Part shown: one piece after another, positions 1-38,648 of the stretch | Layout: the number at the start of each line of letters is the position of its first letter | Position numbering within the stretch: the first letter of the stretch is position 1 | Assembly (NCBI GenBank): GCA_027306655.1 | Contig: DAHUZL010000067.1 | Span: forward strand, 1-38,648 | Source of the DNA: Candidatus Dormiibacterota bacterium | Lineage (GTDB): Bacteria > Chloroflexota > Dormibacteria > Aeolococcales > Bog-877 | DNA: 38,648 nt | Direction: 5' to 3' | Notes under the pieces: model-generated | Databases searched by the model: none | The model's input: the letters and a program-made list of their open reading frames with translations, nothing else | What the model was told of the DNA's origin: nothing | Translations under genes and position numbers: made by a program

Positions 1-678
1 GGCCTGCGGGCGGGGCGCTCGGGCGCCGCGGCCACGTCTCTCGCCGCCCTCGCGGCGGAGCTCCAGGGGGGCCGCCGGGCCGTCCCCCCCGCGGCGGCCG
101 CGCGGCGGGCGGTTGAGCGCGCCTACGCCGACCCCGCGCTCCATGTCGCCCCGCCCGCCGGCCGGAGCGGGGCCGCCGGACCCCCCCCGGGGCTGGGATG
201 GCTGGGGCGCGCGCTCCGCGCCCTCTTCCACCTCCTCCCCCCCGCGGGCTGGATCGCGCTGGGCACGGCCGTCCTGGTGGCCGGGCTGCTTCTCGCGCTC
301 TGGCGCCTCTGGGCCCCCGGGGTCGCCGGCCCGGGCGGGGAGGCGCCCGCCGACGCTCGTCCCACCCCCCGCGACCCCGAGTCCGCGTGGCGGGTGGCGC
401 AGGCGGCCGCCGCCGCGGGGCGTCACCGCGAGGCCGTGCGCCAGGCGTTCCACGCCCTCCTGCTGGGGGTGGCCCGGCGCCAGGCCCTCCGGGTCGACCC
501 CGCCTGGACCAACGCCGAGCTGCTCGCCGCGGCCGAGGCGGCGGGCGTGCTCGGACCGCGCCTCGGCCCCCTGGTGGGGACGTTCGACCGCGTCGTCTAC
601 GGCGGAGAGGACCCCGGGGTCGACGGCTGGGCCGCGTTCGCCACGGGCTGCCGCGCCGCCGAGGCGGCCCTCGGGTGA
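1..678 (+). CDS. DUF4129 membrane protein, C-terminal part
   Basis: The frame is open from the left edge to a TGA at 676-678, so the 5' end lies outside the window; about 225 codons are visible. One hydrophobic segment (about residues 80-101 of the visible part) is followed by a soluble tail. The tail contains the pattern REAVRQAFHALLLGVARRQ and then DPAWTNAEL, which matches the DUF4129 domain normally found at the C terminus of multi-pass proteins encoded with MoxR and DUF58 genes. It overlaps the next gene by four bases (GTGA at 675-678), so the two are probably translationally coupled. Its function is unknown; the family is presumed to work with MoxR ATPases at the membrane. Start and N-terminal domains cannot be judged. 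Confidence 0.8.
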   Translation, partial: GLRAGRSGAAATSLAALAAELQGGRRAVPPAAAARRAVERAYADPALHVAPPAGRSGAAGPPPGLGWLGRALRALFHLLPPAGWIALGTAVLVAGLLLALWRLWAPGVAGPGGEAPADARPTPRDPESAWRVAQAAAAAGRHREAVRQAFHALLLGVARRQALRVDPAWTNAELLAAAEAAGVLGPRLGPLVGTFDRVVYGGEDPGVDGWAAFATGCRAAEAALG

Positions 679-1898
679 TCGCGCCCCGGCCCGCCCGCCG
701 CCCGCTGGTCCTCTGGATCGTCGGGCTGGTGGGGGCCCTGGTCGTCCTCCTGGTCGCCACCATCCCCGCGACGCTCTCGCCGCCCGGAGACCGCTCCAGC
801 TTCGCCAACGGACGGTCCGGCACCCTCGCCCTGGTGAACCTCCTCGACGCCCGCGGCGCCCGGGTGCTCCGTCTCACCGGGTCCGGCTTCGCCGGCGCCC
901 TCCGGTCCGCCGCGGTCGTCGTCGAGGCGGGCCCGTCCCACCCGTTCACGGCCGCTCAGCGCCGGGCCCTGGTCCGCTTCGTCGCCGGCGGGGGCACGCT
1001 CCTCTATGCGGCTGCGGTGTCCGCCGTCGACACGCCGGTCCTGCGCGCGTTCGGGATCGCACCGGGGCCGGTGGTGGCCGCGCCCGCTGCGGCGCCGCTG
1101 CTGCCGGTGATGCCGCCGCACGCGGGCCTGGTGCGCCTGGGGAGGGCCCACCTCCTTCGGGGGCTCGTCCCCGGCGTCCTCCCGCTCCTCCCCGCCCCCC
1201 GAGGGGTGGTGGCGGTGGCGCGGCCGCTCGGCCACGGCCACCTGTACGCGCTCGGCTCCGTCGGCGCCGTCGACAATGCCGGGCTCCGGCGGGACGGCGA
1301 CGCCGCGTTCGTGCTCGGGCTCCTGGCCCTGGCGCCCGGTCGCCGGGTGGTGGTCGACGAGATCCACCACGGCTTCGTCGCCGGGACGGGAGCCGGGGCC
1401 CTCGTCTTCGGGACGCCGCTCGGGCTGGCGCTCCTGCTCCTCGCCGTGGCCGCGCTGGTGGCCGGGGCCACCCAGGGCCGGCGGCTCGGCCGCCCGCTGC
1501 CGCCCCCCGAGCTCCAGGTGGTGCGTTCGACCGATGACCATCTCCGGGCGATCGCGGACCTGTACGCTCGCACCCGTGACCGGGGGGCGGTGGCGGGGCG
1601 GATCCAGACGCAGCTCATGGCGGTGGTCCGCGAGGCGACGGGCGGAGCGCCTCAGGCCGACGCCGCGACGGTGACGGGGGCTTTGCGGGTGCTCCGGCCG
1701 GCCGAGGCGGAGGCGGTGGGGGCCACGCTCGCCGGCCTCGCCGAGCTGGAGCGGGGACCGTGCCCGCCGGCCCGGCTGCTCGAGCTCGCCCGTGGCGCCG
1801 ACAGCTGCGCCCGCCGCGTCCGCGGGAGTCCCGACGGGAACGCCTCCCGGGCCGCGGTCGCCCCGCGCGCAGGCCCGAGCGGGCCGGGATGGCGCTGA
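675..1898 (+). CDS. DUF4350-type membrane protein
   Basis: The GTG at 675 overlaps the upstream stop and begins a 407-residue protein. It has an N-terminal membrane segment (about residues 9-31), an extracytoplasmic domain with the DUF4350 look (SSFANGRSGTLALVNLLDARG, then GGGTLLYAAA) and a second membrane segment (about 242-266), followed by a cytoplasmic tail. DUF4350 proteins are standard neighbours of DUF4129, MoxR and DUF58 genes; no enzymatic activity is known. The start choice rests on the four-base coupling and on the hydrophobic segment directly after it. The 3' end overlaps the MoxR start by ten bases. The family assignment is good and the function is unknown. Confidence 0.8.
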   Translation: MIAPRPARRPLVLWIVGLVGALVVLLVATIPATLSPPGDRSSFANGRSGTLALVNLLDARGARVLRLTGSGFAGALRSAAVVVEAGPSHPFTAAQRRALVRFVAGGGTLLYAAAVSAVDTPVLRAFGIAPGPVVAAPAAAPLLPVMPPHAGLVRLGRAHLLRGLVPGVLPLLPAPRGVVAVARPLGHGHLYALGSVGAVDNAGLRRDGDAAFVLGLLALAPGRRVVVDEIHHGFVAGTGAGALVFGTPLGLALLLLAVAALVAGATQGRRLGRPLPPPELQVVRSTDDHLRAIADLYARTRDRGAVAGRIQTQLMAVVREATGGAPQADAATVTGALRVLRPAEAEAVGATLAGLAELERGPCPPARLLELARGADSCARRVRGSPDGNASRAAVAPRAGPSGPGWR

Positions 1899-2851
1899 GG
1901 GTGGAGACGCTCCGCGAGGCGGCGGCGCGGGTGCGCGCGGAGGCCGGCCGGGTCCTGGTCGGGCCGCTGGAGATCGTGGACCTCTGCCTGCTCGCCATGA
2001 TCGTGGGCGGCCACGTCCTCCTGGAGGGGGTGCCCGGGACCGCCAAGACCCTGCTCGCCCGGACCCTGGCGCGCCTGACCGACGCCCGCTTCGCCCGGGT
2101 CCAGTTCACTCCCGACCTGCTGCCCGCCGACGTCATCGGGACCGTCGTGTACAACCAGCAGACGGCGGCGTTCGAGGTGCGTCCGGGACCGATCTTCAGC
2201 GACATCGTGCTCGCCGACGAGGTCAATCGCAGCCCGGCTCGGACCCAGGCGGCGCTCCTGGAGGCGATGGAGGAGAAGCAGGTCACGCTCGACAACCGGC
2301 GTCATCCCCTGGGCGACCGGTTCATGGTCATCGCGACCCAGAACCCGATCGAGTACGAGGGCACCTACCCTCTCCCCGAGGCCCAGCTCGACCGGTTCCT
2401 CGTCAAGCTCGAGGTGCCCTATCTTCCGATCGCCGACGAGGCCGTGCTGGCGCGCCGGGTGGCGGAGGGATTCGATCCCAACGACCTCAGCGCCATCGGG
2501 ACGCCCCCGGTGGTGGACGCCCCGATCCTGGCCGCCCTGCGCCGCGAGGTCGGGGCGGTGCGCGTGGAGGACCCGGTGCTCCAGTACGCGGTCGCGATCG
2601 TCGACGCCACCCGGCACGGGGGTGACCTCTCGCTCGGGGCCAGTCCCCGGGGGACGGTGGCGCTGGTCCGCCTCGGTCAGGCGGCGGCCGCGCTGGCGGG
2701 CCGCGACTACTGCCAGCCGGAGGACGTCAAGGGGATCGCGGTGGCGGCGCTCCGGCACCGGGTCCTGCGCCGGCCGGAGGCGGAGATCCAGGGGGTCGGG
2801 GAGGTGACGGCGATCGAGCGAGCGCTGGCCCGGGTCCCGGTGCCGCGCTGA
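1889..2851 (+). CDS. MoxR-family AAA+ ATPase
   Basis: A 320-residue MoxR ATPase. Visible motifs are Walker A GVPGTAKT (residues 47-54), the MoxR-type Walker B IVLADEVNR (about 106-114), LLEAMEE, the sensor/glutamine stretch IATQNPIEYEGTYPLPEAQLDRF just past the centre, and a C-terminal AAA lid with ASPRG. MoxR ATPases act as chaperone-like unfoldases that work with VWA/DUF58 partner proteins, which fits the DUF58 gene 19 nt downstream. The ATG at 1889 is chosen because it gives the usual family length and overlaps the stop of the preceding gene; a longer frame upstream reads into that gene. The substrate is unknown. Confidence 0.95.
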   Translation: MALRVETLREAAARVRAEAGRVLVGPLEIVDLCLLAMIVGGHVLLEGVPGTAKTLLARTLARLTDARFARVQFTPDLLPADVIGTVVYNQQTAAFEVRPGPIFSDIVLADEVNRSPARTQAALLEAMEEKQVTLDNRRHPLGDRFMVIATQNPIEYEGTYPLPEAQLDRFLVKLEVPYLPIADEAVLARRVAEGFDPNDLSAIGTPPVVDAPILAALRREVGAVRVEDPVLQYAVAIVDATRHGGDLSLGASPRGTVALVRLGQAAAALAGRDYCQPEDVKGIAVAALRHRVLRRPEAEIQGVGEVTAIERALARVPVPR

Positions 2852-2870
2852 GCCCGCCGGGGGTGTCGGG

Positions 2871-4175
2871 ATGACCGGCCGCGCCCTCGTCCTGGTCCTC
2901 GTCCCGGTGGCGCTGCTCCTCGCCGCCACCGCGGTGGCGGGCCTCACCGCGCTGGCCGGCCTGGCCGTGGTCGTCCTGGCGGCGGCATGCGTCGCGGATC
3001 ACCGCCTGGCGCCCGCCGCCGGCCAGTGGGAGGTGCGCCGCCACCACGACCCCCTGCTGTCGATCGGGGTGGCGAACCCCGTCGACCTGCTGGTCCGCAG
3101 CGCGAGTCGCCATCCCACCCGGGTCCTGGTGCGCGACGAGGTCCCGATCGAGCTGCACCCCGAGCCGCTGGTGTTCTCCGCCCGCCTGCCCGCCTTCGGA
3201 GAGGTGCGGCTCCGCACCACGCTGGTCCCGCGCCGGCGCGGCCGCTACCCCCTCGGCCGGGTGGTGCTCCGGGCCACCGGTCCGCTCGGGCTGTGGACGC
3301 GCCAGGTGCACCTGGCGCTGGACGGCGAGGTGCGGGTCTATCCGGACCTCAACCCGGTGCGCGGCTGGGACAGCCGCAGCCGGCACGGCGCCCCCGCCTC
3401 CGCCGGGATCCGGCGGACGCCGAAGGCCGGCCAGGGACTGGAGTTCCGCGGGGTGCGCGAGCAGGTGGACGGCGACGATTTCCGGCTCGTCAACTGGCGG
3501 GCCTCGGCGCGGCTGGGTCGGCTCATGATCACCGAGCGTCAGCCGGAACGGGCCCAGACGGTGTGGATCCTGCTCGATTGCGGGCGGGTGATGCAGGGGG
3601 GGATCGGGGCGCTGCAGAAGCTGGACCATGCCTGCAACGCCGCCCTCCTGTTCGCCCACGTCGCCGCCCTCGCCGGGGACCGGGTCGGCGTGCTCGCGTT
3701 CGCGGACCAGGTGGGGGCCGTGCTTGCGCCCCGCGCCGGCCCGGTCCAGTTCCGACGCGTCCTGGACCTCCTCTACGCGCTCCGGCCCACCAGCCTGGAG
3801 TCGGACCCGGCGGGGGCGCTGGCACGCTGGCGCCGGCTCCAGGGACGGCGCGCGCTGCTCGTCCTCTTCACCGACGTCGCGGACGCCGCCGGGGCGGGTC
3901 GGCTGGCCACCGCGGTGGCCGCGGCCCAGCCGCGCCATGTGGCCCTGGTCGTGACCCAGCAGGACCCCGCCCTCTCACGAGCGGCGTGGGCTCCGCTGCG
4001 GACGGTGAACGCCGTCTACCTGCGGGCGGCGGCGCTGGCGGCGATCGCCGACCGGGGCCAGGGGCTGGATGCGCTCCGCAGCCGCGGCGTCCTCACCCTC
4101 GACAGCACCGTCGAGGCCCTGGCCCCGGCGCTCGTCACCCGATACCTGGAGCTGAAGGCGCGGGCGCGCTGGTGA
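2871..4175 (+). CDS. DUF58 domain protein
   Basis: A 434-residue protein with two N-terminal hydrophobic stretches (about residues 5-40) and then a DUF58 domain. The diagnostic motif GLEFRGVREQVDGDDFRLVNW lies at about residues 190-210. After it comes a VWA-like fold with a degenerate MIDAS-type segment (WILLDCG) and LVLFTDVAD near 325. DUF58 proteins are MoxR partners, linked in other bacteria to envelope maturation and stress. Its last 41 bases overlap the 3' end of the convergent ispH gene, so transcription or termination of the two may interfere. Family assignment is confident; the process served is not known. Confidence 0.92.
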   Translation: MTGRALVLVLVPVALLLAATAVAGLTALAGLAVVVLAAACVADHRLAPAAGQWEVRRHHDPLLSIGVANPVDLLVRSASRHPTRVLVRDEVPIELHPEPLVFSARLPAFGEVRLRTTLVPRRRGRYPLGRVVLRATGPLGLWTRQVHLALDGEVRVYPDLNPVRGWDSRSRHGAPASAGIRRTPKAGQGLEFRGVREQVDGDDFRLVNWRASARLGRLMITERQPERAQTVWILLDCGRVMQGGIGALQKLDHACNAALLFAHVAALAGDRVGVLAFADQVGAVLAPRAGPVQFRRVLDLLYALRPTSLESDPAGALARWRRLQGRRALLVLFTDVADAAGAGRLATAVAAAQPRHVALVVTQQDPALSRAAWAPLRTVNAVYLRAAALAAIADRGQGLDALRSRGVLTLDSTVEALAPALVTRYLELKARARW

Positions 4176-5064
4176 CCGCGTCCGCGGCCCCTGCCGGCTC
4201 CGGCTGCATCGCCTCCAGCGCGGTGATCACCGCGCGGGTGATCACGGTGGGGGTCGACGCGCCGGACGTGACCCCCACCCGGCGGCACCCCCGGAACCAC
4301 TCCGGCCGGAGGTCCTCGGCGGTGTCGACCAGGTAGGCTGGCCGGCCGGCGTGCTCCTGGATCACCTGCACCAGCCGCTGGGAGTTGCTGCTGCGCGGGC
4401 TGCCCACGACCACCACCACATCGCAGCCGGGGGCGGCCGCCACCGCCGCCTCCTGGCGCTCCTGGGTCGCGTTGCAGATCTCGTTGTGGACCTCGATGTG
4501 GGGGTAGCGCTCCTGCAGGCGGGCGATCACGGCCCGGGTGTCCCAGAGCGAGAGGGTGGTCTGGGTGGTGACGGCCAGCCGTTCGGCGGCCAGCTCGAGC
4601 TGGTCCACGTCCGCGACCGACTCCACCAGGTGGATCCGTCCGGGGGCCTCTCCCAGGACGCCCTCGGGCTCGGGGTGGCCGTGCCGGCCGATGTACACGA
4701 TGGTGTACCCCCGTCCCACCAGATCCCGGACCAGGTCGTGGGTGCGGATCACGTCGGTGCACGTGGCGTCGACGGTGTGGAGGCCGCGGGCCCGGGCCCG
4801 CTCGCGCACCTCCGGCGAAACGCCGTGGGCGGTGAAGATCACGGTGCCGCTCTCGATGGCGTCCAGGCCCCGGAGCCGGGTGGCGGCGTCCACCAGCCGC
4901 ACCCCGGACTCCGCCAGCTCGGTGGTCACGTGCTCGTTGTGGACCAGGTACCCCAGCATCGCGATCGGTTCGCCAGTCCGCTCCGCCCCCACCGCGCGGG
5001 CGGCCCGGATCGCCTCCACCACGCCGTGGCAGTAGCCGCGGGGGACGATCTTGACCACCTCCAT
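4135..5064 (-). CDS. ispH: 4-hydroxy-3-methylbut-2-enyl diphosphate reductase (IspH/LytB)
   Basis: Last enzyme of the MEP isoprenoid pathway, a 4Fe-4S protein reducing HMBPP to IPP and DMAPP. The three cluster cysteines are visible in GYCHG, DATCTD and EICNAT (about residues 12, 102 and 197), with the active-site segments LVHNEHV, FTAHGVS and GHPEPEGV. At about 309 residues it has normal family length. Two ATGs stand in tandem (5067 and 5064). The second is preferred because a TAGGAT -10 hexamer lies exactly six bases before it, which suggests a leaderless mRNA. The C-terminal 25 or so residues are a proline/alanine-rich tail whose coding bases overlap the DUF58 gene. Confidence 0.96.
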   Translation of the reverse strand: MEVVKIVPRGYCHGVVEAIRAARAVGAERTGEPIAMLGYLVHNEHVTTELAESGVRLVDAATRLRGLDAIESGTVIFTAHGVSPEVRERARARGLHTVDATCTDVIRTHDLVRDLVGRGYTIVYIGRHGHPEPEGVLGEAPGRIHLVESVADVDQLELAAERLAVTTQTTLSLWDTRAVIARLQERYPHIEVHNEICNATQERQEAAVAAAPGCDVVVVVGSPRSSNSQRLVQVIQEHAGRPAYLVDTAEDLRPEWFRGCRRVGVTSGASTPTVITRAVITALEAMQPEPAGAADAVTSAPAPSAPGIG

Positions 5065-5076
5065 CATCCGATCCTA
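5062..5076 (-). promoter_or_regulatory. Leaderless-type promoter of ispH
   Basis: On the minus strand TAGGAT (5076-5071) is followed by six bases (CGGATG) and then the ATG at 5064. A start point 6-7 bases after the -10 would coincide with that ATG, leaving no 5' UTR. No Shine-Dalgarno sequence or clear -35 box is seen. The same TANNNT-N6-start spacing recurs at four other genes in the window. Confidence 0.55.
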
Positions 5077-5335
5077 TCAAGCCCCGCGCGATCGTCTCGC
5101 CCGGATCGGGGTCCCGATCGCGCAGCTCGTCCCAGCCCCGCTCAGCGACCAGCGCCCCCCGCTCCCGCCCGGGAGGTGAGCGGTCGAGCGACGAGCCGCC
5201 GGCGAGCGGGTGGCCGCTCTCACGCCTCCGCACCGAGGACGGCGGCGAGAGGGTCACGCTGCGGATGGCGCTACGGAGCCCGGAACCCCGGTGGGGTGAT
5301 CGTCACCGCCCGAGGGAGTCCGGGCGCTGTGTCAG

Positions 5336-5713
5336 TCAGTACGGCGCGCGTAGGTCCGGGAACATGGGGAAGTGCCGGACATTGCGCGTCAGCAGCCGTG
5401 ACTCCGCGCGGAGGGCGGTGGCAGCGATGGCCAGGTCCGCGCTGTCGATGCCGTGATGACCGGGGAGCCAGCGCCGGCCCAGCGAGCCGGCTTGCTCGGC
5501 CACCTGCGCGTCGACTGGGTGCCAGATGAGAGTCGACAACAGCGAGCGGGTGTCGTCCTCTTCCTCTGTCCGCATCCCGGCGAGGACCTCCAACCGGGTG
5601 ATCTCGCTGGCGTGCAACGGTGCGGCCGAGCGCTCCCGATGGAGGAGCTCGGCGGCGTCCCGGTGCCCGCGCAGGTAGTCGATCAGCACCGAGGTGTCGA
5701 CCAGCGCGGTCAC
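5336..5713 (-). CDS. vapC: VapC-type PIN-domain ribonuclease toxin
   Basis: A 125-residue PIN-domain protein. The acidic residues expected in the Mg-binding site are present: D6 in LVDTSVLIDYL, E42 in RLEVLAG and D90/D93 in GIDSADLAIAATA, followed by LLTRNVRHF, a typical PIN ending. VapC toxins cleave RNA, often initiator tRNA or rRNA, and are held inactive by the cognate antitoxin. The GTG start overlaps the antitoxin stop (GTGA at 5710-5713), the usual toxin-antitoxin coupling. No motif shows which RNA it cuts. The pair sits between two parts of a MoxR-type cluster and was probably acquired separately. Confidence 0.92.
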   Translation of the reverse strand: MTALVDTSVLIDYLRGHRDAAELLHRERSAAPLHASEITRLEVLAGMRTEEEDDTRSLLSTLIWHPVDAQVAEQAGSLGRRWLPGHHGIDSADLAIAATALRAESRLLTRNVRHFPMFPDLRAPY

Positions 5714-5964
5714 GAGCTGGATTGGGAGAGGCGCGATCCGGAACGCAGACCGTCCACCCAGGCTGCCCCGTCCAGGTCGCGGTCCTTCCAGGAGCCGAAT
5801 GCGCGGCGCATGGCCGCAAGGTCATCCTCGCTGGACCGTTCCGCCCCGTACACCGTCTCAACCGCGTCTCGGATCAGGGAGGAGATGGATCGACCGGTGC
5901 GCGCGGCTTCCGCGTCGAGGGCTCTGCGCTCCTCGGTGGTGAGTGAGATCTGGGTCCGCATCAT
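5710..5964 (-). CDS. vapB: Ribbon-helix-helix antitoxin (VapB-type)
   Basis: About 84 residues. The N terminus MMRTQISLTTEERRALD and the following ARTGRSISSLIRDAV form a ribbon-helix-helix DNA-binding domain, and the acidic C-terminal half (SSEDDLAAM, DRDLDGAAWVDGL) is typical of the toxin-neutralising tail. The frame extends six codons upstream to 5982. The ATG at 5964 is preferred because it begins the conserved domain and lies exactly six bases after a TACTCT -10 hexamer. It is expected to bind the PIN toxin encoded downstream and to repress its own promoter, and a tandem 15-bp repeat sits just upstream of that promoter. Confidence 0.88.
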   Translation of the reverse strand: MMRTQISLTTEERRALDAEAARTGRSISSLIRDAVETVYGAERSSEDDLAAMRRAFGSWKDRDLDGAAWVDGLRSGSRLSQSSS

Positions 5965-5976
5965 GATGTAAGAGTA
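5965..5976 (-). promoter_or_regulatory. Leaderless-type promoter of vapBC
   Basis: TACTCT (minus strand, 5976-5971) is followed by TACATC and then the ATG at 5964. The six-base spacing predicts transcription starting at or next to the start codon. No convincing -35 consensus is seen; the -35 position falls inside the direct repeat at 5987-6016. Confidence 0.5.
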
Positions 5977-5986
5977 CATCATTCTC

Positions 5987-6016
5987 CGCCCCGTTCACCG
6001 TCGCCCCGTTCACCGT
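5987..6016. repeat. Perfect 15-bp tandem repeat upstream of vapB
   Basis: CGCCCCGTTCACCGT occurs twice back to back (5987-6001 and 6002-6016). The first copy covers the expected -35 position of the vapB promoter. Direct repeats at this place are a plausible binding site for a ribbon-helix-helix antitoxin, but the repeat could also be a chance duplication. The rest of 6017-6221 shows no gene I can support. Confidence 0.5.
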
Positions 6017-6221
6017 GTGGTCTGGATGCCCCGTGCGACAAATGGCAGCTCCGATGCCGTCGTGGTCCGCCGCCGGCGGATCGAGCCACCCCTGCAGAAC
6101 CGTCCTGGAGCTCGCCCTGCAGGATCAGCGGCGTTTCCACAGTGGCGTGGTTCACCTCCACTACCGCACCCGGACGTGAGGCGACGGCGGGGCTGCGGGT
6201 GCCAGCGCGGCCGATCCGGGG

Positions 6222-7211
6222 TCACGGGCGGCCGGCGACCACCGCGGAGTCAGCAGCGCGGCCCCGTCCGGCGCCGAGGAGCCAGCCGAAGAGGACGAGC
6301 CCCGACACCGCCCCGACCCCGAGCTTGACCCCGACCGCCAACCCCGACGGGGTCACGAACCCCTCGATCAGCCCGGCCACCACCAGCAGGCAGGCGGCCC
6401 CGGCGCAGAGGCGCGCCGCCGGCCCGGCGGCGTGGGCGAGCGCCGCCCCGCGCCGCTGCAGCCCCGGGCGCAGCCAGGCGTCCCCCAACCGCAGGCCGGC
6501 GCCCGCGGCGGTGCAGATGACGGTCAGCTCGATCACCCCGTGGGGGACGATCAGCGCCCAGAACTGAGCGTCGAGCCCGGCCGTGTGCGAGGCCTCGGCG
6601 AGGGTGCCGAGCTGGAAGCCGTTGACCAGCAGCACCAGCACCGTCGGGACGCCGGCGCAGAGTCCGAGCCCGAACGCGAGCAGGGCGACTCGGATGTTGT
6701 TCTGAATGATGAGCGCGCTGAGGGGGGAGGCGAGCTGTCCTGAGAGTGCAGCCGGGTTGCCCAGGTGGTGCCCGGCGAGCCCGGCGCGCACCGAGGCCGG
6801 CACCAGCTCGGTGAGGTCGGGACGGAGAGCGACCGCCGCCCAGCCGGCGGCGGCGCCGACCAGGAGGCTGAACGCGGCCAGGCCGACATAGCGACCGTGG
6901 GCCCGGAAGAGCCGGGGCAGCCCCACCGCGAAGAAGCCGCCCAGGTGGCGGAGCCGGGGGGGAGGCGCCCGATAGAGCAGCGGCTGGCCCTGGACCAGGA
7001 GCTGGGTCAGCTCGGCCACCACGCGGTCGCCGGGGTAGTCGCGGGCGGCGATCGCGAAGTCGGTGCTGACGGCGCGGGTGAGGGCCGCCAGCCGGTCGAC
7101 ATCCCCGAGCGCAGCTCGTCGCGCGCGTCCTCCGCGAAGGCGGAGCTGGATCTGGCGGAGCTCCCGCCACGCCGGCTCCCGCTCGCGGACGAACGACTCC
7201 AGCGGGATCAC
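6222..7211 (-). CDS. SpoIIM-like (stage II sporulation protein M family) membrane protein
   Basis: A 329-residue protein with a soluble N-terminal helical region (MIPLESFVREREPAWREL, residues 1-18), followed after about residue 105 by roughly five membrane helices. The family pattern NNIRVALLAFGLGLCAG and the later PHGVIELTVICTAAG are clear SpoIIM (DUF95) signatures. In sporulating Firmicutes SpoIIM helps remodel septal peptidoglycan; in non-sporulating high-GC bacteria the paralogue is usually encoded with RDD, MoxR and DUF58 genes, as here, and its role is unknown. The GTG start at 7211 is preceded by a purine-rich GGGGAGGGG with good spacing. It is divergent from the RDD gene. Confidence 0.88.
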   Translation of the reverse strand: MIPLESFVREREPAWRELRQIQLRLRGGRARRAALGDVDRLAALTRAVSTDFAIAARDYPGDRVVAELTQLLVQGQPLLYRAPPPRLRHLGGFFAVGLPRLFRAHGRYVGLAAFSLLVGAAAGWAAVALRPDLTELVPASVRAGLAGHHLGNPAALSGQLASPLSALIIQNNIRVALLAFGLGLCAGVPTVLVLLVNGFQLGTLAEASHTAGLDAQFWALIVPHGVIELTVICTAAGAGLRLGDAWLRPGLQRRGAALAHAAGPAARLCAGAACLLVVAGLIEGFVTPSGLAVGVKLGVGAVSGLVLFGWLLGAGRGRAADSAVVAGRP

Positions 7212-7310
7212 CGCTCTGCCCCTCCCCGCGGGGCGCGGCCGGACCGCACCGACGGCGCCCGCCGACGGCGTCCCGATCCGAGCGGGTGGGCGCTACGATC
7301 CCGCCAGCCG

Positions 7311-8144
7311 ATGCTGGACCAGGTCACGATCCGCACCCCGGAGAGCGTGGTCCTCGACATCCCCGTGGCCGGCATCGGCTCCCGCTTCCTCGCCGCGCTC
7401 CTGGACTCCCTGGTCATCATCGTGGTCGACCTGGCCCTGCTGTTCGCGGTGGTCGCCATCATCGGTCCAGCATCGCACCCGGGAGTCGCCGGCCCGCTGC
7501 TGATCGTGCTGGTGGTGGTGGCCTCCCTGGTTCCCCTCGCCTACTACGTCGTCTGGGAGCTGGGCAGCGGCGGCCGGTCCCTGGGCAAGGTCGCCTGCGG
7601 CCTCCGGGTGGTTCGCCTGGACGGGGTCCCCGTGGGCGCGGGCGAATCCCTGGTGCGCAACATCGTCCGCCTGATCGACTTCCTGCCTGTCGCCTACGGG
7701 GTCGGCGTGGTCACCATGTTCATCGCCCCAGGCTCGCGGCGGCTGGGGGACCTGGCCGCCGGGACGGTGGTCATCCGGGAGCGGACCGCGGCGGCGGCCC
7801 CCGGCAGCGGCGGCCGCCTGGGGCCGGCCCTGGCCGTGACCGATGCCGGCCCGCCGGTGCCCGGACTGGAGCGCGCCGGTGCGGCCGAGCTCGGGTTGCT
7901 GCGCGCCTACCTCGAGCGGGGCGACCTCGCCTCGGACCGCCGGCGCACGCTCGCCGACGAGATCGCGGCCGGGCTCAGCACCCGCTGGGGGATCGACCCC
8001 CTCGCGCGAGGTCCCGAGCCGGCCGACCTCTGGCTCCAGCGCGCCTACCTCCAGCTCCACGCCCGCCTCTATCCCGGGGCCCGGCTCGACGGGCCGAGCG
8101 CGCCCGGGGACGCCCCTGCCCCCGCCCCGGCGCCCCCCGCGTGA
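7311..8144 (+). CDS. RDD family membrane protein
   Basis: A 277-residue protein. An amphipathic start (MLDQVTIRTPESVVLDIPVAG) leads into the RDD signature IGSRFLAALLDSL, with R and D residues in the first helix, then two further helices and the motif GGRSLGKVACGLRVV. The end of the domain is SRRLGDLAAGTVVIRER. After residue 165 there is a soluble helical C-terminal extension of about 110 residues that I do not recognise. The ATG at 7311 is used; a possible -10, TACGAT (7294-7299), lies 11 bases before it. The divergent SpoIIM gene and the upstream MoxR/DUF58 genes form the familiar functional set. Confidence 0.88.
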   Translation: MLDQVTIRTPESVVLDIPVAGIGSRFLAALLDSLVIIVVDLALLFAVVAIIGPASHPGVAGPLLIVLVVVASLVPLAYYVVWELGSGGRSLGKVACGLRVVRLDGVPVGAGESLVRNIVRLIDFLPVAYGVGVVTMFIAPGSRRLGDLAAGTVVIRERTAAAAPGSGGRLGPALAVTDAGPPVPGLERAGAAELGLLRAYLERGDLASDRRRTLADEIAAGLSTRWGIDPLARGPEPADLWLQRAYLQLHARLYPGARLDGPSAPGDAPAPAPAPPA

Positions 8145-8178
8145 CCGAAGCCGCGGCCGCCCCGCGCGCGGGCATCGC

Positions 8179-8631
8179 TCAGGCTCGCTCCGGTCTCCCC
8201 CGCCCGTCAGGCGTCGGACCGGCGGGTGTCCGGGCCGCGGCGGCGATCGCCGGCCAGCGGGCGGCGCGCTCGTCGTCCCGCCGATCCGGCGGTGCGACCC
8301 GGGGAGAGGGCGGCCGGCGCCTCGGCGGGGGGCCGGCCCGGTCGGGGGGCGCGGGCTCCAGAGGCGTGCGGCGGCGCGGGCCCGCGCGCTCCGGAGCCTC
8401 TCCGGCGGTCGGAGGCGCCCGACGCACCTGGGACGTCGCCACCCGGCGGGCGGCCCGGCCGAGGCGGTCGACCCAGATCGCGCCGCGGACCACGGCCACC
8501 CCCACCACGCCGAGCAGCGCCAGGGAGGCGCCGGCATCCAGCAGCCCGGCCAGCGGCGGGAGCACGATCGCGAGCGCGATGCACCCGCCGACCACGGCCA
8601 GGAGGGTGCGGATCGGACGGCGCCAGCGCAT
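8179..8631 (-). CDS. Small membrane protein with basic proline-rich tail, unknown function
   Basis: A 150-residue frame with two N-terminal hydrophobic segments (about residues 8-30 and 34-52, including AVVGGCIALAIVLPPLAGLL). A long basic, proline- and arginine-rich tail follows that looks disordered. I do not recognise a family. It lies 42 bases downstream of the biotinyl-carrier gene on the same strand and may be co-transcribed with it. Two other minus frames are open across this stretch; this one is preferred because only it begins with a coherent pair of membrane helices. The tail could be partly an artefact of high GC. Confidence 0.5.
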   Translation of the reverse strand: MRWRRPIRTLLAVVGGCIALAIVLPPLAGLLDAGASLALLGVVGVAVVRGAIWVDRLGRAARRVATSQVRRAPPTAGEAPERAGPRRRTPLEPAPPDRAGPPPRRRPPSPRVAPPDRRDDERAARWPAIAAAARTPAGPTPDGRGRPERA

Positions 8632-8673
8632 CGCCGGGGGATGTCCGGTGCGCGCACCGGAACGGGTCGGCCA

Positions 8674-8895
8674 TCAGGCCCGCTCCTCGATGACCACCAG
8701 GACCTGGCCCTCCTGGACCACCTCCCCCTCCGTCGCCGGCACCGCGCGGACGGTGCCGGCCACCGGGGCCGTGACCGGGATCTCCATCTTCATGGACTCC
8801 AGGATCACGAGGACGTCGTCCGCCGCGACGGACTCTCCCGCATGGACCAGCACCCGCCAGCAGGTGCCGATCAGGTCGGCACGCACCTCGGTCAT
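8674..8895 (-). CDS. Stand-alone biotinyl/lipoyl carrier domain protein
   Basis: A complete 73-residue biotinyl-lipoyl domain with nothing attached. It shows GESVAADDVLVILESMKMEI with the modifiable lysine at residue 36 in the ESMKME motif, then APVAGTV and GEVVQEGQVLVVIE. Such single domains carry biotin (or lipoate) for carboxylases or decarboxylases encoded elsewhere. The ATG at 8895 is preceded by GGGGAGCGCG, a reasonable Shine-Dalgarno site, and the frame upstream is not protein-like. A TAGGAT hexamer at 8945-8940 could be its -10. No carboxylase gene is nearby, so the partner enzyme cannot be named. Confidence 0.88.
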   Translation of the reverse strand: MTEVRADLIGTCWRVLVHAGESVAADDVLVILESMKMEIPVTAPVAGTVRAVPATEGEVVQEGQVLVVIEERA

Positions 8896-9033
8896 CGCGC
8901 TCCCCGCCAGGGGCCGGCGGCTCCAGCCCGAACCCGGCCATCCTATCCAGCCGGACGCGGTGGCGGGGGGGATCCCGCGGAGCGTCGCCGGATCAGCGCG
9001 CCCCGCGCCCCGTCCGTCCCGGGCCGTCGCCTG

Positions 9034-9660
9034 ATGCCGGCGGCGCACGGGCACGGTCCCGCGGTCTGGCTCCACCTCATCCCGCTCGACCGCGCGGTCA
9101 CTCCCCCGCCGCCGGCGGTGGCCGCGGTCGACGCCGTGCTGTGCACGTCCGGGCTGGCGGTCCGGGCTGGCGACGGGCTCGCACCGGGCCCACGCTTCCC
9201 GGAGTGGCTCCTCTCCGGGCCGCCGCCCCCGTCGGGCGACAGGGCGGACCGCCTGGGGCCGGTCCCGCTCGCCGCGCGGCCGGCGGCCCTCCCCCCGAGG
9301 GCGCAAGGCGAGGTCCGGGTCGAGGCCGGGGTTCTGCGGGTGTACCCCGATCCGGGGCCGCTGGGCTTCCGGTCCCCCGAGCCCCGCCGCTACCGTGCGG
9401 ACTGCCCCGCCTGCGGCGACCCCCTGGACCTCTACCGGCTCGCGTTCCCCGGCGCCGACCCCCTGACCGGGGCCTGCCCGAGCTGTGCCGCCGCCGTCGC
9501 GGTGGCGGAGCTGGACTGGCAGCCGGCCCTGGCCGCGGCGCGGTTCGAGATCACCTTCGGCGGCCTGGACGGGCGCCCCAGCCTGCGCGGGCGCGAGGTC
9601 TTCGGCGCCCTCGAGAGGGCGGCCGGGTGCGCGCTCCAGGAGGTCCACGTCACGCTCTGA
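9034..9660 (+). CDS. Zinc-ribbon protein of unknown function
   Basis: A 208-residue frame beginning at ATG 9034 (MPAAHGHGPAVWLHLIPLD). Two CxxC pairs, C124/C127 in CPACG and C148/C151 in CPSCA, are separated by about 20 residues and form a likely zinc ribbon. The C-terminal stretch FEITFGGLDGRPSLRGREVF may be a small beta domain. I do not recognise a named family. It is followed by the Smr gene 115 bases downstream on the same strand. The codon pattern is consistent with coding and the start is uncertain. A nucleic-acid or protein-binding role would be a guess from the zinc ribbon alone. Confidence 0.65.
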   Translation: MPAAHGHGPAVWLHLIPLDRAVTPPPPAVAAVDAVLCTSGLAVRAGDGLAPGPRFPEWLLSGPPPPSGDRADRLGPVPLAARPAALPPRAQGEVRVEAGVLRVYPDPGPLGFRSPEPRRYRADCPACGDPLDLYRLAFPGADPLTGACPSCAAAVAVAELDWQPALAAARFEITFGGLDGRPSLRGREVFGALERAAGCALQEVHVTL

Positions 9661-9775
9661 CCCGTTTCGGTCGGCGTGGTCCGGCGGGCCGGCCGACGAC
9701 GGGCGGAGGGGCCGGCCCCCCGCGGGCGCGGCCGCGACCGGGGAGCATCCGGCGCGGCGGTACCATCGCCTCGCG

Positions 9776-10150
9776 GTGAAGCTCGTCCTCGATCTCCACG
9801 ACGTGTACAACCGCGGTCAGGAGATCGACCGCGCGCTGGAGGATGTCCTCGCCCAGGCCGAGCGGACCCACGCCGCGATGGTGGAGATCATCCCGGGCAA
9901 GGGATCGGGGCAGCTCAAGAATCGGGTGCTCCGCTTCCTCGACCAGCCCCAGGTGCGGGAGCGCTACCACCGCGTCGAGAAGGATTCCCGGAACTTCGGA
10001 CGGCTCTTCGTCCACTTCCACTGGGTCCGCGGGCTTCCTCGCCAGGCTCCCCCGACCGGGGCCGGCGCGGCGAAGCCCGAGCCCTCCGACGGTCACGCTC
10101 CGAGGAGTCGCCACCACTCGCGCGGACGCACGCCGAGGAGTGCGCGGTAG
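9776..10150 (+). CDS. Smr-domain protein (MutS2 C-terminal type)
   Basis: A 124-residue protein consisting mainly of an Smr domain. The DLH motif is in KLVLDLHDV (residues 6-8), and the glycine-rich signature PGKGSGQLKNRV lies at residues 40-51, followed by FLDQPQVRERYHR. Stand-alone Smr proteins are structure-specific DNA or RNA nicking endonucleases or ribosome-rescue factors; which applies here cannot be told. The GTG at 9776 is chosen because the domain starts right there; a TACCAT hexamer (9761-9766) lies nine bases before it, so the leader would be very short. The basic C-terminal tail overlaps the convergent flavoprotein gene by 58 bases. Confidence 0.85.
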   Translation: MKLVLDLHDVYNRGQEIDRALEDVLAQAERTHAAMVEIIPGKGSGQLKNRVLRFLDQPQVRERYHRVEKDSRNFGRLFVHFHWVRGLPRQAPPTGAGAAKPEPSDGHAPRSRHHSRGRTPRSAR

Positions 10151-11274
10151 CCGCAGTTGACCGCCAGCAGCGCCTCCAGCCCGCAGGGGTCGACGGCTGC
10201 CCGGGCGATCACCCGCCGGCTCATCGCCGGGTGCCGTCCCAGCCAGAGGGCGATGGCGGCCACCCGACGCCGGTCGCGCCACAGCCGGCGGTGCTCGGAC
10301 CGGTACCGGGCCATCGCACGGGCGGGGCTCGCCTGCTCCGCCAGCATCTCTGCCAGTCGCGCGGCCAGCACCTCCCCGAGCAGGAGCCCCATCGCCAGCC
10401 CCTCCCCGGTGGCGGGGTCGACGGAGCCGGCGGCATCCCCGACCAGGGCCAGCCCCGGACGATCGATCCGCCGGGACCCCTGGGGGAGGGCGCCCGCCGC
10501 CCGCGGCGCGGCGGAGGGGCGGGCATCCCATAGATGGCGCAGGGCGGAGCGGGCCGCCCCGGCATAGTCCCGGGCGATCGTCCCGACCAGGCGGCGCGGG
10601 CCGAGGACGGACACCAGGCGCTCCCGCTCGCCCACCGGTGCCTCGTACCACTCATGGTCGCCACACAGGGTGACCGTGATCCCCGCCGGCTGGGGCGGCG
10701 CGACCTGCCAGTGGCCGACCACGCCGTACCGCCGCCCACCGCGCGTCGGCATGGTCCATCCGGCGGCCGCGCGCAGGGTCGAGTGGAGCCCGTCGGCGGC
10801 GACGGTGACGCGGGCCTCCACCGGCCCGACGCTGGTGCCGACCCCGACGACGCGGCCGTCCCGGGCGGTCAGCAGCCGGTCCGCGCGGACGCCCTCCACC
10901 AGGGTCACCCCCGGCTGGCGGCGCACCGCGTCGGCGAGGACGGCGTCGAAGGTGGTCCGCCGGACCCCCAACCCGTAGGCCGGGCCGCCATCCGGGGGCA
11001 CCGGGAAAGCGGCGTACGCCGGCGCCGCGGCTCCGGGGTGGGTGTAGGTGACGCCCGCCAGCCGGGGGGCGCCGGTCGCCGTCACCGCGTCGAGGAGGTC
11101 CATCCGGCGCAGCACCCCCACGCCCGGGGGCATGAGCGCCTCGCCGCAGGGCTTGTCGCGGGGAAAGCGGTCGCGGTCGAGCACCGTGACCCGATGCCCG
11201 GCGCGGGCCAGCGCGAGTGCCGTGAGCGCCCCGCTGGGGCCGGCCCCGACGACGACGGCGTCGGGGACGTCCAT
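10093..11274 (-). CDS. Geranylgeranyl reductase-like FAD-dependent oxidoreductase
   Basis: A 393-residue flavoprotein. The N-terminal dinucleotide fold DAVVVGAGPSGALTALALARAG (with VTVLDRD ending the second strand) is followed by FPRDKPCGEALMP, the motif of the geranylgeranyl reductase family. A GD motif, GLALVGDAAGSVDPATGEGL, lies at about residues 275-294. These enzymes reduce double bonds in isoprenoid chains (membrane lipids, menaquinone side chains); related monooxygenases are possible alternatives. The ATG at 11274 starts the FAD fold directly. It lies 62 bases downstream of ssb on the same strand. Together with ispH and a UbiA prenyltransferase it adds to the isoprenoid content of the window. 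Confidence 0.88.
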   Translation of the reverse strand: MDVPDAVVVGAGPSGALTALALARAGHRVTVLDRDRFPRDKPCGEALMPPGVGVLRRMDLLDAVTATGAPRLAGVTYTHPGAAAPAYAAFPVPPDGGPAYGLGVRRTTFDAVLADAVRRQPGVTLVEGVRADRLLTARDGRVVGVGTSVGPVEARVTVAADGLHSTLRAAAGWTMPTRGGRRYGVVGHWQVAPPQPAGITVTLCGDHEWYEAPVGERERLVSVLGPRRLVGTIARDYAGAARSALRHLWDARPSAAPRAAGALPQGSRRIDRPGLALVGDAAGSVDPATGEGLAMGLLLGEVLAARLAEMLAEQASPARAMARYRSEHRRLWRDRRRVAAIALWLGRHPAMSRRVIARAAVDPCGLEALLAVNCGYRALLGVRPREWWRLLGA

Positions 11275-11336
11275 CGCCCGATGGTCGCGCGCCGGGGCCC
11301 GGGCAGGGGGGTTTCGGCCGCGGTCGGGCCGGACCC

Positions 11337-11726
11337 TCAGCCGGGGCCGCCCCCCGCCTCCCCGGGCGGGTCCGGGACGCCCCCGCCCGGGCGCGGCCCC
11401 GGCCGGGGCCCGAGCGCGCGCAGTCGCTCGACGAGGATCTCGGTCGTGGTGCGGCGCAGCCCGTCCTGGGCGTCCCACTCCCGGGTCTGGAGGCGGCCCT
11501 CCAGGTAGACCTGGCGGCCGCTGTCGAGGATGTCGGCGCACACCTCCGCCAGCCGGCCGAAGGCGACCGCTGAGTGGTACTGCACGTCGTCCATGCGGTG
11601 ACCCTGGTCGTCGCGCCAGCTGGAGTTGGTGGCGACGCGCAGACGGGTGATGGCGAGACCGCGCGTCGAGCGACTCAGCTCCGGCGCGCGGCAGAGGTTG
11701 CCGACCAGGATCACCCGGTTGATCAC
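11337..11726 (-). CDS. ssb: Single-stranded DNA-binding protein without acidic tip
   Basis: A 129-residue SSB. The OB fold is clear: INRVILVGNLCRAPELS, ITRLRVATNSSW, YHSAVAFGRLAEVC, GRQVYLEGRLQTREW and a closing TTEILVERLRAL. After about residue 105 there is only a short proline/glycine-rich tail ending PPGEAGGGPG, so the acidic DDDIPF-like tip that recruits replication and repair partners in housekeeping SSBs is missing. The GTG start overlaps the stop of the VirB6-like gene (GTGA, 11723-11726), so it is translated as part of that operon. This suggests an SSB dedicated to the secretion-like machine rather than the replicative one. Confidence 0.9.
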   Translation of the reverse strand: MINRVILVGNLCRAPELSRSTRGLAITRLRVATNSSWRDDQGHRMDDVQYHSAVAFGRLAEVCADILDSGRQVYLEGRLQTREWDAQDGLRRTTTEILVERLRALGPRPGPRPGGGVPDPPGEAGGGPG

Positions 11727-12667
11727 GCCATCGGCTCCAACCGCGCCAGCACCAGGCGACGGGCCGAGCGTTCCAGGCGGCGCCCCGCCGCGGCGGCGCG
11801 CCGCTCCCAGTGCTGGGCGCCGCCGAGGGCGCCGGGGACGCGCAGCATGATGTACAGGGCGGCGAGCGAGTAGAGGATCGAGACCAGGCTCTGGCCGTCG
11901 GCGATCGTGAGCGTCACCGCCACCCGCAGCACCAGCAGCTGCACGAACTGCATGAACAGGGTGGCGAGGAAGAGACGACCCCACTGACGGCTGTACCCGC
12001 GTGTCTCCGGGAGCACGTGCAGGAGCGCCGCCAGCGGCGCGACCACGCAGAGGACGGTGAGCAGGGTGGCCCGCACCACGTAGGCGAGGGCGAGCAGCAC
12101 CAGCGCGATCACCATCAGCGCGGTGAGGACGAGAAGGAAGAGGTTCTGGGAGGCGGTCTGGAGGGCCGGCCCGGCGAGCGGGTCCGCCCAGGGGAGGCTC
12201 GCCGGCCCCACCGCCCCCTGGCCGACGGCGAGGCTGCAGAGAGCGTTCTCCAGGTCGACCGCCATCTGGATCAGCGGCAGGGACCAGCGCATCAGGACCA
12301 CCGCCACCAGGAGCCGCGGCAGCACCACCTGAAGGGTGTGCTGGACGTCGAGGCGGTGGTCGACGACCGTGCGCAGGCAGCTGTAGAGGAAGACCGCGGC
12401 GAGGAGGGCGGTCCCGGCCTCCGCCGTCAGCGAGTTCAGCGCCACGATGGCGGTGTTCGACGTGAACGGGGCGGCCTGGCCCGGGCGGGCGACGTCGTAG
12501 GTGCCGAAGAGGTACGTCGTGAGCACGCCGTCGATCGTGTGCCGGGCCGAGGCCACGAACTGGAGCAGTCCCCCCTCGACCAGGCGGACCACGAACGCCA
12601 CCGGGTCGAAGCTGAACAGCGGGGCCGCCGCCCGGGCGACCGGGGCGCCGAGGCCGGCCGGCGTCAC
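11723..12667 (-). CDS. VirB6/TrbL-like polytopic membrane protein
   Basis: A 314-residue protein starting at GTG 12667 (MTPAGLGAPVARAAAPLF), where the codon overlaps the stop of the small gene upstream. An N-terminal region ending near residue 60 is followed by about six hydrophobic helices, among them TALLAAVFLYSCLRTVV, FLLVLTALMVIALVLLALAY and LLHVLPETRG, then FLATLFMQFVQLLVLRVAV. This helix arrangement resembles VirB6/TrbL, the inner-membrane pore component of type IV secretion. Assignment is by topology and by its place between a VirB2-like gene and ssb, since this family has poor sequence motifs. The final 40 residues are basic. Confidence 0.72.
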   Translation of the reverse strand: MTPAGLGAPVARAAAPLFSFDPVAFVVRLVEGGLLQFVASARHTIDGVLTTYLFGTYDVARPGQAAPFTSNTAIVALNSLTAEAGTALLAAVFLYSCLRTVVDHRLDVQHTLQVVLPRLLVAVVLMRWSLPLIQMAVDLENALCSLAVGQGAVGPASLPWADPLAGPALQTASQNLFLLVLTALMVIALVLLALAYVVRATLLTVLCVVAPLAALLHVLPETRGYSRQWGRLFLATLFMQFVQLLVLRVAVTLTIADGQSLVSILYSLAALYIMLRVPGALGGAQHWERRAAAAGRRLERSARRLVLARLEPMA

Positions 12668-12903
12668 GACAGGCCGTGGGGGACCAGGCCGAGCAGGATG
12701 TGGCTGAAGACGCCGGCCAGCTCGACCCCGATCGTCCCCACCGCGATCCGCCCCAGCCACCGCTGGGCCTCCGACGCGCTGTGGGGATGGACCGCGACCA
12801 CCCGCCAGATGAAGGCGCAGACGAACGCCAGCGTGCCGAGGCTCCCGATGACCCCCTGGCCCAGGGAGATCCAGCTGTTGAGCAGCGCCGTCAGGGTGGG
12901 CAT
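12664..12903 (-). CDS. VirB2/TrbC-like small two-helix membrane protein
   Basis: A 79-residue protein with two membrane helices (about residues 17-38, GVIGSLGTLAFVCAFIWRVV, and 50-72, RIAVGTIGVELAGVFSHILL) and a short polar loop between them. Size, topology and position immediately before a VirB6-like gene match VirB2/TrbC pilin-type subunits, although no cleavable signal peptide is obvious and sequence similarity cannot be checked here. It is the first gene of a three-gene operon with the VirB6-like gene and ssb, all joined by GTGA overlaps. A palindrome lies 20 bases upstream of the ATG. Confidence 0.65.
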   Translation of the reverse strand: MPTLTALLNSWISLGQGVIGSLGTLAFVCAFIWRVVAVHPHSASEAQRWLGRIAVGTIGVELAGVFSHILLGLVPHGLS

Positions 12904-12922
12904 GGGTTGTGTCCTCGCAGAA

Positions 12923-12936
12923 CGACAGTCCTGTCG
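12923..12936. promoter_or_regulatory. Palindrome upstream of the VirB2-like operon
   Basis: CGACAG-TC-CTGTCG is a perfect 6-bp inverted repeat, centred about 26 bases before the ATG at 12903. It could be an operator for a dimeric repressor or a small RNA hairpin in the leader. A clear -10/-35 pair was not found nearby, so its role is open. Confidence 0.35.
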
Positions 12937-12976
12937 CTCTGGGTCCCGCGCCGGTCTCGGAACGGGGCGGTCCCCG

Positions 12977-13444
12977 TCAGCAGGCGGTGTCCCACCCTCC
13001 GTCGCCCACCGAGACGACCACGGTCACCGGGCCGTCGCCCCGCGCCTCCACCACCATGTGGGCGCCGAACGCGCCCTGGGCGACCGGGTCGATGCCGAGC
13101 GTCTCCAGGGCGAGCCCGAACGTGGCGCAGAGCGGCTGGGCCAGCTCCGGGGCGGCCGCCGCCGTGAAGCTCGGCCGGTGGCCGCGCCGGCAATCGGCGA
13201 AGAGGGTGAACTGGCTCACCACCAACGCCCCCCCGCCGCGGTCGAGGAGGGAGCGGTCCATCCGGCCCTCCGCGCCGGGGAAGACCCGCAGGCGAGCCAG
13301 CCGCTCGGCGAGACGGCGCGCGGTCGCCACGGTGTCGGACGGCGCCACTCCCAGGAAGATGAGGAGCCCCGGGCCGATGGCGCCGACGATCTCGCCCGAG
13401 ACCAGGACCCGGGCGTCCGACACGCGCTGGACGACGGCACGCAC
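12977..13444 (-). CDS. dtd: D-aminoacyl-tRNA deacylase
   Basis: A 155-residue DTD protein that removes D-amino acids mischarged onto tRNA. The family starts [13 protein letters not shown] and continues with [13 protein letters not shown], the catalytic segment [19 protein letters not shown], and a C-terminal Gly-Pro motif in DGPVTVVVS. In many DTDs this motif reads NSGPV; here it is GDGPV, so the asparagine-serine is replaced but the key Gly-Pro is kept. It starts 13 bases after the end of the unknown gene at 13458 and is probably transcribed with it from the leaderless-type promoter at 14055-14066. Length and motifs are normal. Confidence 0.95.
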
Positions 13445-13457
13445 CGTGGGGCGACCG

Positions 13458-14054
13458 TCAGACGATCGCGCGCAGGCCGCGGTACATCCGCATCGCCTCC
13501 GCCTCGGCCTCGAGGAAGCCCGCTGCCTGGGCGCGCAGTCCCTCCAGGCTGAAGCCCCAGCTCCCGGGCGGGCCGCCCGGGCCGGGCAGGGTCGCGCGCC
13601 GATAGCGGGGCGGGTAGAACGTGATCGTCCCGCCGGGAAGTCTCTTCTGGACCGGACGTGCCACCATCAGCTCGTCCAGGCTCTGCCGCCCCACCGGTTC
13701 GCCACCCTCGAGCTCGAGCCAGCGCTGCTTGCGGATCGGGTTGCCGTCGTCGCGCAGCGCGGCCCGCCCGCCGAAGCGGCGGGTGAGATCCACCAGGATG
13801 AACAGCACCGCCAGGGCGTCGGTCTCGTCACCGCAGGGGCGGACGAACCCGGCGCCGGTGACCGCGCGGTCGGACTCCCGCCGGACGTGACGGAGATACT
13901 CCATCTCGAAGAGCCCGCGCGCGCCGTCGGTCGCGAGCCACATCGGCTGGCTCCGCCATCCCCGCGCCGCGGCACTCTCCGCGACCGCCGCCTGCCACTG
14001 GTCCGGGCCGCCGGCGCCCGGCTCCACCACCCGGTAGAAGACGACCCGGAGCAT
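13458..14054 (-). CDS. Conserved-looking protein of unknown function
   Basis: A 198-residue protein beginning [16 protein letters not shown]. It has an even mixture of helix- and strand-forming segments, including [33 protein letters not shown] and [14 protein letters not shown] do not recognise the family and see no catalytic motif. It has no membrane segment or signal peptide, so it is probably cytoplasmic. It is the first gene of a two-gene unit with dtd (13-nt gap). Its ATG lies exactly six bases after a TACACT hexamer, implying a leaderless transcript. Linkage to dtd hints at translation or D-amino-acid quality control, but that is only an association. Confidence 0.7.
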
Positions 14055-14066
14055 GGCCCAAGTGTA
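14055..14066 (-). promoter_or_regulatory. Leaderless-type promoter upstream of the 14054 gene and dtd
   Basis: TACACT (minus strand, 14066-14061), six bases (TGGGCC), then the ATG at 14054. No Shine-Dalgarno sequence lies between them and no strong -35 match is seen. Spacing equals that at ispH, vapB, the XRE gene and the response regulator gene. Confidence 0.5.
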
Positions 14067-14138
14067 GTCGCGGGGTCAGCGTCCGCGGTCGTGGCGGACG
14101 GAGGGAATCGTGGTCGTGATGGGTGAGGGGTCTACGGC

Positions 14139-14534
14139 CTACCGGCCGAATAGCTCGTCCGCAGCGTAGGGGTCGGTTGACGTCGCCCAGAATTCCACCA
14201 CCTTGCCATCCCGCAGGTGGCAGATGTGCGCATCGTTGGTCTGGAAGTGGCGACCGTCGCGGGTGGCCGTGGACACAATCAGCACGGCTGCATGATCGTC
14301 GTCGGCGAGGATCGCGTGAACCTCGATCCGCGATGTCCCGCCGGTCAGCTCGGCGAGCTTGCCGAATAATCCGTAGACCTCGTCCCGACCTCGGTAGTCA
14401 CGCGCCAGCTGGTGACGCCCACCGACATGCCACACGATATCGTCGGCAAACAGATCGTTGAGCGCCGCGAAGTCTCCCGACGAGAAGGCGGCGTAGCCCG
14501 CCCGGATACGAGCGACATTGGGATGCTCGGCCAT
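14139..14534 (-). CDS. SnoaL/NTF2-like protein
   Basis: A 131-residue NTF2-fold protein of the SnoaL-like group. The pattern IRAGYAAFSSGDFAALNDLF-ADDIVWHV is typical, followed by YRGRDEVYGLFGKL, and the sheet ends with FQTNDAHICHLRDGKVVEFW. Members include small-molecule cyclases and isomerases and many proteins of unknown role; no specific substrate can be named. Unlike its neighbours it has a classical leader: a strong Shine-Dalgarno GGGGAGG just before the ATG at 14534 and an A+T-rich -10 upstream. Its base composition is slightly lower in G+C, so it may have been acquired. It interrupts the secretion-like gene run. Confidence 0.85.
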   Translation of the reverse strand: MAEHPNVARIRAGYAAFSSGDFAALNDLFADDIVWHVGGRHQLARDYRGRDEVYGLFGKLAELTGGTSRIEVHAILADDDHAAVLIVSTATRDGRHFQTNDAHICHLRDGKVVEFWATSTDPYAADELFGR

Positions 14535-14579
14535 GGTCACCTCCCCTAGTCCTCCCCGCCAGGGACGGAGGACCACGCG

Positions 14580-14585
14580 AATATA
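14580..14585 (-). promoter_or_regulatory. -10 element of the SnoaL-like gene
   Basis: TATATT on the minus strand, about 45 bases before the ATG at 14534, is the best -10 match in this GC-rich segment. A weak -35 candidate (GCCACA) lies 17 bases upstream of it. The rest of 14586-14767 shows no gene. Confidence 0.45.
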
Positions 14586-14767
14586 CACCGCCGACTTTGC
14601 CTGTGGCACCCGGCGACGGGCGGCCCGGTGGAGGGCCGCTGCCCGGACGGGAGTCGCTGGACCCGCCCGATCAGTCGGAGGGCCCCTGTCCCCATCGCGA
14701 CGACGCCGGGGTGATCGACGAGCTCCTCCGCCCGACCACGCCATGAGCCCGCGCCCCCCCGACCCGC

Positions 14768-16759
14768 TCAGTCCCCGCGGCCGCTGCCCCGGTGGCGGTG
14801 GTGCGCCTCCAGGATCATGTGGTGGAGCGGCGGCGCCTGCACCACGACCGGGGTGCGCTCGTCGGCGCTGACCAGCAGGAACTCCCCCCGGCGGCAGTCC
14901 TCGATCGCCTCCCGCTGGGCCGCGGTGAGCGACAGCGCCCGCTGGAGGCGGTCGGCGTCGTGGCCGTGGTGGCTGCCGAGAAGAAGGGTCGCCGCGTTGC
15001 CGGTGAGGACCTCCCCCGCGGCCGACCCCAGCAGGTCGCCGACGTTCTGGGTCACGAAGACGAGCGATCCCTGGTACTTGCGGATCCGCCGGGCGAGCTG
15101 GGCCAGCAGCCGTCGCAGCGGCTCGTGCTCCAGGAGCAGCCCGGCCTCGTCGAGGATGACATGGCGCGGACGGGGGTGGCCCCGCACCAGGCCCCACAGC
15201 CAGCCGGCGATCAGGACCGTGGCCGACGGGAGCCACTCGGTGGGGCAGTCGCGAAGTCCGATCCCGGTGAGCGGTCCGGCGGCGGTCAGGGTGGACGGCC
15301 GGCTGAAGAGGAGGCCTGCGCGCCCCACCGTCCACCGCTCGAGCAGGGTCGGCACCCGGTCCTCGGGCCAGCGGTCCCCGAGGGTGCGCCGCAGGTCGGC
15401 GAGCGTCGCCGGTCCGTCGCGGGCGGTGGCGAGGACCGCTCGCGCGGCGCCCTCGACCCGGGCCCGCTCCAGGTCGGTCAGCCCTCCGCACATCGCGCCC
15501 ACCACCTCGGCGGCCACGATCACCGACTCCTCGGGCCCGGCCAGCTCGAAGAGGTTGAGCGCGGCGGTGTCCGGACCCCCGATCTCGACGTACGCGCCGC
15601 CCGCGGCACGGCACAGCTCCCGGTGCTCGCCCTCCGGGTCGACCACCACGCTCTCGATCCCGCGGCAGAGATCCTCCAGCGCCAGCAGGCCGGCCAGGTA
15701 CGACTTGCCCCCGCCGGAGGCGGCCACGATGCCGCAGTTGGCGTTGGCGCGGCGCCGGGTGTCGAAGAGGTCGAGCTGGCAGAGCGCGCCGGTTCGGCGA
15801 TGGCGCCCGAGCAGCGCTCCGGCCCCGGGCGGCCGCCCCGCATCGACCCACGGCCAGCAGGTGCTGAGGGCGTCGGTGTCGACCAGCCGCAGCGGCCCCG
15901 CCGGCGGCTCGCCCCGCGCGAGGGTGTCGCGGCGCGCTCGGCGCTGGTCGAAGGTCGCCGGGCGCGCGTCGCCGAGGAGCCCCCGCACCCGCCCGACGGC
16001 GGTGTCGACGAGGCGCGCCACCGCCGCCGCGGAGTCCGCCGTGACGGTCAGGGTGAGGGCGCACTCGAACGCGCGCACCTCGTCGCCGGCGAGGCGGCGG
16101 CGGAGGGTCCGGATCGCGCTCGCGCCGGCGTCCAGGCGGGGATCTCCCTCGTCACCCTGCTCGGCCTCGACCAGGCGGGCGGTGTGGACGACCCGCTCGG
16201 CCCGCTCCAGCTGGCGCTGGGCGCTGGCCTGGGGCCGGGGCCGGACGTAGAGGCTCAAATCCTGATCGCCGGCGAGGCCCACGAGCTCCCAGAGCCATCC
16301 CGGCTCCACTGGGCGGCCCGGGAGACGGTGAAGTCGGAGGGAGGCGAACCATGTCGACGCCACCCGGAGGTGGCGCGCCGACTCCACAGCGTCGCCGGCG
16401 TCGGACGCGAGCCGGTCCGGCTCACACGGCTCCACCCCCATCCCCAGTCGCCCCAACCCGTCCGCGGCGGCGGCGGCCGCCACCGCCGTCTCCCGGTCGG
16501 GAACCGCGACCACCAGGTGGACGTGGCGATCGAAGGCCGGCCGCTCCCGCAGTGACGCGGCGAGGTGCCGCCGGCGGTCGTGATCCAGGCGCGCCGGCAG
16601 CGAGCCGCCCGAATCACCGCCCGCCGCCGGAGGGAGGAGCCGGCGCACCGTCACCAGCAGCTGAACCGGCACGGTGAGCGCATCCAGCCACGCGGCGAAC
16701 GCCACCCGACGGCGCTCGCGGTCGGCGGGCTCCAGCTCGACCGCGTCGGGGGCGGTCAC
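14768..16759 (-). CDS. VirB4-type secretion ATPase, paralogue 1
   Basis: A 663-residue VirB4/TraC-like ATPase. The N-terminal half (AWLDALTVPVQLLVTVRR near residue 23) is the docking domain. The C-terminal half is a RecA-like motor with Walker A AASGGGKSY (about 346-354), VVVDPEGEH, NLFEL, a Walker B-like HVILDEAGLLL (about 530-540) and the glutamine-bearing LVFVTQNVGDLL. It should power a membrane-bound type IV secretion-like complex. The GTG at 16759 lies 43 bases after the PrgI-MinD fusion gene. It is a paralogue of the 799-residue ATPase encoded at 35503-37902, with which it shares WLD-LTVPV and NAN before Walker A, and it is about 135 residues shorter. Confidence 0.9.
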   Translation of the reverse strand: MTAPDAVELEPADRERRRVAFAAWLDALTVPVQLLVTVRRLLPPAAGGDSGGSLPARLDHDRRRHLAASLRERPAFDRHVHLVVAVPDRETAVAAAAAADGLGRLGMGVEPCEPDRLASDAGDAVESARHLRVASTWFASLRLHRLPGRPVEPGWLWELVGLAGDQDLSLYVRPRPQASAQRQLERAERVVHTARLVEAEQGDEGDPRLDAGASAIRTLRRRLAGDEVRAFECALTLTVTADSAAAVARLVDTAVGRVRGLLGDARPATFDQRRARRDTLARGEPPAGPLRLVDTDALSTCWPWVDAGRPPGAGALLGRHRRTGALCQLDLFDTRRRANANCGIVAASGGGKSYLAGLLALEDLCRGIESVVVDPEGEHRELCRAAGGAYVEIGGPDTAALNLFELAGPEESVIVAAEVVGAMCGGLTDLERARVEGAARAVLATARDGPATLADLRRTLGDRWPEDRVPTLLERWTVGRAGLLFSRPSTLTAAGPLTGIGLRDCPTEWLPSATVLIAGWLWGLVRGHPRPRHVILDEAGLLLEHEPLRRLLAQLARRIRKYQGSLVFVTQNVGDLLGSAAGEVLTGNAATLLLGSHHGHDADRLQRALSLTAAQREAIEDCRRGEFLLVSADERTPVVVQAPPLHHMILEAHHRHRGSGRGD

Positions 16760-16802
16760 CGTCCACGCCAGGGGGGCGGGCGTGGACCGGGACGGCCGAT
16801 GG

Positions 16803-17993
16803 TCAGCTGGCGGCGGCGACGCGGGACTCCGGGCTCCCGATCGCGACCACCCCCGGCATCACCGCCGCCGCCAGCGCGGCGAGCCCCCCCGGGGCGGGCC
16901 CCCGGCCGTCGAGCACGGCCGGCACATGGCTCCGCTCAGCCCACTCGAAGCGGGGGTCGGATGCCACCCGGGCGGCGACGCCCGGCTCCAGGGGCCGGCT
17001 CTCGTCCTCGCCCGCGCTCCGATTGTGGACGACGTGGAGGCGGGCCCCCGGCGCCGCCCGGCGCACGGCGTCCAGGGTTCGGACCGCGTCGTGGACCGCG
17101 CTCGGGGCGGGGGTGAGCACCACGACGACGTCGTGGGCCGCCATCAGCAGAGGGCGGGTGACGGGGGTGAGACCAGGCCCGAGGTCGAGCACCGCCGCCT
17201 GCACGCCGGTACGGTCGAGGGCGTGGACCACCGCCAGGATCCGGTCGGGGACGCGGTCGTCCGGATCGGCCGGGGCGGCGGGTGGCGCCAGGAGCGCCTC
17301 CAGCCGCGACCCGGGGTGGCGCACGAGGGCGCGCCGCACCCGCTCCGGCGACAGCGGCCCCGGCCCGAGGAGGTCGGCCAGGGACGGGCCGCCGAGTCCC
17401 AGGCGGTGCGCCACCGCGCCGGCGTCGAGGTCGAGGTCCACCAGGGCCACCCGCAGCGGGACCGCGCGCGCTGTCCCCGCGCGCACCCGTCCGTGGTGGG
17501 CGAGGAGGGTGGCGGTCTCGGTGGCGAGCGTCGTCCGTCCGACACCCCCCTTCAGGCTGAAGAAGGCGATCCGCCGGGTGCCGCCGAGGAAGGGGGGCGG
17601 ATCCTGGCCCGCCGTCCCCACGCCCGGTGCGGGCGCCGATCCCCGCGCCAGGACCTGGAGGCGGACCGGATCCGGAGCGAGGCCCCGCGCCGGCGGACGC
17701 GTCGGGGCCGGCGGCACCGCCCGCCGGGCCGCCCATCGCCGCACGGCAAAGCCGGCCACCAGCGGGACCCACTCGAGAGCCGGGCGGCCGCCGAGGTGAC
17801 CCCATGCCATCCCCGCTGCCCCTGCCATGACGCCCACCGTGAGGGCGGCCCGGAGGGCCGCCGGTCCCGGCGCGCTCCAGCAGGCCATCGCCAGGACCAC
17901 CCCGCCCGCCGCGACCAGGAGCCGCGGTGCCGGGAGGCCGAAGGCCACCCGATCCTCCGGGTCCACCCCCTCCACGATCCGGATCCCTGCCAC
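16803..17993 (-). CDS. PrgI-like membrane domain fused to a MinD/ParA-type ATPase
   Basis: A 396-residue protein with two parts. Residues 1-90 (VDPEDRVAFGLPAPRLLV, two hydrophobic helices around 22-40 and 47-66, then GGRPALEWVPLVAGFAVRR) look like a PrgI-family protein of Gram-positive type IV secretion systems. After a proline-rich linker, residues 141-396 form a SIMIBI P-loop domain: FFSLKGGVGRTTLATETATLL with deviant Walker A KGGVGRTT (148-155), VALVDLDLDAGAVAHRLGL, and further LDLGPGLTPVTRPLL. In the Walker A motif arginine replaces the lysine that precedes the threonines, as in some TadZ/CpaE-like proteins. The GTG start has a strong AGGAGGGAG site but is enclosed in an RNA hairpin. The gene precedes VirB4 paralogue 1. 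Confidence 0.82.
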   Translation of the reverse strand: MAGIRIVEGVDPEDRVAFGLPAPRLLVAAGGVVLAMACWSAPGPAALRAALTVGVMAGAAGMAWGHLGGRPALEWVPLVAGFAVRRWAARRAVPPAPTRPPARGLAPDPVRLQVLARGSAPAPGVGTAGQDPPPFLGGTRRIAFFSLKGGVGRTTLATETATLLAHHGRVRAGTARAVPLRVALVDLDLDAGAVAHRLGLGGPSLADLLGPGPLSPERVRRALVRHPGSRLEALLAPPAAPADPDDRVPDRILAVVHALDRTGVQAAVLDLGPGLTPVTRPLLMAAHDVVVVLTPAPSAVHDAVRTLDAVRRAAPGARLHVVHNRSAGEDESRPLEPGVAARVASDPRFEWAERSHVPAVLDGRGPAPGGLAALAAAVMPGVVAIGSPESRVAAAS

Positions 17994-18041
17994 TCTCTCC
18001 CTCCTGCCCCGTCCGACCGAGAGAGTCCCCTCGGCGAGGGG
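17991..18041 (-). promoter_or_regulatory. Two hairpins in the leader of the PrgI-MinD gene
   Basis: On the mRNA strand CCCCTC-GCC-GAGGGG (18041-18027) is followed directly by ACTCTCTC (18026-18019), a 19-base loop containing the Shine-Dalgarno sequence, and GAGAGAGT (17999-17992). The last GT of that repeat belongs to the GTG start codon (17993-17991). The second, perfect 8-bp stem would therefore occlude the start. The first could act as an attenuator or terminator after folB, though it lacks a U tract. Confidence 0.5.
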
Positions 18042-18071
18042 AGATGGGCCGGGCCGGCGGCGCCAGGGTCG

Positions 18072-18446
18072 TCAGGACGGAGGCGGCCCCGGGCGCACCC
18101 GGCTGATCGCCACGGCGAACCCCTGGGTCTGTCCGGGCAGCCGGGGCTCCTTGGCGACCCGCAGGTGGACCCGCTCCACCCCCTCCAGCCGCAGCACGCG
18201 TCGGGCGATGGCGGCGGCGAGCGCCTCCAGGAGGGCGAAACGCTCGGTCTCCACCACGGCCCGGACGGCCTCGTGGACGTGCCGGTAGTCGACGGTGTCC
18301 GTGACCCGGTCGGTCTGCGACGCGCGCGCCACGGACGCCTCGACCTCGACGTCGACCGTGATCGCTCCTCCCTGCACCTGCTCCTCCGCGCTGGCGCCGT
18401 GATGGCCGAAGAAGCGGAGGCCGGGGAGGAGGAGGCGGTCGGGCAT
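18072..18446 (-). CDS. folB: Dihydroneopterin aldolase
   Basis: A 124-residue FolB that converts 7,8-dihydroneopterin to 6-hydroxymethyl-dihydropterin plus glycolaldehyde in folate synthesis. Motifs are GLRFFGHHGASAEEQ, TVDVEVEASVARA, DTVDYRHVHEAV, ALLEALAAAIARRVL and the lysine in LRVAKEPRLPG. An upstream in-frame GTG at 18491 would add 15 residues (MPEGAGTPRTTVSAP). The ATG at 18446 is chosen because the conserved domain starts there and GGTGAG precedes it by seven bases. It is divergent from the XRE gene, and a TAGGGT hexamer (18509-18504) inside the XRE promoter spacer may be its -10. No other folate gene is in the window. Confidence 0.9.
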   Translation of the reverse strand: MPDRLLLPGLRFFGHHGASAEEQVQGGAITVDVEVEASVARASQTDRVTDTVDYRHVHEAVRAVVETERFALLEALAAAIARRVLRLEGVERVHLRVAKEPRLPGQTQGFAVAISRVRPGPPPS

Positions 18447-18497
18447 CGGGGCGCTCACCGTGGTCCGGGGCGTGCCGGCTCCCTCGGGCACATGGTC

Positions 18498-18526
18498 TTG
18501 ACAACCCTACAGCCCAGCCATAGCGT
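18498..18526 (+). promoter_or_regulatory. Sigma70-like leaderless promoter of the XRE gene
   Basis: Perfect -35 TTGACA (18498-18503), 17-base spacer, TAGCGT -10 (18521-18526), then six bases to the GTG at 18533, so the start codon should be at +1. A TAGGGT on the opposite strand (18509-18504), a possible folB -10, overlaps the spacer, so the two promoters may compete and the XRE protein may control both. Confidence 0.7.
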
Positions 18527-18532
18527 GGGCGC

Positions 18533-18808
18533 GTGAACGTCGTGGTGCGCGCCGTCGGCCTTCGCGAGGCGCGCCGGCAGCACCAGCTGACGCAGCGGGA
18601 GCTGGCGCGACGCCTGGGGGTGACCCAGAACTACATCCCCGCGCTCGAGGCGGGGACGCGCAACCCTGGCCCGCGCCTGCGCTCCGCCATGCTGGCGATG
18701 TTCGGCTGCGAGTTCGAGGACCTCTTCGACGTCGTCATGGTCGACCCGTCGACCCACGTCGAGCGCCGCCTCCGACCGGTCGGGGAGGCCGTCCGCCGCA
18801 CCAGCTGA
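18533..18808 (+). CDS. XRE-family helix-turn-helix regulator
   Basis: A 91-residue protein with a Cro/CI-type helix-turn-helix near the N terminus: LREARRQHQLTQRELARRLG, then VTQNYIPALEAGTRNPGPRL (about residues 10-49). The remaining part (LAMFGCEFEDLFDVVMVDP) completes the five-helix fold and gives a short C-terminal tail. It is a DNA-binding repressor or activator with unknown targets. The GTG at 18533 is placed at the expected transcription start of a TTGACA-N17-TAGCGT promoter, so the mRNA is probably leaderless. It is divergent from folB and close to the leader of the PrgI-MinD and VirB4 genes, making it a candidate local regulator. That is inference. Confidence 0.88.
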   Translation: MNVVVRAVGLREARRQHQLTQRELARRLGVTQNYIPALEAGTRNPGPRLRSAMLAMFGCEFEDLFDVVMVDPSTHVERRLRPVGEAVRRTS

Positions 18809-18844
18809 CGTGGCCCGCGGCGGGGTGGCCGCTCCCGCGTCAGC
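18804..18844. terminator. Shared inverted repeat between convergent genes
   Basis: GCTGACG (18804-18810) and CGTCAGC (18838-18844) form a perfect 7-bp inverted repeat around a GC-rich loop. The stop codon of the XRE gene (TGA, 18806-18808) and that of the convergent gene (TCA on the plus strand, 18840-18842) occupy mirror-image positions in the two arms. It could terminate transcription from both sides, but no U tract is present. Confidence 0.35.
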
Positions 18845-19361
18845 GGCGCCGCCCACGGCCGGGCGGGGGAGGCGCCTCGACCGCCTCGATCGCATCGATG
18901 TGGAGCACCTCGCGGCGGTGGTCGCGGGTGGGGAAGATCAGGACCAGCGTCTGCGACAGCGCGGCGGTCACCTGGCCGATATCCCCGACCGCGATCCCCT
19001 CGATGGGTTCGCCGGTGCTGTGGCGGACGACGTCGTCCACCCGGACCCAGCTTCCCGGCGGCCACCGCATCTCCGGCGTCTGCTCCTCCAGCGGGATGTC
19101 GGCGGGATCGGGGGCCGCTCCGCGGGGATCGGGACGCGGCCGCGGCGGCACCGGGCGGGCCGCGGCCACGGGGGGCACCACCGGGGCCGTCGCAACGGTC
19201 TCGGCGCGCGCGGGGACAGGCGCTGGCACCGCCCCCAGCGGGCTGGGGACGTCACGCGGGCTCCGGTCGCCGGCGACAGCCGCCGACACGGTCGCCGGCG
19301 CCTTGGCCCCGAGGGGCTGGCGCGCGGGGGTCGCGGCGGCGGTCGGTCGCTTCGCGGTCAT
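18840..19361 (-). CDS. Proline/alanine-rich protein with SH3-like C-terminal domain
   Basis: About 173 residues. The first 100 or so are a low-complexity alanine/proline region with no predicted fold (VPAPVPARAETV and similar). The last 65 form a compact beta domain: PPGSWVRVDDVVRHSTGEPI, then GIAVGDIGQVTAALSQTLVL and VLHIDAIEAVE, which reads like a KOW/SH3-type barrel. I cannot name a family. The ATG at 19361 is chosen over one 17 codons upstream because GGGAGGGCGAG precedes it. A TATGCT hexamer at 19442-19437 may be its -10. It converges on the XRE gene across the inverted repeat at 18804-18844. Confidence 0.6.
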   Translation of the reverse strand: MTAKRPTAAATPARQPLGAKAPATVSAAVAGDRSPRDVPSPLGAVPAPVPARAETVATAPVVPPVAAARPVPPRPRPDPRGAAPDPADIPLEEQTPEMRWPPGSWVRVDDVVRHSTGEPIEGIAVGDIGQVTAALSQTLVLIFPTRDHRREVLHIDAIEAVEAPPPPGRGRRR

Positions 19362-19794
19362 GCCGGCCTCGCCCTCCCGGATGCCTCGGCCGGTACGCCC
19401 GACCGGCTCCACCCGTCGTGGTCCCGTTCCCGACTAAGCATACGACCACTCCGAGAGCCGCTTCGCCACCCAGCGGTCGCCCAGGCACTGCCGGGAGAGG
19501 CGGCGGTCCGGGTGGAGGCGCCGAGGACCGCCGTCGCCGTGCCCAGCCGGGAGATGGCCCCAGAGCCCGCATCGCTGTTCGGAGCAGCCCCGGACCGAGC
19601 GCGCCCACCCCGCGAGCCGGCGCACGGCCCCACAGCGGCCCGCTCGAGCCACGGGGCGACCAGGCCGACCTAGCCCGGCCGCAGTAGCCCACCGCTCGGC
19701 CAAGACCGTGGGCCGGAGCAGGATCCCGCCGTCCGGCCGCAGGGCGAGATCGGCAAGCCGCACGGGGCGGCCCCGGAGCCCCTCTGTTGAGACG
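19362..19794. other. 433-nt stretch without a supported gene
   Basis: Apart from the likely -10 (TATGCT, 19442-19437, minus strand) of the gene ending at 18840, I see nothing I can support. A minus-strand frame (19763-19434) is open for about 109 codons but has no recognisable motif, and two other frames are equally open. The stretch borders the degraded region that follows and may be remnant DNA. Confidence 0.5.
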
Positions 19795-20244
19795 CTACGC
19801 GAGGGTGGCGGCGACGAGGGCTTGCGCCATCCAGGCCAGGAGCTCGATCACCTCGTCGCGCGAAAGGTGGGCCATGTCGCTGGTCCAGACGACGGCGTCG
19901 GACCCGAACAGGGGGATGAGGGCGGCCGCGAGAGGGTCGCGTGCGGCCTGCGGGACGTCTCTGGGCAGGACTTCGAGCACGGCGTCGATCCGACGCCCTC
20001 GATGGGTCATGCCTCGCCGCGATTCCTCCGGCTGGCGTTCCGGTGCCAGCGACAGGCGAAGCATCGTGCGCAGCTCCGTCTGGTGGTCGACGGCCCAGGC
20101 TCCGGTCACCCGCACGAGGTCCGCGGCCCGAGCCGCGAGGTCAGGGGAGGAGCCGGCCGCTGGCGGGGCCCAGTCGAGGTCGGTGAGCGGGTCGTTGGCC
20201 AACGACATCGTCGCGTGCACAACCACAGCCACCCTCGCGCGGAT
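19795..20244 (-). pseudogene. TetR-family regulator remnant, DNA-binding domain missing
   Basis: The minus frame reads as a TetR-type ligand-binding C-terminal domain for about 149 codons: RVAVVVHATMSLANDPLTDL, LVRVTGAWAVDHQTELRTML, GRRIDAVLEVLPRDV, and an ending DEVIELLAWMAQALVAATLA. The helix-turn-helix half that should precede it is absent. Upstream of about 20244 the same frame reads antisense to a glyoxalase fragment and makes no sense as a TetR protein. The frame stays open further upstream only because of the high GC. It is interpreted as a 5'-truncated, non-functional regulator. The family call rests on the helical pattern and the typical C-terminal end, so it is moderate. Confidence 0.6.
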
Positions 20245-20250
20245 CGGGCC

Positions 20251-20457
20251 ATCTTCAGCCAGCTCCGCCCGGGGTTCGACCACGTGGCCATCCAAGTCGT
20301 GAGTCGGAAAGTGATCGACGAGTGGATTGCTCGCCTCGACGCCAATGGCGCCGAGCACGGAGCCCTGGTTGAGGCCACCGAGCCGGCGCCGCGTCCGCTG
20401 GTGACCTCCCGCGACCCGGACGGGATCCCGATTGAGCTCTTCTGGTGCGGAGGCTGA
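20251..20457 (+). pseudogene. VOC/glyoxalase-family fragment, C-terminal half
   Basis: About 68 codons read like the second half of a vicinal oxygen chelate domain: IFSQLRPGFDHVAIQVVS, then VIDEWIARLDANGAEHGAL and the diagnostic ending LVTSRDPDGIPIELFWCGG, with the metal-binding glutamate in IELF. The N-terminal module is missing and there is no start codon at the proper place; upstream of 20251 the frame runs antisense through the TetR remnant. It is a 5'-truncated gene of a family that includes glyoxalases, dioxygenases and resistance proteins. It lies 6 bases from the TetR fragment, head to head, as if one deletion removed the shared promoter region and both 5' halves. Confidence 0.7.
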
Positions 20458-20463
20458 GCGGCG

Positions 20464-20942
20464 GTGATGATAGGACAACTGCCGTCGCGCGCCGGATCCC
20501 GGCCGTGCACCAGCACGGAGTTGCCGCACTGCCAACTCGACCAGCAAGCGGGCGACGCCCGGTGGGTGGACGCCATTCTCGCCCAAGCCCTGACATGGCC
20601 GTCTGTTGAAGGACGGCCGTCCGAGATCTCAGCGGACGGCGCCCCTGCGCTGACATTGGGCGCCGGCACGGGGCCGGTCCCGTGGACGCGTTCACGAGCG
20701 GGAACGAGTTCTGCCATGTGCATGTCAAGGGCGACTCCAGCCTGCACGCCAGCCTGCCGCTTCCGCTCGCAGCGGAGGCCGAGCGGGCAGGATGGGCCGA
20801 GCCCCACTTTCTCGTGCACACCCGCCGAGCGCCCGTGACCCTCGTCATGCTCTACGCTCCCCGCGACGAGGGCGGGCGCGACCTCGTTCTGCGACGGGTC
20901 CGGGCCTCGTATGAGTTCGCCCTCGGCCCGAAAGGAGCAGCC
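20464..20942 (+). pseudogene. Luciferase-domain (DUF5519) gene with internal frameshift
   Basis: The first part (GTG/ATG at 20464/20467) gives WVDAILAQALTWPSVEGRPS and GAPALTLGAGTGP, resembling the N terminus of luciferase-domain (DUF5519) proteins. The match then continues in another frame as GPVDAFTSGNEFCHVHV, SSLHASLPLPLAAEAERAGW, AEPHFL and VMLYAPRDE. The switch at about 20668-20685 equals one missing base in a GC run. The second frame has no stop and passes straight into the cupin gene through GPKGAA, whose codons contain that gene's Shine-Dalgarno site. It is either a decayed gene or a sequencing indel; an actual fusion with the cupin is less likely. Confidence 0.55.
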
Positions 20943-21392
20943 ATGCCCATCCATGTCGTGGGACCGAGAGACGGCGAGCCGTCAGGTGGCAGCCCGATCC
21001 GGTGCCGCATCCTCGAGGATGGTGCGCACACCCAGCACCGTCTCGGCCTCATCGGAGCCAGCGTGCCGCCAGGCCCGGCCGGCCCGCCCCAGCACGTCCA
21101 TCGCCAGCACGACGACATCTTCATCGTAGCCAAGGGCAAGCTCAGGTTCACGGCCGGGTCCGAGCCTGTTGACGTCGAGGCAGGATCGTGCGTCACGGTC
21201 CCGCTGGGCACCCCCCACACCTTCGCGAATCCCTTCGATGAACCGCCCACGTTCGTCTGCACGCTCACCCCCGACCGCCATATCGAGGACTTCCGCGACC
21301 TGAGCCGGCCCTCCATCGATGCGCAGGGACAGCTCGACCCTGCGGACGTCGGCCGCGCCATGGCCGACTACGCCACCGAGGTGATCCGCTGA
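20943..21392 (+). CDS. Cupin-domain protein
   Basis: A 149-residue single-domain cupin. Motif 1 appears in PPQHVHRQHDDIFIVAKG, with two histidines spaced HxxxH (HVHRQH) and an acidic residue in place of the usual glutamate, followed by KLRFTAGSEPVDVEAG. Motif 2 is in VPLGTPHTFANPF. Such proteins bind a metal and small molecules; the function is unknown. The ATG at 20943 is supported by a strong Shine-Dalgarno AAAGGAG six bases upstream, although the same frame is open further upstream through the degraded luciferase-domain gene. The codon pattern is slightly lower in G+C than the surroundings, suggesting that this neighbourhood (19800-21400) was acquired. Confidence 0.85.
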   Translation: MPIHVVGPRDGEPSGGSPIRCRILEDGAHTQHRLGLIGASVPPGPAGPPQHVHRQHDDIFIVAKGKLRFTAGSEPVDVEAGSCVTVPLGTPHTFANPFDEPPTFVCTLTPDRHIEDFRDLSRPSIDAQGQLDPADVGRAMADYATEVIR

Positions 21393-21550
21393 CGCGGCAG
21401 ACTCCCCGAGCGTCGCGCCGACGATGAGCCGCGAACGATGGGAGGTGCGGGAAGCCCCGCCGACCGTCCGCGTGTGCGGACAGCCAGCGAACCGGTCCGC
21501 GCGTTGACGACGCCGGCATACCAGGTCCCGAGCAGTGCGCTCGTACCGCG

Positions 21551-21967
21551 TCAGGCGCTGGGACCGGGAACCTCCTCCCGCAGGGCGCGGACCACCCACG
21601 GCTCCCGGCGCGAATCCAGCCAGAGGGTGAGTCGGACCGCGTCGTCCGCGGTGGCGGCGCGGCCACCGGCGGCGAGAAAGCTGGTCCGATCACGGTAGCG
21701 AAGGCTGACCCGGGCCCCGCCCTCGGAGTCCTCCGCGTCGAGCTGGATCTGGAGTGACTCGCGGAACGGGCTCACGCTCACCCCAGCGGCGCGGTAGGCG
21801 CGCAGCCGTGCACCCACCTCGCGCAGGGCATCCCCGCCGAACCCCTCCGAGAGGCGATGGTCATTCCCGGAGGTGGTGACGTCGTCGAGAATCTCGAGGA
21901 TGCGCCGGACCTCGGCGCGGCAGCGGCTGAGCTCCGGGGGCCGGGGCCGGGTGGGACGCCAGCGCAC
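21551..21967 (-). CDS. Unknown small protein, possibly NTF2-like
   Basis: A 138-residue protein beginning MRWRPTRPRPPELSRCRAEV. The helical first part (RRILEILDDVTTSG, LREVGARLRAYRAAG) is followed by strands (LQIQLDAEDSEGGARVSLRY, VRLTLWLDSRREPWVVRALR). The last pattern resembles the closing strands of NTF2-like domains, but I would not assign it firmly. It has no membrane helix. The ATG lies three bases after the stop of the gene at 21971, so the pair is an operon and is probably translated together. Its role is unknown. Confidence 0.6.
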   Translation of the reverse strand: MRWRPTRPRPPELSRCRAEVRRILEILDDVTTSGNDHRLSEGFGGDALREVGARLRAYRAAGVSVSPFRESLQIQLDAEDSEGGARVSLRYRDRTSFLAAGGRAATADDAVRLTLWLDSRREPWVVRALREEVPGPSA

Positions 21968-21970
21968 CGG

Positions 21971-22699
21971 TCAGCGGGCCCGTGGGCGGAGCGGTCGGAG
22001 CGGGTCCGCGGGCGCGTAGCCGGGCAGCCCGATCCGGTCGGTCGCCCGCTCGGGGTCCGGTCGCCCGGCGACGGCGGTGGACGGACCCGATCCCGCCTCG
22101 ACCACACGCCCGGGCCCGGCGGGAGCGGCGTCCGCCGGCGGGTCGGGCGGCACCGGCACGGGCGTCATCGCCGCCCAGCTGAAGCTCTCCGGCCGCGGGC
22201 CACCCTCCCCGGGCGATCCCGTTCCGCCCCCGCCGACGGACCAGCCATCCTCCCCGGCCTCGGCGTCCTGGGCATCCCGTTCGAGGCCGTTCACGCGCCC
22301 GCGGGCGCGACCGCCGGCCGGGGCCCCGGGCCCGCGCCCGGCCATGACGGTGGGGAGGGAGTCCAGCTGCGGCACGTAGGTCATCCCCACCGCCTCCACC
22401 ATGCTCCGCACCGTCCCCGGCGGGAAGGGACTCTCGGTGCCGACCACCAGGCACCGGTGGGCGGGGAACCCGGCGAGGCCGGCGAGCACCGAGAAGCCGG
22501 GGCGCGCGTCGCAGACCACCGCCCCCGGCGTCGAGCCGCCCTCCATCCGCCGCCGGATCACCGGCACCGCGGTGGCCGGCTCGCGCAGGTCCGGGTCCAG
22601 CTCGGCGTCGACGACGCTGGCGGTGGGGACGAGGCGGGCCACGGCGCGGGCCAGCTGGAGGTCGCCGACGACGACGATGGATGCGGACCGGGTCTCCAT
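21971..22699 (-). CDS. Receiver-like N-terminal domain with disordered tail, unknown function
   Basis: A 242-residue protein. Residues 1-120 alternate strands and helices: SASIVVVGDLQLARAVARLV, STPGAVVCDARPGFSVLAG, HRCLVVGTESPFPPGTVRSM, then VGMTYVPQLDSL. This looks like a receiver-type or TadZ/CpaE-like N-terminal fold, with an aspartate in VVCDARPG, but the conserved acidic pair and lysine of true response regulators are not evident. The remaining half is glycine/proline-rich and probably disordered. The ATG at 22699 is preceded by a TAGCAT hexamer 13 bases upstream. It is first in a two-gene operon with the gene at 21551. I do not know its function. Confidence 0.6.
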   Translation of the reverse strand: METRSASIVVVGDLQLARAVARLVPTASVVDAELDPDLREPATAVPVIRRRMEGGSTPGAVVCDARPGFSVLAGLAGFPAHRCLVVGTESPFPPGTVRSMVEAVGMTYVPQLDSLPTVMAGRGPGAPAGGRARGRVNGLERDAQDAEAGEDGWSVGGGGTGSPGEGGPRPESFSWAAMTPVPVPPDPPADAAPAGPGRVVEAGSGPSTAVAGRPDPERATDRIGLPGYAPADPLRPLRPRAR

Positions 22700-22763
22700 G
22701 CGAACGCGTGCGATGCTACGCCACCGTCCCGCCGATGGCACCGGCCGCCCGGGCGGGACGGGC

Positions 22764-23630
22764 TCAGCCCGGCGGCTCGGCGGCGCAGGGGTAGGTGCCG
22801 AGGACCCGGACCGCGTGGGCCACGGCGACCAGCGCCGCGAGCGCGGCCACCGCGGCGGCGATGTCGTCGTACTCGAAGTCGAGGTAGTAGCGGTACTCGA
22901 AGCTGCGGCCCCGGATCGGGCGCGCATCGAGCCGGGTCAGGTTGAGACGGCGCTCGGCGAACACGCCCAGGGCGGCGTGCAGGCTACCGGGGCGGTGGGC
23001 GGTCTCGACCGTGAGCGAGACCTTGCCCCGGGCGAGCCCGTCGCCCGGAGGCCACGGCGCGGGACCCCGCGCCACCGTGACGAACCGGGTGGTGTTGTCA
23101 GGATGGTCCTGGATGTCGGCGGCCGCCACCACGAGTCCGTAGCGGCGCGCCGCCGCGGCGCTCGCGATCACCGCCAGGCCGGGCTCGGGCCGGTCGGCCA
23201 GCGCCCGGGCCGACCCGGCGGTGTCCTCGGCCGGCTCCGGCACCGCGCCGATCCGCTCCAGGTAGAGACGGCACTGCGCCAGCGCCTGCGGGTGGGACCG
23301 CACCCGGGTGATGCGCCCGCCGGCGCCGGCCCCGGCGGCGGGCGACACCAGCAGGCAGTGGCGCACAGGGAGGAGGTGCTCGGCCACGATGTGGACGGGG
23401 TGCTCGGTGAGCTGGTCGGAGACCTCCTGCACCACGCCGCCGAGACTGTTCTCCACGGGGAGCACCGCCAGCTCGACCGCCGCGCGGACCAGGGCGCCCA
23501 CCGCCAGGCCGAAGGTCGGGAACGGCACCGGGCTGGCGGTGGGATCGACCGCCACGATCATCTCCTCGGAGAACGCCCCCGGCTCTCCCTGATAGGCGAT
23601 CCGCCGCCCGCCCGGGTGCTGCGACTGCAT
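22764..23630 (-). CDS. pheA: Prephenate dehydratase
   Basis: A 288-residue monofunctional prephenate dehydratase that makes phenylpyruvate for phenylalanine. The catalytic part has AYQGEPGAFSEEM, LPVENSLGGVVQEV, RVRSHPQALAQCRLYL and the essential threonine-arginine in DNTTRFVTV (residues 181-182). A C-terminal ACT domain (about 205-275) carries HRPGSLHAALGVFAERRLNL; its ligand loop reads LTRLDARPIRG where many homologues have ESRP. Feedback inhibition by phenylalanine is therefore probable but not certain. The ATG at 23630 begins the conserved region; no membrane or signal sequence is present. It is divergent from the metallopeptidase-like gene. Confidence 0.95.
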   Translation of the reverse strand: MQSQHPGGRRIAYQGEPGAFSEEMIVAVDPTASPVPFPTFGLAVGALVRAAVELAVLPVENSLGGVVQEVSDQLTEHPVHIVAEHLLPVRHCLLVSPAAGAGAGGRITRVRSHPQALAQCRLYLERIGAVPEPAEDTAGSARALADRPEPGLAVIASAAAARRYGLVVAAADIQDHPDNTTRFVTVARGPAPWPPGDGLARGKVSLTVETAHRPGSLHAALGVFAERRLNLTRLDARPIRGRSFEYRYYLDFEYDDIAAAVAALAALVAVAHAVRVLGTYPCAAEPPG

Positions 23631-23751
23631 CGGGCCATGATGCCGGACCCGGCCTGGGGAGCCGCGACCCCGCCGAGCCGCCCCAGCGGACTGAGAGGCC
23701 GGGGCCCCACGGCTCCGGCCAGCCGGGCCCCGCCGGCGGGACGCACGATCC

Positions 23752-25446
23752 ATGATGGCGCTCCTGCGCCCGATCGCGGCTGCGAGGGACCGCGCCGGGG
23801 TCGACCGTCCGCTCCCCGGCTTCGACACCTGGCTCGGCACCGCCCGCGGCGCGGCCGGGGCCCGCCGCCGGGTCGCCGCCTATCTGGACGACGTCTTCGA
23901 GGTCGAGCTGGTCGACGGCGGGTCGGCCCGCGACCCGCTCACCCGCCTGCCCGACCCGGCATGGGAGGGGTTCGCCCGCGACCTCGGTCGCCTGCCGCTG
24001 GCCGCCCGGACCGTGATCGCCTCACCCTTGGTCCGCCGGATCGCCGTGATCGCCGGCCATCGCTCGCGGCTCGGCCCGGTGCTGGGGACGTACCTGCCGG
24101 ACCACGCCGAGGCGGGCTTCGCGGCCGAGCTGTGGACCGGCAGGATCGGCCCCATCCTGGGGATCCGCGCCGCCCGGCACACCCTCGTCCACGAGTGCCT
24201 GGGGCACGGGCTGAGCGCCGCCGCCGGGCTGCCGATCCGAGGGGCGTGGCTCCCGTATCTGGCCCGCACCCACCTGCCCGACCCGATCACGAGCCCGTAC
24301 CTGGCGGAGTGGCTGCGGGCCATGCTCGATCCCGGCGGGGGCCCGGAGCGGGTGGCGGACCTGTTCGCCGCGCGGCTCGGCGACGCCGACCCCGGCCTTC
24401 TGCGCGCCGACCGGGTGACCGCGGCCACGCTGGTCGACTTCGAGGTGCTGGTGGCGGGCGCTCCCCGCTATGCGGGCCGGCCGGCCGCACCCCGCGGGCT
24501 GGGGCTCTTCGCCAGCAACCTGGTCGGCGAGGCGCTCGGGCAGCCGAGCCGGCTCCCGGCGCGCACGCTCTTTCCCGACGCGCGGGCGCTCGCCACCCTG
24601 GAGGCGGCGGTCCGCCGCTATCGGGCCGGCTGGGAGTCGCCGCCCGGGCGGAGCGGTCCGGGTCCGGCTCGGGCCGCGGCGCCGGGGTGGGCGGGCTGGA
24701 GCGTGGACCGTCGGATCGATCACCGTCTCGCCCGGGAGGGCAGCCGCTACCGGACCGGCGATCTCCGGCGGGCGCTGGCCCGCCTGGAACCGGTGCCGTC
24801 CGCGTACGCCACGGTCACCCCGATCGAGGCGCTCCCGGAGCACCTCACCGTGGCCGCGGCCGTCCCCCAGCTGCGCTCCTGGTTCCCGGTCACCCTGGCG
24901 AGCTGCGACGGATGGATGCGCCCGGCGATCCGGCGCCTGGCCCGGGCGCGGGCCGAGGGCGAGCGGGCCCTGCCCGACGGGCTCTTCGACCCGGTCCCGG
25001 TCCACCGGCCGCGGGCGCGGGGCGGACCGCTCCCGGCCCGTGCCGCCGGAGCGAGGCCCCGGGCCTCAGCCGATGCGCTCGTGGTGCTGCGTCGTGGCGG
25101 CGATGCGGGCAGGATCGACCTCGACGCCGAGGCCGGGGCCGGTCGGGACCGCGAGGGTGCCGTCGGACTGGAGCCGGAACGGCTCGGTCAGGATGTCGGC
25201 GTCAAAGTACCGGTCGCTTGCCGAGGTGTCCCCGGGGAGGGTGAAGTTGGGGAGCGCCGCCAGGGCCACGTTGGCCGCCCGGCCGACCCCCGTCTCCAGC
25301 ATCCCGCCGCACCAGACCGGCCACCCTGCCTCGCGGCACAGGTCGTGGACGGCAACCGCCCGGATCAGGCCACCGACCCTCCCCGCCTTGATGTTCACGA
25401 TCCGGCCGGCCGAGAGCCGAATCGCCGCCCGGGCGGCCGGGACTGA
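23752..25446 (+). CDS. Putative M49-like (HEXXGH) metallopeptidase
   Basis: Begins at tandem ATGs (23752) and is open for 564 codons, but only about the first 438 look like a protein in their own right; the rest is antisense to the convergent enolase-type gene. Residues 143-153 read HTLVHECLGHG, which contains the HEXXGH zinc motif typical of dipeptidyl peptidase III (M49). Fifty-two residues later PERVAD resembles that family's second motif (xExxAD, with a glutamate zinc ligand), at nearly the same spacing. Overall similarity to M49 is otherwise not evident and the protein is shorter (DPP III is about 700 residues), so this is a tentative call. No signal peptide is visible. It could be a new zinc-dependent family. 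Confidence 0.5.
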   Translation: MMALLRPIAAARDRAGVDRPLPGFDTWLGTARGAAGARRRVAAYLDDVFEVELVDGGSARDPLTRLPDPAWEGFARDLGRLPLAARTVIASPLVRRIAVIAGHRSRLGPVLGTYLPDHAEAGFAAELWTGRIGPILGIRAARHTLVHECLGHGLSAAAGLPIRGAWLPYLARTHLPDPITSPYLAEWLRAMLDPGGGPERVADLFAARLGDADPGLLRADRVTAATLVDFEVLVAGAPRYAGRPAAPRGLGLFASNLVGEALGQPSRLPARTLFPDARALATLEAAVRRYRAGWESPPGRSGPGPARAAAPGWAGWSVDRRIDHRLAREGSRYRTGDLRRALARLEPVPSAYATVTPIEALPEHLTVAAAVPQLRSWFPVTLASCDGWMRPAIRRLARARAEGERALPDGLFDPVPVHRPRARGGPLPARAAGARPRASADALVVLRRGGDAGRIDLDAEAGAGRDREGAVGLEPERLGQDVGVKVPVACRGVPGEGEVGERRQGHVGRPADPRLQHPAAPDRPPCLAAQVVDGNRPDQATDPPRLDVHDPAGREPNRRPGGRD

Positions 25447-26220
25447 GTCGACGCTCTCGTCAAGGCACACCGGCGTGCGCAGCTGCGCCTGGAGGGCGGC
25501 GTGGTCGACCAGGTCGTCGTGGGCGAGGGGCTGCTCCAGCATCATGAGATCGAAAGCGTCCAGCCGGCGCAGGGTGGGGAGGTCGTCGAGGCGGTAGGCG
25601 CTGTTGGCGTCGAGCATGACCAGGGCGGTGGGGAATCGGGCACGCACCCCGCTGGCCAGCTCCACGTCGTAGCCGGGGCGGCACTTGAGCTTGATCCGCC
25701 GGTAGCCGGCGGCGAGGTAGCCCTCGATGAGGGTGTAGGTGGCGTCCAGCGAGGGTTGGATGCCGACGCTGACGCCGCAGGCGACGCGGTCGGTCACCGC
25801 CCCGAGCACGGCGGCCAGGCTGACCCCGGCGGCGCGGCCGGCGAGGTCGAGCAGGGCCATCTCCAGCGCCGCCCGGGCCATGTGGTGCCCGCGCACCCAG
25901 GCCCCCCGGGCCAGCTGCTCCTCCACCGTCGCCGCCGAGTGGCCGATGACCCCCGGCAGCAGGTGGTCGCGGAGGACCTCGAGGGCGGTGCCCAGCGTCT
26001 CCGCCGAGTAGGCGGGCTCGAGGCCGGCGACACATTCGCCGACACCGGTGAGCCCGTCCCCGTGGCATTCGACGAGGAGCGCGCGGCGGACGGTCTGGGT
26101 CCCGAAGCTGGTCGTGAAGGGGGAGAGGAGGGGCAGCTCGACGACCCGCAGGGCCGCGTGCTCCACCCGGACCGGGCCGAGCCGGTCGAGTCGCAGGGGA
26201 GACGCCGTCGCCTCAGCCAC
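25066..26220 (-). CDS. menC: Enolase-superfamily enzyme (o-succinylbenzoate synthase / N-succinylamino-acid racemase type)
   Basis: A 384-residue enzyme of the muconate lactonizing subgroup. The capping part begins VEHAALRVVELPLLSPFTTSFG. The barrel has the catalytic lysine pair in YRRIKLKCRPG, metal ligands in VMLDANSAY, LEQPL and LDESVDS, and the second lysine in IVNIKAGRVGG, with GGMLETGVGRA near the end. This set fits the OSBS/NSAR family, which makes o-succinylbenzoate for menaquinone, racemises N-succinylamino acids, or both. The GTG start overlaps the stop of the M20 peptidase gene (26213-26220), which favours the racemase role. No other men genes are in the window. Its 3' part overlaps the convergent gene by 381 bases. 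Confidence 0.88.
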   Translation of the reverse strand: MAEATASPLRLDRLGPVRVEHAALRVVELPLLSPFTTSFGTQTVRRALLVECHGDGLTGVGECVAGLEPAYSAETLGTALEVLRDHLLPGVIGHSAATVEEQLARGAWVRGHHMARAALEMALLDLAGRAAGVSLAAVLGAVTDRVACGVSVGIQPSLDATYTLIEGYLAAGYRRIKLKCRPGYDVELASGVRARFPTALVMLDANSAYRLDDLPTLRRLDAFDLMMLEQPLAHDDLVDHAALQAQLRTPVCLDESVDSVPAARAAIRLSAGRIVNIKAGRVGGLIRAVAVHDLCREAGWPVWCGGMLETGVGRAANVALAALPNFTLPGDTSASDRYFDADILTEPFRLQSDGTLAVPTGPGLGVEVDPARIAATTQHHERIG

Positions 26221-27685
26221 CGGAGGTCCCCGGTCGAGCGGGGGGGTTGCGCCAGCAGTCGAGGATCAGGCCGGCCACCAGCGCGGCCCGTGCCGGGAGC
26301 TCCGCGGGCAGGATCCACTCCCCCTGCGCGTGGGCGTTGCCGCCGACGATCCCGAGCCCGTCGAGGGTGGGCACGCCGAGGGCGCCCGTGAGGTTGCCAT
26401 CGCTGCCTCCCCCGACCTCGGCCCCCTCCAGAGGCGGCCAGCCGAGGGCCGCGGCCACCTGCGCGGCGCGGGCGAAGAGATGGGCGGTCGCGGTCCGCTC
26501 CAGGGGTGGACGGTTGATCCCGCCGGTCACCTCCAGGCGGGCCTCGGGATGGAGCGGACGCAGTCCGCGCAGGGCGCTCGACACCCGCTCCCCCTCCCCG
26601 GCGGTGCGGACCCGGACGTCGATCTCGGCGGTGGCGAGGGCCGGAACCACATTGGACCGGGTGCCGCCGCGCACCACTCCCACCGTCACCGTGGTGCCGG
26701 CGCCGGGGTCGGCCAGCGCCGCCACCCGGGGGACCTGAGCGGCCAGCTCGACGACCGCGTTGACCCCCCGCTCCGGCTCGATCCCGGCGTGGGCGGCCCG
26801 CCCGCTCACGGTGAGGCGGAACTCCCCCACCGCCTTGCGGCCCACCTTCACGGCGCGGCCCACGGGCGGCTCCAGCACCAGGACGGCGTCGTGGTCGCGG
26901 GCGGCGGCCTCGATCAGGTCGCGCGACCCCTGGCTCCCCACCTCCTCGTCCCCGGTGAGGAGCACGGTCGCCGGCCCGTCCGCTCCCGACCGGGCCCGCA
27001 GCGCGGCGAGCGCCGCGCAGGCGACCACGACCCCGCCCTTCATGTCGAAGACGCCCGGGCCGAGGAGCCGGTCCCCGTCGCGGCCGAGCATCGGCGCGAA
27101 GCTGCCCCGGTCCCACACCGTGTCGACGTGGCAGAGGAGGAGGACCCCGCGGTCCCCGGAGCCGGCCCGGAGCCGGCGCGCGGGGGCGGTGACCCCGGGC
27201 CCGGGCGCGTCTGTGAGCCCGGCCAGCTCCACGAACGCGGTCGCGGCCCGGTCCGCGCACCGCGCGACCGCCTCGGGGTCGTCGCTGGGAGACTCCAGTC
27301 GAACCAGCTCCTCCAACGTGCGCAGCCAGTCCGGCTGGCGCGCCGCCAGCCAGGCCTGGATCCCCTGGAGCTCGCCGGCCGCACCCGCACCCGGCTCGGT
27401 CACGGCCGGACCGGGCCGCCCGGGTGCACCGGCGCGGCCGCTCCGTCCCGTCTCCCCCTGTCCCTCCCCCCCATCGTCCCCGATCGTACCAGGGGTCCCG
27501 GCGACCGCCCCCTCGGCCGGTGCCGTCACTGGGGGCGGCGTCGGGTCGAACCGCGGAGCCGGCACCCCGAACAGGCGTCCGACCAGGAGCACCATCCCCT
27601 GCGCCTCCTCGCGGAAGCGGCTGCGGCGCCAGCCGGGGTGGCGGAGGAGGCGGGCGAACGGGCCCGGCCGTCCCGGCTCAGGCAC
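26213..27685 (-). CDS. M20-family metallopeptidase (carboxypeptidase G2-like)
   Basis: The M20 domain occupies the last 396 residues: LLLCHVDTVWDRGSF (metal HxD), GPGVFDMKGG, LLTGDEEVGSQGSRD (catalytic and metal glutamates), the dimerisation segment GRAAHAGIEPERGVNAV, then GGGSDGNLTGALGVPT and a late histidine in GNAHAQGEW. These enzymes remove a C-terminal residue or an N-acyl group; with the coupled racemase an N-acylamino-acid desuccinylase role is plausible. The frame begins at GTG 27685, overlapping the transglycosylase stop. A GTG at 27403 would give the standard family length and lies about 77 bases downstream of the start point expected from a TACGAT hexamer (27492-27487). The extra 94 residues (EEAQGMVLLVGRLFGVP plus a low-complexity linker) have good codon usage and may be real. 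Confidence 0.88.
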   Translation of the reverse strand: MPEPGRPGPFARLLRHPGWRRSRFREEAQGMVLLVGRLFGVPAPRFDPTPPPVTAPAEGAVAGTPGTIGDDGGEGQGETGRSGRAGAPGRPGPAVTEPGAGAAGELQGIQAWLAARQPDWLRTLEELVRLESPSDDPEAVARCADRAATAFVELAGLTDAPGPGVTAPARRLRAGSGDRGVLLLCHVDTVWDRGSFAPMLGRDGDRLLGPGVFDMKGGVVVACAALAALRARSGADGPATVLLTGDEEVGSQGSRDLIEAAARDHDAVLVLEPPVGRAVKVGRKAVGEFRLTVSGRAAHAGIEPERGVNAVVELAAQVPRVAALADPGAGTTVTVGVVRGGTRSNVVPALATAEIDVRVRTAGEGERVSSALRGLRPLHPEARLEVTGGINRPPLERTATAHLFARAAQVAAALGWPPLEGAEVGGGSDGNLTGALGVPTLDGLGIVGGNAHAQGEWILPAELPARAALVAGLILDCWRNPPARPGTSGG

Positions 27686-28409
27686 AGGCCCACTGGCCGG
27701 ACTCGCCCGCCGCGAACATCGCGGCGGCGACGTCGGCCTGCTGGACGGCCGACCAGATGTCGGTTCCCCCGTGGCTGTAGAAGGTGCTGGGGAGGAACTG
27801 GAAGACCCCCGACGCTCCCGAGGAGCCGTTGACCGCGAGGGGGTTCAGGCCCGATTCGCAGGTGGCCACGCCGAGGAGCCAGCTGTAGGAGACCCCGTAG
27901 CGTCGGGCGGCGGCGAAGATGTCCGCCGCAACCGTCCCGGGGGGAGGAACGGCCACGATCTGCGCGCGCGGGCTGACGGCCGCGCTCGGCTGGGCGGTGG
28001 CGGTGGCGCGCACCGCCGGGGTCGCCGTCGCGGTGGCGGGCGGGGCGGCCGTCGGGGTGGCGGTCGGACGGGGGGCGGGGCTCGCGGCCGCCCTCCGGCT
28101 CGAACGGACCCGCCCGCGGTGTCCGGGCACCGCCGGCGACGCCGTAGGGCGGGGCAGGGTCAGCTGGAAGCCCTGGCTGGGCACCAGGTTGCGCGCCGCC
28201 TCCGCCAGGCTCGAGAGGGCCGCCGGAGACGGTCCCGTGATCGCAGCCGGCACGCCCCCGACGCCGAGCACGCCGACCACCGGCGTGCCGGCGAGGGCGA
28301 ACGCCCCCCCCGCCAGCCACCGCAGTCGCCCGGCGAGCCGGCGGACCCGGCGCGTCGGCCGGCTGCGATCAGCCGGGGCCGTAGATGAACCCCAGGAGGG
28401 AATCACCAC
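27678..28409 (-). CDS. Lytic transglycosylase (SLT domain) with signal region
   Basis: A 243-residue protein. A basic stretch and one hydrophobic segment (WLAGGAFALAGTPVVGVLGVG, about residues 31-51) suggest export or membrane anchoring. A proline/threonine/alanine-rich linker (residues 85-145) leads into a compact SLT domain: ADIFAAARRYGVSYSWLLGV, ATCESGLNPLAV with the catalytic glutamate, SSGASGVFQFLPSTFYSHGG, and a closing QWACA. This family cleaves the peptidoglycan glycan strand. It starts at GTG 28409 (or 28406), inside the end of the CHAP gene (41-nt overlap), and overlaps the M20 gene at its own end. This makes it the second gene of a wall-degradation operon. Confidence 0.88.
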   Translation of the reverse strand: MVIPSWGSSTAPADRSRPTRRVRRLAGRLRWLAGGAFALAGTPVVGVLGVGGVPAAITGPSPAALSSLAEAARNLVPSQGFQLTLPRPTASPAVPGHRGRVRSSRRAAASPAPRPTATPTAAPPATATATPAVRATATAQPSAAVSPRAQIVAVPPPGTVAADIFAAARRYGVSYSWLLGVATCESGLNPLAVNGSSGASGVFQFLPSTFYSHGGTDIWSAVQQADVAAAMFAAGESGQWACA

Positions 28410-29430
28410 CGTCGGGGACCCAGCGGTAATCGACCTGGTCCCACCCGCCGAAATTCATCTCGGCGACCTCGAACTGGCCGTTGCCCACCCCCACCACGTA
28501 GGCGACGTGGCCGAGCGGGCTGATGCCGCTGGTCCCGAAGACCGCGATCGCCCCCACCGTGGGAATCTCCCCCTCCGCGAAGCCGGAGGCGGCGGCGGCC
28601 CCCCACCACTGCCAGGCATCGCCGAACCAGGGGACGTAGCGCTGGGTGGCGACGTACCAGGTGCACTCGCCGAATGCGAAGTGGTTTCCCCAGCTGCCCG
28701 GGGTCAGGGACGTGAGCGGCTGGGCCACCGGAGGGAGGATGCTGGCGAGGGCGCCGAGATCGCTGCGGGCGGCGGCCGGCGCCTGCGCGTAGGCGACATC
28801 GCGCTGGGCCGTGGCCGCCAGGAGCTCCTGGGCCTGGGTCCCGAGCTGGGTTTCGGCGCCCACCGCCCGGCGCTCGTCCACCCGCAGCACCAGCGCGGCG
28901 CGGCGGGCGATGATCTCGGCCGAGCGGATCTGGGTGACCAGGTCGCTGAGGTTGGTGGCAGTGGCGGCCGGGAGGCTGCTCCGGCTCATGAAGGCCCCGA
29001 TGCTCGGTGCGGCCAGGGCGGCCGCGACCCCGGCGGGCCCGCTGGCGTCGAGGTAGGCGGCGCGGATCGCGGTCGCCAGCGCCAGCCGGTCGGCCGAGAG
29101 CCCCTGGGTGAGGCGGCTCTCCAGCACCACGGTCGCCGCCAGGTGGTTGTCGAGGGCCTGGAGCGATGACTGGTTGGCGCCGATCGCCATCAGCAGCCGA
29201 TGGACGCGCAGCTCCGCGGCCACCGCCCCGCCCGCCCGAAGCTGGTCGAGGCGGGCGATCAGCTGGTGCTGATCGGCCACCCCACGCCCGTGCGCGAGCG
29301 CCGCCGCTCCGGCCGGGGTGCTGAGGGGATCGCGAGCTGCGCGCACCGGCAGCAGGGTGCCGATCACCAGGATCGACAGCGCCGCCGTCACCGCCAGCGG
29401 CGCACGGATCCCATGGAGCATCCCGCGCAT
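28369..29430 (-). CDS. Secreted CHAP-domain cell-wall hydrolase with coiled-coil region
   Basis: A 353-residue exported protein. An N-terminal signal or anchor helix (APLAVTAALSILVIGTLLP) is followed by a long helical, coiled-coil-like region (about residues 30-225, such as HQLIARLDQLRAGGAVAAEL). The C-terminal CHAP domain (about 235-353) has the catalytic cysteine in GECTWYVATQRYVPW, the histidine in LGHVAYVVGVG and the acidic/polar residue in EVAEMNFGG. CHAP enzymes are amidases or endopeptidases of peptidoglycan. The ATG at 29430 has a good Shine-Dalgarno GGGAGGA and a TTGACC-N18-TACGGT promoter upstream. It heads the operon with the transglycosylase, M20 and racemase genes and resembles the CHAP protein at 34139-34911. 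Confidence 0.9.
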   Translation of the reverse strand: MRGMLHGIRAPLAVTAALSILVIGTLLPVRAARDPLSTPAGAAALAHGRGVADQHQLIARLDQLRAGGAVAAELRVHRLLMAIGANQSSLQALDNHLAATVVLESRLTQGLSADRLALATAIRAAYLDASGPAGVAAALAAPSIGAFMSRSSLPAATATNLSDLVTQIRSAEIIARRAALVLRVDERRAVGAETQLGTQAQELLAATAQRDVAYAQAPAAARSDLGALASILPPVAQPLTSLTPGSWGNHFAFGECTWYVATQRYVPWFGDAWQWWGAAAASGFAEGEIPTVGAIAVFGTSGISPLGHVAYVVGVGNGQFEVAEMNFGGWDQVDYRWVPDGGDSLLGFIYGPG

Positions 29431-29465
29431 ACGTCCTCCCACATATGGCGCGTACGGACGGGGGG

Positions 29466-29495
29466 ACCGTACGGGATTGAGCCGCTCCCGGTCAA
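29466..29495 (-). promoter_or_regulatory. Promoter of the CHAP/transglycosylase/M20/racemase operon
   Basis: On the minus strand TTGACC (29495-29490), an 18-base spacer and TACGGT (29471-29466), followed by about 35 bases and a GGGAGGA ribosome-binding site before the ATG at 29430. It is one of the better -35/-10 pairs in the window. The divergent response-regulator promoter lies about 140 bases away. Confidence 0.55.
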
Positions 29496-29638
29496 GCGGT
29501 TTGGGGATCCCGTCGTCCGAGCAGCCCTGGTTGGCCCCCCCGCGATCGGCGGCGGGGAGGCGGGACGTCCCGACGTGCCTGACCGTGGTCAGCTCGGCCG
29601 AGACCGCGGTCCGGCGCCCGCTCCACCCCGGCCGCCCG

Positions 29639-29650
29639 TACCATGCCCGC
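29639..29650 (+). promoter_or_regulatory. Leaderless-type promoter of the response regulator gene
   Basis: TACCAT (29639-29644), six bases (GCCCGC) and the ATG at 29651. An out-of-frame ATG at 29643 overlaps the hexamer. No -35 consensus is present. Confidence 0.5.
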
Positions 29651-30070
29651 ATGCCCGCAGCAGGCGCGGCCGCCGGGGGGCACGCTCCGCACATCCTCTA
29701 CCTGGAGGACGAGGCCGCGATCGCCCTGCTCTACCGCCTCGCCCTGGAGGCGGCGGGGTACCGGATCACGATCGCCCCGGACGCGGCCCTGGGGCTGGCC
29801 GCGGCGGGCCGGCTCCGGCCCGACCTCGTCCTGGTCGACTACCACCTGCCCGACCGCAACGGGGTCGATGTCGTGCGCGCCCTCCGCGCCGAGCCCGCCA
29901 CCGCCCAGGTCCCGATCGTCATCCTCAGCAACGACGACGCGCCCGCCGTGGTCCGCGCGGCCAAGGCGGCGGGGGCGACCGAGGTGCTGACCAAGATCCT
30001 CTGGCGCCCGCCCCGCCTGATCGAGGCCCTGCCCGGGTGGCTCGGCGCCCCGCCCGGCGCGGGCGACTGA
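29651..30070 (+). CDS. Single-domain response regulator
   Basis: A 139-residue receiver protein without an output domain. Key residues are visible: acidic pocket E19-D20 in ILYLEDEAAIALL, phospho-acceptor D63 in LVLVDYHLPDRNG, S93 in VIVILSNDDAP and K115 in VLTKILW. Single-domain regulators act by protein-protein contact or in phosphorelays. No histidine kinase gene is near, so its partner is encoded elsewhere. The ATG at 29651 is chosen because it starts the domain and lies six bases from a TACCAT -10. It is followed 27 bases later by the DUF421 gene on the same strand and is divergent from the wall-hydrolase operon. Confidence 0.92.
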   Translation: MPAAGAAAGGHAPHILYLEDEAAIALLYRLALEAAGYRITIAPDAALGLAAAGRLRPDLVLVDYHLPDRNGVDVVRALRAEPATAQVPIVILSNDDAPAVVRAAKAAGATEVLTKILWRPPRLIEALPGWLGAPPGAGD

Positions 30071-30097
30071 GCCCGACTTTCCCCGCGGAGGACCGCC

Positions 30098-30616
30098 GTG
30101 GACCTGACCACCCTTGCCATCGCGCCCTGGGACATCGTCGTCCGCTCGCTCGCGATCTACCTCGCCCTGCTGCTGGGGCTGCGCCTCTTCGGCAAGCGCG
30201 AGGTGGGCCAGATGACCCTCTTCGACCTGGTCCTGGTGCTGCTCGCCGCCAACGCCGTCCAGCCCGCGATGACCGGGCCTGACAGCTCGCTCTTCGGCGG
30301 CCTGCTGATCATCGGCACCCTTCTCGGCGCCAACTGGGTGATCGGCCAGCTCCGGCTGCGCAGCCCGGTGGTGCGGCGCCTGGTGGAACCGCACGCGACC
30401 GTCCTCGCCACCGACGGCGCCTGGCTCGAGCCGGTCCTCGCCCACCAGGGGCTGGACCAGTCCGATGTCAACACGGCGCTGCGCGAGCACGGCATCGACC
30501 GGGTCCAGGACACCCGCCTGGTGGTGCTGGAGCCCGACGGCACCATCAGCGTGGTCGCGGACGACCAGCCGCGGGTCAAGGTCCACCGGCGGGTCCGATC
30601 CGTGCGTCACCCGTAG
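30098..30616 (+). CDS. DUF421 membrane protein (YetF/YcaP-like)
   Basis: A 172-residue protein. Three hydrophobic helices in the first 85 residues (IVVRSLAIYLALLLGLRLFG, MTLFDLVLVLLAANAVQPAM and GGLLIIGTLLGANWVIGQL) include the family motif GKREVGQMTLFDLV. They are followed by a cytoplasmic alpha/beta domain (ATVLATDGAWLEPVL, DTRLVVLEPDGTISVV). DUF421 proteins are inner-membrane proteins of unknown function. The GTG at 30098 has a strong GGAGG site. Only four bases separate its stop from the 3' end of the convergent hemE gene. Confidence 0.92.
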   Translation: MDLTTLAIAPWDIVVRSLAIYLALLLGLRLFGKREVGQMTLFDLVLVLLAANAVQPAMTGPDSSLFGGLLIIGTLLGANWVIGQLRLRSPVVRRLVEPHATVLATDGAWLEPVLAHQGLDQSDVNTALREHGIDRVQDTRLVVLEPDGTISVVADDQPRVKVHRRVRSVRHP

Positions 30617-30620
30617 CCGG

Positions 30621-31748
30621 TCACCGGACCGGCTGGGCGGCGGCGGTCCCGTCGGCGCCCGCCCGCCCCGCCCGGTGGACCCACTCGACCAGCTGGCGGA
30701 GGCGGTCCGGGTCGGTGGCGGGATCCACCCCGTGGCCGAGGTTGAAGATGTGCCCGGGCCGGCCGCCGGCGCGGTCGAGGACGTCCCGGGCGGCGGGGCG
30801 CACCACCGCCCACGGGGCCAGGCACACCGCCGGATCGAGGTTCCCCTGCACGAATCGATCGTGGCCGACCGCGGCCCAGGCGTCGTCCAGCGGCACCCGC
30901 CAGTCGAGGCTGAGCCCCGGGCTCCCCACCTGGGCCAGCGGCCGGAGGAGGTGGGCGGCGCCGGTCGCGAACAGGATCGCCGGGACCCGGCCCCGCAGCG
31001 ATCGGAAGATCCGGGTCAGATGGGGCGCGACGTGGCGGTCGAAGTCGGCCGCGCCCAGGATCCCGACCCAGCTCTCGAAGAGCTGCACCGCCTGGGCGCC
31101 GGCCCCGGCCTGGGCCCGCAGGTAGCGGCAGGTGGTGTCGGTGAGCACCGCCATCAGGGCGGCGAAGGTGGCGGGCTCGGCGTGCATCAGCCCCCGGGTG
31201 CGGGGGAAGTCCCGGGAGCCGCGACCGTCGACCAGGTAGCAGGCGAGGGTGAAGGGGCCGCCGGCGAACCCGATCAGGGCGGCCCGGTCGCCGAGGTCGG
31301 CGCGGGCCTGCCGCACCGCCTCCAGCACGAAGGGCGTCCCCTCCTCGGGATCCACGACCCGGAGGCGAGCCACGTCGGCGGCGGTCCGGATCGGGTCCGC
31401 CACCACCGGTCCCACCCCGGGCCGGATCTCGAACGGGACGCCCAGGCCCAGGAGCGGCAGCGTGATGTCGGAGAACAGGACGGCTCCGTCCACCCCCAGG
31501 GCGTCGACGGGCATGCGGGTGACGGCGGCCGCCAGCTCGGGGGTGCGCGCGATCGCGAGCAGGTCGTGGCGCTCGCGCAGGCGACGGTAGGCGGGCAGCG
31601 ATCGCCCCGCCTGGCGCATGAACCACACCGGGGTGGTGTCGTGGGGCCGGTGGGCGCAGGCGGCGAGGAGCCGCGCCGCGCCCGACCACGGCCCGGATCC
31701 CAGGTCGCAGCCGGCGGGCGGGGCGGCGGGCGGGTCGGCGGGTGCCAT
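30621..31748 (-). CDS. hemE: Uroporphyrinogen decarboxylase
   Basis: A 375-residue HemE that converts uroporphyrinogen III to coproporphyrinogen III in heme synthesis. Signatures are TPVWFMRQAGRSLPAYR (the RQAGR motif at about 45-49, here followed by S rather than the common Y), VLFSDITLPLLGLGVPFEI with the catalytic aspartate, IGFAGGPFTLACYLVDG, VQLFESWVGIL, and near the end VQGNLDP and HIFNLGHGV. The first 25 residues are a poorly conserved extension, but no other start codon is available after 31748. The divergent prenyltransferase gene begins 13 bases away, so the two promoters must overlap or lie within each other's coding region. Confidence 0.94.
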   Translation of the reverse strand: MAPADPPAAPPAGCDLGSGPWSGAARLLAACAHRPHDTTPVWFMRQAGRSLPAYRRLRERHDLLAIARTPELAAAVTRMPVDALGVDGAVLFSDITLPLLGLGVPFEIRPGVGPVVADPIRTAADVARLRVVDPEEGTPFVLEAVRQARADLGDRAALIGFAGGPFTLACYLVDGRGSRDFPRTRGLMHAEPATFAALMAVLTDTTCRYLRAQAGAGAQAVQLFESWVGILGAADFDRHVAPHLTRIFRSLRGRVPAILFATGAAHLLRPLAQVGSPGLSLDWRVPLDDAWAAVGHDRFVQGNLDPAVCLAPWAVVRPAARDVLDRAGGRPGHIFNLGHGVDPATDPDRLRQLVEWVHRAGRAGADGTAAAQPVR

Positions 31749-31761
31749 GATCCGGGCCAGG

Positions 31762-32643
31762 ATGACAGGTCGATCGGGCGCCCACGGCTGGAGGGGGCGC
31801 ACCTGGGGCCTGGTCCAGCTGACCCACCCCGGGCCCAGCCTGGCCACCACCCTGGTGACCGTGTGGAGCGCCCGTGCGGCAGCCGGCCGGGGCGGCGGCG
31901 CCGTCGCCCGCCGTGTCCTCCGAGCCGCCCTCGCGATGGCGCTGGCCCAGGCCAGCACCGGCTGCCTCAACGACTGGGCCGACGCCGCCCGGGACGCGGT
32001 GGCCCAGCCGTACAAGCCGATCCCACGGGGCCGGGTGAGCCGCCCCACCGCGCTCGGGCTGGGGACCCTGTCCGGGATCGCGGCGCTCGCCGCGGCCCGT
32101 CCGCTGGGGCGGCCCGCCGGTCGGTGGCTCAGGGCCGGCCTCGGCGCCGGCTGGGCCTACGACCTCGGCCTCAGCGGCACGCTCTGGTCGCCCGCCCCCT
32201 ACATGGTCGGTCTGGCCGCGGTCCCGATGGTCGGCCTCCGCGCCCTGGCCCCCGCCGCGCCGGTGCGCCGGTCCTTCGTCCCGGTCGTCGCGGCGCTGGC
32301 CCTCGCCGCCCATCTCGCCAACGGGGCGCCCGACGCCCAGGCCGACTGGGACCTGGGGCGGCGCGGGCTGCCCGCTCGGCTGGGGACGGCGCGGGCCTGG
32401 CGGGCGTCGGGCGTCGGCATCGGCGCGACCGGGGTCGTGATCGCGGTGTGCGCCCCGGCCGGTCGCCGTCGGCGCACGGCCGCCTGGGTCCTCCCGGCCG
32501 CGGCCCTGCTGGCCAGGGACCAGCGCCGGCCGCGGGGCCGCCGGCAGCCCGGAAGCGCTCCGTTCGTCGGTCCGGTGGCTCAGTCGGTGCTGCTCGCCGG
32601 CGCCTGGTTCAGCGGTGGGTGGCGGGCGCGGCCGTGGGGCTGA
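31762..32643 (+). CDS. UbiA-family prenyltransferase
   Basis: A 293-residue polytopic protein. The first conserved Asp motif is intact at residues 70-78 (NDWADAARD), followed by KPIPRGRVSRP, the usual UbiA sequence. A second acidic site appears in APDAQADWDLGRRGLP. About six to seven hydrophobic helices surround these. UbiA enzymes transfer prenyl chains to aromatic or other acceptors (menaquinone, ubiquinone, heme O and others); the acceptor cannot be told, although proximity to hemE may hint at heme or quinone metabolism. The ATG at 31762 is used; 31747 is an alternative five codons upstream that overlaps the hemE start region. Confidence 0.85.
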   Translation: MTGRSGAHGWRGRTWGLVQLTHPGPSLATTLVTVWSARAAAGRGGGAVARRVLRAALAMALAQASTGCLNDWADAARDAVAQPYKPIPRGRVSRPTALGLGTLSGIAALAAARPLGRPAGRWLRAGLGAGWAYDLGLSGTLWSPAPYMVGLAAVPMVGLRALAPAAPVRRSFVPVVAALALAAHLANGAPDAQADWDLGRRGLPARLGTARAWRASGVGIGATGVVIAVCAPAGRRRRTAAWVLPAAALLARDQRRPRGRRQPGSAPFVGPVAQSVLLAGAWFSGGWRARPWG

Positions 32644-32652
32644 TCCGGGCCC

Positions 32653-32913
32653 TCAGCCCGAACGCCGCACCAGCGAGCGGGTCCGCCGCTGCGCCGTCGC
32701 ATGCAGCCCGACCAGCGCCCGCAGGGTGTCCTCGGCGGCGTCGCGCAGCGCCTGCCCGCTGGTGGCCGCCTCCGGGGCGTCGAGCGTCTCGCAGAGCGCC
32801 GCCAGCCGGTCGACCCGGCGCAGCACTCCGCGAGCCTCGCGGACGGCGACCGCGAGCGCCTGGACCGAGGCCGCCCCCCGGAGCGTCTCCTCCGGGTCGC
32901 GCCCCGCGGTCAT
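32653..32913 (-). CDS. Small helical protein of unknown function
   Basis: An 86-residue protein, MTAGRDPEETLRGAASVQAL at the start, rich in alanine, arginine and glutamate and predicted wholly helical (VREARGVLRRVDRLAALCE, LRDAAEDTLRALVGLHATAQ). It has no membrane segment and no recognised family. The ATG overlaps the stop of the MFS gene by four bases (ATGA, 32910-32913), which indicates translational coupling and supports it as a real gene. The same frame is open far upstream through the transporter gene, but that part is not protein-like. It converges on the prenyltransferase gene with a 9-base gap. Confidence 0.6.
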   Translation of the reverse strand: MTAGRDPEETLRGAASVQALAVAVREARGVLRRVDRLAALCETLDAPEAATSGQALRDAAEDTLRALVGLHATAQRRTRSLVRRSG

Positions 32914-34142
32914 GCGGCCGCCGTCGCGGGCGGCCGCCGTCGCCGTGCCGGCACCAGGATGAGCCCGGCGGCGACGTAGGAGGCGCCCATCATCAGGAAC
33001 CCGGCCCCGAACCCCGCATGCTGGATGAGGAATCCGAGCGCGATCACCCACAGCGAGCCGATCCCGTACGTGATCGCGAAATAGTACCCGAACACGGTCG
33101 CCTGCGCTTCCCGCTGCACCGCCTCGCTGAGCAGCGCCTGCAGCAGCGGGTTCTCGGCGTAGGCGACGAGGCCGACCGCGAAGGTGAGGGGGACGAGGAC
33201 GTCGACGCGGTGCGCCGCCACCCCGTACAGGCTGACCACCACCGCCGACAGCCCGAAGGCGACCCAGAGCACGCGGCGGCGGCCGAAGCGGTCGGAGAGG
33301 GCGCCCGCCGCCAGCGGCCCGAGCACCCCACCCGCGAGCATGAGGCTGAAGAGGAGGCCCACCACGATGGTGGGCAGGCGGACGCCGTCGCGCAGGTACA
33401 GCGGCACGAACGCGCTCAGGGTGCCGAGCCCGCGGCCGCCCGCGGCCACCAGCGACGCCAGGATCACCCACAGCGCCATCCGCCGGTCCAGCAGCCGGGG
33501 GCGGCGCCCCGGCGGCCGCGGCTCGGCCGGGCGGTGGCGCCGCGAGATGTCGGCGCTGCGGGGGAAGCGGGCCAGGAACCAGCACCCCATCAGCACCATC
33601 GGGACCGCGAACACGAACAGGGTGCCCCGCCACCCGATGTGGACGATGAGGAGGGCGGCGGGCACCGGCACCAGCAGCGATCCGATGTTGCCGCCGATCA
33701 CATGGGTGCTGAGCGCGAGCCCGCGCCGCTCCGGATAGCGGCGCGAGAGGACGGCGCTCCCCACCGCGTGCTGCTGGCTCGCCACCACCTGGCTGAGACC
33801 GCGCACCGCGGCCCAGGGGACGAACGCCGGACTCAGTCCGCCCAGGCTGGCGCACAGTCCGAGCAGCACGTTCTGGCCGCCCAGGATGAACCGGGTCGGC
33901 GCGTGACGGCTGACCAGGCCCGCGGTCGCCTGCATGCCGCCGCCGACCACGCCCACCAGGCCCAGGCCGAGGCCGAGGGCCGCGTAGCTCAGGTGGAAGG
34001 TGGCCACCACGGCGGGGTAGGTGAGCGGGAGAAGCGCGGAATACATGTGCTGGGTGGCGTGCGACGCGCTCACCAGGGTGAGGGTCCGCCGCTCCCGCCC
34101 CAGTCCCGGCGGGGCCGCCGCCCGGTCGGCCTCCGCTGTCAC
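32910..34142 (-). CDS. MFS transporter (fosmidomycin-resistance-like)
   Basis: A 410-residue protein with about 12 membrane helices in two halves separated by a basic loop (about residues 190-220, RRHRPAEPRPPGRRPRLLD). The N terminus SASHATQHMYSALLPLTYPA, then LSYAALGLGLGLVG, resembles the Fsr (fosmidomycin resistance) branch. A typical MFS loop motif, GALSDRFGRRRVLW, is present in the second half. The substrate is unknown. The GTG at 34142 is chosen because a TATGCT hexamer ends eight bases before it, so the transcript may be leaderless or nearly so. The start also touches a possible stop (TGA 34141-34139) of the preceding CHAP gene. The 86-residue gene is coupled to its end. Confidence 0.88.
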   Translation of the reverse strand: MTAEADRAAAPPGLGRERRTLTLVSASHATQHMYSALLPLTYPAVVATFHLSYAALGLGLGLVGVVGGGMQATAGLVSRHAPTRFILGGQNVLLGLCASLGGLSPAFVPWAAVRGLSQVVASQQHAVGSAVLSRRYPERRGLALSTHVIGGNIGSLLVPVPAALLIVHIGWRGTLFVFAVPMVLMGCWFLARFPRSADISRRHRPAEPRPPGRRPRLLDRRMALWVILASLVAAGGRGLGTLSAFVPLYLRDGVRLPTIVVGLLFSLMLAGGVLGPLAAGALSDRFGRRRVLWVAFGLSAVVVSLYGVAAHRVDVLVPLTFAVGLVAYAENPLLQALLSEAVQREAQATVFGYYFAITYGIGSLWVIALGFLIQHAGFGAGFLMMGASYVAAGLILVPARRRRPPATAAA

Positions 34143-34911
34143 CGCCCGCCAGCATAGGGGGTCCCCCGCCGGCCCCCCGGGCCGGGGCGACGGCGGCCGG
34201 GGCGACGGTGGGCGCCGCCGTCGCCGGGCCGGCAGGGCCGTCGATGAAGCCGGCCAGGGCCTCCTGCGGGCTTCCGCTGGAGCCGGCGGCCACCCACCGC
34301 AGGTCGACGTACGGCCAGCGCGGGCCGAGGTCGAGCCAGTTGGCCTCGGCGACGGTGTAGCTGCCGTCGCCGGCCACGCCGACCACGAAGGCGACGTGAC
34401 CGGGCCCGGCGTCGGTGTCGACGGCGATGGCGCCGAGCGAGGGCAGCGCTCCGATCGCGTACCCGGCCTGGGCAGCCCCGTCGAGCCAGGTTCCCGCATT
34501 GCCACCGAGCGCCCCGGTGGGGCCGCGCCAGGTGACCAGCCGGCGGGTGGCCACGTACCAGGTGCACTGGCCCGTCGCGAACCCCTGGTACCCCGCCGGG
34601 AAGGGCAGCGGGTGGCCGGTGCACGCCGACGGCTGCACCGCGAGGGCCCCTGGCTCCGGCCCGCAGGGCTGGGCGAAGGCCGGGAAGTCCGGGGCGGTGG
34701 CCTGGAGCTGGCCGCCGGGCGGGAGCATGAATCCGCCAGGCTGGAGTGTGAGCGGCCCGATCGCGCCGGCGCCGGACAGCAGCCCCGATCCGCCCGCCAG
34801 CCCTTCGAGCGCGCCGGTGGCGGCGACCATCAGCGCCAGCCCCACCACCACCGCCAGGGCGGTCAGGCCGGCGCAGCCCGACCCGACCGATCGCAGCCAG
34901 TCAGAAGGCAT
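34139..34911 (-). CDS. Exported CHAP-domain hydrolase, apparent frameshift near the 3' end
   Basis: Starts at ATG 34911, overlapping the M23 stop by 11 bases. An N-terminal membrane or signal helix (LTALAVVVGLALMVAATGAL) is followed by a spacer and a CHAP domain with the cysteine in TGQCTWYVATRRLVTW, the histidine in GPGHVAFVVGVAGDG and VAEANWLDLG, closely similar to the CHAP domain at 28369-29430. The recognisable protein ends with AGFIDGP near 34230. In this frame no stop occurs before or inside the MFS gene. One missing base in the G/C runs between 34142 and 34230 would restore a TGA at 34141-34139, overlapping the MFS start in the GTGA manner common here. I give that end as the likely native one. 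Confidence 0.75.
34151..34156 (-). promoter_or_regulatory. -10 element close to the MFS start
   Basis: TATGCT (minus strand, 34156-34151) with eight bases to the GTG at 34142. If used, the MFS mRNA would start at or one to two bases before the start codon. It lies inside the 3' end of the upstream CHAP gene, so it would be an internal promoter. Confidence 0.4.
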
Positions 34912-35506
34912 AGCGGACGGGCCGGCCCAGGGTGGGGGACGGGTCGATCGCGTGCCCGGGCCAGTGGGAGGGCGGCACCGCACGGATCAGCGGTTCGTCC
35001 ACCTCCACCTGGTAGTGGAGATGGGGGCCGGTGGTGAGGCCGGTGGCGCCCTCCCAGCCCAGGAGCCGGCCCGGCGGGGCCCAGGCCCCGAGCCGGAGCG
35101 GGGCGATCCGCTCGAGGTGCGCGTAGAGGACGCGGGTCCCCAGCCGCTGGAGCCAGACGGTGAGGCCGAGCGGCCACAGACGGCCGAGGAACACCACCTG
35201 GCCGTCGAGGGTGGAGCGCACCGGTGTCCCTGCCGGGCAGACCAGGTCGATCCCGTCATGCACGAGGCCGGTCGCGCGGCGGTAGCGGGGGTCGTGGAAG
35301 CCGGCCGATTCGACCAGGCCCGCGCAGACCATCGGCAGCCCGTGCGGGAGCGGCCCGCCTCCGCCCCGGGCCGCCGGCGGGCGAGCACCGGGGGCCGCGT
35401 GCCAGATCGGGAGGATGAGCGAGCCCAGCCCGAGGAGGATGCAGGTGCAGAGCGTGAGGCCGGAGGGGCGCGGGCCACGGGGTGGGCCGGGGCCGGGCTC
35501 GGTCAC
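34901..35506 (-). CDS. Membrane-anchored M23-type peptidase (LytM-like)
   Basis: A 201-residue protein with an N-terminal membrane segment (GLTLCTCILLGLGSLILPIW, about residues 17-36) and a C-terminal M23 domain. The zinc-site residues are HDGIDLVCPAGTPV (H and D) and the terminal GPHLHYQVEV (HxH), with VRSTLDGQVVFLG and VLYAHLERI between them. M23 enzymes cut peptidoglycan cross-links; in secretion systems they open the wall for the channel. The GTG start overlaps the stop of VirB4 paralogue 2 (GTGA, 35503-35506), and the CHAP gene starts inside its own end. It is therefore the wall-opening component of the operon. Confidence 0.9.
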   Translation of the reverse strand: MTEPGPGPPRGPRPSGLTLCTCILLGLGSLILPIWHAAPGARPPAARGGGGPLPHGLPMVCAGLVESAGFHDPRYRRATGLVHDGIDLVCPAGTPVRSTLDGQVVFLGRLWPLGLTVWLQRLGTRVLYAHLERIAPLRLGAWAPPGRLLGWEGATGLTTGPHLHYQVEVDEPLIRAVPPSHWPGHAIDPSPTLGRPVRYAF

Positions 35507-37902
35507 ACCACGCCCCCGGTCTCGGCCGGGTGGGTGGTGATCCATCGGTGGAGCCGAGGCGAGGCCAGGCCGCGGACCGCGGCCTGGTCGGTCCCCACCA
35601 CCACCAGGCCGCACCCCGGGCCCGCGTGCTGAAGCAGGTCCGCGGCGCCGCGGGAGAGGCCGAAGGCCTCGGCGACCCGGGCGAGCGCCACCGGCTCCTG
35701 GCGGAGCAGCACCTTGGTGTGGCTGTTGCGCACGATCACGCTGCCGGAGGGGGACCCGAGCAGGTCTTCCACCACCTGGGAGATGACCAGCAGGCCGGCC
35801 CCGTACTTGCGCAGGCGCCGGCTCATCCCCTCCAGCGCCACCGCGCTGGGGCGATGGCGGAGCAGGACCTCGGCCTCGTCGACCACCAGAAGGCGGCGGG
35901 GCCCGGGGCGGCGGAGGAGCTCGCCTTGGAGGTGCCCCAGCAGCATCGAGACGACGGCGGGGAGAAGCGCGTCGCCGTAGGCGGCGAGCGACCGGAGCCC
36001 GAACGCGACGATCGGCGCATCGAGGCGCACCGTCGTCGGCTGGTCGAGCAGCGAGCCGTACGCCCCCTCGGTGAAGCGGCGCAGCCGGCCGGCGAGCCCG
36101 CGCGTGCGTCCGGCCTCGAGCCGGGCCACCAGGTCCTGGAGCCGAGGCTGGGCCGACGGGTCCGGATCCGGGTCGCGCCCGGGGAGGCCGGCTGCCGCGT
36201 AGAGGGCCAGCAGGGACGCCTCGAGCGCCGCGACCTCGCCGGGTCGGAGCTCCGGGTCTCGGTGCGGGCCCGCCGGGCGCCCCGCCAGCAGGGTGAGGAC
36301 CGGCAGGAGCCGGGCCACCGTGTCGCGCCGGGCGGCGAGGGGATCGGCCCCCGGCGGCGCATGCAGGTCGAGCGGGTTGACCCGGCTCGCCGATCCCAGC
36401 CCGACCGCGAGCACCTCGCCGCCGAGCCCGCCCACGAGGGTGCGGTATTCGTCGGCCGGGTCGATGCAGCGGACGTGCACCCCCTCCGCCGCGCACTTGG
36501 CGACCAGCAGCTTGGCCGTGTACGACTTCCCGGCCCCCGAGGTCCCCACCAGCACCGCGTTGGCGTTGGGGTGTCCCGATGCGAAGGGGTCGAGGAACAC
36601 AAGGCCGCTCTCCAGGAGGTTGGAGCCGAGCAGGACGCCGCCCGAGGTGGGCAGCCCGTTGCGAAGGAACGGGAACGCCGTCGCCAGGGCGCTGGAGGGG
36701 ACGTCGCGCACCCAGCCCAGCGGCGAGAGCCCGATCGGCTGCGTCGCGCGCCAGCCGTCCAGCTGGCGGTGGCGCAGCCAGCTCCCGTGGCAGCCGAGCT
36801 CGGCGAGCCGGGCGCCGAGGGCCGCGCAGCGCTCGCCGAGCTCGTCCAGGGTGGGGGCGAGGACGGTCGCCCCCACCTCGAGGTGGAACAGCCGCTCCTC
36901 GTCCAGGAGGACCTGCTCCTCCAGCCGGGTCGCGTCGGCGAGGACGGTCCGGGTGCCGGAGTCGGTGCGCCGGCCCTGGAGCGTGTCCACCACCTGGGTG
37001 GTCTCGAAGCCGCGGATCTTGCGGCGGAGGTGGCCGAGCACGACCGATTTGGGGAGCGGCCGGATGTGCAGCGCCACCCGCTGGGGATGGCCGAAGCCGC
37101 CGAGGAGGGGACCGAGCCATCCCATCCGGACCGTGCGCGGGTAGCCGGTGACGACCAGACTGCGGCAGAACGCCCCGTCGACGACAAGGTGATCGGCGCG
37201 GACCTGGAGCCGTGACGGCGCCAGCCATCCGGCGAAGGTGGCGGGTTCGCCCCCGCTCCGCCCCCCGTGGGTGTGCTGCAGGAGGCCGAACCAGGCCGCG
37301 TCGTCGAGCCGACCCGCACCGACCCCGACCCGGCGCAGACCGTCGAGGAGCGTGGCGCTGCGCTCCCGCAGCTCGGGACCTGCTCGGTCCCCGACGGCCG
37401 GAGCGGCGGGGCCGGCCGCCGCGCGCCCGCGGGCCGCCGCGATCGCGACCAGACGGCGCCAGGTCCCGGCCGGCCGGACCCCCGGGGCGGCGGCCGCCAG
37501 CACCACCAGGAAGCGGGCCTGGAGGAGCTGGTGTTCGCGCAGATGGGCAGCGACCACCTCGGCCTCCTCGCGGATCCACGGCCCCAGCTGGGGCGTGAGC
37601 GGGCGGGCGGCGCACTGGCGGTAGTGGGCGGCCAGGGGCGCGGGGTCGAGGGCCTCGGTGACGACGTGGAGGGAGACCGGGACGGTGAGCCCGTCGAGCC
37701 ACTGCCGGTAGGCGGAGTAGACCTCGGCCTGCTCCGCCGGACGGCGCAGCAGGAGGCTGAGCGGACGCACCTCCAGCGCCGCCCGGGCGCTGCCGTCGCG
37801 AAGACGGAGCGTGCCGTCGCTGAGATCGACCGCGTCGACCACGGTCGACGACTCCCCCCGTCGCCGGTCGCCGCCGCCGGGCCGGGAGCGCCTCAGCGGC
37901 AT
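35503..37902 (-). CDS. VirB4-type secretion ATPase, paralogue 2
   Basis: A 799-residue VirB4/TraC-like ATPase. The N-terminal domain includes LEVRPLSLLLRRPAEQAEVY and QWLDGLTVPVSLHVVTE. The motor has Walker A VGTSGAGKSYTAKLL (about residues 452-460), HVRCIDPADEY, VNPLDLH, Walker B RRLLVVDEAEVLL (about 665-677) and LLVISQVVEDLLGSPSG. This is the standard energiser of type IV secretion and conjugation, attached to the inner membrane. Its ATG overlaps the end of the PrgI-like gene by ten bases, and the next gene is coupled by GTGA, so the order PrgI, VirB4, M23, CHAP is one translation-linked unit. It is about 135 residues longer than paralogue 1 at the N-terminal side. Confidence 0.93.
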   Translation of the reverse strand: MPLRRSRPGGGDRRRGESSTVVDAVDLSDGTLRLRDGSARAALEVRPLSLLLRRPAEQAEVYSAYRQWLDGLTVPVSLHVVTEALDPAPLAAHYRQCAARPLTPQLGPWIREEAEVVAAHLREHQLLQARFLVVLAAAAPGVRPAGTWRRLVAIAAARGRAAAGPAAPAVGDRAGPELRERSATLLDGLRRVGVGAGRLDDAAWFGLLQHTHGGRSGGEPATFAGWLAPSRLQVRADHLVVDGAFCRSLVVTGYPRTVRMGWLGPLLGGFGHPQRVALHIRPLPKSVVLGHLRRKIRGFETTQVVDTLQGRRTDSGTRTVLADATRLEEQVLLDEERLFHLEVGATVLAPTLDELGERCAALGARLAELGCHGSWLRHRQLDGWRATQPIGLSPLGWVRDVPSSALATAFPFLRNGLPTSGGVLLGSNLLESGLVFLDPFASGHPNANAVLVGTSGAGKSYTAKLLVAKCAAEGVHVRCIDPADEYRTLVGGLGGEVLAVGLGSASRVNPLDLHAPPGADPLAARRDTVARLLPVLTLLAGRPAGPHRDPELRPGEVAALEASLLALYAAAGLPGRDPDPDPSAQPRLQDLVARLEAGRTRGLAGRLRRFTEGAYGSLLDQPTTVRLDAPIVAFGLRSLAAYGDALLPAVVSMLLGHLQGELLRRPGPRRLLVVDEAEVLLRHRPSAVALEGMSRRLRKYGAGLLVISQVVEDLLGSPSGSVIVRNSHTKVLLRQEPVALARVAEAFGLSRGAADLLQHAGPGCGLVVVGTDQAAVRGLASPRLHRWITTHPAETGGVV

Positions 37903-38261
37903 CCGCCCCGCCCCGCGGCGACCTCGATCCCGGCCGGGTCGATCCGCCGCCAGCCGCGCCGATCACTCGGGGCCGCGCGCGCGATCGGGTGACCCAGCTC
38001 GCGGGGCTGGCGGTGGAAGCGGGCCCAGTCTGAGACCCAGGCGGCCGCCGGGCGCCCCTCCGGCCGGGCGAACGCGGCGACCAGCCCGGCCAGGGTGGTG
38101 GGCAGGCTGAGCCCCGCCCCGGCGGCACCGGAGAGGTGCAGGCGGACCAGGAGCAGGAACGGCCCGGCGGCGGCGACGGAGCACCAGCCCAGCTGGGCCA
38201 GCGTGAGGGGGCCGAACCGGGTCGAGCTGGCCGTGATCGGCTGGGGGACCTGGGCCTCCAT
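37893..38261 (-). CDS. PrgI-like membrane protein
   Basis: A 122-residue protein. After a short polar start the sequence RFGPLTLAQLGWCSVAAAGPF begins two membrane helices (about residues 22-42 and 48-66), followed by RPEGRPAAAWVSDWARFHRQ, the PrgI-type cytoplasmic end. PrgI-family proteins accompany VirB4 ATPases in Gram-positive and monoderm secretion systems and are thought to correspond to VirB3. It overlaps the VirB4 start by ten bases. A GGGAGG sequence lies about 13 bases before the ATG. It is the counterpart of the PrgI domain that is fused to the MinD/ParA-like ATPase at 16803. Confidence 0.8.
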   Translation of the reverse strand: MEAQVPQPITASSTRFGPLTLAQLGWCSVAAAGPFLLLVRLHLSGAAGAGLSLPTTLAGLVAAFARPEGRPAAAWVSDWARFHRQPRELGHPIARAAPSDRRGWRRIDPAGIEVAAGRGGCR

Positions 38262-38350
38262 CCGGGTGCGCGGACCTCCCTGGGGGGTGATCGATGGCGG
38301 GCGGGGCCCGCCCCGTCACCGTCCCGCAAGGGCCCTCCGATGGGGCGGGG

Positions 38351-38648
38351 TCATGACCGCCGCCGCGCGTCGCGGATGTAGGCGAGGCCGTACCCCGGCA
38401 GCTGGCGCCCGTCGCGGGTGACGTACGCGTCCCCCAGCCGCTCCTGGGCGCGCAGCGCCGCCGGCGTGGGGGCGCCGGCGCGGCCGTGGGCGCGTGCCTG
38501 GCGCTGCCACCGGGCCAGCTCCGCGGGCTCGACCTCGAGCTCCTCGGCGGTCCCCCGGTGTCCGATCGGCCGCTCCGCCAGCTGGGTTCCGACGAAGAGG
38601 GTGTAGCCCCGCCGGTCCAGCAGCGGCGGGCGCGGGCGGGCCGGCCCC
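38351..38648 (-). CDS. Unknown protein, C-terminal 98 residues
   Basis: The frame enters from the right edge and ends with TGA at 38353-38351. The visible part reads RRGYTLFVGTQLAERPIGHR, AEELEVEPAELARWQRQARA and DAYVTRDGRQLPGYGLAYIR, giving a plausible soluble alpha/beta protein with a short basic end. I do not recognise the family. It lies 89 bases upstream of the PrgI-like gene on the same strand and probably belongs to the same secretion operon. No membrane segment is seen in the visible part. Its start and any N-terminal domain are outside the window. Confidence 0.6.
   Translation of the reverse strand, partial: GPARPRPPLLDRRGYTLFVGTQLAERPIGHRGTAEELEVEPAELARWQRQARAHGRAGAPTPAALRAQERLGDAYVTRDGRQLPGYGLAYIRDARRRS

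Follow-up and report, generated by a model that had tools for sequence, protein, structure and literature searches.

A chromosomal type IV secretion-like machine without a detected relaxase in Dormibacteria

Gene content of the locus

The window, that is, the whole stretch of DNA analysed here, has 38,648 nucleotides and is the whole contig C213 of a Dormibacteria MAG (G000; Chloroflexota/'Dormiibacterota'; completeness 92%). All parts resembling a type IV secretion system (T4SS) lie on the minus strand. They form blocks at 38648-34139, 29430-27678, 18000-14768, and 12903-11337, with hemE, pheA, folB, and dtd interleaved between them, as a preliminary description of this DNA had stated. That description also named two VirB4 ATPases, two PrgI-like proteins, VirB6, a VirB2-like protein, an SSB, and M23, CHAP, and SLT hydrolases. 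Pfam and NCBIfam profiles back the named parts, the VirB2-like protein through its homologues. In the features below, f1 is the family of the window, and f1 to f4 are the families examined.

38351..38647, minus strand: probable C-terminal piece of VirB6a, the other VirB6-like protein besides VirB6b, truncated where the contig stops and upstream of PrgI as in relatives
37893..38261, minus strand: PrgI/VirB3-like protein of block A (Pfam PrgI 4e-5; score of 24.5 bits, where the cut-off is 27)
35503..37842, minus strand: VirB4a ATPase of block A (P-loop_TraG 1.9e-13; CD1110 VirB4 1.1e-54)
34901..35506, minus strand: M23 peptidase of block A (Pfam 9.1e-17), overlapping the VirB4a stop
34139..34983, minus strand: CHAP wall hydrolase of block A (Pfam CHAP 2.9e-14), 3' end uncertain, frame open to 32653
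28369..29421, minus strand: secreted CHAP protein with an N-terminal hydrophobic segment (Pfam CHAP 4.9e-14), syntenic in f1
27678..28409, minus strand: SLT transglycosylase, VirB1-like (Pfam SLT 6e-8), syntenic in f1
16803..17993, minus strand: PrgI/VirB3-like membrane domain fused to a MinD/ParA-type ATPase (profile matches; AlphaFold model against the PDB)
14768..16759, minus strand: VirB4b ATPase, class-wide core (TraG P-loop 7.5e-10; CD1110 VirB4 4.1e-30)
13458..14054, minus strand: conserved soluble protein, beside VirB4b in f1 and f4
12664..12903, minus strand: VirB2b, a VirB2-like two-TM pilin of 79 aa, overlapping the VirB6b start by 4 bp
11723..12667, minus strand: VirB6b/TrbL_4, class-wide core (Pfam TrbL_4 2.9e-7)
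11337..11726, minus strand: SSB paralogue whose C-terminus has no acidic tip (Pfam SSB 1.1e-28), overlapping the VirB6b stop by 4 bp

The PrgI-ParA protein, VirB4b, VirB2b, and VirB6b belong to block B, the class-wide core. An operon with the order VirB2-VirB6-(M23)-SSB is present in all four families. PrgI/VirB3, often fused to the MinD/ParA ATPase, and VirB4 occupy a second locus; in f1, both core loci are close together. The class-wide operon of VirB2-like pilin, VirB6, M23, and SSB is a new result of this analysis.

The product of 16803..17993 had been described as the second PrgI-like protein. It has a PrgI domain, yet this is fused to an ATPase of the MinD/ParA fold, and its AlphaFold model matches FlhG (1.2e-11) and MinD (1.9e-10) in the PDB. 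The fusion occurs in f1 (g1 and g3), f2, and f3, and the protein is unfused in f4 and in f1 g2, g4, and g5. The PrgI matches fall below the Pfam cut-off, and VirB4a and VirB4b both score below the curated cut-off of CD1110 VirB4. The best PDB match of the VirB4b profile is the VirB4-like protein 4ag5 (2.4e-44), the nearest solved VirB4.

In all 31 loci, the gene directly upstream of TrbL is VirB2-like. The T4SS_pilin profile matches 6 of 18 VirB2b homologues (best 7e-4) and not the window copy itself, and TrbL_4 matches 18 of 19 VirB6b homologues. The profiles of VirB6b and VirB2b have no sequence match to any solved structure. Likewise, the confident model of the product of 13458..14054 (AF2 pLDDT 86) matches no fold in the PDB at an E value below 0.2. 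The profile comparison of VirB2a with VirB2b, both small membrane proteins, is not significant. No Pfam match to a VirB8/TcpC-like protein appears among the scanned proteins, a family of which a divergent copy could escape Pfam.

The VirB6a piece of the window shows a weak match (E 0.007) to residues 668-702 of the 719-aa VirB6a of locus L063. The N-terminal part is on another contig of the same genome, C210, with 59.7% identity to residues 40-586 of the same protein. Together with VirB2a and VirD4, it lies at the end of that contig (L096, 10877-15011). The two contigs, whose ends share no sequence overlap, would adjoin there; in relatives, VirD4, VirB2a, and VirB6a adjoin block A. The VirD4 of C210 matches T4SS-DNA_transf (1.8e-44). 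The coupling protein is therefore absent from the window because the contig ends there. Block A is probably a layer specific to f1, composed of VirD4, VirB2a, VirB6a, PrgI, VirB4a, M23, and CHAP.

Inheritance, selection, and mobility genes

The gene order is kept across f1. About 35 of 38 genomes of the class have VirB4b, against 52 of 263 in the rest of the phylum, and about 35 of 38 have VirB6b, against 27 of 263. The presence is class-wide; genus g9 is an exception, with no VirB6b and no strong VirB4b match. In the VirB4 tree, VirB4b forms one clade (SH-aLRT 99) whose branches track families f1 to f4; the VirB6b tree also tracks the families. The two VirB4 clades (DormA and DormB) are deep branches outside the plasmid references. 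The distances of VirB4a correlate with those of VirB4b (r = 0.955), and each correlates with HemE (0.91-0.94). All parts tested are under purifying selection; the dtd entry of this comparison was out of frame and was left out. The VirB2-like pilins are the most constrained (Ka/Ks 0.02-0.10), with values of 0.02-0.06 for VirB2b.

The conserved order, the VirB4 distances matching those of housekeeping genes, and the class-wide presence argue against a recent element. The synteny comparison proposed in the preliminary description thus bears out its idea of chromosomal domestication. That description had also reported no relaxase, integrase, or coupling protein, which stands for the relaxase (three families, in the genome) and the integrase (in the window), and fails for the coupling protein. 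The relaxase search covered PF03432, PF13814, and PF08751. All three are absent from the window's genome and from G001. PF03432 is found in 0 of 41 relatives; PF13814 and PF08751 are present in other relatives. The window has no integrase, tRNA, or long repeat at its borders, and the flanking synteny is of housekeeping genes.

Could the locus still be a mobile, or recently decayed, integrative conjugative element? All the genes are of conjugative descent. Moreover, a relaxase-bearing element with a related VirB4 is present within the same order (G018:C59), and the VirB4 of L040 and L177 cluster with Embleya/Streptomyces plasmids. Nevertheless, the class-wide vertical pattern, the conserved housekeeping neighbours, the strong purifying selection, and the lack of borders in the window and of a detected relaxase in the genome speak against it, and we give this explanation hardly any credence. 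A chromosomally domesticated, vertically inherited T4SS-like machine without a detected relaxase is well supported.

The machine probably has two layers: the class-wide core (VirB2b, VirB6b, M23, SSB, PrgI(-ParA), and VirB4b) and the VirD4-bearing block of f1. VirB4a is present in 17 of 18 f1 genomes, is restricted to this family, and forms a separate clade. Block A also has its own VirB2, VirB6, PrgI, and hydrolases, and only block B is class-wide. These observations would fit two unrelated neighbouring machines, an ancient core for DNA and a later-acquired VirD4-type block with a separate job. However, wherever the assembly allows, blocks A and B share a contig and are separated by 12-19 kb. 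The correlation of their VirB4 distances points the same way, although shared vertical descent alone suffices for it. We consider two separate machines quite unlikely.

SSB, VirD4, and the possible substrate

The SSB lies 3' of VirB6 in f1 (the window), f2, f3, and f4. The DDIPF tip is missing in 14 of 14 operon SSBs and is C-terminal in 16 of 18 comparison SSBs. The SSB tree separates the operon SSBs from these comparison SSBs of the housekeeping type. In competence, an SSB with a shortened acidic tail continues to protect the ssDNA that comes in (PMC3128108). One of the two comparison SSBs without DDIPF is cut by a contig end.

We first favoured the reading of the SSB as an accidental neighbour, since it was absent from the same-genus and other f1 loci. 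This reading was reversed when the same operon turned up in f2, f3, and f4. Conjugative plasmids carry SSBs too. A machine with its own SSB and without a detected DNA-nicking enzyme suggests a movement of DNA between cells that benefits the cell and not a mobile element. The preliminary description had proposed DNA export or uptake, or effector delivery. The conservation of a dedicated SSB tilts this choice towards DNA and does not settle it; single-stranded DNA as the substrate seems to us slightly favoured.

The alternative is protein secretion. In it, VirD4 would recruit effectors or antibacterial toxins for neighbouring cells, the hydrolases would serve for passage, and the SSB would be a bystander. 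VirD4 carries the T4SS-DNA_transf/TraG-D_C domains, is present in 16 of 18 f1 genomes, and stands beside VirB2a and VirB6a. The undetected relaxase (three families) and the relaxase-less T4SS that Patescibacteria use for epibiotic life (PMC12102498) are also consistent with it. In addition, 10 of the 11 f1 loci read no longer have the operon SSB, and just 3 of 16 f1 genomes have DprA, so that f1 itself may have shifted away from taking up DNA. Its VirD4 fits export, of protein or DNA, better than import. ComEC is undetected in f1, which can simply mean that transformation was lost. On the other hand, VirD4 matches are weak or absent in f2 to f4 though the core persists there, the dedicated SSB belongs to the core operon of all four families, and no conserved effector-immunity pair is recognised near the loci. 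Protein secretion is thus a rather unlikely explanation.

The strong constraint on the pilins would also suit a surface pilus for attachment or contact between cells, without cargo; a transport-free T4SS pilus is proposed for the Bartonella Trw (PMC12857230). This would leave the dedicated SSB, the ParA fusion, and VirD4 unexplained, and its probability is very small.

Comparison with known systems and a proposed mechanism

Several features of a monoderm conjugative T4SS are present: VirB4 of the CD1110 kind, PrgI/VirB3, VirB6, wall hydrolase, and the VirD4 coupling protein. We read the machine as one of this kind (CD1110/MPF_FATA-like) that Dormibacteria retained as cellular genes. The CD1110/PrgI-type elements of Bacillota and Actinomycetota (pMG2200, the Embleya plasmid) have PrgI, VirB4, VirB6, VirD4, and hydrolase parts of the same families. 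However, those form a single plasmid block, for which a relaxase is listed in pMG2200 and which in Embleya includes a replication-relaxation protein, whereas the Dormibacteria genes are chromosomal and no relaxase was found. We found no report of a Dormibacterota T4SS or of PrgI-ParA fusions in the open-access literature (subscription papers were outside the scope).

In archaea, the domestication of conjugation machines for DNA exchange by the cell itself is documented; Beltran et al. 2023 were aware of no other case (PMC9905601). Ted loci contain VirB2, VirB6, VirB4, and VirC1/ParA without relaxase, and are dispersed in some species (PMC9905601). In Ced, the VirB4-like and VirB6-like proteins come in pairs (PMC11868833). 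By gene content, the machine of Dormibacteria resembles both: it is chromosomal and has no detected relaxase, with a VirB2-like pilin, VirB6, and VirB4. As in Ted, there is a ParA-family ATPase, here in the PrgI-ParA fusion. Unlike Ced and Ted, it is bacterial, has PrgI/VirB3, wall hydrolases, and a dedicated SSB, and includes VirD4 in one family. The likeness is one of gene content and published descriptions, and we claim no membership.

Tentatively, the machine could be a bacterial counterpart of Ced/Ted: ancient, class-wide, and relaxase-free, importing or exchanging cellular ssDNA with a tip-less SSB and a ParA-fused VirB3. One family would have lost ComEC-type competence and gained the VirD4-bearing half. 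In the mechanism that we favour, the M23, CHAP, and SLT enzymes would breach the wall. The conduit and its base would consist of the pilin, VirB6, and PrgI, and VirB4 would supply the energy for assembly and transport. Through its membrane anchor, the ParA/MinD part may position the machine or deliver the substrate, as VirC1 does. The ssDNA would move without a relaxase, held on the cytoplasmic side by the dedicated SSB. Most likely, this would happen while cellular DNA is being imported or exchanged, as in the archaeal systems. The added VirD4 block of f1 may handle a different substrate or serve the donor side, in export. With a dedicated SSB in its core operon, this class-wide machine makes a concrete, testable bacterial case. 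If true, it would be a route of gene exchange for soil bacteria that are abundant and uncultivated, among them one family without detectable ComEC.

The ComB system of Helicobacter pylori is also T4SS-derived, is devoted to DNA uptake, and has no VirD4 (PMC12857230). It differs in being diderm, with VirB7-VirB10, and in working with ComEC, whereas the parts seen here are of the monoderm type. The dispersed T4SS of Rickettsia (named in PMC12102498) likewise has its genes scattered over the chromosome; it belongs to another T4SS class and host, and homology is not claimed.

The T4SS of Patescibacteria (CPR) is the other chromosomal, relaxase-poor monoderm system. It has VirB4, PrgI, VirB6, and VirB2-like parts of the monoderm type, is mostly relaxase-less, and is largely inherited within classes (PMC12102498); that work names Dormibacterota merely as a sister lineage. 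The VirB2b profile has no match in the Patescibacteria loci read. A first homology scan suggested shared ancestry of the two systems, which the tree contradicts for VirB4: the CPR VirB4 form a single clade (99), and VirB4a and VirB4b both lie outside it. As the Dormibacteria VirB4 branches outside the Patescibacteria clade, such domestication has probably occurred more than once.

Gene content and order in the window

All the machine parts listed in the preliminary description are present in the window. It has a GC content of 76% and is exactly one contig (G000:C213, 38,648 bp) of an assembly of 233 contigs (2.8 Mb, 92% complete). In order of transcription, and with a and b marking the parts of the first block and of the core, the genes are:

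Minus strand, from the contig end: VirB6-like tail, PrgI, VirB4a, M23, CHAP
Minus strand: MFS transporter, hemE, then a secreted CHAP protein and SLT
Minus strand: M20 peptidase, MR_MLE enzyme, pheA, then folB
Minus strand: PrgI-ParA fusion, VirB4b, a conserved unknown protein (13458-14054), dtd, VirB2-like protein, VirB6b (TrbL_4), SSB

Stop and start codons overlap by 4 bp between the VirB2-like gene and VirB6b, and between VirB6b and the SSB. The CHAP reading frame (32653-34983) is open for 776 aa, without a stop before the MFS gene. It is either an assembly indel or a long overlap.

Vertical inheritance and the class-wide core

The machine had been proposed to be domesticated, with conserved order and vertical inheritance as the check. 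Synteny, the VirB4 tree, distances that track HemE and class-wide presence agree with this. In the window's own family (f1), the order is MoxR-DUF58-ispH-SpoIIM-RDD ... VirB6b-VirB2b-dtd-unknown-VirB4b-PrgI-folB ... MR_MLE-M20-SLT-CHAP-hemE-MFS-CHAP-M23-VirB4a-PrgI. It recurs in 11 f1 genomes, as far as contigs permit. Both VirB4 are present in 17 of the 18 f1 genomes, and their distances are correlated with each other (r = 0.955) and with HemE (r = 0.91 and 0.94). In the VirB4 tree (93 rows), VirB4b is a single clade (SH-aLRT 99) whose branches track families. VirB4a is also a single clade (100), found only in f1. The Ka/Ks values of the parts measured were 0.02-0.44.

The class Dormibacteria comprises f1 and three further families (f2, f3, f4), all its genomes used here being apparently MAGs; the phylum sample also includes other Chloroflexota-like families. 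VirB4b was found in 35/38 class members, counting one weak match (G021) that is probably another VirB4, versus 52/263 others. VirB6b was likewise found in 35/38 (all E <= 1e-76), versus 27/263 others, none better than 1e-39. In a profile scan of named genomes, the nearest kin of VirB4b were Candidatus Dormiibacterota and 'Chloroflexi' MAGs.

The core consists of two loci. Outside f1, VirB6b lies apart from VirB4b on the chromosome. A 79-aa VirB2-like gene is directly upstream of VirB6b in 31/31 loci, and M23, then SSB, usually follow 3'. Constraint on the VirB2-like protein is very strong, with 70% mean column identity across the class and Ka/Ks of 0.02-0.06. Hits to the T4SS pilin family were obtained for 6 of 18 homologues, the best at 7e-4. 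The operon SSB occurs in five f2 loci, 4/4 f3 loci, 4/5 f4 loci (the exception is cut by the contig end) and the window. The acidic C-terminal tip is missing from all 14. They were compared with 18 other SSBs, most of them housekeeping copies from the same genomes or from related ones: 16 of these carry DDIPF (or NDIPF) at the C-terminus, another is truncated at a contig end, and L285 is a further tip-less copy. Both groups separate in the tree (91/84). Three f3 genomes of one genus (g20; L257-L259 in G050, G056 and G060) keep the pilin-VirB6-M23-SSB operon, with no VirB4b match found. Loss of VirB4, its divergence or a gap in the assembly could each account for this.

PrgI and VirB4b make up the second core locus. 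In f2, f3 and some of f1, PrgI is joined to a MinD/ParA-fold ATPase; in f4 and the other f1 members it carries no such fusion. The soluble protein at 13458-14054 adjoins VirB4b in f1 and f4 (68% mean column identity, 13 homologues); its confident AlphaFold model (pLDDT 86) had no PDB fold match. Another VirB4, with a PrgI-like N-terminal part fused, is present in f2 (L042, L044, L045, L053; G020, G023, G026). It is accompanied by a small TM protein, a VirB6-like protein and M23, and in L045 SSB, ParB and a transposase are nearby. A study of Patescibacteria T4SS reports that its own set has no VirB3-VirB4 fusion (PMC12102498).

Coupling protein, relaxases and mobile copies

The supposed lack of a coupling protein did not hold. 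In relatives (L063), VirD4, a VirB2-like pilin and a 719-aa VirB6-like protein are directly upstream of PrgI-VirB4a. In the window's own genome, the end of contig C210 carries VirD4 (T4SS-DNA_transf, 1.8e-44), VirB2a (T4SS_pilin 7e-5, slightly below the cut-off) and VirB6a, which runs past the contig end. A weak match links the truncated gene at the window's end to the absent C-terminal part of VirB6a. Because the contig ends share no overlap, this join to the window is inferred. VirD4 is present in 16/18 f1 genomes. Upstream of it are a response-regulator receiver protein (L096, the C210 end region, 10234-10653) and a PBP1-like transglycosylase (L096 8006-10186), which adjoin VirD4 in several relatives. 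They may be regulators or helpers of the machine.

The reported absence of a relaxase was borne out genome-wide for the three families searched. PF03432 was found in 0/41 genomes. PF13814 and PF08751 were absent from the window's genome and its genus-mate and found in other relatives, so the searches work in those genomes. One f2 contig (G018:C59) carries a relaxase and a different, mobile-type VirB4 (L040), which clusters with Actinomycete plasmids. Thus, there are mobile copies, and these can be told apart from the genes described here. A Streptomyces megaplasmid (L211, NZ_CP081497.1 2180396-2194138) has VirB4 and TrbL genes, unannotated in the record; a related block, on an Embleya plasmid, includes a replication-relaxation protein.

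Known systems and proposed mechanism

Individually, the parts are of the CD1110/PrgI conjugative kind. In design, the nearest systems are the archaeal DNA-exchange systems Ced and Ted. By circumstance, the closest is the Patescibacteria T4SS, which is likewise chromosomal, relaxase-poor and monoderm, although VirB4a and VirB4b both fall outside its VirB4 clade.

The hydrolases would serve wall passage. The pilin, VirB6 and PrgI might form the conduit and base, powered by VirB4. The ParA part may anchor or position the machine or its substrate, the role proposed for VirC1. The cargo would be single-stranded DNA, with the tip-less SSB holding it; a pneumococcal competence SSB with its tail removed still protects incoming ssDNA (PMC3128108). 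Outside f1 the core has no close VirD4, and likewise the Helicobacter pylori uptake system ComB has none (PMC12857230), a point in favour of the core importing rather than exporting. The additional block with VirD4 in f1 may provide for export or serve a different substrate. Some findings speak against simple uptake in this family. Most f1 loci have lost the operon SSB, which the window keeps. ComEC was found in 0/16 f1 genomes searched and in 7/9 f2 genomes. DprA was above the cut-off in only 3/16 f1 genomes, the window's genome among them.

Follow-up and report, generated by a model that had tools for sequence, protein, structure and literature searches.

A PrgI/VirB3-like membrane domain fused to a TadZ/CpaE-like ATPase beside virB4 in Candidatus Dormiibacterota

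The sequence analysed here, called the window, covers positions 1 to 38,648 of contig DAHUZL010000067.1 (assembly GCA_027306655.1, Candidatus Dormiibacterota), from a draft genome in 233 contigs. The window is high in GC and contains many spurious open reading frames, and real genes were judged by codon-position GC. This measure favours a minus-strand series formed by FolB, a fusion of a PrgI-like domain with an ATPase, a VirB4-type ATPase, a conserved unknown protein, D-Tyr-tRNA deacylase and a TrbL-like protein. The features of the locus are as follows.

18072–18491, minus strand: FolB (dihydroneopterin aldolase), a housekeeping gene upstream of the fusion (PF02152, 1.5e-27)
16803–17993, minus strand: PrgI-TadZ fusion gene, 396 aa (GTG start, AGGAGG at 18000–18005, conserved as a fusion in ~40 genomes)
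17721–17993, minus strand: PrgI/VirB3-like membrane domain, residues 1–91 (AlphaFold2, hhalign, Pfam)
17607–17720, minus strand: Pro/Ala-rich linker, residues 92–129 (pLDDT <50 for residues 97–129)
16854–17582, minus strand: TadZ/CpaE-like MinD-fold ATPase domain, residues 138–380 (profile, fold, tree)
17529–17552, minus strand: deviant Walker A motif KGGVGRTT, residues 148–155, with arginine for the P-loop lysine
14768–16759, minus strand: VirB4-type ATPase, ~40 bases downstream of the fusion (PF19044, P-loop_TraG, 7.5e-10; NF045971, 4.1e-30)
12977–13444, minus strand: D-Tyr-tRNA deacylase, a housekeeping gene of the conserved downstream block (PF02580, 2.1e-46)
11723–12760, minus strand: TrbL/VirB6-like polytopic membrane protein (PF19597, 3.8e-7, above the cut-off)
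27678–28409, minus strand: SLT transglycosylase, a VirB1-like candidate (PF01464, 6e-8; syntenic in the family)
28369–29694, minus strand: CHAP peptidoglycan hydrolase, a VirB1-like candidate (PF05257, 4.9e-14)

The reading frame of the fusion contains no internal stop and begins with a GTG at position 17993, six bases downstream of the AGGAGG. An earlier note on this DNA, which did not give the strand, had drawn the gene and its domain limits correctly to within a few residues. The TrbL/VirB6-like protein occurs in the same syntenic block in the loci L031, L035, L054–L056 and L058. A small helix-turn-helix regulator (18533–18808, plus strand; HTH_3, 1.8e-11) lies immediately ahead of folB in the opposite orientation. 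At the end of the window, a small unfused PrgI-like protein (37893–38261, minus strand; PF12666, 4e-5) is encoded immediately before a second VirB4-type ATPase (35503–37902, minus strand; NF045971, 1.2e-54), and an M23 peptidase domain lies just downstream (~34997–35263). Judged by these sequence matches, the three form a second T4SS-like module.

The window comes from a fragmented genome, and this is the sole point in favour of a sequencing or assembly error that joined two genes. A merger of this kind had been named beforehand as fatal to the idea of a fusion; it is contradicted by the same uninterrupted fusion in ~40 genomes from different projects. The merged-gene artefact is therefore ruled out for practical purposes, and we give it next to no credence.

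We then considered the N-terminal domain. The window protein stays below threshold against PF12666 (PrgI; 12.7 bits for a cut-off of 27, E = 0.19). The same Pfam family is matched by 14 of the 17 full-length fused relatives at E ≤ 1 (best E = 5e-6), and a stand-alone syntenic counterpart (L053) passes the cut-off at 32.4 bits. Furthermore, a profile of the N-terminal domain aligned collinearly with a profile of stand-alone PrgI proteins over residues 4–89 (hhalign; probability 98.5%, E = 3.7e-15). AlphaFold2, run on the window protein with 18 sequences, predicted helices at residues 22–40 and 45–64, a third helix at 72–91, a disordered linker at 97–129 and a confident ATPase fold from residue 140. 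This pattern is the layout given for VirB3, with two membrane segments, a C-terminal helix and a gene beside virB4 (PMC12857230), and virB4 does adjoin the fusion in the window. These data strengthen the view that the first 90 residues are a complete PrgI-like protein; a PDB fold search with this domain gave no usable match. A strongly basic stretch follows helix 2 (RRWAARR...), from which the positive-inside rule would place the ATPase half in the cytoplasm. Elsewhere, in genome G025, a PrgI-like N-terminus is found on a different and longer protein (L061 6179–7825, minus strand; 549 aa stop-to-stop) beside another VirB4, so that PrgI domains are also fused to other partners.

The C-terminal half matches the profiles of MinD (1hyq, E = 3.4e-20), FlhG and FleN over the full domain length. 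Fold comparison agrees with a MinD-type ATPase, and Soj/ParA folds are also found among the structural neighbours. The MinD/ParA-fold domain typical of TadZ/CpaE is thus seen by profile, AlphaFold2 and fold search, and the proposed SIMIBI P-loop ATPase at residues 141–396, with its KGGVGRTT motif, holds. The protein does not belong to the MinD equivalog family (TIGR01968; 26.5 bits for a cut-off of 212.9).

The arginine of KGGVGRTT had been singled out as a deviant feature. It is indeed present, but it is not unusual, because deviant Walker A motifs are common in TadZ/CpaE proteins, in which ATP is bound and little hydrolysed (PMC13170226, PMC8513845, PMC6668835). On sequence grounds, the arginine is thus a sign of a TadZ-type site and no new chemistry. 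The P-loop lysine is replaced by arginine in nearly all fused members of Dormibacteria, and the signature lysine position varies among them (K, N, R, S, A, G, E). The reverse pattern, A/VGGVGKT, is seen in the members of families f11 and f21. Since none of the fused proteins read retains both ATP-site lysines, slow or absent ATP hydrolysis is expected.

A match at E ≤ 0.001 was obtained in 47 of the 61 relatives searched, a count that includes PrgI-only and ATPase-only matches. Among named contigs, the fusion was seen in Candidatus Dormiibacterota and in MAGs labelled 'Chloroflexi'. Comparison of the gene neighbourhoods of relatives resolved three layouts. In layout A, which occurs in family f3 and in some members of f2 (genes assigned by Pfam), PrgI-TadZ is followed by TadA (T2SSE), TadB, TadC (T2SSF), TadE, often a PKD-type protein, RcpC/CpaB and VirB4. 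In layout B, the fusion is directly followed by VirB4; this is the arrangement of most of f2 and, within f1, of the window, G001 and G003. In layout C, observed in the remaining f1 genomes examined and in f4, PrgI alone precedes VirB4. Beyond the class, a phylum-wide search of 301 genomes recovered full-length fusions in f11 and f21, families that likewise show layout A. No full-length fusion was found in 199 genomes of Actinomycetota. A mobile or viral origin was rejected, as plasmid, phage and viral-contig collections contained no match to the fusion.

The virB4 gene follows directly in layouts B and C and closes the operon in layout A, and one of these two positions was observed in all loci with enough flanking sequence except in G293. 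There, in a layout-A locus, a segment bearing a serine recombinase directly follows rcpC, and the stretch read contains no virB4; a large serine recombinase gene (L095 2099–3949, plus strand) occupies the place expected for it. Downstream of one layout-B locus lies a class II ribonucleotide reductase gene with an intein (L044 11330–15358, plus strand; LAGLIDADG_3, Intein_splicing). In the non-Dormibacteria loci, a membrane protein is encoded ahead of the fusion, and profile comparison gave little sign that it is a VirB6 (hhalign probability 8%, TrbL E = 4.3).

In the layout-A operons of f3, part of f2 and other Chloroflexota, the fused gene fills the tadZ slot, directly before tadA. This position is a feature of the relatives; the fusion of the window adjoins no Tad genes. 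The classical CpaE of the same genomes (L097; G000) carries a receiver domain where the fusion has PrgI; L097 consists of a receiver domain (Response_reg, 1.9e-29) and an ATPase. In a maximum-likelihood tree, all 21 fused ATPases sampled, including the non-Dormibacteria ones, form one clade (support 100/98), which falls on the CpaE side with Soj/ParA/Mrp opposite. Because the branch separating the two sides is weak (75/50), the placement relies mainly on the operon position. The most fitting interpretation of the ATPase half is a pilus hub of the TadZ/CpaE type in which a VirB3-like anchor has replaced the receiver domain. Domains and gene order thus bear out the original proposal that, beside virB4, a SIMIBI ATPase is joined to a PrgI/VirB3-like anchor. 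The proposal of a positioning factor gains support from the tadZ slot of the relatives; the TadZ/CpaE type, the mixed Tad/T4SS locus and the decay of the ATPase (see below) formed no part of it.

The genome of the window (G000) retains a separate classical Tad locus encoding CpaE, TadA, TadB, TadC and TadA; in it (contig C155, L136 4853–12289), two TadA-type ATPase genes flank tadB and tadC. Of 41 genomes searched, only the two with layout A contain the TadA specific to that system (~60% identical, E ~1e-160). In genomes of layouts B and C, the sole TadA matches are more distant and belong to ordinary Tad loci (~1e-77 to 1e-79 at best).

The operon of G079 continues beyond VirB4 (L143 1839–6258 with L093) with an SLT+M23 hydrolase, a HerA/coupling-protein-like ATPase and a Replic_Relax protein, and possibly represents a mobile or conjugative setting. 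Its TadA is best matched by TIGR03819 ('TadA family conjugal transfer-associated ATPase', 2e-70, below the cut-off). The hydrolase and HerA-like gene are also found in G258; the Replic_Relax protein was seen at the locus in G079 alone. An alternative reading is that the ATPase half delivers DNA to the channel in the manner of Agrobacterium VirC1, with PrgI serving only as its anchor. Besides the G079 locus and the Soj/ParA folds among the structural neighbours, weak VirC1 (PF07015) matches in 6 of 17 members (best 3.9e-5) and a coupling-protein family match in the genome (C210) are in line with substrate delivery. However, the VirC1 matches are unspecific, since the ordinary CpaE L097 has them too, and the tree sets the fused proteins apart from ParA/Soj. 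Moreover, the PF03432 relaxase, the family searched for, was found in none of ten genomes, plasmid and phage collections gave no match, and substrate delivery leaves the tadZ operon slot unexplained. We consider this explanation quite improbable.

The VirB4 tree and the housekeeping genes give an outline of the history of the locus. In this tree, the f1 genomes of layout B form the sister clade of those of layout C; f1 as a whole is paired with f2, and f3 (layout A) with f4 (layout C). FolB lies close to PrgI or to the fusion in f1, f3 and f4, which argues that the locus was inherited in place, and the stand-alone PrgI of the sister genera precedes VirB4 within the same FolB-...-DTD block. The VirB4 of the non-Dormibacteria loci is very distant from that of Dormibacteria, so that gene order is the basis for the view that the locus was inherited as a whole. 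The simplest history would comprise one fusion event that put a PrgI domain where the receiver domain had been. Several losses of the Tad genes, followed by loss of the ATPase half, would be the simplest reading of the later steps because layout A also occurs outside the class; given the very long branch to the outgroup VirB4, we infer this direction rather than read it from the tree.

Comparison of sequences indicates that the ATPase half is decaying in the lineage of the window; in sister genera it is degenerate or lost. In a genome of the same genus, EPAVGRTT replaces the KGG-x-GRTT motif, and between this genome and the window the PrgI half is 61% identical and the ATPase half 50%. In G007 (L059 1613–2491, minus strand), PrgI is followed in frame by a remnant ATPase domain with RPGVGCTA and no Pfam ATPase match left, an intermediate between the fused and stand-alone forms. 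The ATPase half is absent in G005, G006, G009 and G012, where PrgI stands alone. All these changes would fit an ATPase half that has become functionless in the family of the window, the protein being a VirB3 with a decaying tail. The window protein nevertheless keeps the Walker A glycines, D186, D270 and N324, its ATPase domain is still 46–50% identical to members of other genera, and AlphaFold2 gives a confident, intact fold. A purely vestigial fusion thus appears unlikely.

The reading that we favour, and hold to be probable, is a membrane-anchored TadZ/CpaE-type hub which ties the VirB4 channel motor to the site of Tad assembly, and which arose by a single fusion in a mixed Tad-pilus/T4SS operon. 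PrgI, the VirB3 counterpart, is predicted from models to bind VirB4 in a 1:1 ratio (PMC12857230), and the hairpin of the fusion would bind the VirB4 encoded next door in the membrane, as VirB3 does. The cytoplasmic ATPase half, on its flexible linker, would act as a TadZ-type ATP-binding platform that presumably dimerises. In Caulobacter, six CpaE dimers were fitted in situ around the CpaF hexamer at the membrane (PMC13170226); the platforms of the relatives would cluster about the pilus motor TadA in the way that CpaE encircles CpaF. Taken with the 1:1 pairing of PrgI and VirB4, this ring implies that PrgI-TadZ would carry a membrane dock for VirB4 and a cytoplasmic dock for TadA, and so would connect the VirB4 motor with the site of Tad assembly. 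In the lineage of the window, from which the TadA of the system is absent, only VirB4 docking and clustering or placement would remain: the Tad genes would have been lost, the protein would live on in a chromosomal T4SS-like complex as its VirB3 subunit, and the ATPase domain, whose decay has already begun in sister genera, would be retained as a scaffold for clustering or placement. VirB4 docking, dimerisation, positioning and the function of the machine are all deduced from sequence, models and comparison.

Tad pili and type IV secretion systems are usually taken as separate machines. A Tad positioning ATPase covalently joined to a VirB3 subunit, within operons of both systems, is direct genomic evidence of possible coupling. 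Since the fusion sits in relatives in an operon mixing the genes of both machines, it suggests that pilus and secretion channel were merged into one device in the soil bacteria of Candidatus Dormiibacterota and some Chloroflexota relatives. More tentatively, and with slightly less than even confidence, we propose a hybrid machine in which a Tad pilus base (TadA, TadB, TadC, TadE, RcpC) is combined with a T4SS inner-membrane translocase (PrgI/VirB3, VirB4, peptidoglycan hydrolase, coupling-like ATPase) through PrgI-TadZ as the coupler; if true, this would be a so far undescribed transfer system with a Tad-type pilus. The series from full hybrid to fusion with VirB4 only, degenerate ATPase and PrgI alone could be used to study how positioning modules are gained and lost by secretion machines, and the fusion makes the placement of monoderm T4SS in the cell a testable question.

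According to the earlier note, no such fusion is known as a described family, and our literature search, conducted outside subscription papers and preprints, likewise yielded no account of either a PrgI-MinD/TadZ fusion or a virB4-containing Tad operon. Among known proteins, the NF047398 ATPases (KGGVGR-motif variant AAA ATPases) share the KGGVGR motif, but the match covers only ~55 residues and membership was rejected (40.7 bits for a cut-off of 90). VirC1 and ParA-type accessory ATPases are, like the fusion, SIMIBI ATPases associated with T4SS; they differ in that ParA/Soj fall in another clade, lack the PrgI anchor and occur in a different genomic setting. The fusion resembles PrgI/VirB3 in its domain of ~90 residues with two membrane helices and a C-terminal helix, and in the adjacent virB4, but this domain is joined at its C-terminus to an ATPase, whereas the VirB3 fusions mentioned in a survey are to VirB4 and none is to a MinD-fold protein (PMC12102498). 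With TadZ/CpaE it shares the MinD-fold ATPase, the deviant Walker A motif and, in the tad operons of relatives, the gene position directly before tadA; unlike TadZ/CpaE, it has a PrgI/VirB3-like hairpin for the N-terminal receiver domain present in CpaE and E. rectale TadZ, and VirB4 in the operon, and in the window its neighbours include no Tad genes.

Follow-up and report, generated by a model that had tools for sequence, protein, structure and literature searches.

A conserved operon of Dormibacteria in which a probable N-succinylamino-acid racemase and an M20 hydrolase follow two wall hydrolases

The window, a stretch of 38,648 nucleotides that makes up contig DAHUZL010000067.1 of a Candidatus Dormiibacterota bacterium, contains four genes that lie head to tail on the minus strand, in the order CHAP, SLT, M20 and ENOL1. 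We use ENOL for NSAR/OSBS-type racemase genes, ENOL1 for the copy in the operon and ENOL2 for a second copy. Listed in the direction of transcription, the features are:

29466 to 29495, minus strand: promoter-like element TTGACC-N18-TACGGT before CHAP, its pattern conserved in relatives
28369 to 29430, minus strand: CHAP wall hydrolase gene, product predicted to be exported and PcsB-like (peptidase or amidase)
27678 to 28409, minus strand: SLT/Rpf-like muramidase-type gene, product with an N-terminal hydrophobic segment
27404 to 27685, minus strand: conserved segment that forms a small ORF of its own in genera g2 and g5 and is here in frame with M20
26213 to 27403, minus strand: catalytic part of the M20 metallo-hydrolase, a probable N-acyl-L-amino-acid deacylase
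25066 to 26220, minus strand: ENOL1, an NSAR/OSBS-type enolase-superfamily gene, probably for an N-succinylamino-acid racemase

An earlier note on this DNA had described this four-gene arrangement, which is confirmed. All four genes lie at the claimed positions on the minus strand, and each has a Pfam match above cut-off: CHAP (PF05257, 53.4 bits, cut-off 26), SLT (PF01464, 32.7 bits, cut-off 21.3), M20 (Peptidase_M20, PF01546, 90.9 bits, cut-off 24.6) and ENOL1 (MR_MLE_C, 160.7 bits, cut-off 29.4). The claimed overlaps of 41, 8 and 8 bases are reproduced by the coordinates; the SLT start 41 bases inside CHAP is an ATG in 11 relatives (G002, G005, G006, G008, G009, G011-G015 and G017), and in relatives the M20 stop is overlapped by 1-11 bases by an ENOL start. 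The M20 gene is real, but the start given for it, at 27685, is doubtful, as the catalytic part starts near 27403. The first 60 or so M20 codons form a separate small ORF in g2 and g5, and only g1 and g3 share the M20 frame; the segment has no Pfam match above cut-off. No uptake gene was identified within the operon.

The “one good promoter” of the note was missed by the stock scan, which gave no sites at 9 of 12 matches (the combined promoter/terminator scan was empty), but the promoter-like element at 29495-29466 supports it. The pattern TTGAC[C/T]-N18-TAnnnT precedes CHAP in all 15 family loci that have upstream sequence, and these 15 sites are its sole matches in 597,682 strand-bases of family loci. 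The family here is the Dormibacteria family of the source genome (f1; 18 genomes, the source genome being G000), and the wider comparison covers 61 genomes. A regulon was considered and rejected: the 18 genomes contain the exact pattern 58 times and a reversed control 75 times, so that the operon site alone is notable.

Both wall hydrolases keep their catalytic residues. In CHAP, the cysteine and the histidine are each found in 16/16 family loci, the cysteine count coming from a pattern other than an alternative one that matched 4/16. Like the PcsB-type hydrolases of streptococci, the protein combines an N-terminal hydrophobic segment with a C-terminal CHAP domain, and a solved PcsB CHAP is among its best structure-sequence matches. 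Unlike them, it stays far under the NCBIfam PcsB cut-off (NF046104, 75.5 bits against 450). SLT has its hydrophobic segment near residue 37 and its catalytic glutamate in an ESG motif in 16/16 family loci.

M20 is present in 18/18 family genomes, and its HxD, D and EE motifs are found in all 17 family loci having that part; a separate histidine pattern matched 10/18. The nearest solved protein is carboxypeptidase G2, while the score against the glutamate carboxypeptidase model PRK06133 (238.7 bits) is under the subfamily cut-off of 349. Judged by its sequence, the enzyme is a probable N-acyl-L-amino-acid deacylase.

For ENOL1, TIGR01928 gives 321.7 bits (cut-off 200.65), and the best solved matches are the NSARs of Amycolatopsis (360 bits) and Deinococcus (336 bits). 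Alignment to the Amycolatopsis enzyme shows the catalytic KxK, D, E, D and K residues retained. Counted across 54 aligned sequences, the five catalytic columns, equivalent to K163, D189, E214, D239 and K263, are invariant. The same holds for the equivalent of R266 (R281 in the ENOL1 alignment), a residue that we take to mark NSAR as against pure OSBS; being present in 54/54, it cannot tell the two apart among these sequences. PDB 7s8w carries a non-wild-type residue at this position.

The operon lacks a GNAT N-acyltransferase, the partner expected in the NSAR pathway. The note had called the succinyltransferase “not visible”, which is true of the operon but not of the genome, since two candidate GNAT genes (G000:C62 and G000:C210) lie elsewhere, and an NSAR-type GNAT is found away from the operon in 18/18 family genomes. 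In family genomes a GNAT adjoins lepA. Among the 61 genomes, 36 have ENOL and GNAT, none has ENOL alone, one has GNAT alone and 24 have neither; by genus, the tally is 15/0/0/12. The short GNAT of the family matches the GNATs that accompany ENOL in Bacilli (about 1e-29 to 1e-34), and M20, GNAT and ENOL are adjacent in Actinomadura, Nocardioides and Bacilli. Because its catalytic residues are kept, because ENOL occurs throughout a family in which menD is rare, and because it co-occurs with GNAT, ENOL1 is most likely an N-succinylamino-acid racemase. The pairing with an M20 partner that the note had put forward is thus well supported, by residues, GNAT co-occurrence and M20-GNAT-ENOL clustering in other phyla.

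The presence of wall hydrolases in the operon brings to mind a murein-peptide pathway, in which ENOL1 would epimerise a wall dipeptide and M20 would be a dipeptidase. There is a precedent in the ykf operon of B. subtilis, where, according to the review PMC5808125, the epimerase YkfB stands beside the wall endopeptidase YkfC, so that a wall hydrolase likewise neighbours an enolase-superfamily isomerase. Our data make this reading very improbable. ENOL1 reaches only 76.1 of 343 and 56.9 of 500 bits with the epimerase equivalog models, and solved epimerases match it at 79-88 bits (88 for L-Ala-D/L-Glu epimerase) versus 360 for NSAR, leading us to reject a dipeptide epimerase; moreover, ENOL is strictly paired with an NSAR-type GNAT. 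The ykf operon also differs in that its isomerase belongs to another enolase subgroup, and that in Dormibacteria CHAP and SLT replace the YkfC-type endopeptidase, with M20 and GNAT as partners.

Whether ENOL1 acts in menaquinone synthesis as the o-succinylbenzoate synthase (MenC), either exclusively or in addition to another activity, needs closer consideration. The note had warned that a complete men pathway lacking another menC would favour OSBS, and such a pathway is present in the source genome: menF (289 bits), menD (426), menB (428) and menA (207), together with menH-like and menE-like genes that are both under their cut-offs. A dedicated menC was not found in this genome, the f2 MenC finding only ENOL1, ENOL2 and sugar-acid-dehydratase-like genes, so one ENOL copy of the source genome may also serve menaquinone. 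Across the family, co-occurrence of ENOL with the menaquinone pathway is not seen: ENOL is present in 18/18 genomes, while full menD is found in 2/18 and a partial menD in G003, and the other 15 keep ENOL with menD neither above cut-off nor partial. Over the 61 genomes, ENOL and menD are unrelated (13, 23, 11, 14; p = 0.6). MqnC matches occur in 14/18 family genomes, every one under cut-off, and therefore we do not claim a futalosine route; G013, G014, G016 and G017 have no mqnC match either. ENOL2, the GNAT-type copy, was found in exactly G000, G001 and G003, the three genomes that have a complete or partial menD, and its clade could carry the OSBS activity. Since ENOL persists without menD, we reject a pure OSBS reading for the family, and in g1 OSBS may be a second activity; taken as a whole, the MenC explanation of ENOL1 appears unlikely.

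The note had proposed to ask whether the four genes stay together in relatives. Within the family they do, CHAP-SLT-M20 being retained in 16/16 loci that span it, with ENOL next in 15; in a second family, f3, they do so in part. Gene order for the window genes in relatives rests on tblastn matches, and for loci L001-L076 the gene caller was trained on seven genes, one containing an out-of-frame M20 stretch. As flanking genes, among them hemE, UbiA and MFS, are equally syntenic, conserved order inside the family carries little weight. It is possible, though less likely than the model given below, that the four genes merely share a transcript, as ordinary co-operonic genes, with D-amino acids supplied from outside or by general metabolism. 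The synteny of the entire region speaks for this, as does the G003 locus, which has CHAP-SLT-M20 without ENOL (the sole ENOL of G003 sits beside a GNAT elsewhere), and so does the scarcity of the association in 80 named loci, where SLT is near ENOL in 4 and CHAP in 1; in families f2 and f4, ENOL has no adjoining SLT. Family f3 argues against it. Five f3 loci read M20-SLT-GNAT-ENOL, and G056 has M20-SLT-GNAT at a contig end. The SLT of this cluster is the top match to the window SLT in 6/6 f3 genomes, and the ENOL genes of f3 and f1 are not sisters.

Together, gene order, overlaps, the conserved promoter element, intact catalytic motifs and a GNAT in trans are observed, and we lean somewhat towards a model in which the operon couples exported wall hydrolysis to the last two, cytoplasmic NSAR steps. 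One promoter before CHAP would drive all four genes. The PcsB-like CHAP and SLT would be exported and hydrolyse the wall, the unlinked GNAT (G000:C62 or C210) would N-succinylate D-amino acids, ENOL1 would racemise the N-succinyl amino acid, and M20 would deacylate the L-form and thereby draw the conversion from D to L. We infer what each enzyme does, which acyl group is involved, which enantiomer is preferred and that the four genes share one transcript, and likewise that the D-amino-acid substrates come from wall turnover. The GNAT described in PMC8762209 acts on aromatic D-amino acids rather than wall D-Ala or D-Glu, which counts against wall-derived substrates, as does the lack of an identified uptake gene in the operon. 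A stronger version, possible but doubtful, is a dedicated system for stereo-inversion in wall turnover, in which the operon's own CHAP and SLT would free the D-amino acids, perhaps non-canonical residues built into the wall, for acylation by GNAT and inversion by ENOL1 and M20.

The NSAR pathway of Geobacillus and Bacillus was reportedly described by Sakai and colleagues in 2006. Going by PMC8762209 and by PMC7431475 (on the L-succinylase), it resembles the Dormibacteria system in its NSAR-type racemase, M20-family partner and homologous GNAT, and the Bacilli loci of our analysis have an M20-GNAT-ENOL arrangement. The Dormibacteria system differs in that its GNAT is unlinked, that two wall hydrolases head the operon, and that the operon M20 is nearer carboxypeptidase G2, the Bacilli M20 proteins scoring 25-37 bits with a window-type profile. 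Among open-licence papers, we found neither an NSAR beside wall hydrolases nor anything on Dormibacterota with the racemase.

The operon is a known NSAR module in a new arrangement, and it hints at a link between wall turnover and D-amino-acid salvage. In the class, the racemase and GNAT occur together, which provides a genomic rule for distinguishing NSAR from OSBS genes when the sequence by itself cannot. As biocatalysts, NSAR enzymes have been studied in depth; to our knowledge, it is unclear what naturally supplies their D-amino acids. This conserved operon, where two wall hydrolases precede the final two NSAR steps, names a candidate source. If the dedicated wall-turnover system were true, it would give NSAR enzymes a physiological role, and selection for the wall link would explain why SLT neighbours ENOL in two families whose ENOL genes are not sisters.

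The window corresponds to contig C213 in a draft genome 2.8 Mb in size and 92% complete. Its local G+C content is 71-81%, and it contains a block of four overlapping genes:

28369-29430, minus strand, CHAP gene, first of the four
27678-28409, minus strand, SLT gene, overlapping CHAP by 41 bases
26213-27685, minus strand, M20 gene, overlapping SLT by 8 bases
25066-26220, minus strand, ENOL1, enolase-superfamily gene, overlapping M20 by 8 bases

ENOL1 scores 321.7 bits (cut-off 200.65) against TIGR01928, the model nearest to the type of N-succinylamino-acid racemase (NSAR) and o-succinylbenzoate synthase (OSBS), and stays far under the cut-offs of the epimerase models. Its best matches among solved structures are the NSARs of Amycolatopsis and Deinococcus, and its residues K179, D204, E229, D254, K278 and R281 align with K163, D189, E214, D239, K263 and R266 of the Amycolatopsis enzyme. 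As all six residues are retained in 54 of 54 aligned ENOL proteins, they have no power to tell NSAR from OSBS within this set.

Across 61 genomes (the genome of the window and 60 relatives), with "strong" classes set by eye from the score gap (ENOL above 200 bits, GNAT above 150, M20 above 200), a strong ENOL and an NSAR-type N-acyltransferase (GNAT) are found together in 36, GNAT alone in one, ENOL alone in none, and neither in 24. The single genome with GNAT alone, G056, has this gene at a contig end. Counted per genus, the ENOL/GNAT table reads 15, 0, 0 and 12. The corresponding table for ENOL and the menaquinone gene menD in the 61 genomes reads 13, 23, 11 and 14 (p = 0.6, p-values ignoring kinship). 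The NSAR reading of the earlier note is now much firmer than its author was able to know. The transferase of the NSAR route, which that note did not see, is present in the genome outside the operon: a GNAT of about 250 residues adjoins lepA on contig C62, and a second, longer GNAT lies on C210. A search finds the short, lepA-type GNAT in all 18 genomes of the window's family (f1), with the context read in most. Compared with the GNATs that accompany ENOL in Bacilli, it gives matches of about 1e-29 to 1e-34, and it fits the GNAT profile over its first two thirds only.

In its menaquinone genes the window's genome stands apart. It has menF, menD, menB and menA over cut-off, as well as menH-like and menE-like genes, and despite this classical cluster (L053) no dedicated menC was found in it. 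G001 has the same cluster (L055), plus menF, likewise without dedicated menC. A second ENOL clade is represented in both genomes and also in G003; its copy adjoins GNAT in G001 and G003 and is truncated by a contig end in the window's genome. In G003 the wall operon (L105) has no ENOL, this copy having been lost; the only strong ENOL is the second-clade copy beside GNAT on another contig (L039). The other 15 f1 genomes show no menD, whether above cut-off or partial. The simplest reading assigns the OSBS function to the second copy, which may have NSAR activity as well, and leaves ENOL1 with the older role.

The four-gene arrangement is real and well conserved. CHAP, SLT and M20 stand together in all 16 f1 loci that span all three, among those taken from 18 genomes, and ENOL adjoins them in 15, the exception being G003. 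One contig (G016) ends near the M20 start, and the locus of G010 is split across two contigs that are compatible with the common order. Apart from a small ORF between SLT and M20, no insertions were seen inside the block in f1 loci; on its flanks, G004 has a larger inserted gene, hemE and CHAP are separated in genus g1 by a response regulator and DUF421, and g1 and g3 have prephenate dehydratase and an HExxH protein downstream. Because the flanking hemE, UbiA, MFS and second CHAP genes are likewise syntenic, gene order across f1 is, taken alone, weak evidence. This second CHAP gene (34144-34983), upstream of a same-strand MFS gene, is kept in several f1 loci. A convergent gene with an HExxH-type motif (23752-25065, plus strand) has no Pfam or NCBIfam match, and among the f1 loci read it also occurs in G001 and G003. 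Elsewhere in the window, 14768-16759, 35503-37842 and 37893-38261 putatively encode, judged by eye, two large ATPase-like proteins and one PrgI-like protein, perhaps parts of a secretion or conjugation system.

Only in genera g1 and g3 does the conserved small ORF (27404-27685) share the reading frame of M20. It is separate in g2 and g5, and no counterpart was found in G004 or G007 (g4); nothing in Pfam matches it above cut-off. Upstream of CHAP, a promoter-like TTGAC[C/T]-N18-TAnnnT is present in 15 of the 15 f1 loci that have upstream sequence, with no further occurrence elsewhere in the f1 loci. Two other places in the window's genome (C7, 24572-24601, and C101, 12489-12518) both carry TTGACCGGTCAACC and TATnnT at equal spacing, perhaps the site of another regulator in g1.

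Outside f1, family f3 has the order M20-SLT-GNAT-ENOL in the five loci read, and M20-SLT-GNAT as far as the contig end in G056; in six of six f3 genomes, the best match of the window's SLT is the SLT of this cluster. Family f2 belongs to the order of f1, and its arrangement is mostly ENOL-GNAT-M20 with no SLT. The tree of 54 ENOL sequences does not group f1 with f3, with low deep support. Within 4 kb of ENOL in the 80 best named loci from 586 relatives, of which just 48 extend 3.5 kb on both sides, GNAT occurs 44 times, window-type M20 14 times, SLT four times and CHAP once; since the SLT and CHAP profiles derive from the window's relatives, distant wall hydrolases may escape detection. The four SLT loci are one from Dormiibacterota and three from soil "Chloroflexi CF".

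In the most likely route, D-amino acids would be N-acylated by GNAT, the N-acyl amino acids racemised by ENOL1, and the acyl group taken off the L-form by M20. Among solved proteins, carboxypeptidase G2 is the closest relative of the window's M20, so which acyl group this enzyme removes is not firmly assigned. The site of action of CHAP and SLT would be the wall, outside the cell; a simple hydropathy scan, as distinct from a signal-peptide predictor, finds a hydrophobic N-terminal segment in both and none in M20 and ENOL1. We infer that the wall supplies the substrate of the NSAR route; no importer was identified in the operon. A statement in the review PMC8762209, crediting Sakai 2006, has a GNAT-related enzyme yield N-succinyl-D-Phe, -Tyr and -Trp, and this action on aromatic D-amino acids favours non-canonical wall residues or outside sources over D-Ala or D-Glu. 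The component parts are already known and the arrangement is new; a link between wall turnover and the NSAR module is a plausible hypothesis that can be tested.
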